NCBI RefSeq assembly: GCF_039555335.1
Contig: NC_092637.1
Span: forward strand, 8,080,038 to 8,144,037
DNA length: 64,000 nt
Direction: 5' to 3'
DNA from: Amphiura filiformis
Taxonomy: Eukaryota > Echinodermata > Ophiuroidea > Amphilepidida > Amphiuridae
How positions within the stretch are numbered: position 1 is the stretch's first letter; each line of letters opens with the position of its first letter. Shown piece after piece: positions 1 to 64,000 of the stretch. Below the pieces are notes generated by a model, which saw only the letters and a list, made by a program, of their open reading frames with translations, had not been told where the DNA came from and did not search any database. A program made the position numbers and the translations under genes.

Positions 1-947
1 TTAGAAGCTTTTTACAAAGTCATGCCAATAAAGTGCCCCAGCCGTAGCTGGCGCCCTAAAAAGCCGTTCTCGGCAATTGCGAGCATACTAACATGCCATA
101 CACACACACACACACACCCCCACTGGTTTTTCCCTTCAATCGGGGATACACACATTTTACACAGGTTGCGTAACCATGAAAATGGGGACACCCAGTTGGC
201 ACATAATAGAGCCCGATCTTCCCCAGTTGACTAGGAAATTGTCAAACATTCCTGACTTTTTACAGGGCAAATGGAGACATCACCCCCTATTGCCCTGTAG
301 AGTGTCTTAACACGCTCTATATCCCCTGTTACCCTGTATAAAGTCCTTTTAAAAATCGGGGATATCCCCGGTTGGCGGTATATCCCCAATTACATGTAAA
401 AAAATTGGAATATATCCCCGATTGAATGCAAAACCAACGCCCCCACCCCCCACACACACTTTGGAACATGAGAGTCCGTGATCAATATTTGTAGAATTCA
501 ATTAAATATTCATAGCTGATTGATAATTGATTATCGGTTATCGACTATCGATTAACACCATCTCAAACGCTGCTTACCAGCGTGCTATGGTAAGACTGTG
601 ATGAAATCCGTAGGCATGATACTCTATGTACTGCTGGCTATGTTCTTTCCTTTGTTTTCTCTTTTTTCATTTGCCTTATGATTTATGAGTTCAGATATGT
701 CAAATTTGTCTTCTTTAGGGGTAGGGCAAAATATCTGGAAGCGCACAATAATTATATCGTCGCTGTACGCAAAATAATAAATTGCCAAAGAACGGCATCT
801 GTACGTCCGCCGAGGAGCATAAATACCGTGAATGCGTTTTCTTCACCCTGTTATTGTTTACTGTATGCTTATCTAATCCCCAAACTGTCACAATTTAAAA
901 GAAACGAAATAAACCAACACGTTCAATAGAACCTATTATTATCCTAG
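1..947. other. Non-coding flank / intron with simple repeats
   Basis: No LDLa or Thr-rich exon can be recognised. There is a short CA run near 100-117 and a patch (about 240-430) in which a 'ggggatat/atatcccc' motif recurs in both orientations, probably an old foldback repeat. The expected Thr-rich exon before the first LDLa is not found, so it lies upstream or does not exist. Confidence 0.5.
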
Positions 948-1061
948 GTTCATGTAATGTAGACGAGTTTGCCTGTTCAGGTGACGGACCATGCATTCCA
1001 AATACCTTTGTTTGCGACTCCGTACCTGATTGCATAGCTACAAATGCAGATGAAAAATATT
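948..1061 (+). CDS. Exon L1: LDLa type B
   Basis: 38-codon symmetric phase-1 exon after acceptor 'tatcctag' and before donor 'gtgagt'. It encodes one complete LDLa: C1 in SCN, C2 in FAC, C3 in GPC, C4 in VCD, C5 in DC, C6 completed by the next exon. The Asp after C4, the Asp before C5 and the DE pair before C6 (NADEKYC) match the calcium-ligand positions of LDLa repeats. It starts GT, like L4 but unlike later B exons, which start AT, CT or AC. Confidence 0.88.
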
Positions 1062-1149
1062 GTGAGTCACGTTTCTGTTCCCATAATGATTACTCATAGT
1101 ATTTATAATAATTCAAATTATTAATCAGAGCGAGCAAATCAGTTCATAT

Positions 1150-1482
1150 GTATGCATCAAAGGTGAGTCATTTGTGCAATGTTTCATTCGCTCGTTCGTT
1201 AATTCATTCATTTATTCATTCATTTAATCATTCATTTAATCATTCATTTAATCATTCATTTAATCATTCATTTATTTATTCATTCATTCATTCATTCACC
1301 CGTTCATTCGTTCATTATTCATTCATTCATTCTTTCATTTATCCATTCATTCATACATTCATTCATTGATTGATTCGATCATTCATACATTCGTTCATTC
1401 ATTCGTCCATTAATTAATTAATTAATTTATTTATTTATTCATTAATTTATATATTCATACATTCGTTCATTCATTCATTCCC
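1150..1482. repeat. (ATTC)n-rich simple repeat
   Basis: Long tract of degenerate ATTC/ATTT tetranucleotides in the intron between L1 and L2. The open frame across it (FIHSFIHSF...) is a by-product of the repeat, not a protein. Confidence 0.9.
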
Positions 1483-2132
1483 ATCACGGAAAACGCAAAA
1501 GCCTGAATTTGCGTTGCATTCCCTTTAACCATGTTAACAATAACCAACAGATACAAAACAAATGTTACCCAACCTCTTTGTATCCAATGGCTGCGTTGTG
1601 TAAAAACCTGTTTGAAGTCTTCTATCAAGCTTTATTATCTAATAATAGTTATAAAAAGAGGATTTTTGTTCAAATAGATACCAAGTCTGTATAACCATCA
1701 AAATTTAAAAAAGAATGCACAAATTATTTTTAAATTCGAATAAGTCATATATTTGTCTATTTAAATTCTGAAATGCTAGTAGAACATACGCAAGTTACAA
1801 TATGCAAATTATAATTAACATACTGCATTTATTTGATATAACCAGTTATTATCAGTTATGTTTATATATGTTCCAATCCCATACCCTATTTACTTCATCG
1901 ATTACTTGCTCATTACAGATTGATGTGATGGTATATAGTAATTTAGAGATTCAATCATGTTTCACCGTTGTCAACCACCGTTTTAAATGCTATCAAATAT
2001 TTGAACAGGACCCAAACACCCCAACACGTTCATAACATATATTTGTTATGTATGTAGGATTTACTCTACATGTATACTGTGATAACACACATACTCTATT
2101 TATTACATGTCATTCTGCTATTGTCTCTTTAG

Positions 2133-2243
2133 GTCCATGCCCAAATAGAAACCATTTCCGATGCGATAACTTACGGTGTATTCCTCCTCAACTCATATGT
2201 AATGGAAGAGATGACTGCGGAGATATGTCTGATGAGATAGATT
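2133..2243 (+). CDS. Exon L2: LDLa type A
   Basis: 37-codon phase-1 exon, acceptor 'tctctttag', donor 'gtaaga'. It starts GTCCATGCCC, so the T left by L1 plus GT gives Cys (C6 of L1), followed by Pro and C1: consecutive domains are joined by a single Pro (C6-P-C1). Visible motifs: [23 protein letters not shown]. All six Cys are present once the split last codon (T|GT) is completed. The spacing and the DDC...SDE ligands are canonical. Confidence 0.93.
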
Positions 2244-2273
2244 GTAAGATAATCTGATAAAATTACGTATTCC

Positions 2274-2582
2274 CCAGTGGACACACCTGACGTTGAAATC
2301 ACGTTGAAATTTCGACGTCGAAATCAATTTTGACGTTGAAATTAGATTGAAATCACGCTATATTCGCAAATAGACTTCAACCTGATGGAGTTCAACCTGA
2401 TTTCAATCCGATTTCAACCTACAGGTTAGCTGAAATCAGGTTGAAATTTCAACGCTGTATCAACGTCGAAATTTCAACATGATTTCAACTAACCTCTAGG
2501 TTGAAATCAGGTTAGGTTGGAACTTCGACGTTGTATCAACGTTGATTCAACGTCGAAATCCTAATAACCTGTGCCCACTGGA
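2274..2582. mobile_element. Foldback MITE with CCAGTGG ends
   Basis: About 310 bp of alternating CAACGTTGAAAT-like motifs in both orientations, bounded by near-perfect inverted ends (CCAGTGGACACA at the left, complement of CCAGTGGGCACA at the right). No coding capacity. Non-autonomous DNA element by structure; family not assigned. Confidence 0.75.
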
Positions 2583-2651
2583 TCTCTATTTCACTTACCG
2601 TTGAATGAAAAATACATAACCTACACATATACATACCACTCTCAAGGCTTA

Positions 2652-2765
2652 GAAAAAAAAGTTAACTTGCCCTTTAGGTTCCAACACCTGGGTCGGTCGG
2701 TCGGTCGGTCTGTCGTTTTTTCATATTTTGGGTCGGTCGATAAGGGCAAGTCAACTTATTTTTTT
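2652..2765. mobile_element. Small inverted-repeat element around a GGTC repeat
   Basis: Ends aagttaacttgcccttta and taagggcaagtcaactta are inverted copies. The interior carries (GGTC)n tracts. About 110 bp and non-coding. Confidence 0.6.
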
Positions 2766-2944
2766 AAGTCTAACCGACGGCAAACTCGTAGATACTATAA
2801 CTTAAAAATACATGTAGTATACTTATTAATACGTGATGAATGTTTGAACTCAAAAATCGAATTTAACGATTATTATTATTACCATTGTGTATACCGTAAG
2901 TATATGAATAATAGGCTGCGCTATTCTTTGGGAAGTATTTGAAC

Positions 2945-3196
2945 ACCTGAGCGCAAGAAGACCGCAAGTCCACTTGGCCTCTCAACATGTATACACTAAA
3001 GTTACGTATAGTTTCTTAGGGTTGTATATTGTTTAATACATGTTCCAGGGTGAAAACATCATGAAAGGTTATGAAAGATTTGTTTTGGCCCCTGAACATG
3101 TATAAAACGTTACCAAACTATACGAAACTATACGCAACTTTAGTGTATACATGTTGAGGGGCCAAGTGGACTTACGGTCCTCTTACGCTCAGGTCT
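2945..3196. mobile_element. Foldback MITE, about 250 bp
   Basis: The first roughly 70 bp (acctgagcgcaagaagac...) return in inverted form at the right end (...cttacgctcaggt), with a short unique centre. No ORF. Intron between L2 and L3. Confidence 0.75.
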
Positions 3197-3383
3197 TCAA
3201 TTTTAGTTTCCGTCGAACATGTGGCAGACTGTCATGGATATTTTGACCATGTTTGATCGATTTACTAAAGATTTGTTCCTACACTATTTTTGCATTAAGT
3301 AAATGGGAATGATGTTTAAAAAAAGATTTTTGTACTTAGATATTGCGATACGTGAATAATGATATTTTCTGTTTTCAATCAAG

Positions 3384-3452
3384 GTCCAACTACACCTGTG
3401 GCTACGACAACGAAATCGCCAACTACCACCTCTTTACCCATGACAACTGAAG
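3384..3452 (+). CDS. Exon L3: Thr-rich linker
   Basis: 23-codon phase-1 exon (acceptor 'caatcaag', donor 'gtatgc') encoding PTTPVATTTKSPTTT...MTTE, more than 40% Thr with Pro and Ser and no Cys. The first two bases (GT) complete C6 of L2. The last base (G) plus GT of L4 makes Gly. Likely an O-glycosylated spacer between LDLa pairs. Confidence 0.88.
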
Positions 3453-3821
3453 GTATGCACTCCTTTTGAAACTACTGTTATTCTTTCAAAATACATACAA
3501 TGTCATGTTCACTTATAGTTGATCAGCTCGTAATCGGTGGGCCTTATAACATCGCGGATTAATAACAATAATATTTAATTCCGTGAATTGTCTTGTACAA
3601 TCTCAGCAGAAGTATCAGGAATTATTAGTTCTAGACCAATTTATTTTTCTACTTTATTTAACACGCACAATATATATAGACCAAAAAGGCAGACTATATC
3701 AAAGAGGGTCTGCTTTTCGGCGTAGTGGTAAAAGCCTAACAATTCTCGCCGATCAAAATATGTCTCTAAATGTTTAAAATAAAAAATGCATGTCTTAATA
3801 TCTTTTCCCCTTTCTGTTCAG

Positions 3822-3935
3822 GTCCTTGTCTACAGGGTTACTTTCCTTGTTCACGTGATGGACCATGCATTGACATCAGCTTTGTCTGCGATGCATATAT
3901 AGATTGCACGGAAACGAACCAAGATGAACTTCATT
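3822..3935 (+). CDS. Exon L4: LDLa type B
   Basis: 38-codon exon, strong pyrimidine-rich acceptor ('cccctttctgttcag'), donor 'gtgagt'. Motifs GPCLQGYFPC, SRDGPC, FVCDAYIDC, QDELHC: six Cys and intact acidic ligands. B domains have one more residue between C5 and C6 than A domains, and Thr/Glu where A has Asp/Asn. Confidence 0.92.
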
Positions 3936-4095
3936 GTGAGTCAAAAACGTAGTCACCAAATAATCACTGGTTTTCAGAGAAGAAACTTTACGAATTCATA
4001 GATGAGACTCGGTCGGAGATAATGACACTATCCTCCTCACTCGAAGGGGCGGTTGTAGTGTCAGAATCTCTGATTCCATATCCACTTTTAAAGCC

Positions 4096-5191
4096 TTAAG
4101 GTGGCTGTGTACTCTCAGACATGCATGTAGTAAAAGTGCAATAACTTTGTAATTATTCGCGCAAAACATATAAAAGTATACATTTTTATGAAGGCAAGAT
4201 CTCAATAAATCTTAATATAAATTTGGGGGTAAAAACAACAATTTTGAAGAAAATCACAAAAAAGTGAGTTTTTGGCATTTTTTTTATAGGACAACAAAAG
4301 AAAAAAACACTCTTTCCAAAATATTTTATTTTGTTTTTAGCTCAATCTTGAGGCTCCATTCCAAAAACGTTTTTTATTTTTTTGATATTGGCCTTATTTT
4401 TTGAGATATTGACCATATAAGGCATCAAAATGAACTTTTTAAAATTCAAAACGCCTATTTGCACAAAATGATGCCCAAAATCGGAAATAGACCAAAATAT
4501 AAAAAATGAAAAACCGTTTCTTGAGTCGATCATGCTTTTTACGATGATCATATTTGCTTACCTATAGATGCTGTATTTATTGAGTTATCGTGTACCTAAA
4601 TCGTCATTTTACCGAGAAAATGAACATTGAAATAATGGCCGTTGAAGTTTAAAGTGGTCACATTTTGCACTTTCATCGAATCTCACAGGAGAATGCGACA
4701 GTTTTCGTTTTTGCAACTTATATTACGTAAACATCGGGTAAATCCACAGCCCCTTGAGAAGTTTGAGCGAAATCCATTCATAACTTGATATTTAAATCGG
4801 GGAAAGAACTGAAAAAACCCACATTTTATCAGCTAAAACGGAGCCATTTGACCACTAGGTTTTTGTGAAATCAGTGCTTCCGTGGTGTTTCCATGAGATG
4901 CGCCGCGCATGCAGATAAGCGTCGCGTATTTGTGCGTTAACAAATTGCGCGATACGTAACGCGATGAGTTGTTGCGCGCGTGTACCTTGCTGGTACAACA
5001 AAGATTTTCTTTCCTTTTCAATTTCAAACACGAGTGGAATAGTGAAATAAAATCCTTAAAATATTGCAGTTGGAGTTTACAAATCTGGATTTTCATTCCT
5101 TGTATTTATAAAAAACATAACAAGGTACAAACATATCATAAAAACTCAATTTTGAGAAAGAAACAATGGCTAGAGTACACAGCCGCGTTAA
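4096..5191. mobile_element. TTAA-flanked non-autonomous DNA element
   Basis: The segment 4100-5187 starts GGTGGCTGTGTACTCT and ends with the complement of CGCGGCTGTGTACTCT (14 of 16 match), each flanked by TTAA (4096-4099 and 5188-5191). TTAA target duplication is typical of piggyBac-type transposons, so this is probably a piggyBac-class MITE of about 1.1 kb. The interior is AT-rich and has no transposase. The ORFs inside are chance. Confidence 0.65.
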
Positions 5192-5196
5192 GGGAA

Positions 5197-5530
5197 GGGG
5201 TATGAACGTTTGGACAGTATTTATTTTGGGACATTAGAGCACATCAGACATATCGAATTGCATTCTGAATACGAATAATGTCCTTCTGATATCAAATAAT
5301 TTTGATTTTTTGAAATTCGCAATGTAATATACATTTTATGGCAAATCATTAAAAATTGATATTTTTGATATTTAACAGTACTTGAAGTAAACTTTATAAA
5401 TCTTATGATTTATACTTAAAGTGTATGTAGGTGGGATGAAAAGCCGACGATCAATTGAAAATTTTGACCTTTCGTATTGAAGATATGGATTTTTTCCCAA
5501 AACACCAAAAAAAAAAAAGGTATTTTTGGG
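5197..5530. mobile_element. Half copy of the 35.6-kb foldback MITE
   Basis: Nearly collinear with 35642-35940 (ggggtatgaacgtttggaca..., the block around 'tatcgaattgcattctgaat', and 'aagccgacgatcaattgaaa'). Only one arm is present, and it directly abuts the TTAA-flanked element, so the two form a composite patch. Confidence 0.7.
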
Positions 5531-5645
5531 AAAAAAAGTTACCACAACTTTTACCTAAAAAATGTAGTAAAACGGGATGATTTTCTGTTGGTCCGACATA
5601 CGAATTTTCAGATTATGATAATATGTCAGAACACAGTCGCAAATC

Positions 5646-5734
5646 GTAGTCTCCTACAAAGCCAGTTTGGTTACGCTCCCTCCACATGTAGAGGGATTCG
5701 AGCGCAACCAAACTGGCTGCGTATGAGACTAACT
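5646..5734. repeat. Long imperfect hairpin
   Basis: agccagtttggtt is matched by its inverted copy aaccaaactggct. Outer pairs (agtctc / gagact) and an inner CCTC/GAGG stem extend it. Probably an end or remnant of a foldback transposon. Confidence 0.6.
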
Positions 5735-6063
5735 CTGAGGCCGCACTTGCCGTCCAAATACAAAAAGTGCAAGATATTTCGAGTGATAGAGGTGAAGTTT
5801 ATGATGTTGTTTCTTTGCAAATTCCCAATGTTTTTCGTGTCCAAATGTATTGGGAACTTTCATAATGATTGCATATTATCATCTTGGAAGAAAAAAAGAA
5901 AAATCTAAAAATTTAAAAAGATCGTACATTAAGGCTTTAAGAAGTCTCCCAAGACTCGGTTATATATGCATTAATTGTCTTTTTATTCCATTGTTGTTTC
6001 CTGTGTTTCTTGTGTTTCCAAGCGTATCGTTCTTGATGTAGATGCGCTATGTAAATGCTTGTA

Positions 6064-6118
6064 ATGTATGTAATGTAATGTAATGTAATGTAATGTAATG
6101 TAATGTAATGTAGTGTAA
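6064..6118. repeat. (TAATG)n microsatellite
   Basis: About ten uninterrupted 5-bp units of taatg. Confidence 0.95.
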
Positions 6119-6502
6119 TATGGATCTTGGAAGTTAAGACAAAGGACGCATTTTCAGGATTTCAGCAATATTTTCGGTTGATTATGAAAATGTAAACAAA
6201 AATGGTAATGTTTCAGTACATACCGACCAAACTAAACTCCAACCACTATTCTTAAATACTTAAGAACGTTCCTGCAATCTTATTGGTTCTTACCTGTGTG
6301 ATATAGCACGATATCACACGGGTCAGCGCGTGTAGATCAACGCGATACGCGTACTCGCTATTTGAACCAATCGGAGGCGCATAGCAACGACGGGACTGAT
6401 CGATTTTAAGCCCTAGATAGTTCCTTGTAAAATGTAGGATTTAATTCGATTAAAATTTGTAATACTTTAACATGATTCTATTTGAATTGAAGTGTTTAAG
6501 AA

Positions 6503-6677
6503 TGAGAATAAAGGTATTGTTTTAGCCGCTGTCGTGCATCTATCGTCTCATATAACACGGGTGTACATCATTATTTTTGGCGTAAGACAACTCGGCGAAC
6601 TTAAAATAATGATGTCGTCCATGTTATATGAGACGATAGATGCACTTCAGTGGCTAAAGCCAATACCTTTATTCTCT
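6503..6677. mobile_element. Foldback MITE, about 175 bp
   Basis: agaataaaggtattg at the left returns as caatacctttattct at the right, and the inner arms (atctatcgtctcatataaca) are also inverted. No coding capacity. Confidence 0.75.
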
Positions 6678-6953
6678 AAATCTATGTCTTTAACTACGTC
6701 TTGTGTTTTAAATACCCGACTTGTATTTTTCAACCGTAGCACATTTGCATGTTTTGGATAACCCCTTCTTACTCAGCAAATCAAGATCACCTCTTAGGTA
6801 GTGATTCTTAAAAGTGGGTTGTAGAACTTTGCTATTGTCTTTGAGATTGTTTAGGCTCATATCTCTAGGAACTGACGTTGGTAAAGCTTATTCGATTGAC
6901 ACTCTATGTTGATATGACCAATCATTTAATAATACCTTCTAAAACTATCATAG

Positions 6954-7064
6954 GTCCATGTCCAAACGAAGGCGATATCAGATGTGCTAATACACGGTGT
7001 ATCAATCCTGACCTGGTATGTGACGGGAATGATGATTGCCTGGATAACTCCGATGAGGCAGATT
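6954..7064 (+). CDS. Exon L5: LDLa type A
   Basis: 37-codon phase-1 exon, acceptor 'aactatcatag', donor 'gtaaat'. Motifs [32 protein letters not shown]. Canonical LDLa with all Ca-ligand positions. Closes the second B-A pair. Confidence 0.93.
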
Positions 7065-7173
7065 GTAAATATCGTTTCAATCACCTGTGATGAAATCAAT
7101 TCATGTAATTTAAGGAATAAATATAAACATCTTTTACAGTGATTACATAATTTCTCTAAATTAAATTTCGATG

Positions 7174-7258
7174 CTGTGATGATATCATGTCTATAAGCTG
7201 GATAGTTCTTTCTAGTAAAAGGACTATTCTGATTGTAGACAAGATATCATCACATCAT
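7174..7258. repeat. Hairpin-forming inverted repeat
   Basis: gtgatgatatcatgtctat pairs with gtagacaagatatcatcac across about 45 bp. Small foldback repeat in the intron after L5. Confidence 0.6.
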
Positions 7259-7769
7259 GGTATTGTGCCCTTTTATGAATGAATAAATGATACCTGGCCA
7301 TTTAATATTTCCCCTTCATACTCTCCTAGATAGTGAGAACCAATCAGGGCATCCGTTAGTAAATTACTAGCCATGCATAAATGTTGTACAATTGCACGGG
7401 TGCACACTCCGCGTAGTAAGCGCAGTGCTTTCGGACGCGTTCATTTTGCTTGCGGGTTGTTGCATTTATATTTGCCTGCATTTTCCAAATTTTTAGTGGC
7501 AATTTTTTTAAATAAAAATGCAAAAATCACGGGATTTTTTTCTCGTGTATGAAATAAGTCAATAAATGCGTATCACAAAATAATGCCTTCGAGGCTCGTG
7601 CATTAGACGCATCAACATCTCAGAACAAGTGCGTTATTTTATACAATTTCACTGTCAATGAACGAGTGATTTGCATGTATTAACCTATAATTATAATTAA
7701 CCATAGTTTGAGGGAAGAAAAAGAATGGATACAGTTAATATCTCAAATGCTATTTACGATATAATTTAG

Positions 7770-7904
7770 GTCCAACTACACCAGCAACAGACCTATGTAA
7801 TCCAGGTTACTTTGCCTGTTCACCTGACGGACCATGCTTTGAAGAAAGACACTTTTGTGATGCTATAGTAGATTGTATCGACACGATGGAGGATGAAATT
7901 AGCT
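7770..7904 (+). CDS. Exon L6: fused Thr linker + LDLa type B
   Basis: 45-codon phase-1 exon, acceptor 'ataatttag', donor 'gtgagt'. It opens with PTTPAT and runs straight into DLCNPGYFAC, SPDGPC, HFCDAIVDC, EDEISC. Elsewhere in the gene the T and B parts are separate exons joined G|AC, G|AT, G|CT or G|GT; here the codon at that point is GAC, so an intron appears to have been lost exactly at the ancestral junction. The linker is only 6-7 residues. Confidence 0.9.
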
Positions 7905-8163
7905 GTGAGTACACCTCGCACATCTGGGTTTTTTGTTGTTGTTTTTTTGGTCTTTGTGATGTTTTTGGGATACTAACAAACTTTTAATCTTCTGGAAGCA
8001 TAAAATCTCGTGAAATACAATGACACATATTTCACCTACTTAATTATATTACTTTCATTAAAATAGCTTGAAAGGTAAAAGAGGTTGAGAAAAATTTAAC
8101 AGATGTCGCATCATCAAGTATGTCGTTGTATCATATATCTTAATGTTTATCAAACCTATATAG

Positions 8164-8274
8164 GTACATGTCCAAGGGAAGGTGATTGGCGGTGTGCTAA
8201 CACTCGATGTATTCCTCCTGACTTTATATGTAATGGGGAAGATAACTGCGAAGACAACTCTGACGAAGAAAATT
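8164..8274 (+). CDS. Exon L7: LDLa type A
   Basis: 37-codon exon, acceptor 'aacctatatag', donor 'gtaaga'. Motifs [32 protein letters not shown]. The residue before C5 is Asn (DNC instead of DDC), a conservative change at a Ca-ligand position that is otherwise kept in the A domains. Confidence 0.92.
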
Positions 8275-8753
8275 GTAAGATTTTTGTATATTTAATTTTG
8301 ATCGATTTTATACTTTAATAAGACGAGTCGGTGATTAATGAAGACGTGGAGATAAATAATGCTCGGGAAGCTAAAGCTGTCCATAATGCAGTAGAATCCA
8401 CCACGACCTTTGCAGGACTTAAACCCCATTAAAAGCTATTAAACCAAGATAACACTAATTGAAAACAGCTCAACTGATTAAATCAGATCTTCTCTGGTTA
8501 AATCCACACTATACATGTTTCTGTTTTACCTGTGCAATGAGCAATGAGCTGGTATTATAGCTTCAGTTGGGTGAACGATTATAAAGCAAACGCAAGGTAA
8601 CAATACTTTGTTTACGAAATGAGACAATAGTCTGCTTATTGTTAACCAGCGTTCTTGAAAATGAGAAGCATAATGGTTTGCAGACTTAACACGGTTTGGA
8701 AATAATTTCATCATATTTTTTGGTGTTATCTGTCGTTTACATATCCTTCCTTA

Positions 8754-9357
8754 AAGTGCGAATATTTCCAAACACCTAAATTAGCTAAAAATTTAGGACA
8801 TGTTACAAAACTATATTTTCTAGAATTTCAGAGAATATTTTAGATATTGGCCGGTTATTTTTCACACAGTGACGTTAACTAGGCAATTGCTTATACTTCT
8901 AACATACACTACTTGTAGAGGCCACGCGTCAATTGTGAGAGCTCTGTGTATTGTGTATAGGAAAACGGACAGTAACTGCAGTATGCCTCGCCGAGTAAAC
9001 TACGCATCCTTGTCATGTTTGTTATTTTTCACACAGTGACGTTAACTAGACAATGTCCTATTACCTATAACATACACTAAAACACCAAAGTGCGAATATT
9101 ATCAAACACCTAAATTAGCTAAAAATTTAGGACATGCTGCAAAACTATATTTTCTAGAATTTCAGAGAATACTTTAAATATTGGCCGGTTATTTTTCACA
9201 CAGTGACGTTAACTAGGCAATTGCCTATACTTCTAACATACACTACTTGTAGAGGTCACGCGTCAATTGTGAGAGCTCTGTGTATTGTGTATAGGAAAAC
9301 GGACAGTAACTGCAGTATGCCTCGCAGAGTAAAGTATGCATCCTTGTCATGTTTGTT
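8754..9357. repeat. Two-copy direct repeat, offset about 336 bp
   Basis: The block beginning 'aaagtgcgaatatt..caaacacc' at about 8754 recurs at about 9091. Both copies contain 'ggccggttatttttcacacagtgacgtt' and the stretch ending in 'cttgtcatgtttgtta', at about 95% identity. Recent local tandem duplication in the L7-L8 intron. Confidence 0.8.
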
Positions 9358-9606
9358 AATAGGCAATAAACAACGGTGAAACATGATTGAATCCCAATTT
9401 CAAATATTGTTGCGCGCATTCTGCAATGTTTGCTCTAGACTTTAGGTACGGCTTTACAAGCCATAAGCTAGGTATATATTTATTGAAAACAATAAAACCG
9501 GCAAATGCACAAAAAAGCTGGTGCTTGTAATGCAAAAAACTCCTTGGAGGCAATTGCATTGGACAATCATCAACATTCAGCGCAAAGCTACATGATTCTT
9601 CAGTTA

Positions 9607-10229
9607 AGGTTGGTCTGAACCCTGGAATTATGAAAACTTTCGGGCCTCATAACTGCTAAATTATTAGTCTAAACAATATAAAAGTATACATTTTTAGAAT
9701 GGAAATGACTTGATGAATTCATCTGTGAGGTCCAATTTGGGCCAAAATGCTCATTTTGGAGAAAATCCCAAAAACGGGTTTTTGGCCCAAATTTTTTCGT
9801 GCAACGTAACAAAAAATTGTTTGGCCAAAACAATTTTTTTATTAATTTTTAAAAACTAGATACAAATATCTAGGGACCGTTTTTTCATTTTTTTGAATTT
9901 TGACCAACTTCACCAAAAATATTAGAAATTTGGGCGAAAATCAGGCTTTTTATGGGTTTTTTGAAAATTTTGCGTTTTTGACCATTTTTGTGCAAATTTC
10001 TCAAAGTTGGTCAAAATTCAAAAAAATAAAAAAACGGTCCCTAGATATTGTTATCTAGTTTTTAAAACTTAATAAAAAAAATTGGGATTTTCTCCATTAA
10101 TGAGCATTTTGGCCCAAATTGGACCTCACAGATGAATTCAGCAAGTCATTTCCAGTCTAAAAATGTATACTTTTATATTCTTTAGACTAATAATTTCCAT
10201 AATTCCAGGGTTAAGACCACCCTCAAGCA
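9607..10229. mobile_element. Foldback MITE, about 620 bp
   Basis: The arms are long inverted copies: 'ggtccaatttgggccaaaat', 'tctagggaccgtttttt' and 'aagtatacattttta' on the left all return reverse-complemented on the right around a centre near 9.92 kb. No ORF. Confidence 0.8.
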
Positions 10230-10981
10230 GTGTATGTGGCATAACACATGTAGTAAGACTGACACGAATGTAACAAAACAATACCAGGTTAAAGACAGAG
10301 GCACAGCGTCAACACCAGGTAAATAATGATTTTAGTACAGGCGGGAAACTAACCAATAGAAACACGCCCTGTATCGAATCACCTGTATCTACTATCACAA
10401 CACTAATCGCCAGGTACAAAATAGAGTTGACTTTTCAACTCAAATCTTATTGTTAGTAACGACCAAATAGAATAAAATCCTATTGTTGAGGGGACAATAA
10501 AAAATGCAGTGTCTCACTGCGAAGCAAATCGAAGCAACTTTAAGTTTTTTTTACAGCCTGAAGCTAGGCAAACAAGTTGAAAATCGGAGCAACTTTAATT
10601 TTTGACCCCTGTACAACTTGGAAATTGACCTTCGATACTTTTCGGCACATAACTCCGCAACCACAGGTTGTACACGCATATATGGCCTATGGGGTTATTT
10701 CTGGTGTCGTTTTGAGGGTCATAGATAAAAAATAACGCTTGCTCCCCGCCATTTTTTTGGATTCAGCAGGTCCAAATTAGTAAAGATACCTAGGTAATCA
10801 AGTTTTACTAATAAATGCCTTACGAAACCTGAATTATTGAATTTTTGTCTAGTCTAGAGGTCTAACAAGGCCACAACGGTACTTATAGTACATGTATCAT
10901 TGATAGTCTTTGACCTCTCCTCATATCATGTTTTATCATTGTATGCCTGATTGATTTGTTATGATTGTTTCCCTGATTTAG
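10230..10981. other. Intron without recognisable elements
   Basis: Unique-looking AT-rich intron sequence between the foldback element and L8. I see no exon, RNA gene or repeat in it. Confidence 0.5.
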
Positions 10982-11080
10982 GTCCAACGACAGTGGCTAC
11001 GACAGAATCATCTACTACAACAGAACAAATGATTACCACTGATTCATCTACGACAATAGAATTGATGACAACTAAGCCAG
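10982..11080 (+). CDS. Exon L8: Thr-rich linker
   Basis: 33-codon phase-1 exon, acceptor 'tccctgatttag', donor 'gtacat'. Encodes PTTVATTESSTTTEQ..., rich in Thr and Ser with no Cys. It ends with G, which joins AT of L9 to give Asp. About half as long again as L3, so linker length varies between cassettes. Confidence 0.88.
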
Positions 11081-11440
11081 GTACATAATTAATATTGGCC
11101 TAAAATGATGGGAGGGGGACTGAAAATTGGAGAAAAAATTGGTGGACCACCCTGGGGGTGCCTGGGGGGGTAGTTCCGCCTTGAAGTCAGAAACTTTTGC
11201 AAAATATAGGTCACAAATACCTATTTCCCTTCTATTTTATCACAATGTTATGGAAGGGGGGTTGAAAGGTATTCCAGCCCCCGCAGCAAAATTATTGACG
11301 GGGCTGAGCCCCACAAGCCTCACTGGTTCCTAAGCCTATGATCAAAATAATATTATCACATTTCCCTAATGTAATGTTTAACTGGTTCCGTACATTCTTC
11401 AGATTTTGGTGCTTTTTCTTTGTATTCCCATTCATTTCAG

Positions 11441-11554
11441 ATCCCTGCCCAACAGATTTCTTTGCCTGTTCATCTGATGGACCATGCATTGAAAAGATCC
11501 TTGTATGTGATGCGTTTGTAGATTGCCCTTCGACAAAGGAAGACGAACTTCATT
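11441..11554 (+). CDS. Exon L9: LDLa type B
   Basis: 38-codon exon, acceptor 'ccattcatttcag', donor 'gtgagt'. Motifs DPCPTDFFAC, SSDGPC, LVCDAFVDC, EDELHC. Six Cys and ligands intact. First B exon in the series to start with AT. Confidence 0.92.
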
Positions 11555-11960
11555 GTGAGTCAAATTTCCATTTGCCGATTTATTTACAATATGCAATCAG
11601 GGCTACTAAATGTAATTATATCATATGAATACGCATTATTATGCATTTATTTATGACTCCTATGCATATAGATATAGGTTTTATTTTAAAATAGTATTGT
11701 CAGTTTAACTTTCCCATGTACGCGTTAACGCGAAGATTCGCTAAAGTTCGGAAAATATGTCCATGAATGATGATCTTGTTGATTATCTTTGCAAGATTAT
11801 AATGTAGATCAAACAAATGATGACAGAATTCTACATCTTGCATGATAAAATATATCTAAATATCGTATGATATTTTTGCAAGACGCTATTTTATATAAAT
11901 TCCTATCATGCAATGAGTTCATGGTGATGTTATGTAAAATATTGTACTTATTACTTATAG

Positions 11961-12071
11961 GTCCGTGTCCAACAGGAAATGATACAAGGTGTGATAATAC
12001 ACGTTGCATCGATCCTGACCTCCTTTGTGATGGGAAAAATGATTGTGGCGACAACTCCGATGAAACAAATT
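11961..12071 (+). CDS. Exon L10: LDLa type A
   Basis: 37-codon exon, acceptor 'ttacttatag', donor 'gtaaga'. Motifs [32 protein letters not shown]. Standard A domain. Confidence 0.93.
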
Positions 12072-12706
12072 GTAAGATTAATGTTACCTTTAAAGTACCA
12101 CAACCCCACCGGATTCTCCTTATCTTATACGTTGCCTGTCAACGTGCTTTTCAAAGATTTCAGAAGCGTTGTGCGGTTAGGGTACAGGAAGGGTATGGAA
12201 GAGGACCTTTTTGTACCCGTAAGCAACGCTCTTTTCGTTGTTGTGAGCAATTTTACCGCATTGATTGATTTGTTTGATTTCGTAAATTTTGTTTTAAAAG
12301 GAACATGATATCAAAATGATGGAAACAAAATTTTTGAACACATTCTAATATCTAATCTAACATTGATTTCATGTTAAGTATTGTGATTTGAGGCATATGT
12401 TTAAATAAATTTTGACTCTAAGATATTTAAAAAAATAAAATAGCAAACCATGACTAGCTCTACGACAAAGAAAGTGTACTTGTTCACATCAAATGTTGCA
12501 CTTCGATGGCGTTCATTTTGGTCATGGTTTGTTGATGCCATTTTCAGGGTCAAATACTCATTAAATATCGTTTCATTCGTATATTGTATGATATAAAAGC
12601 TTAAAGTGGAAGATATTGAAGATAAAAATGGAGAACAAATAAATTATATCTCATGATTATGATTACTATTTTAAAAGTCCTTTGACATGCTTTTGTTTCT
12701 TCTAAG
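12072..12706. other. Intron without recognisable elements
   Basis: Intron between L10 and L11. Open frames in it lack any domain signal and are not conserved in another cassette. Confidence 0.5.
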
Positions 12707-12754
12707 GTCCAACAACGATGGTAACAACAGAATTTCCGATGACAACTGACTCAG
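12707..12754 (+). CDS. Exon L11: short Thr-rich linker
   Basis: 16-codon phase-1 exon, acceptor 'cttctaag', donor 'gtacat', encoding PTTMVTTEFPMTTDS. Too short for gene finders but flanked by good sites, in phase, and exactly where the cassette predicts a linker. Confidence 0.82.
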
Positions 12755-12861
12755 GTACATTACAATTACTTCTCCTCTCTTGTTGTTTGCATGATTTGTG
12801 TTGTTCACTGATCTTCAAAAGAACGCTGTTGTAAGAAATGTTCATCTACATTCCATTTCAG

Positions 12862-12972
12862 ATAAATGTAACGACGGATACTTTATATGTTCAGTTGGAC
12901 TATGCATTGCAAACAGATTCATGTGTGATGAATACATAGATTGCATAGACACAAAAGTGGATGAGATAAATT
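12862..12972 (+). CDS. Exon L12: LDLa type B (one residue shorter)
   Basis: 37-codon exon, acceptor 'cattccatttcag', donor 'gtgagt'. Motifs DKCNDGYFIC, SVGLC, FMCDEYIDC, VDEINC. The usual S-x-DGPC loop between C2 and C3 is reduced to SVGLC, losing the Asp and Pro found in the other B domains. Cysteines and Ca ligands remain. Confidence 0.9.
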
Positions 12973-13098
12973 GTGAGTATGGGTTTCAGCTGCCAAAATA
13001 AATACCAGAAAGTAGTAACTTGTAACAAAATTAAACATCTTTAATGATTATTGAAAATGTATTTCGAGATTCTGAACTTTTACCTAACGCTATAACAG

Positions 13099-13209
13099 GT
13101 CCATGTCCAAGGCAAGGCGATTTCCGATGTGCGAACACACGATGTGTCGGTCTTGACAAGGTTTGCAACGGTGAAGACGATTGTCGAGATAACTCCGATG
13201 AGACAGATT
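13099..13209 (+). CDS. Exon L13: LDLa type A
   Basis: 37-codon exon, acceptor 'gctataacag', donor 'gtaaga', only about 126 bp after L12, the shortest B-A intron in the gene. Motifs [32 protein letters not shown]. Confidence 0.93.
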
Positions 13210-13679
13210 GTAAGATGATATCATATTGTATTCTTGATTTAAATTGTATTTCAATGTAAGAGTTTGTGAAGTAAATGTTAAGAATAGGAAGAACATAAAA
13301 TAGCGAGATTGCAGATGCAGCAGAGAAAAGACTACATATCTACAGTTACTGACTTGTATACTGACGATTTAAAAGGAAAACATCAAATAAAAATCCCTGA
13401 GAATGCTAAAATTACGTAGAAGTTAGAATTAAAAACAATTAATTGTGCTTGGTACAGACAGTGGCGTAGGGTGGGTAATCATGGGGGGGGGGGGGAGGGG
13501 GGCGGCACATGATTGGGGGCACCGAGTCTGATTGGGGACGCAAGCGGTTTTTTGGCAATTTTCCTATAGGATTTTCGAAATGATGCCCCTATAACGTAAC
13601 GCCATTGGGTACAGATCATTATTGTTTGTTACATTTAGGCACTTTAAACTAAATTTATATTACTTTGTGTCGAATGCAG
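13210..13679. other. Intron with poly-G tract
   Basis: Contains a G-rich run near 13482-13502 (G11-A-G6 with flanking G's), a potential quadruplex. Otherwise nothing recognisable. Confidence 0.6.
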
Positions 13680-13736
13680 GTCCAACAACCAGGCCAGTGA
13701 CAGAACCACCCATTACGACCGCATCACCCACGCAAG
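13680..13736 (+). CDS. Exon L14: Thr-rich linker
   Basis: 19-codon phase-1 exon, acceptor 'gtcgaatgcag', donor 'gtaaaa'. Encodes PTTRPVTEPPITTASPTQ. The terminal G joins CT of L15 to give Ala. Confidence 0.85.
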
Positions 13737-14449
13737 GTAAAACTATTATATGCCGATTTGTCTGATATTTCTCGTCTTGGTGAAATGTTTCTCAATCCAT
13801 TGTATAGGGTGTATCAAAATGATGTCCATCAGCTTTCAGTGATTATGGGCAAGACTGAGACATCAAAATGCCACATTGACGAATGTCATAATACGTTACG
13901 TTCATAAAATATCCTCCTCATTTTAAGAGGATCCAATTTTACATATTGAAGAAGCAGACTTGTCAATAAACTCTAAAAACTGGTGGGTACCAAACATTTT
14001 GATACAGCTTGTCCTATATTGTCCACTTACATAATATAACAGACATAGTGACATAGATATAGATACCAGTGACTCACCTGTAACAGCAAAACAATCTACG
14101 ACTGACATTTAAACGACAAAGGAAGAGTTTGTATCCAAAAGGCGATGTGTCCTTATTGAAATGAACAGTATGCCCATTGCGGTAGACCTACATACATGTA
14201 TAAATCATTTTGTTTTCTTCTAATTTATTTCATGGTGTTAATTAGTGATGGAAATATGTGAATACTGTTAGTGGTTTTATTTTACTGTAAATTTAATGTA
14301 ATTGCAGAATTCACTAATAATCGCTAATCATGATATCGTTATGATATGCCTGTATTCTGCCATAAACATGATAAACCAGTATAAGTATTTGAAATAAAGA
14401 AAAAACAACTTGCAGTGACGCGATCTGTTTCTCGTCATTTCATTTTCAG
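13737..14449. other. Intron; the inverted duplication is visible here
   Basis: Bases from about 14320 onward ('ataaaccag'... 'gccataaacatgataaa') match the complement of the last bases of the window (63930-63985). This is the earliest point where the large inverted duplication can be followed. Short inverted ends ('gtatcaaaatgatg' near 13810 and 'attttgatac' near 13995) may bound a small MITE. Confidence 0.5.
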
Positions 14450-14563
14450 CTCCTTGCCATCCAGGTTATCTTCCTTGTTCATCTGATGGGCCATGCATTG
14501 AGGAGAGTCGATTTTGCGATGGATTTGTAGACTGCCTAGAAACATTTATAGATGAAAAGGATT
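14450..14563 (+). CDS. Exon L15: LDLa type B
   Basis: 38-codon exon, acceptor 'catttcattttcag', donor 'gtgagt'. Motifs APCHPGYLPC, SSDGPC, IEESRFCD, DEKDC. Paralogue of R15 on the right arm, from which it differs at about ten residues plus one codon, while all Cys are kept. Confidence 0.93.
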
Positions 14564-14745
14564 GTGAGTAAAATTTCCGATCGCTGAAAAAATTGGCCGA
14601 TACAAAAGAAGATTTAAGCATTCATTCCGAATTATATTATTTTACTGTAACATATTTCTATTTTTACAAAACAAACAAATCATGGCGAACACTGCATCTA
14701 ATTATACGTTGGAGGTAATTATGTAATTTGTCCAGCTTTACTATG

Positions 14746-15050
14746 TGGGAAGCACGGTGACCTAGTGGTTAGGGCGTGAGCTTCATAATCCAAAGGTTGC
14801 GGGTTCGAGCCCCACCACGGCCAGTGTGTTGTGTCCTTGAGGAAGATAGCTTATTTCCCAATTGCTTCACTCCACCCAGGTGTAAATGGGGAGCTGCTGG
14901 GGGTAATCACAATCTAAGTCGCTGAAAGTACCTCCGCATCGGTTGCGGACTTGGTGAAGGGAAATGATTATGATGTATTCTAACATGTCTAATGGCAGCG
15001 GAATAATTGTTGAAGTGTGCTGGTGCTTCGGCGAAGCGCACGTTATAAAC
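14746..15050 (+). mobile_element. tRNA-derived SINE
   Basis: tRNA-like head with A-box-like 'tagtggttagggcg' and B box 'gggttcgagcccc', followed by a body with 'ccttgaggaagatagctta' and 'ccacccaggtgtaaatgggg', and a short stem 'gcttcggcgaagc' near the 3' end. This head/body design is common in invertebrate SINEs. It ends about 30 bp before the L16 acceptor. The right arm lacks it at the same place. Confidence 0.75.
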
Positions 15051-15080
15051 AACCAACATTTTAAATTATATACTGTGCAG

Positions 15081-15191
15081 GTCCGTGTCCAGGAAATGGT
15101 GAGAAGCTTTGTGATAATACTCGTTGCATTTATCCTGACAAGCTGTGTGATGGGAAAGATGATTGCGATGACAACTCTGATGAGTCCAAAT
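15081..15191 (+). CDS. Exon L16: LDLa type A
   Basis: 37-codon exon, acceptor 'tatactgtgcag', donor 'gtaagc'. Motifs [35 protein letters not shown]. The residue before C2 is Leu instead of the usual Arg. Right-arm paralogue is R16. Confidence 0.92.
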
Positions 15192-15635
15192 GTAAGCTCG
15201 TTGTAAATCTTTAGTGCGTTTAAAAGACAAATTGAATATTCTGTGACAAAAATATAGTAGGCAATGTATCACTGAATGAGAACCAATGTTAAGGATTTCG
15301 ACATAAAATATCTGTTTTTGTTCTTCTAGTATCATATCGATTTTAACCATCGCCTTACAAAGCGGGTGCCTATAGGGATTGTCTAACTTGAAACCCGACT
15401 CCAGGATAAGGGGAGACATCTCAGACATAGTATACACACAGTATTGTGACCAACTGTTCAAAATGATCTCTAAACATGTGTAGATCTTTTTGCTAAAACG
15501 ACCCCTAAACAAGAATAACAGCGCAAACAACGACTTTGATCCCTTCCAGTGGCGGCGCTTGCCCCCCCAGTTTTTCCCCCACTTTTGAGGTAATGACCCC
15601 TACAATTACGTAAATTTCCACTTTTTGCGGCAATC

Positions 15636-16093
15636 ATGAAGAAAAGGAAGTATGAGCATATCACCCCCGTCATATATGAGCTTCACTGGCTGCCTTTAGA
15701 ATTTCGGATTCAGTATAAGTTAGCTGTTTTTGCTTTTCGGCACTTTGAAGATACTTTACCAACTTATCTGTCTGCTACGCTCTGCACGTACAAACCAGCT
15801 CGACCACTTCGATCTTCTACTGAAAGATTATTGAAATCTCCCCGTGTAAATCTTAAATCGGCTGGTGAACGCTCCTTTCATTTCGGTGCCCCGGCTGTTT
15901 GGAATTCGCTTCCAAACAGCCTCCGTAACACACATTCGCTTACTCAGTTCAAAAAGCAACTTAAAACTAATCTTCTTTTCGTGCTTTTCCGGATTCACAT
16001 ATGTAACTTGTTTGTCTTTATTGCTTGTGCGCCTTGAGTTCTTTTGAAGATTGCGCGCCTACTAAGAACCCTCCATTATTATTATTATTAATT
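15636..16093 (+). pseudogene. 3' fragment of a CR1/L2-like non-LTR retrotransposon
   Basis: Open frame (15636-16037) with ELHWLPLEFRIQYKLAVFAF, FHFGAPAVWNSLP and LTQFKKQLKTNL, the typical C-terminal tail after the reverse transcriptase of CR1/L2-type elements. It ends in an (ATT)n tail near 16078-16093. 5'-truncated, with no RT catalytic core. Intronic, between L16 and L17. Confidence 0.8.
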
Positions 16094-16990
16094 TTGCGCA
16101 AAATTGGTCGATTTTCCCTCCATGAAATTCACTTTGGCTCCCCCCCCCCATGACCCCACCGAAAAAAAAATCCTGGTGCCGCCACTGATCCTTCTAACAC
16201 GCATACGTTCATTCACACTCCAAAATATCCCTTTTCACGGGTTTTTGGTCACGCCAATAAAGCCGAATTACTACCTCTTCCTGGGCCCCATCAGACATTT
16301 ATTGTTGCCTGTACAAAAATATTCAGATTGATATTGATATTAGATTTGTGATTGGCTTTCACATTCATTTTCATTTTGAAATAAAATGGCATGTTTTTAC
16401 GATTTTAGCCTAACATAAATTGTTGGTGGATAGCTAAAATAGCTATAGCTATAGACTTTGTAGATAGCTATAGCGCAGCTTGTCAGTCCAGATGAGTCCC
16501 AACTTAAGCTATTTACTTTAATTAAAAGGTGGCAAGCAAAGGGTTGCTCGCTAGTCACTATATCGAATTCAGTAATCACTGAATCTGAAACCTTGGAAAG
16601 TAGACTTGTCAAATTAAAAAAATTACCCACCACTAATTGATATAGAGTATTATACTCTTTATAAGACAAAGGGCGGCGAATGAGTTGGGAAAAAACTCTG
16701 GGAAAAAAACTATGAATTTCTGTAATGGGTTAACCTGTTCATAAATCGTCTTGATCTAATTTACTTTGGCTCACCTCAAGTTCCTTGTAGCGCAAACGCG
16801 AAAAAGTATTAATGCCATAACCGAGCTTGAGGTGAACCTGATTATAACACTGTGTATACTCTCAGTCATCTGGGAAATGCTCAACATCAAACCAAAAAGT
16901 GAGTTTTCTGGTTGTCATGATTTAATTAACCACAATTTGAACCAAATTATAGTTTATATTATTTCGTTCCTTTGATTATTCCATTATAAG

Positions 16991-17104
16991 GTTCGACCAC
17001 AATGCAAATGGAGTCTACAACGGAATTACCCAGCACAACTGATATATTGAGTACATCCATGACGACAGAGGCGACTACCACAATAGAACTGACAACAGAA
17101 GCGG
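16991..17104 (+). CDS. Exon L17: Thr-rich linker (long form)
   Basis: 38-codon phase-1 exon, acceptor 'attccattataag', donor 'gtactt'. Encodes STTMQMESTTELPSTTD... and TTEATTTIELTTEA, with no Cys. Close to L20 (same length) and to R20. R17 has the same core plus a 10-residue insertion. Confidence 0.88.
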
Positions 17105-17294
17105 GTACTTTATTATTTTAAGCTTTTCATCTGTAATGATGTAATGTTCTACTCACCATCTCACTGATTTGTTACTAAATTTATCTATCTCTAAAAAAGT
17201 CACTGTTTCAGAAACTTCAGCTTGTCTCAAAAATTTTTAAATACTGTTCCAACCAAACTTAGATATAGCTGCACTATGTGTGATGCTAACTTCT

Positions 17295-18065
17295 CATAAA
17301 CACCTCAAATAAAGAAAGTCCGCACTTATGTAACCCATCCTACACCAAAACCTGGTCTTTTTATGACAATTTGACGATTGAGAGATCGTGTGCAGAATCT
17401 TGTTAGCTCCATTTTCAAACTAAATATGCTACCAAGAACTCTACATTTACATAGATTGATACCAATACCAGTATATGAAAATTTTTCTGATGTCTCAACT
17501 TTCATATACTAATATGTAGCTGTCAAGTTAGCTCAATCGATAAGGCGTTCGACTATGGTGCGAGAGGTTGCGAGTTCGAACCCTGGTGGTGCCTAGTATG
17601 CGCTCGTGGAAAAATTGAGTCAGCTTGAAATTCCCTTGGACAAGGAACTCACTGCTAATTTGTCTCGTTGTAACCCGTACGAAACTCGGGGAGCTGATCC
17701 TGGTTGCGATGGTTATTTGTGGAATGTCTAGGGTGTGCGCTCTTGAAGCAGCAAAGTCCCTGAATTGTTGTTTATGGAATGATGTGGGGCCATAGTGGTC
17801 AGCGACAACCTGTAAAGTGTGCTGAGGCTTGTGGATCAACGTCTAGGCGTTGTGCCTGTGCGTAGCGCACTATAAATCAATGCGCTTTTTTTTTTTAAAT
17901 ATGAATATTTGTTAATATAGAGTGTTTGGTAGCAAATTTGGTATCAAATTGCAGCTAACAAGATGCTGCACACGACCGTATCAATCAAATTGTCAAAACA
18001 AGATCGGGATTTGGTGTAGGATGGGTTATATAAGTGCGGACTTTCTTTATTTGAGATGTTTATCT
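17295..18065. mobile_element. Inverted-repeat element carrying a SINE; absent from right arm
   Basis: 17298-17450 (aaagaaagtccgcacttatgt...) pairs with 17918-18060 (...agtgcggactttctttat), the two arms of a MITE. Between them lies a tRNA-derived SINE (17521-17890). The right arm reads straight through at about 58890-58910 ('gtgagctaaagatataagtagtgagcatcac'), an empty-site allele, so the insertion came after the duplication. Confidence 0.75.
17521..17890 (+). mobile_element. tRNA-derived SINE, full length
   Basis: tRNA-like head (A box 'tagctcaatcgataagg', B box 'gttcgaaccct'), a body shared with 41395-41652, and a 3' end 'cgcactataaatcaatgcgc' followed by a T run. The 41.4-kb copy lacks the tRNA head. 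Confidence 0.8.
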
Positions 18066-18415
18066 TTTAGCTCACTGGTCAAAAATTGTATCCTGTGCCA
18101 TGAAATCAACTCTCGGTGATTTGTCTTTCCCAAAAAGCGGGCGGGGGAGGCTAGGGGGTGATCGATGTATCGACTTGCCGCTGGTCACCGCTGGCTTTTG
18201 TGGCTTTATAGCATACTGACGTAAAAAATCGTCATCAAAGCGGAAAGCGGCATGAAACTCTGAAACCAGCCTAAGATACTCAACGGGTTCTATATGACCG
18301 ATTTATAATCCCTCCGTAATCCCTTTCCCTGATGTAATTTTCGTTGTTTGCACACATTTCTTAGAAGTGTTACTTACAACAAATAAAACCTCGATCTGTT
18401 GTCTCTTCTTTTCAG

Positions 18416-18532
18416 ATCCTTGCGATCCAGGTTTTCTTCCTTGTTCATCTGATGGGCCATGCATTGAAGAAAGTCGTTTTTGCGATGCATTTGTAGATTG
18501 TCGAGAAACATTTAAAGATGAAAAGGATTCTT
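18416..18532 (+). CDS. Exon L18: LDLa type B
   Basis: 39-codon exon, acceptor 'ctcttcttttcag', donor 'gtgagt'. Motifs DPCDPGFLPC, SSDGPC, IEESRFCDAFVDC, DEKDSC (one residue longer before C6 than L15). Very close to L15 and R18. Confidence 0.93.
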
Positions 18533-19467
18533 GTGAGTGAAATAATTGATCAATTTCCTACCCAAGCAGTTTTGAACGTTAATCACGACTTCTTAAATTG
18601 TAACAAAACCGCCTTATGATTAGTAGAAAAATCGAATTATATAGTCTTATCAAAGTTGTATTTGACTTAACTGAACTCAGTGGAATCGTTCTTACAACTT
18701 TAATTTTACTTTTGCAAGAAACATAACTGAATACCTGAACAAGGACACAACCCGAATAAAACAAGTTCATGAAACATATTTTTGTTTTTTAGGACAACAA
18801 GTCATATGTGCAAATACACATGTTTAAACAGTATTTTGCATGATATCACTTGGATTTGAGTTTAGTAATAGGGGTGTTTAAAGATGTTGGACTTGGGATC
18901 ATTTTTTGAATCACATAAAGTTTTATCTCACTATTCAACTACACATTCACACACACCCCACACAACCACCCAACACCCCCACACACCTCATTTACCACCA
19001 GACCCAACACCCCTAAAAATATATAGAAATGCGTCATTATAGCAATAATTCCTATGCATGGATCGTTTTTGCTGAGCTATGAAATGCAGCCTGCAGAAGT
19101 ATATCTTAAATACTTGCTTACTAACATTTATTACTTGAAATGCCACGAAGGTATGATCTCCACAGTAGTGTCAAACAAAAAGCAAAAAAGTAAAATATAT
19201 AATAGAAATATTTTACCACCTGGAGGTGACACTCCTCATAAATATTTATTCACTCTGTCAATCGTATTTTGGTCTTAAATGGACATATATATCGAAATAT
19301 CATGAAGGACTGAAGGTATGTCCCCAGGGAGTTGTCAAATGAAAGAGAAAAATAAATAAAGATAATAAAAATATTTCTTCACGTGGGGTCATGTAAATAT
19401 TCGTGTACTCTCTTACTCGTCTTTTGGTTTCAAATAGACATATCTTGAAATACCAAGAAGGTATGAC
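18533..19467. other. Intron, largely shared with the right arm
   Basis: 18580-18790 matches the complement of about 57965-58190, confirming intron homology between arms. A CACACC-rich stretch lies near 18950-18985. No exon is seen. Confidence 0.5.
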
Positions 19468-19927
19468 GACCCCCCTGACACTCCTCACAAGACAACCCCC
19501 TGACTGACACTCCTCCTCACAAGACAACCCCCTGACACTCCTCACAAGACAACCCCCTGACACTCCTCACAAGACAACCCCCTGACACTCCTCACAAGAC
19601 AACCCCCTGACACTCCTCACAAGACAACCCCCTGACACTCCTCACAAGACAACCCCCTGACACTCCTCACAAGACAACCCCCCTGACACTCCTTACAAGA
19701 CAACCCCCTGACACTCCTCACAAGACAACCCCCCTGACACTCCTCACAAGACAACCCCCTGACACTCCTCACAAGACAACCCCCTGACACTCCTCACAAG
19801 ACAACCCCCTGACACTCCTCACAAGACAACCCCTGACACTCCTCACAAGACAACTCCCTGACACTCCTCACAAGACAACCCCCTGACACTCCTCACAAGA
19901 CAACCCCCTGACACTCATCACAAGACC
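19468..19927. repeat. 25-bp C-rich minisatellite, about 18 copies
   Basis: Tandem units ccccctgacactcctcacaa + gacaa, with minor length variants (CCCC to CCCCCC). Strong strand asymmetry: each unit has a C5 run, giving regularly spaced G5 runs on the other strand. In the intron just before L19; absent from the right arm. Confidence 0.95.
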
Positions 19928-20188
19928 CGGGTCAATATCTAGGTGTTTTCAAATTCAATATCTCGCAAACTAAACAAGGTTTTACTCACCGTGTGGTGTC
20001 AAATAAAAAGTTTTGATTTTGTGAACTGTGCATGCATTTACGTTTGTTTATTTTCAAGCGTATATTAATACTGTCAAATTTTTGAAAAACTATATCTAAT
20101 AATCGTATGATATCAAATTTAAGGTGCTATATCATGTACGTTGCAGGTAAGATCGTATCGTAATATGTCCAACTTCTATAATGTACAG

Positions 20189-20299
20189 GCCCGTGTCCAC
20201 GAGATGGCGATATTCGGTGTGATAATGCACGTTGCATTGATCCTGACAAGATATGTGATGGGAAAGACGATTGCGACGACAACTCTGATGAAACAGCTT
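20189..20299 (+). CDS. Exon L19: LDLa type A, seed of a minisatellite
   Basis: 37-codon exon, acceptor 'tataatgtacag', donor 'gtaaga'. Motifs [35 protein letters not shown]. It starts GC rather than GT, so the split C6 codon of L18 becomes TGC, still Cys. The last 34 bases of the exon plus 91 bases of the intron are the unit repeated 26 times downstream. Confidence 0.92.
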
Positions 20300-23200
20300 G
20301 TAAGACTATTGTTAATATGTTATTGTAACTTCAATTGGATTATTCTGTGACAAATTATTGTGACAAAATTGATTATTATATCTCCTACTTGACGATTGCG
20401 ACGACAACTCTGATGAAACAGCTTGTAAGACTATTGTTAATATGTTATTGTAACTTTAATTGGATTATTCTGTGACAAATTATTGTGACAAAATTGATTA
20501 TTGTATCTCCTACTTGACGATTGCGATGACAACTCTGATGAGACAGATTGTAAGACTGTTGTTAATATGTTTTTGTAACTTCAATTGGATTATTCTGTGA
20601 CAAATTTTTGTGACAAAATTGATTATATCTCCTACTTGACGATTGCGATGACAACTCTGATGAAACAGCTTGTAAGACTATTGTTAATATGTTTTTGTAA
20701 CTTCAATTGGATTATTCTGTGACAAATTTTTGTGACAAAATTGATTATTATATCTCCTACTTGACGATTGCGATGACAACTCTGATGAAACAGCTTGTAA
20801 GACTATTGTTAATATGTTTTTGTAACTTCAATTGGATTATTCTGTGACAAATTTTTGTGACAAAATTGATTATTATATCTCCTACTTGACGATTGCGATG
20901 ACAACTCTGATGAAACAGCTTGTAAGACTACTGTTAATATGTTTTTGTAACTTCAATTGGATTATTCTGTGACAAATTTTTGTGACAAAATTGATTATTA
21001 TATCTCCTACTTGACGATTGCGATGACAACTCTGATGAGACAGATTGTAAGACTATTGTTAATATGTTTTTGTAACTTCAATTGGATTATTATGTGACAT
21101 ATTTTTGTGACAAAATTGATTATTATATCTCCTACTTGACGATTGCGATGACAACTCTGATGAAACAGCTTGTAAGACTATTGTTAATATGTTTTTGTAA
21201 CTTCAATTGGATTATTCTGTGACAAATTTTTGTGACAAAATTGATTATTATATCTCCTACTTGACGATTGCGATGACAACTCTGATGAAACAGCTTGTAA
21301 GACTATTGTTAATATGTTTTTGTAACTTCAATTGGATTATTCTGTGACAAATTTTTGTGACAAAATTGATTATTATATCTCCTACTTGACGATTGCGATG
21401 ACAACTCTGATGAAACAGCTTGTAAGACTATTGTTAATATGTTTTGTAACTTCAATTGGATTATTCTGTGACAAATTTTTGTGACAAAATTGATTATTAT
21501 ATCTCCTACTTGACGATTGCGATGACAACTCTGATGAAACAGCTTGTAAGACTATTGTTAATATGTTTTTGTAACTTCAATTGGATTATTCTGTGACAAA
21601 TTTTTGTGACAAAATTGATTATTATATCTCCTACTTGACGATTGCGATGACAACTCTGATGAAACAGCTTGTAAGACTATTGTTAATGTGTTTTGTAACT
21701 TCAATTGGATTATTCTGTGACAAATTTTTGTGACAAAATTGATTATTATATCTCCTACTTGACGATTGCGATGACAACTCTGATGAAACAGCTTGTAAGA
21801 CTATTGTTAATATGTTTTTGTAACTTCAATTGGATTATTCTGTGACAAATTTTTGTGACAAAATTGATTATTATATCTCCTACTTGACGATTGCGATGAC
21901 AACTCTGATGAAACAGCTTGTAAGACTATTGTTAATATGTTTTTGTAACTTCAATTGGATTATTCTGTGACAAATGTTTGTGACAAAATTGATTATTATA
22001 TCTCCTACTTGACGATTGCGATGACAACTCTGATGAAACAGCTTGTAAGACTATTGTTAATATGTTTTTGTAACTTCAATTGGATTATTCTGTGACAAAT
22101 TTTTGTGACAAAATTGATTATTATATCTCCTACTTGACGATTGCGATGACAACTCTGATGAAACAGCTTGTAAGACTATTGTTAATATGTTTTTGTAACT
22201 TCAATTGGATTATTCTGTGACAAACTTTTGTGACAAAATTGATTATTATATCTCCTACTTGACGATTGCGATGACAACTCTGATGAAACAGCTTGTAAGA
22301 CTATTGTTAATATGTTTTTGTAACTTCAATTGGATTATTCTGTGACAAATTTTTGTGACAAAATTGATTATTATATCTCCTACTTGACGATTGCGATGAC
22401 AACTCTGATGAAACAGCTTGTAAGACTATTGTTAATATGTTATTGTAACTTCAATTGGATTATTCTGTGACAAATTTTTGTGACAAAATTGATTATTATA
22501 TCTCCTACTTGACGATTGCGATGACAACTCTGATGAAACAGCTTGTAAGACTATTGTTAATATGTTTTTGTAACTTCAATTGGATTATTCTGTGACAAAT
22601 TTTTGTGACAAAATTGATTATTATATCTCCTACTTGACGATTGCGATGACAACTCTGATGAAACAGCTTGTAAGACTATTGTTAATATGTTTTTGTAACT
22701 TCAATTGGATTATTCTGTGACAAATTTTTGTGACAAAATTGATTATTATATCTCCTACTTGACGATTGCGATGACAACTCTGATGAAACAGCTTGTAAGA
22801 CTATTGTTAATATGTTTTGTAACTTCAATTGGATTATTCTGTGACAAATTTTGTGACAAAATTGATTATTATATCTCCTACTTGACGATTGCGATGACAA
22901 CTCTGATGAAACAGCTTGTAAGACTTGTTAATATGTTTTTGTAACTTCAATTGGATTATTCTGTGACAAATTTTTGTGACAAAATTGATTATTATATCTC
23001 CTACTTGACGATTGCGATGACAACTCTGATGAAACAGCTTGTAAGACTATTGTTAATATGTTTTTGTAACTTCAATTGGATTATTCTGTGACAAATTTTT
23101 GTGACAAAATTGATTATTATATTTCCTACTTGACGATTGCGATGACAACTCTGATGAAACAGCTTGTAAGACTATTGTTAATATGTTTTTGTAACTTCAA

Positions 23201-23508
23201 TTGGATTATTCTGTGACAAATTTTGTGAGAAAATTGATTATTATATCTCCTACTTGACGATTGCGATGACAACTCTGATGAAACAGCTTGTAAGACTATT
23301 GTTAATATGTTTTTGTAACTTCAATTGGATTATTCTGTGACAAATTTTTGTGACAAAATTGATTATTATATCTCCTACTTGACGATTGCGATGACAACTC
23401 TGATGAAACAGCTTGTAAGACTATTGTTAATATGTTTTTGTAACTTCAATTGGATTATTCTGTGACAAATTAATTATTGTGACAAAATTGATTATTATAC
23501 ATCCTACT
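20266..23508 (+). repeat. 26-copy, about 125-bp minisatellite spanning an exon-intron boundary
   Basis: Units start at 20266, 20391, 20516, 20638, 20763 and so on, to 23381, with spacing 122-125 bp and very high identity. Each unit is 34 bp of LDLa coding end ([11 protein letters not shown]) + the 5' splice site 'gtaaga' + 91 bp of intron. Copies 2-26 have no AG acceptor before the coding part ('cctacttgacgattgc'), so they should not be exons but do present 25 extra donor-like sites. The right arm has a single, unexpanded unit after R19. Confidence 0.95.
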
Positions 23509-24280
23509 TCATTATCTCTCTCCTTTATCCACCGTCTTACAAAAAGGTGCCTGTAAGAGTTGCTGAAGCCCAACTCCGGTGTTGGGGCACTGAATCATAA
23601 TAGTGCACACGCGCTTGACCAACTATTTTCAAAATGCTACCTACACAGATTTTGTTTAGAGAATGCTCTCTAAACAAATTATTTTAATGAAAATCGATGT
23701 TCAAAGACCCATAAACACAGAACGTGCATTCCGCATTCATGAACCAAAAAATACTTTTTCACACGCTTTTTGACACGCTTGTGTTCACCAATATACCTCC
23801 CGGGCCCAACAAATATATTTATTTTTGCCCTTACAAAATATTAATAGTGATATTTGATTTAAACTTTATATTCATATTTCGTCTAGTATACTTTGTACGT
23901 AGCTACTGAGCCCAGATAAGTCCAAAATTTAGTTGTTAAACAGTGATCAGAGTGTTAACTCTAGTCACTATACAGACTTTAGTGATGACTAGAAAATGTG
24001 TCATCTCATGAGGGTTCTAATTAATGGTCAATGGTTCGAATTTAACACATTTCATTTCTACCTCATATTGATGCCAATCACTAAAACAATTTTATTCCAA
24101 GTTCCAAGTTTTTCCAAGTAAAAATGTTTGTCACCATGGCACAAAGAGCAGGCTGATCATATACCGCCTAAACGAAACATATTGCCCATATTCCAGGCTA
24201 AAAATTTCACTGTGGTTAAGAGAAACTTATGAGCTTTCTTGGAACCAAATGCATACCGTAATAACACAAGTTGGTAGTGT
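23509..24280. other. Intron, duplicated from the L16-L17 intron
   Basis: 23525-23660 resembles 15345-15480, and 23800-24070 resembles 16270-16640. This supports a tandem duplication of the block carrying an A, a T and a B exon. Nearby sequence (24120-24270) also matches the complement of 56650-56760. Confidence 0.6.
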
Positions 24281-25580
24281 TTGCACCACAGAGAAGAAAG
24301 AAAACAGAGAGCGTGCCACCAGTCAAAGTCTCCGCATCATCCGATAATGAGGGCCGATTGTTCCATGACGTGCGTTAGACGAAATTACTACGCAATTACT
24401 GCGTATTTTTACGGTCTATCGCGTAATGGCGAAAGTACGCCCAACGCTTATGGCAAGCCAAGGGGTCCAAAAGCGTGGAACTGCTACGCGTAGCTTCTTT
24501 CTCGTTACGAGCAGCTGTTTGACCAATCAAAATAGTCACGTGGTTGGGTCGTTAGCTGCGCGTAGTATAGTGCTCGGTATCCTCTTTCACAATTATTATC
24601 TTGTAATTAATTTACGGAATTAGCATAGATAACGAGCGGGTAAGGAGGCCAAATCACAGCACGTGTCACGAGAACATGTTGCTAATGCCTGGCTAAAATG
24701 ACACAAAGCATATTTATTTAGTGTTTCCAAGTTTACACCGTGTTTAATAGCAAGTAACTTTATACTCGGGCTGTATTAGCGGTGCAGGGAATATGAAGGT
24801 CAAACAACAACTACTACTGATGTAAAGCGCTGTGAAAAGATATTGCAGGGAAAACGATAGCACATGCCACTGTGTAAATTTGAAGAGAGAAAAATGGGTC
24901 ATCATTTTTTTTGGACCGGGGGGGTTCCTAAATTTACAAAAAGTCGGCGTCAATAAAAGTGCGGCCCTCACTATTTCGGCATCAAAATGTTATGACCCCC
25001 GACTCCCACCACCGATACACCTAACCCCCTAGACAGGCTAAAATTGTATTTTGAATACAATAAACACACTATCTGTAGTTATCTTGTGACTCCCTACATT
25101 TTTGTCATAATCAATTTATGACCCCCTCCCGCTTATTTTTCTTCCCAAAAAAGTATGACCCCCTATATTTGGGATCCCCTTCCGAAGAAAATGATAGCCC
25201 CCTAAATATAGAACAATCATCATTCTGTTCAGATATTACTTTAATAGCACCTATACCATTTTTTGCTGATATACTACAGATATTTTCATTTACAAAAATT
25301 AACAACGTAATATTTGTGAGAGAGGATGTTTACATCAGCTCCACGTGTTTAAAACCGCGAATCTGATTGGTTAATAAGCTGCACGTAACGAGAAAGAAGC
25401 TACGCGTAGCAGTTCCACGTTTTTGGACCCCTTGGCTTGCCATAAACGCTGGCGTGAATGTTAGACACGGCACGATCGAACAATCGGCCCTCGTGAATAT
25501 GCGAGAACTCACCGCATACAATACACGGGGACTTTGACTGGTGGTACGCTCTCTGTTTTCGTCCTCCTCTGTGGTTTGTA
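24281..25580. mobile_element. 1.3-kb element with long terminal inverted repeats, left arm only
   Basis: 24281-24540 (gcaccacagag..., ...ccaaggggtccaaaagcgtgg) is inverted at 25365-25580. The interior has no recognisable transposase. Right arm near 56618-56640 is contiguous across the site (complement of 'acttgtgtcattggggtatgc' and 'gacatgtgatgcttatgtg'), giving an empty target. Family unknown. Confidence 0.75.
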
Positions 25581-25853
25581 CATAAGCATCCACATGTCTG
25601 AAAGGTAGCAAAATCTCAACACAATATCCATAAATCAAACAAATGTGACCATCGCTAAACAGCAATTATAATTAACTTTAACAATGGTGTGCTTACACTT
25701 CTTAAATATTTTATACTTACTGGAATCAATTGTCGAATTGATGCGTTGCTGTGAAGCAAATCACACATTATGGCTTTAAGGTGAACCAAATTGATATAAA
25801 CAAAAAGATATTTATTATCTTTGATCGTTTTAAATCTTCTTTGTAATTACAAG

Positions 25854-25967
25854 GTTCGACTACAATGCCAATGCAGCCTACAACCGTATCACCCACCACA
25901 ACTGATATATTGAGTACATCCATGACAACAGAGGCGTCTAGTACAATAGAACTGACAAGAGAATCGG
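25854..25967 (+). CDS. Exon L20: Thr-rich linker (long form)
   Basis: 38-codon phase-1 exon, acceptor 'gtaattacaag', donor 'gtactt'. Encodes STTMPMQPTTVSPTTTD..., MTTEASSTIEL, TRES. Clear duplicate of L17, including about 100 bp of the following intron (gtactttattatttcaagct). Confidence 0.88.
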
Positions 25968-26118
25968 GTACTTTATTATTTCAAGCTTTTCGTCGTACTG
26001 TAATTATGTAATGTTCTGCTCACTATCCCACTGGTTTGTTAATATTTATCTATAAAAAAAGTCATTGTTTCAGAAAGGCCGTCTAAATATTTGTTGTTGT
26101 TTTTCCCGTTTTGTTTAG

Positions 26119-26232
26119 ATGTATGCGGTCCAGGTTACTCTCCCTGTTCTGATGATGGACCATGCTACGCAGACCAATTTTATTGTGATGACTTTATAGA
26201 TTGCACAGAAACCAAAATCGATGAGAAAAATT
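26119..26232 (+). CDS. Exon L21: LDLa type B
   Basis: 38-codon exon, acceptor 'ttttgtttag', donor 'gtgagt'. Motifs DVCGPGYSPC, SDDGPC, FYCDDFIDC, IDEKNC. Paralogue R21 is one codon shorter and differs at about ten residues. Confidence 0.92.
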
Positions 26233-27691
26233 GTGAGTTCCGCGGTAAAAATTGTTCCTATAACATAGGATGCGTTACAATATTTAAGAATTCGTCAAGT
26301 GACCATGGGCACCGATATTAGAGCTCTTAGAAGACTACAACGTGAACGGCTATGGACCATGCACACACACAGTAGTTTTATGATATTAGAGAGATTGCGA
26401 TTTCCAAACGTAGGTATCGGACGTACGTTGATATATTCAAAACCACTCTCCTGTATCGAAGCGAGGTCCATAAGAAGGAAAGTCTAATTACTATTATGAT
26501 CATTTTTGTTTGTAACAAATCATTATAATAAAGGTACAGCGATGTGTTGAAAATCGACTAACTTTATACGCGATGTCCATACGCAGAGATTGCCCATTGA
26601 AATGTGTGTGATACTTTGCGTACAAAAAATGACATTGCGATTTCCCATTTTGGATTCCAACGTAGTATAAAACGCAGATGCTACGTTGAAATATATGCTG
26701 ATTTTACCTTATGTCGAAGTTCATGCAACGCGCCCAGTTTTCAGGACGAAAAAGTCTCATTTTGAAAGTTAAGTCATGATATATGGATGTAGTGATCTTT
26801 AATCTACCAAAATATATGTTTTGGGGCAACTATAAAATACAATTAAGATTAAGCAGCATGTTAAGTCAAAATTTTAGTCAAAATCAAAAGCGGGCTGTTT
26901 GAATTAGGCAGAGACACAGTAGCCTGCACTTACTGTTAATTTTTCAATCACTATGCCCTATATCGACCTAGAATATATTAAATCAGATTTATAGTCTTTA
27001 TTCCAGCCGACTTGTTCTCCTTCATGACGAATAAGTACAATCCAGTTTGGAACCGAGAATAGTAATATTTAACACCGTATTAACGTACGTAAAAACGTAC
27101 GTGCTGCGTTTGGAACATCACAATCTCTCTTATTGTTCGTATAATTTACTTACAACTTACAACTCTAGCTACTTTATTATACAAGAGCGAGTTCTGATTT
27201 TTTTCAAATGTTAAAATCAACTTAATTTAAAAAAAATTTACTGACAGATATTTAAAAAAAATCTAGCGACGAAAGGTATTGCTATACACTCATAAACATA
27301 GAAAACTGCTACATATTTTGGTCTGAGAATGGTCACGTTACATATCTCCTATTCAAAAGTACAGGAAAACCTCCAACAACATGGAGGTCACGTTTCCAGA
27401 CTTCCTGTCTACAAGAAGTAATGTCAGCCATTAGTAATCGTATCAATTAATTGTTAAACACGAATTAATCAAATCGATGTTGCTGACTGTTAAATTATCA
27501 GTTGATTAAAAATGTAGTTCTATATCCAACAGGAGTAGCATGCAAAACACGGAATGTCATCACAGCCCTGCACCACAGCAGTGAATTATCATTTCTAACT
27601 CGCCAATTCCAATTCGGCAATAACATTAAGTACATTATAAGAGCACCAAAACAGTAATAGAAATTACCATTTGTTAAATTTATCAATCTAG
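26233..27691. other. Intron, homologous to right arm
   Basis: The part from about 27350 to 27690 matches the complement of roughly 55330-55680 in the right arm (for example 'aactcgccaattccaattcgg'). No exon or RNA gene is visible. Confidence 0.5.
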
Positions 27692-27802
27692 GTCCATGTT
27701 CAAATGCAAGCCACATCCGATGTGATAACATCAGGTGTATTGCTCCTGACCTGGTTTGCGATGGCAAAGATGATTGTGGGGACTACTCTGATGAGACGAA
27801 TT
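27692..27802 (+). CDS. Exon L22: LDLa type A
   Basis: 37-codon exon, acceptor 'ttatcaatctag', donor 'gtaagt'. Motifs [32 protein letters not shown]. Compared with R22 there are ten amino-acid replacements in 37 codons and only about two purely synonymous codon changes. All six Cys and the Ca ligands are kept. Confidence 0.93.
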
Positions 27803-29349
27803 GTAAGTTGATTTTATATATTGTTTGCTGCAGTAAAAATTACACCTAATACTTTTTACCATTTACATTTTTAATGTGAAACAACTAACGAAATGGCAGG
27901 TGAAATGGATTGATGAGTCGGAGGAGGAATAAAATTTATGATAATAACGATTCCTGCACATATGTATTGACAATAACCAGTGTATTATAGGCTGTACAAA
28001 AATTTTGGTCAAAGGTCAAAGGACAATAACCAGTGTCTATGAGTTGTTCACTGATTTTGAGTCAAAAGGTTCAAAGCGTTCATATGTAGCACGACTGTGT
28101 TCGTGCTCTATGAGCGCACGTTTAGACAGGACGGTGAAAGTGCATAGGAACAATGCCGGAAACTACGTCACGCTATTGTTCGACTAAGGCTACATCATTT
28201 TTAACGCATGCGTGTTCGTCAATACAGCTTTAGTCTCCTCCACCTTCGCAACACGGTACGTGGAGTGACTGGAATCACACTGACGGCGGAGGAGAATACT
28301 AGCTGGTCAGACAATTTAATTCTATCAAGCATATAATACCTGAACAATCACCGTCATTTGACCGATTTACTACAGAATATATTGTATACACAAAATATAA
28401 TTTTAAAATTGTAAACCTGTTAACTTATATACTTGTGTACTAAAGTATAAGGACACGTGAATAAAATCATGTAGAAGACAAAATGGCCGCTAATCCGCCT
28501 ATTGTCTAGACTTAGGCTACATCTTCCGGTTTGTTACGTAATACTAGGATGCCCATCCCTTTGTATCGATCCCTGGTTTAGAGTCATTTTGTATCAGTCT
28601 GTTATTGTGCTGCGCATTTTATATAGTCAGTCGATTTAGATTAAAACTCATTACAAGCATCACTGCCCATGTCCATGAATACAAATATCACAACCAATTT
28701 GAGGTCAAAGGTCAAACAAAGGTCAGTAGACCGAATTTCATTTCAAGTGCATTTCTTCTACATAACATAGGGCCTACATGATTTGCACATATAAATTGAT
28801 TTAGCCAGTGTCTATATAGGGTGTTCGTAGAATTGTGATCAAAGGGCATTTAAAGGTCAATTTCGATGTATTTTCGAATACCTTCAAAATGCTTATTTTT
28901 CCAAAATTACATACGTGACTACCGTATCTGACGCCAATATGTTTAGAGCACCCTCATGAAAGTGGGAAATTCTTCATGTACGCAAAAGTATTGGCCAAAT
29001 TTATTTTCGGCTATTAATCTAATTCGTGCGTTTTATTGTGGACACCCCGATGTTTGATAAGTGACATTCGACCTTACCAAAGGATAAGATAGGGATAACA
29101 TTTTTATCACCAAAATAAAGGATGAATATACGATTAACTCAACTAATTTAGGTGTTAACAAAAGCGCTTTAGTATGGCGGATGAAAAACCTTAAGAGTTT
29201 ACAACACCCCACCCCCACCCCACCTCTTAGAATACGAACTTAACACAAGGTTAACATAAGCGTATGGTGCCCATAACAATTTGACAAATTGTGAAATGCC
29301 AACTTTTTTTTTTGATGAAGGCAATTTTTAGTTTTGTTTTCCATTTTAG
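27803..29349. other. Intron, no exon seen
   Basis: AT-rich. The last 100 bp ('agttttgttttccattttag') resembles the complement of 54240-54270 in the right arm. Nothing else is identified. Confidence 0.45.
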
Positions 29350-29385
29350 GTCCGGTGGCTACAACAGAGTCATCTACTACAACAG
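29350..29385 (+). CDS. Exon L23: minimal Thr-rich linker
   Basis: 12-codon phase-1 micro-exon, acceptor 'gttttccattttag', donor 'gtgagc', encoding PVATTESSTTT. Same length and position as R23 in the right arm, which supports it as real despite its size. Confidence 0.85.
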
Positions 29386-29541
29386 GTGAGCCAAGTGTAA
29401 CATGCTATAAAGCGGTATTTTTCTTTAAACACCTCCCAGATGAGATATTGAACTATTTGTGTAGAAGTTAATGTCCGCTTATCCCACTAATGCCACGATT
29501 GTAAAGAGGACATGATTGTATCCGATTTTCTTCTTTTACAG

Positions 29542-29655
29542 ACCCATGCGTATTAGGTTACTTTGCTTGTTCACCTGGAGGACCGTGCATTGGAGACTGG
29601 CTTGTGTGCGATGCCTACCCTGATTGCAGAGAGACAAAGAGGGATGAAATAAACT
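29542..29655 (+). CDS. Exon L24: LDLa type B
   Basis: 38-codon exon, acceptor 'tttcttcttttacag', donor 'gtaagt'. Motifs DPCVLGYFAC, SPGGPC, WLVCDAYPDC, RDEINC. R24 differs at ten residues, including Val-Leu to Ser-Pro and Arg-Glu to Asp-Val, with cysteines unchanged. Confidence 0.92.
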
Positions 29656-29953
29656 GTAAGTCAAATTTTGATAAAATAAACCCTAGTCAATAAACCAACC
29701 TGAACGGTATAACAATTGAAGATGGCTTCAGATGACAGAGGGACAGGTCTCTAGATCGATTCCACAACCATTTATACCTATCACCTGTGTTTTGTATGAT
29801 CATAAAATGCTAGAGGGAACAATAGCCCATGAGGAGTGACGCAGGTGAAGAACTTATATTAGGCACCTAGGCACCATAAAAGACTACCACATGGGCCAAT
29901 CAGTGGTTCACAGCAGCGTAGGAACAACAAGAGTGAAAGGGTACAGTAAAGCA

Positions 29954-30631
29954 TCAGACACGTGACATAAGATGCTTATGCACTGAGAATGGTGCGCCGT
30001 TGTCAGATATGTCTCCGACTACTCCATCTGGCAGACTATTAAAAACGTGAGCTGCAGTGTGGATGAAGGTCCTGGCAGTAGATATGGTTCTACAAACTGG
30101 TACTGTGACAGGCTGACAGCATGGCAAGGCATGGACAAGCTGGAGCGGGTAGCTCTTCTGACTACAAATGGCTTTCGTAGAAGTGCTGTCAGATCTGGTG
30201 GGTACAAACTGCTGTGCATTTTGTAGAGGACCGTTGCTGCAGCCACTTGACGCCTTGACGTGACGGAAAGATGTGATGTTCAGCATTATACTTGCTTCAT
30301 CTTCGCTCATGCCTATGATTCGAAGAGTCTTCCGCTGGATGGAGTCTAATAATCCTAGACTGGTGGCGCTGGCACTCATCCAAGACAGTGAGGCGTATTC
30401 CATCACACTGCGAACTTGAGCATTGTAAACGGTTGCTCTGCCTCTCCTCAGAGCGCTCAGCTTCTTTCCTGATCTGGATGATACCTTAGAAATGTGCTTT
30501 GTCCAGGTCAGCGTACCATAACAAAAGGTTAAAACAATTTTTGAATATATCCCTCTGCCATACAAATAGGTTGCACTCATTACCTGTGTATGTCTGCAAT
30601 CATAGATTGAATACAATACCGCTCTATTCAA
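29954..30631 (-). pseudogene. C-terminal fragment of a non-LTR retrotransposon ORF2
   Basis: 225-aa open frame on the - strand with LTWTKHISKVSSRSGKKLSA, VRSVMEYASLSWM, and LLDSIQRKTLRIIG, the post-RT region of Jockey/CR1-type elements. 5' truncated, with no RT core. It lies in the L24-L25 intron, opposite in strand to the next RT fragment. Confidence 0.8.
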
Positions 30632-31106
30632 AGATACTAATCTTACAGGTGCGAGTGATCAGCATGATATGAATGTTATATAGAATTACGATCCATGTCT
30701 TTGTCCTCGTTCTTTGACATCTATGGTTCAATTTAGGGGTACTGCGTGAACGTACTAGCGCGGTGCGATATATTCATAAATTGTTTTAACCTATTGCTAT
30801 GGTAGTTGATCCTGTTACATCATCACTTCTACGGCGAATTGAACACCCTATATAGCGTACCCTTTGTGCGTTTTGTTGCCATGCACATATACTCTCGGGC
30901 AATTCCGTTTTTGAACTACGTTTCTTTACGTTTGTACACTTAGCTTTGAAAAATGTAAATGTAGTATACCGTAAAACGTCCCCTACAAGCATATAGAGTG
31001 CTTCTGATGAAAGTTATATTAACCCAAGCGCCATTATGGAGTTTGAGAAAATAAATTACGGGTCCAAGCATAATTATACAAATAGGTATTATTTAAGACC
31101 AATCTA

Positions 31107-32030
31107 TTGTTATCTATCCCAGCAAATGTTAAATCAGGAGTTCCTCAAGGAACGGTATTGGGCCCTTTAATGTTCCTCCTATATATTAATGATATTGCAG
31201 ACCACATCGATAGTTTAACAAAAATACGATTGTTCGCTGACGACTGTCTTCTATACAGAGTCATTCACACATCTCAAGATAAAGGACTTGACATCTCTTT
31301 GTAATTGGGCTGAAAAATGGCAAATGCGCTTCAATACAGCTAAATGTATAAAGACACTCAGAATCACAACCAAGAAAAATCCCCTCATTAGTACATATAC
31401 GATGTGTAATGATGAGCTGGAATATGTCTCTCACCATCCCTACCTTGGAGTAAACATTTCGCATAATTTATAATGGAGCATCCACATTAACAACATCATA
31501 GCTAAGGCAAACAAAGCTCTCTGGTTCTTGCGTAGAAATCTTTGGAGATGTCCGCAGAAGGTAAAGGAACAGCTATACTTCATGCTTGTAAGACCTCATC
31601 TAGAATACACCTGTGCTGTATGGGACCCTTTTACATCATCGGATATCCATCGTCTTGAGATGATACAGCACAGAGCAGCGCGCTTTGTCACAGAGAACTA
31701 CAACAGAACAGAGGGCTCCATGACACAAATCATCAACAAATTACAATGGCCTACACTGGAACAAAGAAGGAAACAAGCCCGGCTTACCACTATGTTCAAA
31801 ATACAACATGAATCGCTTGCAATTCCAAAACCAGACTACGTCCAACGTCAGGTTGATAACAACACTAGGCAATACCATCTAGCTAAATACAGAGTTATGA
31901 GAACCAGAATCAACAGTTACAAATTCAGTTTTTGGCCACGTACAATAGTTCAATGGCATGATCTCTCACCAAACACTCTCAACATCACCAATATTTCAGC
32001 TTTCAAAACAGCTTTAAGTAACAACTAATT

Positions 32031-32067
<37 letters not shown>
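31107..32067 (+). pseudogene. Broken non-LTR retrotransposon with partial RT domain
   Basis: Frames in + strand carry [20 protein letters not shown] and the catalytic [10 protein letters not shown], then (after a frameshift near 31290 and a stop near 31472) ALWFLRRNLW, LVRPHLEYTCAVWDP and IQHRAARFV. It ends in a (TTG)n tail at 32030-32067. Dead copy of a non-LTR element. Confidence 0.85.
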
Positions 32068-32461
32068 AAGATTATTAGTGTCTATATGTTTATGTGTTTT
32101 TTCATTCAATGCCACCGCACTGTTTCTCAATTAGATAATGCTTCGGCAACGTTTTTGAGTATAAAATAGATTTAGATTGTATTGGCAAATTTACGCTTGT
32201 TTTGAATTAATTTACCTTTCATAAAAGCACTATATGCTTGTAGACGAGGTTTTACAATATTGTAGTATATCTTGGCCTAGGCAGTTACCTTATACGGGGA
32301 AAGCAATATTAAAGGAGTATTTCGTCATCCTCTATTTATGCCATTTTTCATTAGATATCCAAGAAAAAAACCTATTCCCGAGATTTCAGTTGATTCCGAT
32401 TTTGCGTTCGCGAGTTATGCATGATTATGTGTATTACACTGCTCCATAGACAATGCGTTGT

Positions 32462-32491
32462 AATTTCGTTCTGGTGCACCAGAACGAAATT
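32462..32491. repeat. 30-bp perfect palindrome
   Basis: aatttcgttctggtg and its exact complement, with no spacer. Confidence 0.9.
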
Positions 32492-32744
32492 CAAATTTCA
32501 CGATATCTTTGCTAAACGAATTAATCTGCAAGAAATATTTTGTACATAAACATTATGTAGTCAGAGGTTTCCAGTGATATAAAAATCTCAATTTTTTTTT
32601 AGAAAAGTGGGGGATGAGGCTTTGGATCACGAAATGCCCTTTTAAGTATATTGTAATCGTAAAATTTTTACAATATTTTTGAACAAATATTATATCGTGA
32701 TATAATTCCATCATGTAATGTCAATTTTGTCACATTACACAGGT

Positions 32745-33002
32745 GGTGAACGCATTGCATTCTCTAAATTCAGTAAATTTCCATCGTCAACCGTGTAATT
32801 GACTGGGATTATTTTGAAACTTTAAAACGCTTGAAATATCACAAACAAATAGGCCTATGTTTAAGAAATAATATAAATGCAAGCTAAAACCGTTGGGGTT
32901 CGATAATGAACCCCACAAAACTAACCGAGTATATGGAAAATGCCATACGGCCGGGCGGTTTCACAAGTTGCCGGCTCGATCATGCCACTCGCCGCCTGAC
33001 AT
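32745..33002. repeat. Dispersed repeat, second copy at 59497-59755
   Basis: About 255 bp, roughly 90% identical and in the same orientation as 59497-59755 ('gcattctctaaattcagtaa', 'ggggttcgataatgaacccc', ending near 'cgccgcctga'). Because the arms are inverted and the introns are non-equivalent, these are independent insertions. Confidence 0.75.
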
Positions 33003-33122
33003 TACACAAACATTAATTAGGCATATTATCACTATCCTCGATAATCGTATCATTAATCTGCCATACGCCATTGAATAAAATGTAAATCACACTGTTAATA
33101 TTTTTGTCTCAATAATATATAG

Positions 33123-33233
33123 GTCCATGTCCAAGAGAAGGTCACGTCCGCTGTGCAAACCTAAGGTGTATTCCACCTGCCCTCATATGCAATGGAAGAG
33201 ACGATTGTCGTGACAATTCCGATGAGATCGATT
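33123..33233 (+). CDS. Exon L25: LDLa type A, last recognisable domain
   Basis: 37-codon exon, acceptor 'aataatatatag', donor 'gtaaga'. Motifs [32 protein letters not shown]. Resembles L2 (LRCIPP, NGRDDC, SDEIDC). Right-arm paralogue R25. No further LDLa is found before the centre of the inverted duplication. Confidence 0.93.
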
Positions 33234-33479
33234 GTAAGATAATTAGATTTTTACAATTAATCATAATTGAAGTCTTCCACTAAACAACATAATAACATTG
33301 GTGACATCTGCATTGAAGAATAATAGCCATTAACCAGTGCGGAAGAATTGCTTTCTACATGGGCCCTCTTTTGGATGTAATCGGAACGAATTAAAGTCCC
33401 TTCCGAAGAACAGAGTACTATCATGGTTCATTTTCCTAATTCTAAACAAGCCATGAGGATGGTCTAAATTTAATCTACA

Positions 33480-33605
33480 TATGTTGCCAAGACTTACTTT
33501 TTGCCAGTCAATACCGCAGCAAGTTCCTAAGGCTGGGAATTGAACTCGAGACCTTTTGCTCTGGAAGCGAACACTCTACACACTAGGTCATGCTCTCCCA
33601 CATAT
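33480..33605 (-). mobile_element. tRNA-derived SINE, shared by both arms
   Basis: On the - strand: A-box-like 'tgacctagtgtgtagagtg' and B box 'ggtctcgagttcaattccc'. The same element is at 50535-50660 (+) next to R25, so it predates the duplication. Confidence 0.7.
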
Positions 33606-33726
33606 TTATGAAAGAGGGATCAGGAAAAAACCATTATGTGCTCATAATTGTATAATTTTATTAGTATTGTTTGTTTAAAATATAATGATAATATATAATA
33701 ATGATGAAGATGACGTAGATATTAAC

Positions 33727-33728
<2 letters not shown>

Positions 33729-33794
<66 letters not shown>

Positions 33795-33795
33795 C
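33729..33795. repeat. (GAT)n microsatellite
   Basis: About 22 uninterrupted units. Counterpart of the (ATC)n tract at 50150-50470. The poly-Asp open frame is an artefact. Confidence 0.95.
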
Positions 33796-33833
33796 GTTGC
33801 TAAAAATTGTCTCTTCTTTACTCTATTCTACAG

Positions 33834-33841
33834 GTCCGTGA
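33834..33841 (+). CDS. Candidate terminal coding mini-exon (Cys-Pro-stop)
   Basis: A strong acceptor ('tctttactctattctacag') is followed by GTCCGTGA. Spliced to L25 (ends in T) this reads TGT-CCG-TGA, completing C6 of L25, then Pro and stop. The same acceptor and octamer occur in the right arm (49994-50001, - strand). An AATAAA-like motif (aataaag) is near 34103. Alternatively it is a decayed exon start, since other exons also begin GTCCGTG. Speculative. Confidence 0.4.
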
Positions 33842-33889
33842 ACTATATAACCACATGGGAACAACCTGCCGCAACGCAATGAGTATAAA

Positions 33890-34045
33890 GTCGCAAGTTG
33901 GTAGTTTCGAGACACCCAGGCTGACTGACCTGTTCAAGTATCTGTGTACCTTTGTGAATGTGGGCACAATGGGCCATTCAAGAGGGAAACAAAGGACACC
34001 AACGCATTAGCCAGGGCGTTTCGAAACTACCAACTTGCGAACTTA
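33890..34045. mobile_element. Small foldback element
   Basis: cgcaagttggtagtttcgag and its complement (tttcgaaactaccaacttgcg) bound about 150 bp. The homologous copy in the right arm (48485-49950) is split by a retrotransposon fragment. Confidence 0.7.
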
Positions 34046-34332
34046 CTATACTCGCGCAGGCACATATAACAATAGCTGCATAATAATACTCAGTAATCAA
34101 AGAAATAAAGTCCATACTACTTTGAGGGGCCATAACTTTAAGCCCAGTAACAATATTATTGATATGAACGTGTGGCGAATTTACCGTATGATATCAAACT
34201 TTGTAAAACGATATCGAAAAATTGGAGAAATAAATGATTGAATTGAATATTGTTGTGATTCGAAAAAAGTAACTTGGTAAAAGGTGTCTTGTTAGGGAAT
34301 GTCATTTTCTGCGGAAGACATAGGGGTAGACT

Positions 34333-34862
34333 ATGCCATAGTCGAATTTTATTAAAAATATGTTACTATTAGTCATGATGAACCCATTTCGTTGAACTCA
34401 AAATTATACTGATGTTTATTAAAATTTAAGTATTCAATAGTAAAATGGTCATAAAGAGTTAAAAATATCAGATGATTAATGAAAATAAAAGTAATTGAAT
34501 GCAACACTATCTTGCATAATTATAATGGCTCACTTTAATACTGAACAATTCTGATTTTGGAATCTACCAGTTTATTGATAGCGAACCCCGAAAATCCTAT
34601 GCCATAGTCGAATTTTATTAAAAATATGTTATTATTAGTCATGATGAACCCATTTCGTTTAACTCAAAATAATACTGATGTTTATTAAAATTTAAGTATT
34701 CAATAGTAAAATGGTCATAAAGAGTTAAAAATATCAGATGATTAGTGACAATAAAAGTAATTGAATGCAACACTATCTTGCATAATTATAATGGCTCACT
34801 TTAATACTGAACAATTCTGATCTACCAGTTTATTGATAGCGAACCCCGAAAATCCGACTATG
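34333..34862. repeat. Two-copy tandem duplication, about 267 bp unit
   Basis: 'tatgccatagtcgaatttta' starts at about 34333 and again at about 34599. The copies are about 96% identical and end '...gcgaaccccgaaaatcc'. Recent. Confidence 0.9.
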
Positions 34863-35640
34863 GACTTTGAATTTTAAGCAGAACGTTACCCCGGGACGTT
34901 GCTCTCTAAAAACACACTGTCAAGCATACTTGTTTATCAGTCCATTAACCACAAGTACTAAGCATGGGATAGTACAAGACGCGCTAGATGTTTGATGAGA
35001 GATTAACTTTCGCGTCAACACAAAAGCGCCGCAAATACCACAGATAGTTGTGTACGGTGTAGTTAATGGTAATGGCGCGGGCCCGGAAGATTTAAACCAT
35101 AGCGAGATATGGGCGACCAATCACAAGGCAGATCCATTTAAAGATGCATTACATCATGGCCAATTTTAGTTAGGCCAGAAATTGGCCTAACTCTCCATAG
35201 AGTCTCGTGTTAAAAATCTTAACCGCAAGGCAAAGTCAGTAGTCCACTTGGGAAGCTAACAAACAGAGGGAGTGCGGTGACTGAAAAGATCAGATACAGA
35301 TGTGAAAATCTATCAGTTGCACACAAATCAATATAAATCAGAGTTTTATGCTTAAATGTGATAGCCAGAGTATGCAAAATGGGCAAGTGGCTGGGAGAAG
35401 TCTACGGAAGGGGGTCATGAATATTGAGTCGAAAATTTGTATGACCCCCTTCCGGCTACACGTAAAAATTTTGCATTATATAACTAAAGATTTTGAGTCA
35501 CCAGCCCTTAATCATTCTATAACCCCCGCTATTTTGGGTGTTAACAGATTATAACCCCACTATTTTTGGTCCCAAAATTCTATGATCACCAGCATATTCA
35601 TGACCCTCCCCCTTCAAAAGGAAATGACAGCCTTAAGGGC

Positions 35641-36270
35641 TGGGGTATGAACGTTTGGACAGTATTTATTTTGGGACACTAGAGCACATCAGACATATCG
35701 AATTGCATTCTGAATACGAAGAATGTCACTCTGATATCAAATATTTTTGATTTTTTGAAATTCGTAATTTAATACACATTTTATGGCAAATCATTAAAAA
35801 TCGATATTTTTGATATTTAACAGTACTTGGAGTAAACTTAATAAATCTGATGATTTATACTTAAAGTGTATGTAGGTGGGATGAAAAGCCGACGATCAAT
35901 TGAAAAGATATGGATTTTTTTTCCCAAAACACCAAAAAAAATTATGTCTTTTTGGGAAAAAATCCATATCTTCAATATGAAAGGTCAAAATTTTCAATTG
36001 ACCGTCGGCTTTTCCTCCCTGCTACATACACTTTAAGAAATTATCATTAGATTTATATAATTTACTTCGAGGACTGTTATATATCAAAAATTTGAAAAAT
36101 ATCAAATTTTTATAATTTGTCATAAAATTTGTATTACATTGTGATTTTCAAAAATGAAAATTATTTGATATCAGAAAGACATGCTTCGTATTCAGAATGC
36201 AATTCGATAGGTCTGAGGTGCTCTCATGTCCCACAAAAAATACTGTCGAAACGCAATAAACGCTCATTTT
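35641..36270. mobile_element. Foldback MITE, about 630 bp
   Basis: Left arm 'ggggtatgaacgtttggaca...' and right arm (complement of 'tttcgacagtattttttgtggga') fold around a centre near 35.95 kb ('aaaaatccatatcttcaata'). A one-armed copy is at 5197-5530. No coding capacity. Confidence 0.8.
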
Positions 36271-37967
36271 AGATCCCTTAATGGGGATCAATATTTGCTT
36301 GCACTCCGAAAAATTTGAATGAAATAAAGCGAAGCAAATTCCATTCGATCGTAAATTGTCGTTTATGCCGATTCAGTACGTTTTACACAAGCGTGGTATC
36401 AAAGTAGAGTTAGAAAAGCTCGGTTTGTTTCCTTTAAATTAATTTTGCTTAAAGTCATGCCACCTGAAATACCCTTTTTGCATGTTTTTATTACATTACA
36501 GTGTACTGCAGTCTTGTACATTAGCTGAAAATACCGACTTTTAAACTGATAATATAATTATGATGATTGGAATTCGAGGTGAATCACCTCGAAACCCAAC
36601 AGTAAGGAAATGATGAAGCCCAGGGGGCCCACTCAAGTATGATAGTGTACACATGCGTGACCAAATTTTTTTGAAACACCCCCTAAATGAGTTTTACCCT
36701 ACCAGCAAATTTAGCCGTAAGTTAAAATAGAATTTACCCCCAATTGAGTTTTTGGCTAGTAAAAATGAAAATAATGCACCTTTTTGGACTCGTAATTTAC
36801 CAAAATTTGAAAAGGTACCCTAAACAAGTTGTTCAGTTTCAGAAAACTACCCTTATTCTTGACAATCAGTGTTTTTTAGACCCTAAATGCGTCACGCGCG
36901 TAACTTGCCTTGCCTAAAAAACCACCCCTTTTTACTTGTACAGACCATTTATGTGAGTGATCCCCCGGGTGATGAAGCCGTACTTGACTTGACATATTTT
37001 CATGCGATTCCGTTGACGCTAATATTTATCACAGTTGAGAACAAACTTGTATGATGATTTAACTTTTATTACTTTTCTTATATCATGATTACAATAAAGT
37101 ACCTTAAGTTGACATGTTTGCTTTGTGATTTTGATTTAACTTTTGATCCAAACACAATGAATTAATTCCTACCTCGGACTTTTCACATGGTACTCCATCT
37201 TTCATCAGCGGGTGAGTGACTGTATCAGGTCGTGATCTTTTTGACCTTTGACCTGATAAGAGACTCGTAGACTCCTGAAAGTTTGAACCGGCCCCGTCTT
37301 TGTTGAGATATGATGTGAACTGCTTCTTTAACTGCAATTTTTGACAAGCCGAGAGAGGGGCAAGTGATTTTTGGCATACGATCATTGGGCGCCTTTAAAC
37401 ACTGTTTAAATAAGCGCTTTAAAAAGGCATAGGAAAACAGTACGGAAACGCTTAAATAAGCAAATGTTGCTGCTCGCTGCTCTCGCAACATATGTCTAGA
37501 TCCTATAAATTTGGTATGTGCAAAGGAGGGGGGGGGCAAAGATTTTTGTCCGGCCGAGAGGGGCAAGCGATAGTGGGGAGGGGCTGAGAGGGGAAAAGCG
37601 ATTTTGGCAAGCCGTTTGCAAATTTTACCCTAATTTGGTGTCATATTTGAATTTTATTAAGCATATAACATGTACATAAGTGGCTGCGGTCTGTATTTGG
37701 GTTGTACCGCGATTCTGATAACTCGACGATAGAGGCTCACTGCACCTTGTTTCAATGAAATAGCACGTCAATAATGGTATGTTTCAGAGTGTGACCAACC
37801 GTGTGTTTAATCAATAAAGGTCCTAAAACCATTTGGTGGCATGCTCAAATTTGTATTAATCATGTATGTGGACATTTGCGAGACACAAATTAATATATGC
37901 GAGGATCGGAAATAAACGATGTATGCTCGAGAAATTATTACTTAAAAGACGTGTTTGGGGTTCCAGC
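36271..37967. other. Intergenic sequence with inverted matches to 43.6 and 48 kb
   Basis: 36480-36620 and 36990-37120 match the complement of 48010-48400 and 47870-47990. 37620-37870 matches the complement of 43620-43855. No gene found; open frames on the - strand (37104-37566) have no domain signal. Confidence 0.55.
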
Positions 37968-38868
37968 AATCTGACATATGAAAATACTGAGAAAGAAAAA
38001 TCAGGACTCAGCGGGGATTGAACCCCGGTCGCTGGATTACCGGTTCAGCGTTTTACCACTGTACTACCTGAGTTCACAGTCGGTACTCGGGCACTACCTG
38101 AGTTCACAGTCGGTAGGCGACCTATATGCTTCACCCTGCTAAGGTGAAGCATTTAGGCCGCCTCCTTCTTCATTATTTAATATACACCAGGCACAAAAAG
38201 AAACTCGTCAGTTATATTCATCCTTGCTGTTCAATAACTTGATAATATTGGATTATTCTGAAATATACATTTTGTTAATTGGACTTTGCTTTCTCATTTG
38301 ACAACCTGTTCGTGAAAAACGAACAAGAATTGACCAAGATATGCGCCTCCAAAGCCTCAAACCCCAAAATCAAAAGTTGCATTTTCAACGATTTTCAATG
38401 GGAACGCATCGTTGTATTGCACCCAAGCGCCACAGGCCAATCAATAAAGCACACAGTGTAACAGGCATGATTGAATCGTTCAAATTGCAACTTTTCATTT
38501 TGGGGTTTGAGAGTTTGGAGGTGCATATCTTGGTCAATTCTTGCTCAATGTTCACGAACAGGGTGTCAAATAAGAAATTAAAGTCTAATTAACAAAATGT
38601 ATATTTCAGAATAATCCAAAATTATCAAGTTATTGAACAGCAAGGATGAATATAACTGACGAGTTTCTTTTTGTGCCTGGTGTATAATTGGCCGCTGAGA
38701 CACAATGAGAGAGTTATCATGGGGACTTAAGTTGTGATTGTCCGAGTACCGACTGTGAACTCAGGTAGTACAGTGGTAAAACGCTGGACCGGTAATCCAG
38801 CGACCGGGGTTCAATCCCCGCTGAGATTTTTTCCCTCTCAGTATTTTCATATGTCAGTTTGCTGAATA
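37968..38868. mobile_element. Giant foldback element with outward-facing tRNA-like tips
   Basis: Nearly the whole 900 bp is a hairpin centred near 38.43 kb: the left arm (gacatatgaaaatactgag...) returns inverted on the right. Each tip carries a tRNA-like block (A-box-like 'tagtacagtgg', B box 'ggttcaatcc'), read outward on both sides: - strand at 38070-37995 and + strand at 38752-38826. No ORF. Absent from the paired sequence near 43.5-43.6 kb. Confidence 0.75.
38752..38826 (+). other. tRNA-like sequence (not called as a functional tRNA)
   Basis: Good A and B boxes, an anticodon stem ctgga/tccag with loop ccggtaa, and a T arm cgggg..ccccg. However, position 33 is C instead of T, and the acceptor stem is only about five pairs. 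More likely a tRNA-derived tip of the surrounding foldback element. Confidence 0.5.
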
Positions 38869-39516
38869 TTCAATTGTAGTAGAAAATGGAAATGGCAAGG
38901 ATCTTCTATTGTCACTCCTCCCTATGTTCATAACTTGTATTTCTTGCGGTTGTTATTTAGACACTTCTATTAAACACGTTTATGTTTTTTGGCGTGTTCT
39001 CTGTTCTATTAGCCTTTTTGAAGTAGGAGGGCAGTATTGAACATGGGTAAACCCGCCAAATTCAAAAGCCTTTACCCATTTCGTGGAGCACCATCCTATT
39101 GTGTCCGCCATACCTCTAGAAGGCTAATGGTGAAGGGAAAGAAAATACTGATGGATGCTACAGGCTTATTATAGTTTACTCTACAGTTTCATATTATATA
39201 AAAGGTTGTCAAAGTACCCCAACAGTTTTTGCCGCACACAAGACAATAGGATCTTCTTTGCCTTGTAGGTCTTCTTTTACCATGTAATGGGGTGTAGAGA
39301 TGCATGGATATGGCACAGTGTTGATGACGGTATAGATTCTTTAATTGCTTACATGGTCAGTGAGCTTGATGTTTCAAACTCTCCAAAACAAAGAGCCTAG
39401 TAAACTTTGGTAAAACTGAATACCGAAAACGTGTTTCCAAAGCCATCTTTATTATGTAATTAGGCGCATAATATGCCAGGCGATAACAAATGCCAAAATG
39501 CTAAAACTGCAAGCAC

Positions 39517-39605
<89 letters not shown>
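39517..39605. repeat. (AAT)n microsatellite
   Basis: About 29 uninterrupted AAT units. Confidence 0.95.
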
Positions 39606-39606
<1 letters not shown>

Positions 39607-39969
39607 TGGTTCAACCGAGGTGTAAGGGAAGCCATCAACATCAGATGCCACCCCAGCACTCTCAACAAGGACAAAGGCCGCCACCAGCTACCACCGGTTT
39701 CAGTCACATGACATCGCCAGCTCGTCATGTGACAACCAAGATCAATAACCAGTTTCCATCAGTTTGAAAAAGACACAGATGAGCTGAAATGAGCTGAAAG
39801 AAAGATTATACTATTTGATCAAATCTCAACAGCTTCTAACCTAGGTCGATAGAGGGCATAGTGATTGAAAAAAAATAACAGTGAGCTGAGTCTCTGCTTA
39901 AACTCAAACAGACCGCTTTTGATTTTGATTAAAATGTTGACCTACATGCTCATTAAACCTAATTGTTTT

Positions 39970-40000
39970 TGGGCGAGAAATGCGCAGCATTTCTCGCCCA
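39970..40000. repeat. Perfect 14-bp stem, 3-nt loop hairpin
   Basis: tgggcgagaaatgc / gcatttctcgccca with loop gca. GC-rich compared with its surroundings. It resembles an intrinsic hairpin, but no promoter or gene is adjacent. Confidence 0.85.
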
Positions 40001-41169
40001 TTTGCGATGGGTTTTGGCCTACTTATTCCTCACAGCGTTGCAGAAAATAATCGTGCTGTCTATATAATCAGGAAACTACAGAGGCGATAGTGTACATTTA
40101 AATTTGTCATTACTACTTCATGTTGATATTCAAACAGTGCTATAAAGTTGTCTTGCCAAGGAACGTGTTTGTATTAAAAGAAATAATTGTTTTACAACTT
40201 GGATGAACTAGAATTACTTTTATGCAAATCCGCAAATTGCAACAGATATTTTCATTACTTTAAGATTTAGCGGTATTGCCAGATTTTACGTACAGTTGGG
40301 CTACATTAATAGCCTCATTATAGTTTTATTAATACTGGCAAAATACTTGCTTGTATGTGTTTGCTGTTCTACTATAGCATATAAAATCTGTTAATGATAC
40401 TAAACCACACAGTCAATTAATTTATGTCAACATTTTCTTAATGTTTGAGATCGCATGCAAACATTACCTTATTTACATAATGGTTTTGACCTCGAGTCAT
40501 GAGTGGTGATTCATTGTTTAGGCCAAGTAAAATAAATAACGTGTATATCGCCCCTGCCCTCTCCGATTTTTGGAGATTTTCAAATATTTTAGTTATTTTT
40601 CCTATTTGCTTCCTTACTTTGTTTATAAAATTGTTGTGATGAAATGACATGTTTAGAAGTTCTTGGTTATCATTTATAAACACATTGCAAACACTTTCTG
40701 CAAGCTAGGGGTAGGGCTTTGGGGAAATAACAAAAATATTCGGGGCCTCCCCGATTTTATGATGTGTTGACAAACATTTGCCATTGCAATTTTACACAGA
40801 AATGAATGGTAAAACAATAACACAATAACAAATAATAAGGACCTCCCTCACCAATTTTTGAAAAAGTCCGGACATATACATTTTTTTACTTGGCCTTAAT
40901 TGGCATACTCCTCTAAATATTTTACCGCAAAGTCCTATGGTGGAGGGCTATTTTGTTGTGTAGTCCTACAAAGGTGGGTGACTAAAAAGTAGCCTGTTGG
41001 TACATGTTTTACCGTACAGTCATATGGTGTGGGTTTTTATTTTTTTATTTTGTTGTCCTAATTCGATTGCTCTCCTTGGTCTCTTCGTTATTTATATAAC
41101 TTCAAACACAAACCTTCTTAAGGACGCACCATTAGATTCTCAGGGTGGGCAGCCTCGTCAGTTTTAACC

Positions 41170-41320
41170 ATGTTAACCAAGGATGATAACATCATTGTAG
41201 TCCTAGCTGATAAAGGTAAATGCTTTGTTCTTTTGAATCAAAGTAATTACGGTGACAAGTGTAATGATTTGCTCAGAAAAACATACAAACCGGTAGGCTA
41301 CAACCCAACCAGTGGCTACA
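41170..41320 (+). pseudogene. Penelope-like RT fragment
   Basis: Short frame with NIIVVLADKGKCFVLLNQ and YGDKCNDLL, the N-terminal RT region typical of Penelope-like elements ('ADKG' motif). Truncated on both sides, followed at once by a SINE. Confidence 0.6.
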
Positions 41321-41387
41321 AAACTCGTATTGGTCAACATAGGAGACCAAGTACCAACGAAGCGCAAAACTCCTCTGTTTTTGAGTT

Positions 41388-41652
41388 AGCTTGAAATTCC
41401 CCTGGACAAGGAACTTACTGCTTATTTGTCTCGTTGTAACCCGTACGAAACTCGGGGAGCTGATCCTGGTTGCGAAGGTTATTTGTGGAATGTCTAGGGT
41501 GTGCGCTCTTGAAGCAGAATTTGTTTAATGGTTTATGGAATGATGTGGGGCCCTAGTGGCCAGCGACAACCTGTACAGTGTGCTGAGGCTTGTGGATCAA
41601 CGTCTAGGCGTTGTGCCTGTGCGTAGCGCACTATAATCACTGCGCTTTTTTA
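41388..41652 (+). mobile_element. SINE copy lacking the tRNA head
   Basis: About 93% identical to 17610-17890 from 'gcttgaaattcccctggaca' to 'cactgcgctttttt'. The tRNA-like 5' part is missing. Confidence 0.8.
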
Positions 41653-41844
41653 CCCTCATTTAATGGACACTCAATTAAGAACGAGCAAGTCGTTATTCTG
41701 GATCAGGAGGAACAATGGCATAGGAGTGGCATAAAAGAAGCCATTTGGGAGCGCATTGAGCAACCATCACTGAATAAGAAAGGTGGACTCCGCCAAGGAG
41801 GATAGATAGAAAGGAGAAGAAATAGATTACGTAATGCTTTGTTC

Positions 41845-42900
41845 CTTTGATGCCGATTAGAGATTGCGACAGGCTATTCATAAAAGTGGTACCATTGTTT
41901 CAAACAAAGGGGTTCCGCCATTAAATTGGTCACTGATCCGGCATGATCATATTAACGCTTTACCCAACAGGCGAGTATAAATAAGTGACCACAATACAGT
42001 CATGTGTAAGGGCAGTCATGTGTAAAGTGGTACCATTGTCCTGACGTATCCCAAATGTGCGCTTGTGCGGGTCTGAAGTGTATAAAGGAGGCTTTAGTTG
42101 TCGATATAATCTTTTTATCACCCACCTGACTGTAGGCGCTTCATTTAAATAAATTGAATGCCCCTGCTGATCGACTACACATCAGAATGTATTAGCTGCC
42201 AGGTCCAAATTGTATAGTATTCTATAATGGTAATCGCTGCGTATACATGTAAGTATAAGTATAGGCCTATAAAGGTTTTTTTTCACAAATGTCCATTTAT
42301 TTTTATTTTAAGAAGGAGATTGGCATAGAAATAGCGGCGGTGGAAGGGGGTGGAGCAGATTCTCCCCTGTGAGAAGTCTTGAGATGGGATATGAGGGAGG
42401 GTAAGAGAAGGAGGGATATGGAGATTGAGGGGGCCTACAGGAAGGGAGAAAGAGGACAAATGAAGAGAAAGAAATAATGAGAAGTAAATAAAATAATAGA
42501 ACGATAAGGGCATATTTATATTGGAATGACTGAGAGTGAGAGAGGACAAAAAGAAAAGAAGGAGGGGGAAGAAGGCAAGAGAGAGAAGGATAGCGAGGGA
42601 GTGATAAAGTTAGTGTAGGTATAGGAAAGAATAAGTACAGAGAAAGAAAAGAAAGGAAAATAAATGTAATAATAATTATTATAAAACTTAACACATAACA
42701 GCACTAAGCAGCCATTCGATGACATCAATGCCGTTGTGCATTACGTAATTAAAAAGCCCAGTCAGATGTATTTCGCACCTGCCAAGCACAAGTCACCCAA
42801 TTTCGAAAACTGGTCGTTGACTGTACACTCTCATGAATATTGATTGGCAATATTTTCCAATATGTCAGCGCTCTAATAAGACACAATAGAACAATGGACG
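41845..42900. repeat. Left arm of inner inverted repeat (partner 44640-45610)
   Basis: About 1 kb matching the complement of 44640-45610, for example 'tggtcactgatccggcatgat', the GA-rich tract 42340-42660 against the CT-rich tract 44880-45130, and 'gtacactctcatgaatattg'. Axis near 43.75 kb. Long open frames in the purine/pyrimidine tract are low-complexity artefacts. Confidence 0.8.
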
Positions 42901-43050
42901 TTGCAGCCCGCTGGACTCCGCTTTAACGGTTCTCATGCATGGGACCGGGCCATCGGGACGATACCTAGCCGTCTATCACGTGACCAGCCCAGCGGGTCAG
43001 TTGCCTGATGAAGTCTGGTGGTTCCAGACGCAACGTCGCAATAGTTGCAA

Positions 43051-44121
43051 ACAAGTAAGTTCCAGTATTAGATTTATTTCCAAAACTGCCTAAAGTGGAT
43101 AACCTCTATTGTTAAAGATGTGAATAAAACAAAATGGGTACATACGAATGAAACGAATATTTATTTATATTGATTAAAAATATTCATTCCATTTGTAATT
43201 TTTTATTATCAGGTCATTTATATTTTGCTATAGTGTATTTCAAACGGTAACCATTTTGGCGGCCACTTTTGAAAACTTACTTTCTGGAAGGCCTTGGCAT
43301 ATATAATATGAAAATGCAGAGTAAGTCTGTAAAAAGTCATGTACACATAGACCCACAAGAGCATGTAGCAGCCTTCCTTATTAATCTTTCCCTTCACAAT
43401 AGAGCAGAAAACACGCCAAAAAGCATAAAAACAGGTTATGAACATAGGGAGGGGTGACAATAGAAGATCCTTGCTTGCATTTGCGTTTTCAACTACAATT
43501 GAATATTTTTTCGTTTTGCGTTTGGGGCTCTGCTATAGGTGTATGTCACGGGATTCGCCTGTGGCTTATCCAAATAGAAAGATAGTTTGATATAGCCTTC
43601 TGTCAACGTGGTGAAAGGTGTATGTCCACATACAGGATTAATACAAATTTGAACATATCACCAAATTGTTTTAGGACCTTTATTGATTAAACACATGGTT
43701 GATCACACCTTGAAACATACCAGTATTGACGTGCTATTTCGTTGCAAAAAGGTGCAGTGAGTCTCTATCATCGAATATCAGAATCACGGTACCACCCAAA
43801 TACAGACCGCAGCCACTTATAAGCTTAATAAAATTCAAATATGACACCAAATTTATTGTACGAACTTTTATTGATGAAACATAACTTTATCGGTGCTTCA
43901 CTAAAGACGCAGTGAGTCTCTATCATCGAATATCACAAAAGTGATATTCGACGAAATTATTGTACTTTGCTTACTTGTAAATGCTTATATTTATATACGA
44001 CACCAAATTATTTTTTATAGTAGAGACATAATACTAAGTTGATGAGAGTTTTCATTGCAACAAGGGTCAGTGCGACTCTCTCGTAGAAGTCATGTCCACC
44101 TGTACATGTATCACAGTAGAA
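43051..44121. other. Spacer around the axis of the inner inverted repeat
   Basis: 43380-43515 and 43620-43855 are inverted matches to 38869-38990 and 37620-37870. 43910-43960 holds a short self-complementary tract (tatcatcgaatatcac / gtgatattcgac). No gene. Confidence 0.55.
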
Positions 44122-45930
44122 TACGAGGGTCATTTAAAAAAGTTCTACCTGTTGGGTCATAACTTTTGTTTTGTTAAAGGTAGCTACTAGGAAATATGCA
44201 GACAAAAATCATGTCAAGGCCATTTTCAGAATTTTTGTTGGTAACCTGAAAACCACAGTAAGATATGGTTCACCGGAAACGGTCAAAATATGTACAATAT
44301 TTACAAAGGCGTCTCAAGTACAGTGTGTTGACGATCCCATAATTATCCCACAAAGGGAATTAAATTTCCTTTTTTGACTGAAAATGTGTTATAGTAGCTT
44401 TAATTTTGTGTTTTATCAAAAGAACGCAGCTAGAAAAGTCACGCTGCAGGGATGGACACTATGCTGATTATCATTACCCGAGATGTTACAAGATATCCCT
44501 CCAAAAATTGTAATTCTGGGTAATTTCTGTCCATCAAAATTTTACTCTTTCAGTCAAAGATGATGTGTTGGACTGTAAGGTGTATATTCATTCAACATTT
44601 ATATTGTTACTAACAACGCTCTGCAGGGTCTATTGTTCTATTGTTTCCGATTAGAGCGCTGACATATTGGAAAATGTTGCCAATCAATATTCATGAGAGT
44701 GTACATTCAACGTCCAGTTTGCGAAATTGGGTGAGTTGTGTTTGGTAGGTGTGAAATACATCTGACTGGGCGTTTTAATTACGTATCGAATAAAGGCATT
44801 GACATTATCGAATGGCTGCCCAGTGCTGTTATGTATTTAGTTATTATATAGGCCTAATGATTATTATTAAATGTATTCATTATTCCTTTCTTTTCCCTTC
44901 TCTGTACTTATTCTTTCCTAGGCCTACACTTTATCACTCCCTCGCTCTCATTGTCCCCTCTCACCCTCCCTCTCTCATTCCCATCATTTTCCTTATATTT
45001 CTATTTATCTACTTGTCTTTATTATATCTTTTTATTTCTTCCTTCCTCCAGCCCTCTCTCATTCTCCATATCCCCTCCTCCTCCTCCCCTCCCAAGACTT
45101 CTCACAGAGGTGAATCTGCCCCTCCCTCCCCAACCCCCTCCCCTCTTTGGGTACGCCACTATTTCTATACCAATCTCCTTCTCAAAATAAAATTGAATGG
45201 AAATTTCTTAAAAACAACCTTTACAGGCCTATACTTATACCATTATAGTGTAATATAGCTATATGCCGGGGATACTGGACATGGAAGCCTTCATACATTC
45301 TAATGTATAACCGATCAGCAAGAGCATTCAATTTATTTAAATGAAACGCCTAATGTCAGGTGGGTGGTAAAGATGATTGCATCGACAGCTAAAGCCTTTA
45401 GGGATACGTGAGTACAATGGTACCACTTTACACATGACTGCCCTTACACATAACTGTAGTGTGGTCACTTATTGATACTCGCTAGTTGTGTAGAGCGTTA
45501 ATATGATGCCGGATCAGTGACCAATTTAATGGCGGAACCCCTTTATTCGAAACAATGGTACCACTTTCATGAATAGCCTGTCGCAACTTCTAATCGGCAT
45601 CAAACGAACAAAAGATTATATAATCTATTGCGAATCTATTGCGACTCTATTTCTATTTAAAAGCTCTTTGGTTACTAATATGATTTTTTTAGTATCAAGA
45701 GGAACGTTCGTACATTGGCTACACTATCCAATAGTGCAATATCAAAAAATGCGTCACCGTTTCCGGTGTACCATATCTTACTGTGTTTTTCAGGTCACCT
45801 ACAAAAATCTGAAAATGGTCTTGACATGATTTTTTCACCACCTGTAGGTGACATTACGAACTATTTGTATGCCAATTTTCAAGTAGCTACCTTTAACAAA
45901 ACAAAAGTTATTTTTTGAATGACCCTCGTA
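44122..45930. mobile_element. Mariner-like inverted-repeat element, 1.8 kb, no transposase
   Basis: Starts TACGAGGGTCATTTAAAAAA and ends with the complement of TACGAGGGTCATTCAAAAAA. The ends resemble mariner-type termini with TA target sites, and the terminal repeats extend for about 230 bp (to 44345 and from 45690). The interior contains the right arm of the inner inverted repeat and a CT-rich tract, but no transposase motif. Confidence 0.65.
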
Positions 45931-46276
45931 TTTTAAAAAATGATTTGATTAATCTTAAGTCCTTCCTTTGCGCTCATTTGATCTTTCACCGCGCCGGGGG
46001 TATGATGGCCGGTCAAACTTCGTGAGTAACGGGGTAACATGGTCGGTCAAACTTCGTAGAAGGGGTTTGTTGACACCCAGCATATTTTTGCTCTTACTCT
46101 AATATTTTAAATACTTGATATGTAAATTGGAATAGTAATTTTCATTCATATTTAGGCAAACAATCTGGTAAAATTCATGTGATTAATAGTATAATCATTG
46201 ATTATACTACTAAAAAACAAAGGAAACAAACAACAACAACAATATCTTGTTGGCCCATGTTTTGAACAAAGGCTAG

Positions 46277-47497
46277 GCAGAATTCAGTTAGCATCCTGGA
46301 CAACCGATTCTTTTGTTATGCAAGGCTCACTCAGTCATTTAATGAGGCAATACAAACGATCGAATTTGGTGTTGAAATGAGCTACATTTTTAGTTACACC
46401 TTTTCGATGTAAAATTATTTTTCTCGGCCAAATGAAAAGCAATCATTTTCATTTTTTCAGTAAATGTCAGGAAAAATTGTAGTGCTTGATACTGTATTTT
46501 TTTTTTTTTTTTAGTGTTAAACTTAGGCGTGAAATTTAGTCATTTAGTGTAAGAATTTCGATTTTGATAGGCTTAAACTCTGCCCGCGAGCCTTTTTTTG
46601 GATCAACCTTTTAGCTTTTCAAAGTAAGATAGTTCGCTAATGAAGGATTTTTCCCAACTTTCTAACGCACATCACCGTGAGCGATATATCATAGTTTTGT
46701 CAGAATTTGCGTTTTCATTTCACCATTTTTACTGCCGGCTGACCATTTTTCAAAATCAACGCGTGAAATCTAAGGCTAATACTAGCATTGTGGATCGATA
46801 TCCCTGGGTTTAATAGGAATACCGGCATGGCTACAGTGTTGCTAGAACTTCAATATAGCAAAGAAATTCCCAGGCCTATAGCGCTCCTACTGATCATGTT
46901 TAACCAGAACCCTCAATTGGGGATTTGGGCTACCAAATCGCTGGTCGGGCAATTTGCTTTCAATGGAAAATTGACCTGGATAAACAACAAAGGAAATATT
47001 GACTATCTCTGCTTGTTGCTCTCGAGATAAAAGTACTGACTTTGACATTTTCGGAGCATGAAAGGAAAAAGGGTAAAACAAAAACGGAAATTCTGACAAA
47101 ACTATAACATATAGACCCACACGATGTGCCTTACAGGGGTGGGAAATATCTTTCTTTAGCAAACTATATTAGTTTGAGACGCTAAAACATGAATTCCGTA
47201 AAAAGCTCGCGGGCGAATTCAAGGCCTATAAAAATCAAAAATATCACACTAAAAGGCACAATTTGATGCTTAATTTTAACACCAGGATTTAAAAAAAATG
47301 TATATCCAAGCACCAAGTTTTTAACTGACATTACTGAAGAAAAAAAATTATTGCTTTATATTTGACCGAGAAAATTAATTTCATAGCAAAAAGGTGTATC
47401 TCTGAATTGTGCTGATTTTAACATGTATCGATCGACTTTTAGCGCGACTAAGCATTTCTAAAGAATCGGTTGTCCAGGTGGCTGACTGAATTCTGCG
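46277..47497. mobile_element. Foldback element, 1.2 kb
   Basis: gcagaattcagttagcatcc...ggacaaccgattct is inverted at 47450-47497. Further inverted blocks run inward (for example 'tctgacaaaactat' and 'cgcgggcg') to an axis near 46.89 kb. No ORF with domain signal. Confidence 0.75.
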
Positions 47498-47879
47498 ATT
47501 ACGCACTTATATTATGACGTCACAGCCCCACAATATGTAGTAATTTTAAGAACATAGGGGATCACGAAATTTATAACATTACTGGCGCCGGCTCTTCATT
47601 ATGAATTTAGTCGATTTCTTGCACGAATTCGTCACGCCGATGCGCACATCGTTACTGCGCACGTCATGGCTTTGAAATGCGCAGTAACGATGTTTGCTAA
47701 ACGATGTGATTGGCAAATGAAGGCATCTCAGGTCTACTCGCAAAGGCTTATGGGATTTACCGAAAAGGTTAACTAAAATGTATTAAAGGAAATAAATATT
47801 AAATTTCAATATGGCAGAACCATTTCTTGTTTCATATTCTTAGCTTCAAAACGTTAAGACACAAAGCAAACATGTCAGG

Positions 47880-48400
47880 TAGTTTATTGTAATCATGATA
47901 TAAGAAAAGTAATAAAAGTTGAATATCATTATCATAAGTTTCTCAACTGTGATAAATAATAGCGTCAATGGAATCGCATAAAACTCAGTACGGCCTCATC
48001 ATTTCCTTATTTTTTGAGTTTCAAGGTCTTATTGGAGATCCATCTCGAATTCCAATCATATTATCCGTTTAAAAGTCGGTGTTTTTCAGTGATGTACAAG
48101 GCTGCAGTATACTATAGTATGATAAACGCATGCAAAAAGTTTGTTCTCAACTGTGATAAATATTAGCGTCAATAGAATCACATGAAACTAAGTCAAGTCA
48201 AGTCAAGTCAAGTCAAGTCAAGTCAAGTCAAGTACGGTTTCATTATTTCCTTCCTTTTGGGTTTCGAGGTGATCCACCTCGAATTCCAATCATCATAATC
48301 ATAATTATTGTCAGTTTAAAAATCGGCATTTTTCAGCTAATGTACAAGGCTGCAGTATACTATAATATAAGAAAAACCTGCAAAAAAGGTATTTCAGGGG
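47880..48400. repeat. Right-arm copy of 36.48-37.12 kb, with local duplication
   Basis: Inverted match to the left arm. The block '...ttagcgtcaat..aatcgcat' and 'ggttt..gaggtgatccacctcgaattccaatcat' occurs twice here (47945-48140 and 48140-48400) but once on the left. An (AAGTC)n run sits at 48187-48235, where the left arm has about two units. Confidence 0.7.
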
Positions 48401-48639
48401 CCATGACACTGTGCTGCTTTATACCGTCATTTTCTATACCCACTGAATAGTATTATTCATAGTATTTGTGCCTGCGCTGCGCGTTAAGTCGCAAGTTAGT
48501 AGTTTCGAAACGCCCTGGCTACTGTGTTGGTGGTCTTTGTTTCCTTCTTGAATGGCCCATTGTGCATTCATTCACAAAGGATACAGACATACTTCTGGCT
48601 TGAACAGGTTCGCGGCAAACAAAGCCATCAACTCAGTCA

Positions 48640-49912
48640 GCCTAGTTGATGGCTGTAGGTTTTAATGCTCCAGAAAGGGTCACAAGGACACTTTTTACTG
48701 CACTGGTCAGGAGTGATGTGGAGTATGCCAGCTCTCTCTGGAGTGGTACATCAAAACGTAATCTTCGATTAATCAGTCCCAGAACAACGCCAAATATGGA
48801 TTAAAAGACCTTTGACCTTGGATGTACAACAGCATGTTATGATCTAATGGGAAACTGTGCACATCAACAAACACCATTTCTATCAAAAAGGCAACGTCTG
48901 ATATAATTTGAAACCACATAAATTACTAGAGTTGGTTCTTCTCTTGGATTTGGACCAAGCTTTAGAATATCGAATGTTGCGTTTTGAAATAAAACAAACC
49001 AGAAATTTATCACCCATTGTAAAAGAGATGGCACATGTACCGAATACATGTACATACATTGGCTGACCTTGTGGATTTCCTGGCCAAGCCATGCTAACCA
49101 CATAAGGAGATTATACGATTAACCTAGTGCAGCTATTGTCATAGCAGGGTATTATTATGTAATACTCCTGATCCATATTTGGCGTTCTCTTGGACTGTTA
49201 ATTGAAGGCATCCAGAGGAGAGCAACAAACTATACTCTACATTACCCTGATTTAGACTATCGTGAGAGGTTAACTAAATTAAACCTCCTTTCTTTGTCTT
49301 TTAGACGTGAAATCCTTGATCTCGCATTCTTTTTTAGATGCAAAATGGAACTTTATGACCTTAATCTTAACCATTTTGTTGTTTTTAACTCCACCCTCAA
49401 GGACCGTCCCACCACCAGATCATCTGCTGACCCCCTATTGTTGATTCCCAAACGATGCAAAACCGAGTCTCACAGGGCATCGTTTTTCAACCGTATCGTT
49501 CCCCTGTGGAATCAACTTCCTCTCACAATTATATCCACTGTCAACATGTCCTCTTTTAAGAGCCAGCTCTCTGAGTGGTACAAGAACAAACTAGAGGAGA
49601 GTTTTGATCCTTACAACACATGCTCTTGGGTTACATGTTGCCAGTGTTCTGGTTGTAGGCTTGTGTAGGTTTTTTTTCCCCCCAAATTTTTTGGGAGGGG
49701 GAGGGGGGGGGGGTGTCCTCATTGTTTTGATCCTTGGTGGGACTGTCCTAGAGGTGCTTTGCACCTGTTAATCCTTGCCTTTCACTGGTGCAAAATTTTA
49801 TCTATACTTCCTTTTTTTTTATGTACTTTTGAATATTCATGTGCAATATATTTTGATGTTATATTATAATTATTGTATATACCAGTGATAAAGTGTAATA
49901 AATAAATAATAG
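48640..49912 (+). pseudogene. Non-LTR retrotransposon 3' fragment, itself interrupted
   Basis: LVRSDVEYASSLWS (about 48690-48745) and, after a roughly 400-bp insertion bounded by inverted ends 'agaacaacgccaaatatgga' (48782 and 49171), IEGIQRRATNYTLHYP, then FFNRIVPLWNQLPL to 49668. 3' AT-rich tail to 49912. It splits the small foldback that is intact in the left arm at 33890-34045. Confidence 0.75.
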
Positions 49913-49993
49913 TTTCAGTCTAACTACCAACTTGTGACTTTATACTCATTGCGTTGCGACAGGTCACATATTCTTCCCATGTGGTTATATAGT

Positions 49994-50001
49994 TCACGGA
50001 C
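49994..50001 (-). CDS. Candidate terminal mini-exon of right gene (Cys-Pro-stop)
   Basis: Mirror of 33834-33841: acceptor complement of 'ctgtagaatagagtaaa', then GTCCGTGA. Conservation between arms is weak support, because the flanking non-coding sequence is conserved too. Confidence 0.4.
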
Positions 50002-50149
50002 CTGTAGAATAGAGTAAAAAAGAAGACACATTTTTAGCAAGGTGGAACAAATTTCAGATTTACTTATCATCACCATTATCATCATCAACATAATTATGCA
50101 CAACATCAACATCATCATTATTATCAGCTAAATATGAATATCAACATCA

Positions 50150-50206
50150 CCATCATCCGCGCAATATCAACATCATCATCGTCATCACCAACGCCAAAAT
50201 CTACAC

Positions 50207-50243
<37 letters not shown>

Positions 50244-50279
50244 GTCATCATCATCATCATCGTCATCATCATCATCACT

Positions 50280-50314
<35 letters not shown>

Positions 50315-50470
50315 AATCATCATCATCATCGTCATCATCATCATCGTCGTCGTCGTCGTCGTTACGGGCGTCATCACCACTACCATCGTCATCTTCGTCT
50401 TGTATTCAATGTATCGCCACCAACACCGTCATCATCATCGTTAATATCTACGTCATCATCATCATCATCA
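50150..50470. repeat. (ATC)n microsatellite, expanded
   Basis: More than 200 bp of ATC with GTC variants. The left-arm counterpart is only about 67 bp. Poly-Ser and poly-Met open frames here are artefacts. Confidence 0.95.
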
Positions 50471-50534
50471 ATATATTTTAAACAAACAAAACAAGTAATA
50501 TTATAAATAATTATTATGAGCACATAATAGCTTT

Positions 50535-50660
50535 GTTCTGATCCCTCTTTGGGGAGCATGACCTAGTGTGTAGAGTGATCGCTCCTGGAGCAAGAGGTCT
50601 CGAGTTCGATTCCCAGCTCTAGGAACTTCCTGGAGTATTGATTCCCTGGGGTATTGACTG
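50535..50660 (+). mobile_element. tRNA-derived SINE (right-arm copy)
   Basis: A-box-like 'tgacctagtgtgtagagtg' and B box 'gagttcgattccc'. Inverted equivalent of 33480-33605. Confidence 0.7.
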
Positions 50661-50990
50661 GCAAAAAAGTGTTGGCAATCTGTAGATTAAACTTAGACTA
50701 CTGTATCCTTGTTTAGAATTAGAAAAATGAACCACGATAGTGATACGTTCTTTGGGAGGAACGTTCAGTCTTTCCAATTACATCCAAAAGAGGGCCCATG
50801 TGGAAAGCAATTCTTCCGCGCTGGTTAATGGCTATTATTCGTCATCAATAAAAATAAATTAAATAAATTTGTCGCTCCCATTATTATATTTTCCATTTTT
50901 ACCATGCTATTCTGTTGTATACCAGTATATACTTTAGTAAGACTTAATTTATTATGAGCAATTTATATTGTAAAAGTCTAATCATCTTAC

Positions 50991-51101
50991 AATTGTCCTC
51001 ATCGGAATTGTCACGACAATCATCTCTTCCATTGCATATGAGGGCAGGAGGAATACACCTTAGGTTTGCACAGCGAAAGTGATCTTCTCTTTGACATGGA
51101 C
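50991..51101 (-). CDS. Exon R25: LDLa type A
   Basis: 37 codons on the - strand, acceptor 'aatttatatag', donor 'gtaaga'. Motifs [32 protein letters not shown]. Five replacements relative to L25 (Pro to Gln, Gly to Asp, Val to Phe, Ile to Asp, Asp to Asn). Cys and ligands kept. Confidence 0.93.
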
Positions 51102-51734
51102 CTATATAAATTGAGACAAAATTATTAATAGTGGGATTGACTTATTCAATTGAAATGGAATAGCGCATTAGAGCATAATCGAAGTAAGTGATACTATATG
51201 TAATTTATGTCTAAAATGTGTGTGTAATGTGACAAATTTGACACCAGGTGGAATTTGTGATTTCAAGTAAATAATGTATGTTTCAAAATAGTTTTGAAAT
51301 TTTACGATTACAATAACTAACATGAGGAGGCCATTTACATCAGAGTCAACCAACCATCAGTCAACTGCGACGGGGCCGATACCATTACCAAGAGTCTACG
51401 ACCAATTGTTGGGGTCAAGTGTCCAAATGGTCATTGATCCCAAACTTGGGTTCCCAGTCTCTCGATGAAGGTCGAAGTTACGACCGAAAAATAAGGTATG
51501 TCTAATTTTGGGTTGAGATCAAAAGTTTAAATCATAAAATATGATTACAATATACTTTTATTAATATTGCTTTGCCTGTATAGGGTAATGGTCGACGTCC
51601 AGATCCGTTACAATATACTACATGTACACTTGGCTGCTAGTTATTTCAAAGATGGGAAAGGTAATGGAGCAAGAGAACAAACGTTTACAATTCAAAGACG
51701 GAATGACCCATGGGCACATAATGGCAACATGACG
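51102..51734. other. Intron, no exon seen
   Basis: AT-rich with no coding signal. A small stem-loop 'ggtcg aagtta cgacc' followed by GAAA is at 51470-51489. Confidence 0.5.
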
Positions 51735-53851
51735 CACAAATAAAGAAAGAAAGAAATAAAGAAATTTATATAGCGCATTATGCCAGGCCTCAATGCGCTG
51801 AACAGAGAACTAAACTTACAAATACATTATGCAAAACTACAAAAGTACATATTCATTAGGCATAATACAACCAATACAAATTAATTATAGTAAACACATT
51901 TAAAAACATTATAAAGCAATATTACACTTGAAAGAGAAACAGAAAAGCATATCATATAATGAACAAAAGCATGATAATTATAAACAACACACTAAAATCC
52001 ACATCACTACTCGAATCCCCAGGAAAATTGAAGCCCACAGAAATCACCCCGACAGACCAAGGTAGACAACCGTCGACCAGCACATGACAAACAATCGTCC
52101 ACCCGAGCCAGCCAAAAATTTGTCCCCGAGCAAAACACGCCAGAGACTCAAAATAGTGATCCAGGTCCCAATGTGAAGACATAATAATTCAAAAACAGCA
52201 ATTTCACAATATACAAATTAAATATCATTGTCAAATTTACATCGATACATATATATATAATTGAAACATTTGATTTTTAAATCAAATGTTTAAAAAAGCG
52301 TGGATTTGGCCCGCAGAATTAAAACGCGAAAATAACAAACCCGACCGGCGGGGACCCTGCTGGAGAGGAGAGGTTGCCAGCACTTCACTCTCAGCGGCTT
52401 CGTCAGCAAGTCGTTCAGTCAAATGCAGCAGGGCCATAAACAAAGCAGAAATAACACGCAGAAATGATAACCCTGGAGAGGAGAGGTTACCAGCACATCA
52501 CTCTCAGCGAGATGGTCAGCATCTCGCTCCTGTGAGATGGAAAAACAGGCAGGGTTGAAAACAAATATTAATTAAATATTAAAAAGGTGTGTCTTCAGAC
52601 GACTCTTGAAGGACGACACCGTAATAGAAGAGCGAACTTGAAGCGGTAGATTGTTCCAGAGTGAAGGTGCTGCATACACAAATGCACGCTCACCATAGAA
52701 TTTGGTTGATGGTCGACTTGTGACAGTCAGAGATAACTTGTTTGATGAACGAAGATTGCGAACTGGTTTGTAGTAAGTGACGATATCGGAGATGTATTGA
52801 GGGGCGAGTTGATTGAGAGCCTTGTATGTCATGAGCAAGATCTTGTAAGCTGCACGTTTCTTGATGGAAAGCCAATGAAGCGATTGTAAGACTGGGGTAA
52901 TGTGCTGAGATCGAGGAATGCGAGCGACTAACCGGGCTGCTGTGTTCTGGATCAGCTGAAGTTTTGTGATGTAGGAATCAGGAAGACCATAGACTAAGGC
53001 GTTGCAGTAGTCCAGCCGAGAGGTGACAAAAGCGTGAACTAATTTGGCAGCAGTTTCGTCGTCGATGAAATGACGTATTTGCCCTATTTTCCGTATGGCC
53101 GCCATAGCAGACCTGCAGATACTGTCAATATGATCCTTCATGCAGAGGTTGGAGTCGAATATGGCGCCAAGATTCCGTGCACAAGATGAAGGGGAGATGA
53201 CGGAATTGCCTATGACTAAAAACGGTGACGGTGAAGGCATGTTGACGGTGGTGAACCGAGAACAGATATAAAGAAGCTCGGTTTTGGCGTCGTTTAACAC
53301 CAGCCTATTCTCAACGGCCCACCGCCTCACTTCAGCGATACATTTCTCAAGAACACGGATAGCATGTTCACGATCTTCTGGTTTAAATGTAATGTAAAGT
53401 TGAGTATCATCAGCGTATGCTACTGTTGAAATGCCATAGGAAGTAATGATATCTTGGAGAGGAGCACTGTAAAGGATAAACATTAAAGGACCGGCAACTG
53501 ATCCTTGGGGAACTCCACAATCTAAGGTAACTTTCTTTGAGATGCAGCCATTCACTGCAACAGATTGTCATTTTGTACACGCACTAATGCAGTTTCCGTG
53601 CCATGATTTTGACGATAGGCCGATTGCATGGTGGCAATGAGATTGTGTTCACGGAGATAAACCTGTAATTGGCTGATGACGATACGTTCGATCAGTTTAC
53701 CGAGGAACTTCAAATTAGAGATCGGACGATAGTTGCTAAGATCATCACGATCCAATTTAGCCTTCTTAAGAAGAGGAGACACACCAGCGTGCTTAAGGGT
53801 AGCTGGAAAATAACCAGATGCCAGCGAATGATTGACAACTTTAGTCACCAT
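51735..53851 (-). pseudogene. L2/CR1-like non-LTR retrotransposon with internal deletion
   Basis: On the - strand, 53851-53552 encodes the RT N-terminal part (VSPLLKKAKLDRDDLSNYRP, SAYRQNHGTETALVRV). 53555-52572 encodes RT core GVPQGSVAGPLMFILYSAPL and the catalytic YADDTQLY, then LHWLSIKKRAAYKILL and the L2-type ending FKSRLKTHLFNI. The segment between 'GTETALVRVQND' and 'GVPQG' is missing, removing RT motif A. The 3' UTR runs to a (CTTT)-like tail near 51735. Right arm only. Confidence 0.85.
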
Positions 53852-53936
53852 CGGTAGAAGTTCAGGGATGCTTTCCTTGACAATGCAAGAAGGTAATGGA
53901 TCAAATGAGACACAATTTTATCAATATTTTACTCAC

Positions 53937-54050
53937 AGTGTATTTCATCCCTCTTTGTTACGTCGCAATCAGGGAAGGCATCACACACACGCCAGTCATC
54001 AATGCATGGTCCTTCAGGTGAGCAAGCAAAGTAATCTGGTGAACATGGGT
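53937..54050 (-). CDS. Exon R24: LDLa type B
   Basis: 38 codons, acceptor 'tttcttcttttacag', donor 'gtgagt'. Motifs DPCSPDYFAC, SPEGPC, WRVCDAFPDC, RDEIHC. Splice context is nearly identical to L24, but ten residues differ. Confidence 0.93.
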
Positions 54051-54209
54051 CTGTAAAAGAAGAAAAACGCGGATACGTGTCCTTTTACAATCGTGGAATT
54101 CGGATAAGTGAAAATTAACTTCGTACGCAAACAGTTCAATATATCATCTGGAAATTGTTTGAAGAAACAAAGTACCGCTTTTGCGCTTTATATTATGTGT
54201 TTGGCTCAC

Positions 54210-54245
54210 CTGCTGTAGTAGATGACTCTGTCGTAGCCACCGGAC
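54210..54245 (-). CDS. Exon R23: minimal Thr-rich linker
   Basis: 12 codons, acceptor 'gttttccatttag', donor 'gtgagc', encoding PVATTESSTTA. Only the last Thr differs from L23. Confidence 0.87.
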
Positions 54246-55216
54246 CTAAATGGAAAACAAAACAAAACTCTACCGGTATAAAGTACTTTCATCAGAAAAA
54301 ACAAAGTACCAAAACTAGGTTATTAGGTTAGGTTCAAATGTCTATTTGCTTTCATATTTAGCAGACTATTTAAAAAAAATGAAAATCACCAATGAGGTTT
54401 AGCCGAAAATCAATTCCGCGAGGGTGCGCTCAAAATTTCGGCTATTCGGCGTCATATGCGGTAGTCACATATGTAATTTGGGAAGAAGTCATTTTGAAGA
54501 ATTAAGTTACTAATATGTAAGTCTTTAATCAAAAGTAAAGCACGATTTAACAATAATCTTGTGAGTGAACATAAATACATACAATCAGTCAGAATCAATC
54601 AAATATTATGTTTAATAATTTATCTTCGTGTTGTTGATTTCAAAGTTCTATGTCCTGATTAACTTGTCCTGCGAAGATTACTGTTCAGCAAAGTTCACTG
54701 AAGACTTTTATAATAAAATATTCGCACAGTTGACAATCTCTAAAATGGTGCTATTTTCACCTTTCACACAATTTCTTCAGGAAAACAGGTCTGAAGTGGA
54801 TCTACCTGTTTCCATTTACACTGACAGAAATGTTGTTTCATAAACCAGACTTCAGCAAGTCAACAAAAGATAAATAATCAAATCAAAGTTGACCTTAAGT
54901 GGAGTTTGGTCCAAATGTAGACTCTGGCTAAAGCAAATGCATATATGCAAATCATGTACATATAGTATGTGGTATGTAACAGATGGGGCACTTGCTATGT
55001 TTTCGGCAGACGAGCCATTTTGAAGGTATTTCCTTTTGTACCGGATATCACCCCTTACTGACCGTTGACCCATAAATTAGAGTTTTATTCCTTCTCCTCT
55101 TATTCTCCATTTCAACTGCTTTTTCGTAATTGGTTTCACATTATCAAAAATAAATGGTAAATGGTAAAAAGTATCAGGTGCAATAGATTGCCGCCAAAAA
55201 TATATAACCAACTTAC
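54246..55216. other. Intron, no exon seen
   Basis: Contains scattered homology to the L22-L23 intron. A short inverted pair around 'ttcaggaaaacaggtctgaa' is the only structure noted. Confidence 0.45.
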
Positions 55217-55327
55217 AATTGGTCTCATCAGAGTTGTCCCCACAATCATCTTTGCCATCGCAAACCATTTCATGGCCAATGCACCTTACGTTATCACATC
55301 GGACTTTGCTTCCATTTGCACATGGAC
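55217..55327 (-). CDS. Exon R22: LDLa type A
   Basis: 37 codons, acceptor 'ttatcaatctag', donor 'gtaagt'. Motifs [32 protein letters not shown]. The loop between C3 and C4 (IGHEMV against IAPDLV in L22) is changed at four of six positions. Confidence 0.93.
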
Positions 55328-55978
55328 CTAGATTGATAATTGATAATAAGTGGTAATTTATATTACTGTATTGGTGCTCTCTTAATTATTACCGAATTGG
55401 AATTGGCGAGTTAGAAATGATAATTTACTGCTATGATGCAGGGCTGTGATGGTATTCAGTGTTTGGCATAATGTTTCTCTTGGATATGGACCTACATTGT
55501 TTAATCAATTGATAATTTATCAGTCAGCAACGTGGACTTGATTAATTAGTATTAAACAATTCATTGATATAAGTACTGGTGGCTGACATTGCTGTTTGTA
55601 GACAGGAAGTCTGGAAACGTGAACTTCATGCTGTTAGAGGTCTTTCTGTTTATGTTCTTTTGAATAAGAGATATGTAAGGTTACCATTGTCAAACCAAAA
55701 TATGTAGCAGTCTTCCATGTTTGTGAGTGCAGAGCAATACTTTTTGTCGCTGGATTTTTAATATCTGTCAGTAATAATTTTTCAAAAAAAAGATGATTTT
55801 AACATATAAAATGAAAAAATTCAAAACTCCCTGAACAATTTTATGAACAATTATAAAATTACTGTGTGTGTGATGGTCTATAAAGTTGTAGTCTTCTAAG
55901 AGCTCTAATATCGGCGAGAATTCTTAAATATTGTACGGCACCGTAAGTTATATAAACTATTTTTACTGCATAACTCAC
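55328..55978. other. Intron homologous to the L21-L22 intron
   Basis: Matches the complement of about 27330-27690 throughout 55330-55700, with small indels. A stray exon-start look-alike ('ggatatggacctacat') near 55490 is not followed by LDLa coding sequence. Confidence 0.55.
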
Positions 55979-56089
55979 AATATTTCTCATCTACTTTAGT
56001 TTCTGTGCAGTCTATAAAGTCATCACAATAATATTGGTCTGCAATGCATGATCCATCATCACAGGGTAAGTAACCTGAATCGCAACCAT
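55979..56089 (-). CDS. Exon R21: LDLa type B
   Basis: 37 codons, acceptor 'ttttgttttttacag', donor 'gtgagt'. Motifs DGCDSGYLPC, DDGSC, YYCDDFIDC, VDEKYC. One codon shorter than L21 in the C2-C3 loop and otherwise colinear. Confidence 0.92.
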
Positions 56090-56234
56090 CTGTAAAAAAC
56101 AAAACAAAAAACCCCTATTTTTAGCCGCAGTTTCTTAAACAGTTGCCTGTTTAGAATTAGTAACAAACCAGTGAGATGGTGATGAGAACATTACATCAGT
56201 ACAGTACGATGAAAAGCTTAAAATAATAAATTAC

Positions 56235-56348
56235 CTGATTCTGTTGTTAGTTCTATTGTGGTAGACGCCTCTGTTGTCATGGCTGTACTCAATATATCAG
56301 TTGTTCTGGGTGATTCCGTTGTAGGCTCCATTGGCATCGTAGTCGAAC
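56235..56348 (-). CDS. Exon R20: Thr-rich linker
   Basis: 38 codons, acceptor 'aaattacaag', donor 'gtaatt'. Encodes STTMPMEPTTESPRTTD..., MTTEASTTIELTTES. Same length as L20. Confidence 0.88.
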
Positions 56349-56796
56349 CTTGTAATTTGAAAAATAAATCAAACGAACAAAGAATAATTTGGTTCACCTC
56401 AAGCTCGGGTAATGACGTCAAAGCCTAACCACCCTAATTCACTACACATATTTTACCTTGAATTAGGCAATTGACTCCATTAATTATAAAATATTTAATA
56501 AATGTAAACAAACAAAAGTTAATTATAATTGATGTTGGTCAAGCGATGGTTACATTTGCTTGATATATTACACTAAAATGGATATTGTGTCGAGATTTTA
56601 TAATCTTTCAGACATGTGATGCTTATGTGAAAACATCACCAACTTGTGTCATTGGGGTATGCCTTTGGTTCCCAGAAAACTTATGCTTTTCTCATAACCA
56701 TAATAAAGTGAAATTGTAAGCCCGCAATATGTTTCGTTTAGACGGTATGTACACAGAAATAAAGTAGTTTTGAGGTTACATCCCGGATATTATATA

Positions 56797-57102
56797 TAGA
56801 CGAATCCAACGAGCCAAGTCATGGTCAGGATTTGGTCGGCCATGACTGGGTCCCCGCAGCACCAAACCGGTGTTGTGACTGCCCAGTTGGGTGGATTAAA
56901 GCCGCTTAAAATTCGATGTTAGGTTATTTTGTTTTGTAAACTGTCATCATTCTTTTGTCTACGTGTAACACGGGTGATAGAATGCAGTTTAAAATACCCT
57001 CCAAGGCCGCATCATTTCACATTTTAGGTGAGATGGAGCCGACGGGGACCCAAATATGGCTGCCATTGAGGTGTAGGAATGCGTGAAATTGGATTCGTCT
57101 AT
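56797..57102. mobile_element. MITE with AGACGAATCCAA ends
   Basis: tagacgaatccaa at the left and its complement ttggattcgtcta at the right, flanked by TA-rich sequence. About 305 bp, no ORF, not found at the equivalent left-arm position. Confidence 0.7.
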
Positions 57103-57505
57103 ACTGCTCTTTGTGCCACGCTGACACACATTTTTACTTCTAGACACGTCATTCGCCGATCAATTTGCGTAGCATCGCGTGACGTAGTCGTGATTTTACG
57201 CGATCGGTCGGCGAGTACCGATAGATCTTTGAAAAATACTGTAGAAGGAGTCAGTCAACTATATTGGAGAACACATGTCAAAAAACGCGTGAAATTTGAT
57301 TATTTTTGGTGAATTTTTGGTGAATGAATGCGGAATGCGGCAGTAAAAGCGATAGATAACGAAGTAGGCGATATAACAATCAAAGAAAAGAATACAACCT
57401 TATACTCATTTTCGTTCAGTTGTGCACTTCCTTCACTTGTTTTTGTCACATAATAATCCCAATCAAATTGCATCTTAAACCCAAAAATATTTACAGCAAT
57501 CTTAC

Positions 57506-57616
57506 AATCTGTCTCATCAGAGTTGTCATCGCAATCATCTTTCCCATCACACAGCTTGTCAGGATTAATGCAGCGTGCATTATCACACCGAATTTCGCCA
57601 TCTCGTGGACACGGAC
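57506..57616 (-). CDS. Exon R19: LDLa type A
   Basis: 37 codons, acceptor 'tataatgcacag', donor 'gtaaga'. Motifs [35 protein letters not shown]. Four replacements relative to L19. The downstream intron contains one unexpanded version of the unit that forms the left-arm minisatellite. Confidence 0.93.
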
Positions 57617-58427
57617 CTGTGCATTATAGAAGATATAGTAAAGCTGGACACGTTATAGTAGAGAACCAGCGCTAATGTTTCGTGATTAAATCTTAGAACA
57701 AAGGTTTGAAAGTGTTTTGGGATGCATGAAGGGTACTGAATAAATTTGGTTTGGGCTGCACTCTTGAAAGTGTCAGGCATTTTTGGTAGGGGTCAATTAA
57801 AGTCAAACAGGGGTCAAAATTATAAATTATCCCAATTCTTTTAAAAAGTATACCAAATTACTTGCCTGGTCACAAGGAATCCATAAAAGTAAAAAACTCA
57901 AACCCAAATGATATCATGCAAAATAAAATTTTCAACATGTATATTTGCACATATGACTTGTTGTCCTAAAAACCAAAAACATGTTTTATTGGAGTTATTT
58001 CTTTGTTCAGGTATTCAGTTATGTTTCTTGCAAAAGTAAAATTAAAGTTGTAAGAACGATTCCATTGAGTACAGTTAAGTTAAGCACAACTTTTAAAAGA
58101 CTATATAATTCGAGTTTGATAGTCATCATAAGGCGGTTTTGTTACATTTTAATAGATCTTATTGAATGTTCAAAACTGCTTGCGTAGGAAATTAACCCCC
58201 TGGAAACTACTGGTCATCTAACAGCATTTCTGATCAGTGGATAACTTGAAATGCTCCTTTCAATTGGCAATTATGACTTTGCTTTAAACAATTTATGGTC
58301 AAACTTGCATTTGCAGATGATCTTATTTATACCCTCCTTGATTGGTTCAAATTGGACACAATATTCATTTTGGCATAATCGACAGGTAGTTCTCATGGGT
58401 TTAACCAGCGATTAGAATTTCACTCAC
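57617..58427. other. Intron homologous to the L18-L19 intron
   Basis: 57965-58190 matches the complement of 18580-18790. The 25-bp minisatellite present in the left arm is absent. Confidence 0.55.
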
Positions 58428-58544
58428 AAGAATCCCTTTCATCTATAAAGGTGTCTCTGCAATCTACAAGTCCATCGCAAAAACGGCTTTCTTCAATGCA
58501 TGGCCCATCAGATGAACAGGGAAGGAAACCTGGATCGCAAGGAT
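58428..58544 (-). CDS. Exon R18: LDLa type B
   Basis: 39 codons, acceptor 'tctcttcttttcag', donor 'gtgagt'. Motifs DPCDPGFLPC, SSDGPC, IEESRFCDGLVDC, DERDSC. Five replacements relative to L18, all in the C-terminal half. Confidence 0.93.
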
Positions 58545-59116
58545 CTGAAAAGAAGAGACAACAGATCGTTTGTTAAGTGACACTTCTAAGGAAAGTACGT
58601 GAATAATGAAAATTACATCAGGGAAAAGGACTACACCACATACGGATGGATTATAAACCGGTCATATAGAACCCGTTGGGTATCTTATACTGGTTTCAGA
58701 GTTTCATACCGCATTTCCGCTTTGATGACGATTTTTTACGTCAGTACGCAATAAAGCCATAAATACCAGCGGTGACCGGCGGTAAGCCGATACATCGATC
58801 ACACCCCCACGCTTTACGAAAAAAAAACCCAAATCGCCGACAGTTGATTTCATGGCACAGGATACAATTTGTGACCAGTGAGCTAAAGATATAAGTAGTG
58901 AGCATCACTCATAGTGCAGCTATATCTAAGTTTGGTTGGAACAGTATTTGAAATGATTTGAGACAACCATCTGAACGAAACGGTAAATTAGCTGAGGTTT
59001 CTGAAACAGTGACTTTTTTAGAGCTAAATAAATTGAGTGAGATAAATAAAGTGAGATGGTAAGCAGAGCAATACATCGTTAAAGTACGATGAAAAAAGTA
59101 TGAAATAATAAATTAC

Positions 59117-59260
59117 CCGATTCCGTTGTTAGTTCCATTGTGCTAGACGCCTCTGTCGTCAGTTCTATTGTACTAGACGCCTCTGTTGTCATTGAAGTAC
59201 TCATTATATCAGTTGTGCTGGGTAATTCTGTTGTAGGCGCCATTTTCATTGTGGTCGAAC
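59117..59260 (-). CDS. Exon R17: Thr-rich linker with internal duplication
   Basis: 48 codons, acceptor 'cccaattataag', donor 'gtaatt'. Encodes STTMKMAPTTELPSTTD... then TTEASSTIEL followed by a near-copy TTEASSTMEL. The second copy is a 30-bp direct repeat (59131-59160 and 59161-59190), which lengthens the linker by ten residues over L17, in frame. Confidence 0.88.
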
Positions 59261-59496
59261 CTTATAATTGGGAAGATCAAATGAGCAATATAAACTGTCA
59301 TTTGGTTAATATATACAATCAAGCTGCATATTCGAGTGATTGATCTCAATATGTGGCAGACAAAAACACGTGTTGGCTGTTGGAACATGTGGTATGGAAA
59401 AAAATGTTGTCCATCCACCTTTTTATTAGAGCCCTCATGAGATGACACACATCTATTGATCGCTATACGCTGTATAGATGAGTTGACACAGGTTGT

Positions 59497-59755
59497 ATGC
59501 GCCTTGCATTCTCTAAATTCAGTAAATTTCCATCGTCAACCATGTAATTGAATGGGATTATTTTGAAATTTAAAAATGCTTGAAATATCACAAACAAATA
59601 GGCCTATGTTAATAAATAATATAAATGCAAGCTAAAACCGCTGGGGTTCGATAATGAGCCCCACAAAATTAACCGAGTATATGGAAAATGCCATACGGCC
59701 GAGAGGTTTTGCCGGCTCTCTCCAACCATCATGCCACTCGCCGCCTGAGTTGACA
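59497..59755. repeat. Dispersed repeat, second copy of 32745-33002
   Basis: Same orientation as the left-arm copy but in a different intron. Its right end abuts the candidate LTR, so the two may be parts of one element. Confidence 0.7.
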
Positions 59756-60766
59756 TGTTGTGATGTGCCCTGAGTAATTTAATTTGATTATCTTTGTTTA
59801 CAATTAAAATATATGTCATGAGACATTTGAGGGATTCCCCTCTCAGCATATTGAATGGATAGCTGGGACTTCCCCTTTTCAGTGTATTGCACAATTGGAA
59901 AGTCCCCTGAGATTGTAAAGGGAAAATGATGTAATGGAATTCCCCTAAAGAAGTGATGTAATGAGAAAGGTTAATGTTATAATTAAGGCTTGGGAATTTC
60001 CAAGATGACATTTGGCTATTAATATTTGGGATTTCCCCCTGCTTGGTATATAAGAAAATGGAATCACAATTATTCACAGTTGATAGTGTTGATCTGGACT
60101 AGCTAGCTAATATGCTTACAGTCTAATTCCTTCAAAGAAAGGAAATTGCAAACCAGAAATATTTTATGTAGTCAAAGTACTACTATTTGCCAGTGTTGTC
60201 GGAGAAGATCTAGAATACGTCAAAGAACGTACTTCTTCCAAGAAAGGAATATATTCTTCTGTCGACTTGCTGAAGTCTGGTGTTTTGATTCAACGCAACT
60301 GTCAATATAAGTGGGGACAACTGCATCGCAGTCCTGCTTCCTGAAGATATTGTGTGAAATGTGGAAATAGCACTAAGTTTGGAGAAAGCAGCGCAAGGAG
60401 TTAAGTTTGGAGAAAGCAGCGCAAGGAGATAACGGTTTGGAGAAAGCAACGCCAATTTTGTGTGAGGATTTCATACGCAAGGATATTTATAAGTTACGCA
60501 AGTGTACACTGGATTTTGCTGATTTTCGCAGGACAAGTGAATAAGGATATATTACATCAGTCGTCCAGAACATTACAAGAACTCTAGGATCACCAACAAG
60601 AAGACAGCTGGTTAAGTACTGATAGAGTAAAACTGTCATTGTGTGATTTTATTGTATATGCGATATTGTTATTATATTTACCAATCATACTCTGTTTTCA
60701 ATTAAAGACTTTGGTGAATTTGGGTAAAAGGTGATTTTGGCCTTGAGTCAAGTACGACTCATAACA
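59756..60766. mobile_element. Candidate solo LTR
   Basis: About 1.0 kb beginning TGTTGTGA and ending TCATAACA (imperfect inverted TG...CA ends), with a TATA-like 'ggtatataagaa' near 60046 and an ATTAAA-like signal near 60702. No clear target-site duplication and no internal gag/pol, so this is tentative. Confidence 0.4.
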
Positions 60767-61563
60767 ATGTGTTTACATTTGATACGCCCTCTGTTGATCT
60801 GAGATAAAAACTTCCAGGCACAAAATACTATAGTTTACATGGAAGAACTTGATTGTTTTCATTAACTTTGTTTTCAAAGCAAATAATATTAAAAATGTTA
60901 TCAAACTTGTTTACAAATGCATTAAGCTAAATACATAATATCACAAAAAACTTCAAAGGTTTTTTAAAGTTTTATTTTATCTTATTTATGTGGTCTGCCA
61001 TAAACACTTCTGCGTTATTTTGCCTGGCTTGAAACAACAGAGGGCGGTCTGAATGTAAACAAGTGACATCATAAGTCAACTCATCTATAGTGACTAGTAC
61101 GCAACTTTTTAAAGATAACAACAGTAAGCACTTATCTAGGCTCATATGCTGCTATAGCTATCTACAAAGTCTACAGCTAATAGCTATAGCTATCTACAAA
61201 GTAATTTATTTTTGGCTAAAATCGTAAAAAACATCCGATTTATTTCAAAAAGAAAATGAAACTCAATCACAAAAAATGATATAATGATCAATTTGAATAA
61301 TTTTGTACGGGCAAAAATAAGAATCAGATGGGGCCCAGGAGGGACGCATTCGTCTTTATATGCGTGACCGCAAACGCGTGAAAATAAAGGGGTATTTTCT
61401 ATGTGTTAAAGCCATAATGTACGATCTTATAATGTGAAATTGGTTAATTGTTTTTAAACCCGTTTTTTTAAGCATATTTGTAATGTTTACACATGCTCCA
61501 ACTTGCACCTAAATGGAATCAGCCAAATTTGTTGTGGTTGTCGGTCAACAGAGCAAAGTTCGA

Positions 61564-61597
61564 CATAAAGTCATAATTCATGAATTATGACTTTATG
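61564..61597. repeat. 34-bp perfect palindrome
   Basis: cataaagtcataattca followed by its exact complement with no spacer. Confidence 0.95.
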
Positions 61598-61724
61598 CTC
61601 TCCTATAAACTGTATGTTAAAACGACCAAATTAACCAGTAGGGTTTCTTTCACTTTACCTTGTTATTTCAGCTCAAAATGTACAGAAACCATTCCCGACC
61701 AGTATTACTAGTATTCGTAAATAG

Positions 61725-63015
61725 ATTCATCAGGTTAGCAGAAAATCAGTTTACAAAGTTCATTTTCAAAACCATGTAGATTTGTTCACTAACCTGACAG
61801 TTTCGAACGTCATGGTCGACATTCTTCTCCAGAGTGTTGAACTATGTCCCAACACCTTCCCCGACGAATTTCGGCCTATAGAGGGCGCAGTACTCGCGGT
61901 GATGATGGGGTCATAGATGTGACTTAGAAAATGGGCCCCTCGTCTCTGTTCATGACTTACGGGGCTTTCTTCCTTATTTCCATAATTCTACGCGATCTAG
62001 CGTCACATTCCTTGCTTAGAATTCTGGACCGTGGCCAATCGATGAAGTGGTTTTGTTGGACAGAATGGTCGGATATCGCAGATTTGCTAAGTTCGCTAAG
62101 TTCTAGTCTGAGTGTAAACCGCGTATGTGGAATCTGATCAAGTTGACAACCTTACTGATCACCTCAACAGCACAGACCCCACGGACAGCATCAAATTCAC
62201 TTACGAAAAAGAACATGACGGTATAATACCATTCCTTGATACACTTATAGTCTGAAAGCCAGACGGTTCAGTGAAATTGCTCATTTACCGCAAAGCTTCG
62301 CATACAGACCAATATCTGAATTTTGAGTCTCATCACCCAGTACACCACAAACCGGATTTTAATGGACAGTATGAATACGTTAGTTCCTGGCGTGGATGAT
62401 AAATAACAAGAAGAAACAAAGATTCTAAAAAAGCACTTACTTTCTGTGGCTATCCAAATCGGTCCTTTTAAAAGGTTAAACAACAGATTGAGAACAAGAA
62501 GACTATGAAAACATCTTTAAGAAAAGTAAAAACAGCGGTAAATCCAAGGGGCAACAGCGATGAGATTCCACTCCACATTAAGGAAAATGCTCGTCCACCC
62601 CAAGGACAAGAGGGATTTGGACTCCACAAAAGACTGTGTATATGAAATCCCTTGTTCAAACTGTGATCATTCATATGTGGGTGAAACGGGACGAAGCATT
62701 TCCACGAGACAAAGTGAACACATAAAAGTTATGGACAAAGTGACGAGTTTGAAAACACCCGTCAGATTAGACAACAGTCTGAAAGCAAACTTAGCAAATC
62801 TGCGATAGCCGACCATTCTGTTCAACAAAAAGGGTCCAGATTTATGGAGTCCATCTTGATGAGGAAGAAAGCCCCTCTAGCCGAAATCCGTCGGGAAAGG
62901 TGTTGGGACATAGTCAACACTCTGAAGAAGAATGTCGACCATGACGTTTGAAGCTGTCAGGTTAGTGAACAAAATCTACTTGGTTTTGAAAAATGAACTT
63001 TGTAAACTATTACTA
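61725..63015 (+). pseudogene. Penelope-like element fragment with GIY-YIG domain and inverted ends
   Basis: Broken + strand frames: HLNSTDPTDSIKFTYEKE (about 62160), IIPFLDTL, then KDCVYEIPCSNCDHSYVGET with GRSISTRQSEH (62560-62808), the GIY-YIG endonuclease that follows the RT in Penelope-like elements. Several frameshifts and stops. 61725-62120 is an inverted copy of 62775-63015, so the 3' part of the element also stands reversed at its 5' side. Right arm only. Confidence 0.85.
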
Positions 63016-63330
63016 GTATTATTTCAGCATTTTGAGTATAGAATTTAAAATTTGAAGGAAATCGTACATTCTGGCTTTAATGAACGTGTGTGAATTAGAA
63101 GGGATCAAAGTCAATGTTTGAAATTGCACTGTATCCTTGTCACGCGTGTGAATACTAATATGGCTGAGTGTCCTCCCTAAACCCGGGGGGGCGGGGTTGA
63201 GCTTCAACAATCAATCAGTCATATTCTTAAAATTGGTTCACATTAAATGGTGCATTTCGTATATATTATATTTTTGTCACAAAATATTAAATTTGTCTTT
63301 TAAACGCAAAAATATTTACAACAATCTTAC

Positions 63331-63441
63331 ATTTTGCCTCATCAGAGTTGTCCCCGCAATCATCTACCTCATCGCACAGCTTGTCAGGATCAATGCAACG
63401 TGTATTATCACACCGAACATCCCCATCTCGTGGACACGGAC
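63331..63441 (-). CDS. Exon R16: LDLa type A
   Basis: 37 codons, acceptor 'tatataatgtacag', donor 'gtaaga'. Motifs [35 protein letters not shown]. Gly after C4-Asp is Glu here (CDEVDDC instead of CDGKDDC), unusual for the family. Confidence 0.92.
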
Positions 63442-63702
63442 CTGTACATTATATAAAAAGTTATAGTAAAGCTGGACAAATTACACAATTACACGCAACG
63501 TATATCGAGTAGCGACTTGCAATTGGTATTATTATACGATAATTAGATATAGAGTTCGCCATGATTTGTTTGTTTTGTATAATATACATAACTCCCCAAT
63601 TGTTGCTTTTGTCATTGAAGAAACAGCCCATTAAGTGAAATTAAGTTCAACTCTACTCATATAATATGCATTATTGTGTAAGTGATCAGAAATTTGACTC
63701 AC

Positions 63703-63819
63703 AATGATCTTTTTCATCTATCAATGTTTCTGTGCAATCTATAGATGAATCACAAAAACGACTCTCTTCGATACATGGCCCCTCATCTGAACAGGGACGG
63801 TAACCTGGATCGCAACGAG
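63703..63819 (-). CDS. Exon R15: LDLa type B
   Basis: 39 codons, acceptor 'catttcaattccag', donor 'gtgagt'. Motifs ARCDPGYRPC, SDEGPC, IEESRFCDSSIDC, DEKDHC. One codon longer than L15 before C6. Most 5' right-gene exon in the window. Confidence 0.92.
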
Positions 63820-64000
63820 CTGGAATTGAAATGACGAGAAAACAGATTGCATCACTGCAAGTTGTTAATACTTTCAAGGTCTTCTACTATGTTTTGGGCA
63901 TATTTCATTGTTTTAAAATACTTATACTGCTGTTTGTTTTATCATGTTTATGGCAGAATACAGGCATATGATAACGATGGCATAATTGAGGCTTTTTGGG
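63820..64000. other. Intron at window edge, still paired with left arm
   Basis: 63930-63985 is the complement of 14325-14390, so the inverted duplication continues past the window. Confidence 0.6.

Follow-up and report, generated by a model that had tools for sequence, protein, structure and literature searches.

Does a 64,000-base stretch of DNA with two similar sets of LDLa exons on opposite strands contain two genes, or one gene twice? This stretch from Amphiura filiformis, in the following the window, has 0 N. An initial annotation had proposed a large inverted duplication. We consider it very probable that an old inverted duplication produced two convergent paralogues, both of which have kept their reading frames. 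The view is supported by the collinear homology of exons, introns and 3' flanks, the pairing of exons, a dS of 0.29 with a dN/dS of 0.38, arm-specific insertions and the unbroken sequence, in agreement with the old palindromic gene duplication that the annotation had favored.

The exon search was targeted exclusively at LDLa-like or Thr-rich exons of phase 1-1. Three kinds were found, all in this phase: LDLa type A, LDLa type B and Thr-rich (T). Within the window nine A/B pairs belong to the left gene on the + strand (948 to 33233) and four to the right gene on the - strand (63819 to 50991). Eleven exons, eight LDLa and three Thr-rich, are paired across the arms; the predicted eleven, in the same order and on opposite strands, were all present. 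In the left gene (+) these are A6 (14450..14563), B6 (15081..15191), T7 (16991..17104), A7 (18416..18532), B7 (20189..20299), T8 (25854..25967), A8 (26119..26232), B8 (27692..27802), a short T9 (29350..29385), A9 (29542..29655) and B9 (33123..33233), the last LDLa exon found. In the right gene (-) the corresponding exons are A6 (63703..63819), B6 (63331..63441), T7 (59117..59260), A7 (58428..58544), B7 (57506..57616), T8 (56235..56348), A8 (55979..56089), B8 (55217..55327), T9 (54210..54251), A9 (53937..54050) and B9 (50991..51101), again the last LDLa exon found. Left A6 is defined by its phase-1 AG/GT borders and a codon alignment with the right copy, the others by exon search and codon alignment. 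Right T7, confirmed additionally by a quartet alignment, is 30 bases longer than left T7. AG/GT phase-1 borders are present in both arms for 10 of the 11 paired exons. The exception is T9, which rests on codon alignment and has an approximate start in either arm; here the exon search yielded other acceptors only (29332 left, 54269 right).

Is the similarity of the two sides confined to these exons? The left 41170 bases were searched against the reverse complement of the remaining window. Of 149 inverted matches, 25 fall into one collinear chain with 6452 aligned bp and a score of 5498. With permuted match positions (500 trials) the chain score was 2139 on average and 3202 at maximum. A control in direct orientation gave 3 matches and a best chain of 2 (score 740). 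The chain delimits a left arm at 14326..39010 (+), limited to the part whose partner is contained in the window, and a right arm at 43398..63987 (-). The LDLa exons, to be sure, cross-match widely, and 25 of the 149 unmasked matches are chained. This would be in line with two members of an LDLa/mucin family which were placed next to each other independently and are alike only through their LDLa modules. Because of this cross-matching the exons were masked for a second chain search (35 exon stretches and 5 repeat arrays). Even so, 31 of 37 inverted matches form a single chain of 4679 bp that spans the same arms, compared to a mean of 7.8 and a maximum of 14 blocks in 2000 permutations. Six inverted matches lie off the chain, and three direct matches were obtained. 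Thus, the inverted homology is real and takes in introns and 3' flanks; the claim that introns recur together with the exons is borne out. Collinear inverted homology which includes non-coding DNA is what characterizes an inverted duplication, and it is seen here in 31 blocks versus at most 14 after permutation. As we read the sequence, independent neighbours are already contradicted by the masked chain. The pairing of all eight LDLa exons across the arms, when flanks are included, also speaks against them, and we accord this possibility next to no probability.

The outermost match stops 13 bases short of the window edge. Hence the outer end of the arms lies beyond view, and the right arm probably continues past the window end. 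The arms are separated by a central spacer without strand assignment (39011..43397), i.e., 4387 bases outside the chain, with an AAT microsatellite (39517-39605) and repeat copies. In the unmasked chain about 26% of the left and about 31% of the right span are aligned. The homology reaches further inward than claimed, to 39010 and 43398. The intergenic blocks at 36.5-37.1 and 47.9-48.4 kb are borne out, although part of this sequence is present twice on the right. A GAT microsatellite occupies the matching place in both arms (33727-33794 on the left; imperfect, 50066-50345, on the right), and its flanking blocks match. A supposed intronic SINE fared less well. It probably corresponds to a common block in the last intron, 33314-33726 on the left and 50844-50440 on the right; an Rfam search with E up to 1 returned 0 matches for this block in either arm.

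How do the two genes end? Both arms share a pyrimidine tract with a CTACAG acceptor, located 600 bases behind the last LDLa exon on the left and 989 on the right. It precedes a putative terminal exon whose first base is 33834 on the left and 50001 on the right. The left exon would extend over 33834..34110 (+), with an AATAAA at 34104 and a presumed 3' end. On the right the start of the exon is covered by the homologous block 49922..50001 (-). Behind it about 1.3 kb of additional DNA interrupts the 3' homology (from 49922 to the next block at 48594-48442). In phase 1 the putative terminal exon completes a Cys, adds a Pro and a stop, and is followed by the 3' UTR. A phase-0 exon was considered and rejected: in this frame the left copy remains open beyond the first homologous block, whereas the right copy differs there by 7 bases in length. 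The phase-1 reading, Cys-Pro-stop, is preferred for this reason. Accordingly, the protein is predicted to lack a C-terminal membrane anchor. Secretion is presumed, since the window does not extend to a possible signal peptide.

The degree of divergence bears on the age of the pair. Across the 11 paired exons 301 of 377 aligned residues are identical. Identity per exon is lowest in B6 and B8 (72%) and highest in T9 (91%, 11 residues); the residue difference is therefore 9-28% instead of the 5-25% initially estimated. When the paired exons are pooled dS is 0.286, dN is 0.109 and dN/dS is 0.38 (synonymous versus non-synonymous, simple Fisher test on rounded counts, p = 3e-7). We read this as purifying selection on both paralogues; both copies still look intact. 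For the non-coding comparison 22 of the 25 chain blocks were used (all except those at 23726, 24116 and 32257), one of which had been cut back at the microsatellite; a further block at 33800-33905 was added. In the aligned non-coding columns 737 of 4575 sites differ (16%, K2P 0.182), values which are floors since only 26-31% of each span aligns. The intron difference had been put at about 15%, which comes close to the 16% of the aligned columns, with the reservation that the latter is a minimum.

Alternatively, the arms may be two very different haplotypes of one locus which the assembler mis-joined head-on. Each arm has one copy of each paired exon, as alleles would show. Further, the raw synonymous difference (57.5/241.7 sites, about 24%) and the 16% non-coding difference are near the neutral diversity of about 20% given for the barnacle Balanus improvisus in the accessible part of PMC8270832, which also cites 16% for C. 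brenneri and 8% for Ciona savignyi. With a reported neutral diversity of this size (PMC8270832, as far as accessible) divergence alone makes alleles unlikely, not impossible. The warning that a very heterozygous genome could mimic a duplication stands in a weaker form in view of the barnacle figure (same source, same part). The structure of the locus argues against a mis-join. There are 0 N at any join, and 4387 bases of spacer outside the chain lie between the arms. Introns differ in length by as much as about five-fold (5554 versus 1157 bases). The left arm alone has a 125-bp tandem array of 26.0 copies (20266..23509, +), 3.2 kb in all, whose unit combines the 3' half of exon B7 with its splice donor and intron; the matching place in the right arm is without array. 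Conversely, a reverse-transcriptase element resides in the right A9-B9 intron (52575..53917, -). Pfam RVT_1 was detected on both of its pieces, on the second below the Pfam cut-off, and beyond its last few bases the element has no left-arm counterpart among the 37 masked inverted matches. A read-through chimera of a single molecule should have near-identical arms, which counts against an artefact of this kind as well. On balance, we regard mis-joined haplotypes as improbable. For annotators this is a warning: the arms probably represent two separate genes and not alleles of one.

If the pair arose by inverted duplication, were the modules multiplied before or after this event? Trees were built from the LDLa exons together with their 60-bp flanks. 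In these, each exon is sister to its counterpart in the other arm (8 of 8 pairs; FastTree support 0.73-0.997), which indicates that multiplication of the modules preceded duplication of the block. In the same trees the A6 clade is sister to the A7 clade and the B6 clade is sister to the B7 clade. Consequently, that module duplication preceded the inverted duplication. Quartets were also examined. For A6/A7, of 42 informative sites 33 support pairing of the arms, 6 within-arm grouping and 3 the cross arrangement. For B6/B7 the respective numbers are 9, 4 and 4 (17 informative sites). The T7/T8 quartet with 7, 3 and 6 (16 sites) favors no clear topology. The locus provides a clean inverted pair in which internal module growth can be placed before the duplication.

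When the flanks are omitted, cross-arm pairing is retained by only 6 of the 8 LDLa exons, and left A6 and left A7 group with right A7. The left A6 exon is 90% identical to left A7 versus 80% to right A6. A conversion of left A6 by left A7 was examined and dismissed: the 90% exon identity drops to 66% with flanks, and the within-arm sites are scattered and do not form a single tract. Similarly, a homogenisation of left T7 and T8, suggested by a local match of 85.6%, was discarded; in a four-way alignment with flanks left T7 and left T8 are 73.8% identical, left T7 and right T7 78.5%. Nor is K significantly correlated with how far a block lies from the centre (rho 0.29, p 0.17; 23 blocks). Low values occur in the three innermost blocks (0.08-0.10), yet one of the outer blocks, at 14659, is similarly low (0.09). 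An actively maintained palindrome would have near-identical arms or conversion tracts; the arms seen here are at a K2P of 0.18. One might envisage that the palindrome continually produces variants of a secreted LDLa/mucin protein, by changes of module number within an arm, by occasional within-arm exon homogenisation and by innermost parts that are still corrected between arms. We consider this quite doubtful and give it little weight.

For the old inverted duplication, which we prefer, the following sequence of events is the most likely. The ancestral gene would have consisted of repeated modules, a Thr-rich exon, an LDLa type A and an LDLa type B exon, all in phase 1-1. These modules would already have been multiplied when a segment of at least about 20-25 kb, the gene with its 3' flank, was copied, presumably directly, adjacent to itself in inverted orientation, with two convergent genes as the result. 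Afterwards the arms would have drifted to the 16% seen in aligned non-coding columns, with repeats gained and lost separately in each arm, and both reading frames would have been kept by purifying selection ever since. A tandem duplication, one copy of which was inverted later, is a possible, though rather less likely, variant of mechanism. It leads to the same final arrangement and does not compete with two paralogues as such; nothing in the window separates both histories. It requires two events, however, and inversion breakpoints were not seen.

Comparable loci are known. Inverted paralogous pairs, some convergent, are described for Caenorhabditis elegans, C. briggsae and C. remanei in the accessible text of PMC1803023; likewise they are homologous including intergenic sequence and possess a central spacer. 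According to the same text arm identity in the C. elegans cases with quoted values is 95.7-100%, which is attributed to active maintenance (PMC1803023). At the convergent hsp16 locus the arms are identical in C. elegans, the intergenic arms of C. remanei are 83.4% alike, and the C. briggsae counterpart has decayed below 61% (PMC1803023, accessible text). In contrast to such maintained pairs, as this text presents them, the present arms differ by 16% in aligned non-coding columns and show no clear arm-to-arm correction; they resemble the less maintained Caenorhabditis states (PMC1803023). Vertebrate segmental duplications, as far as the accessible descriptions go, are likewise large block copies within a genome and sometimes inverted. 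The present pair is more diverged than their usual >90% identity (PMC4053137, accessible part), and with its 16% non-coding difference it falls outside a strict definition by this value. Otherwise this is ordinary gene-family evolution, and the pair is best classed as an old inverted duplication in which both genes have been kept. In the search listings of the literature on LDLa/mucin genes no matching gene pair was noticed, which is not a claim of absence from print. A search for relatives in viral contigs gave 42 pattern matches, 0 of them confirmed.

What do the two genes encode? Most likely the products are secreted, calcium-binding LDLa/mucin-like animal proteins, whose function and expression we infer. 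An animal source is suggested by the intron-rich LDLa gene and the reverse-transcriptase element. In the one joined gene peptide scanned (A6 to B8) Pfam LDLa (PF00057) was detected with an E of 5e-25; 4 stretches pass alone out of the 6 LDLa exons given, and no other domain passed. The 5' parts of the genes, which may encode further domains, fall beyond the window. As a scoring criterion we used the acidic pattern which we take to be the calcium site of LDLa domains. It is kept in 16 of 16 LDLa exons of both arms and in 25 of 26 in the window, the sole exception being 8164-8274. The exons thus combine the cysteine framework and the acidic calcium site by which LDLa-domain proteins are recognized. 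Mucins are defined by long Ser/Thr/Pro-rich, O-glycosylated stretches; the Thr-rich exons in the arms comprise about 11-47 residues. Compared with solved structures the A6-B6 peptide matched LRP2 best, then LRP4 and VLDLR. LDLR, VLDLR and LRP2 share the LDLa domain (PF00057) with the present genes, in which, unlike in these receptors, Thr-rich exons alternate with LDLa pairs and LDLa stands alone in the scanned A6-B8 peptide.

The left arm of the main palindrome harbors a tandem array at 20266-23509, in which a 125-bp unit is reiterated 26.0 times with 98% matches. Each unit carries the 3' half of exon B7, an LDLa exon of the left gene, together with its splice donor; among the units read no obvious upstream acceptor was seen. 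The array is probably recent and probably multiplies donor sites within an intron.

Two repeat pairs have one copy in the spacer which separates the two arms. An inverted pair of 1.1 kb, 75% alike, links 41821-42906 in the spacer with 44621-45629 in the right arm. This pair does not match the order of the main palindrome and represents either a local inversion or a repeat element. Further, 17615-17891 in the left arm and 41381-41651 in the spacer are 92% alike as a direct repeat, perhaps a younger mobile element. Two 272-bp direct copies positioned near each other, 8753-9024 and 9087-9358, are 96% alike.

Self-inverted sequences are also present. A 0.6 kb repeat of this type at 35652-36253 has a relative at 5185-5536, 30 kb apart and 88% alike, and the two perhaps constitute a foldback element family. 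Further self-inverted repeats are located at 2939-3200, 6504-6676, and 9834-10080. The 0.9 kb foldback at 37964-38864, with halves 77% alike, may comprise two inverted tRNA-derived elements: tRNA-Thr-like sequences are positioned near either end, at 38003-38075 (minus strand) and 38757-38829 (plus strand).
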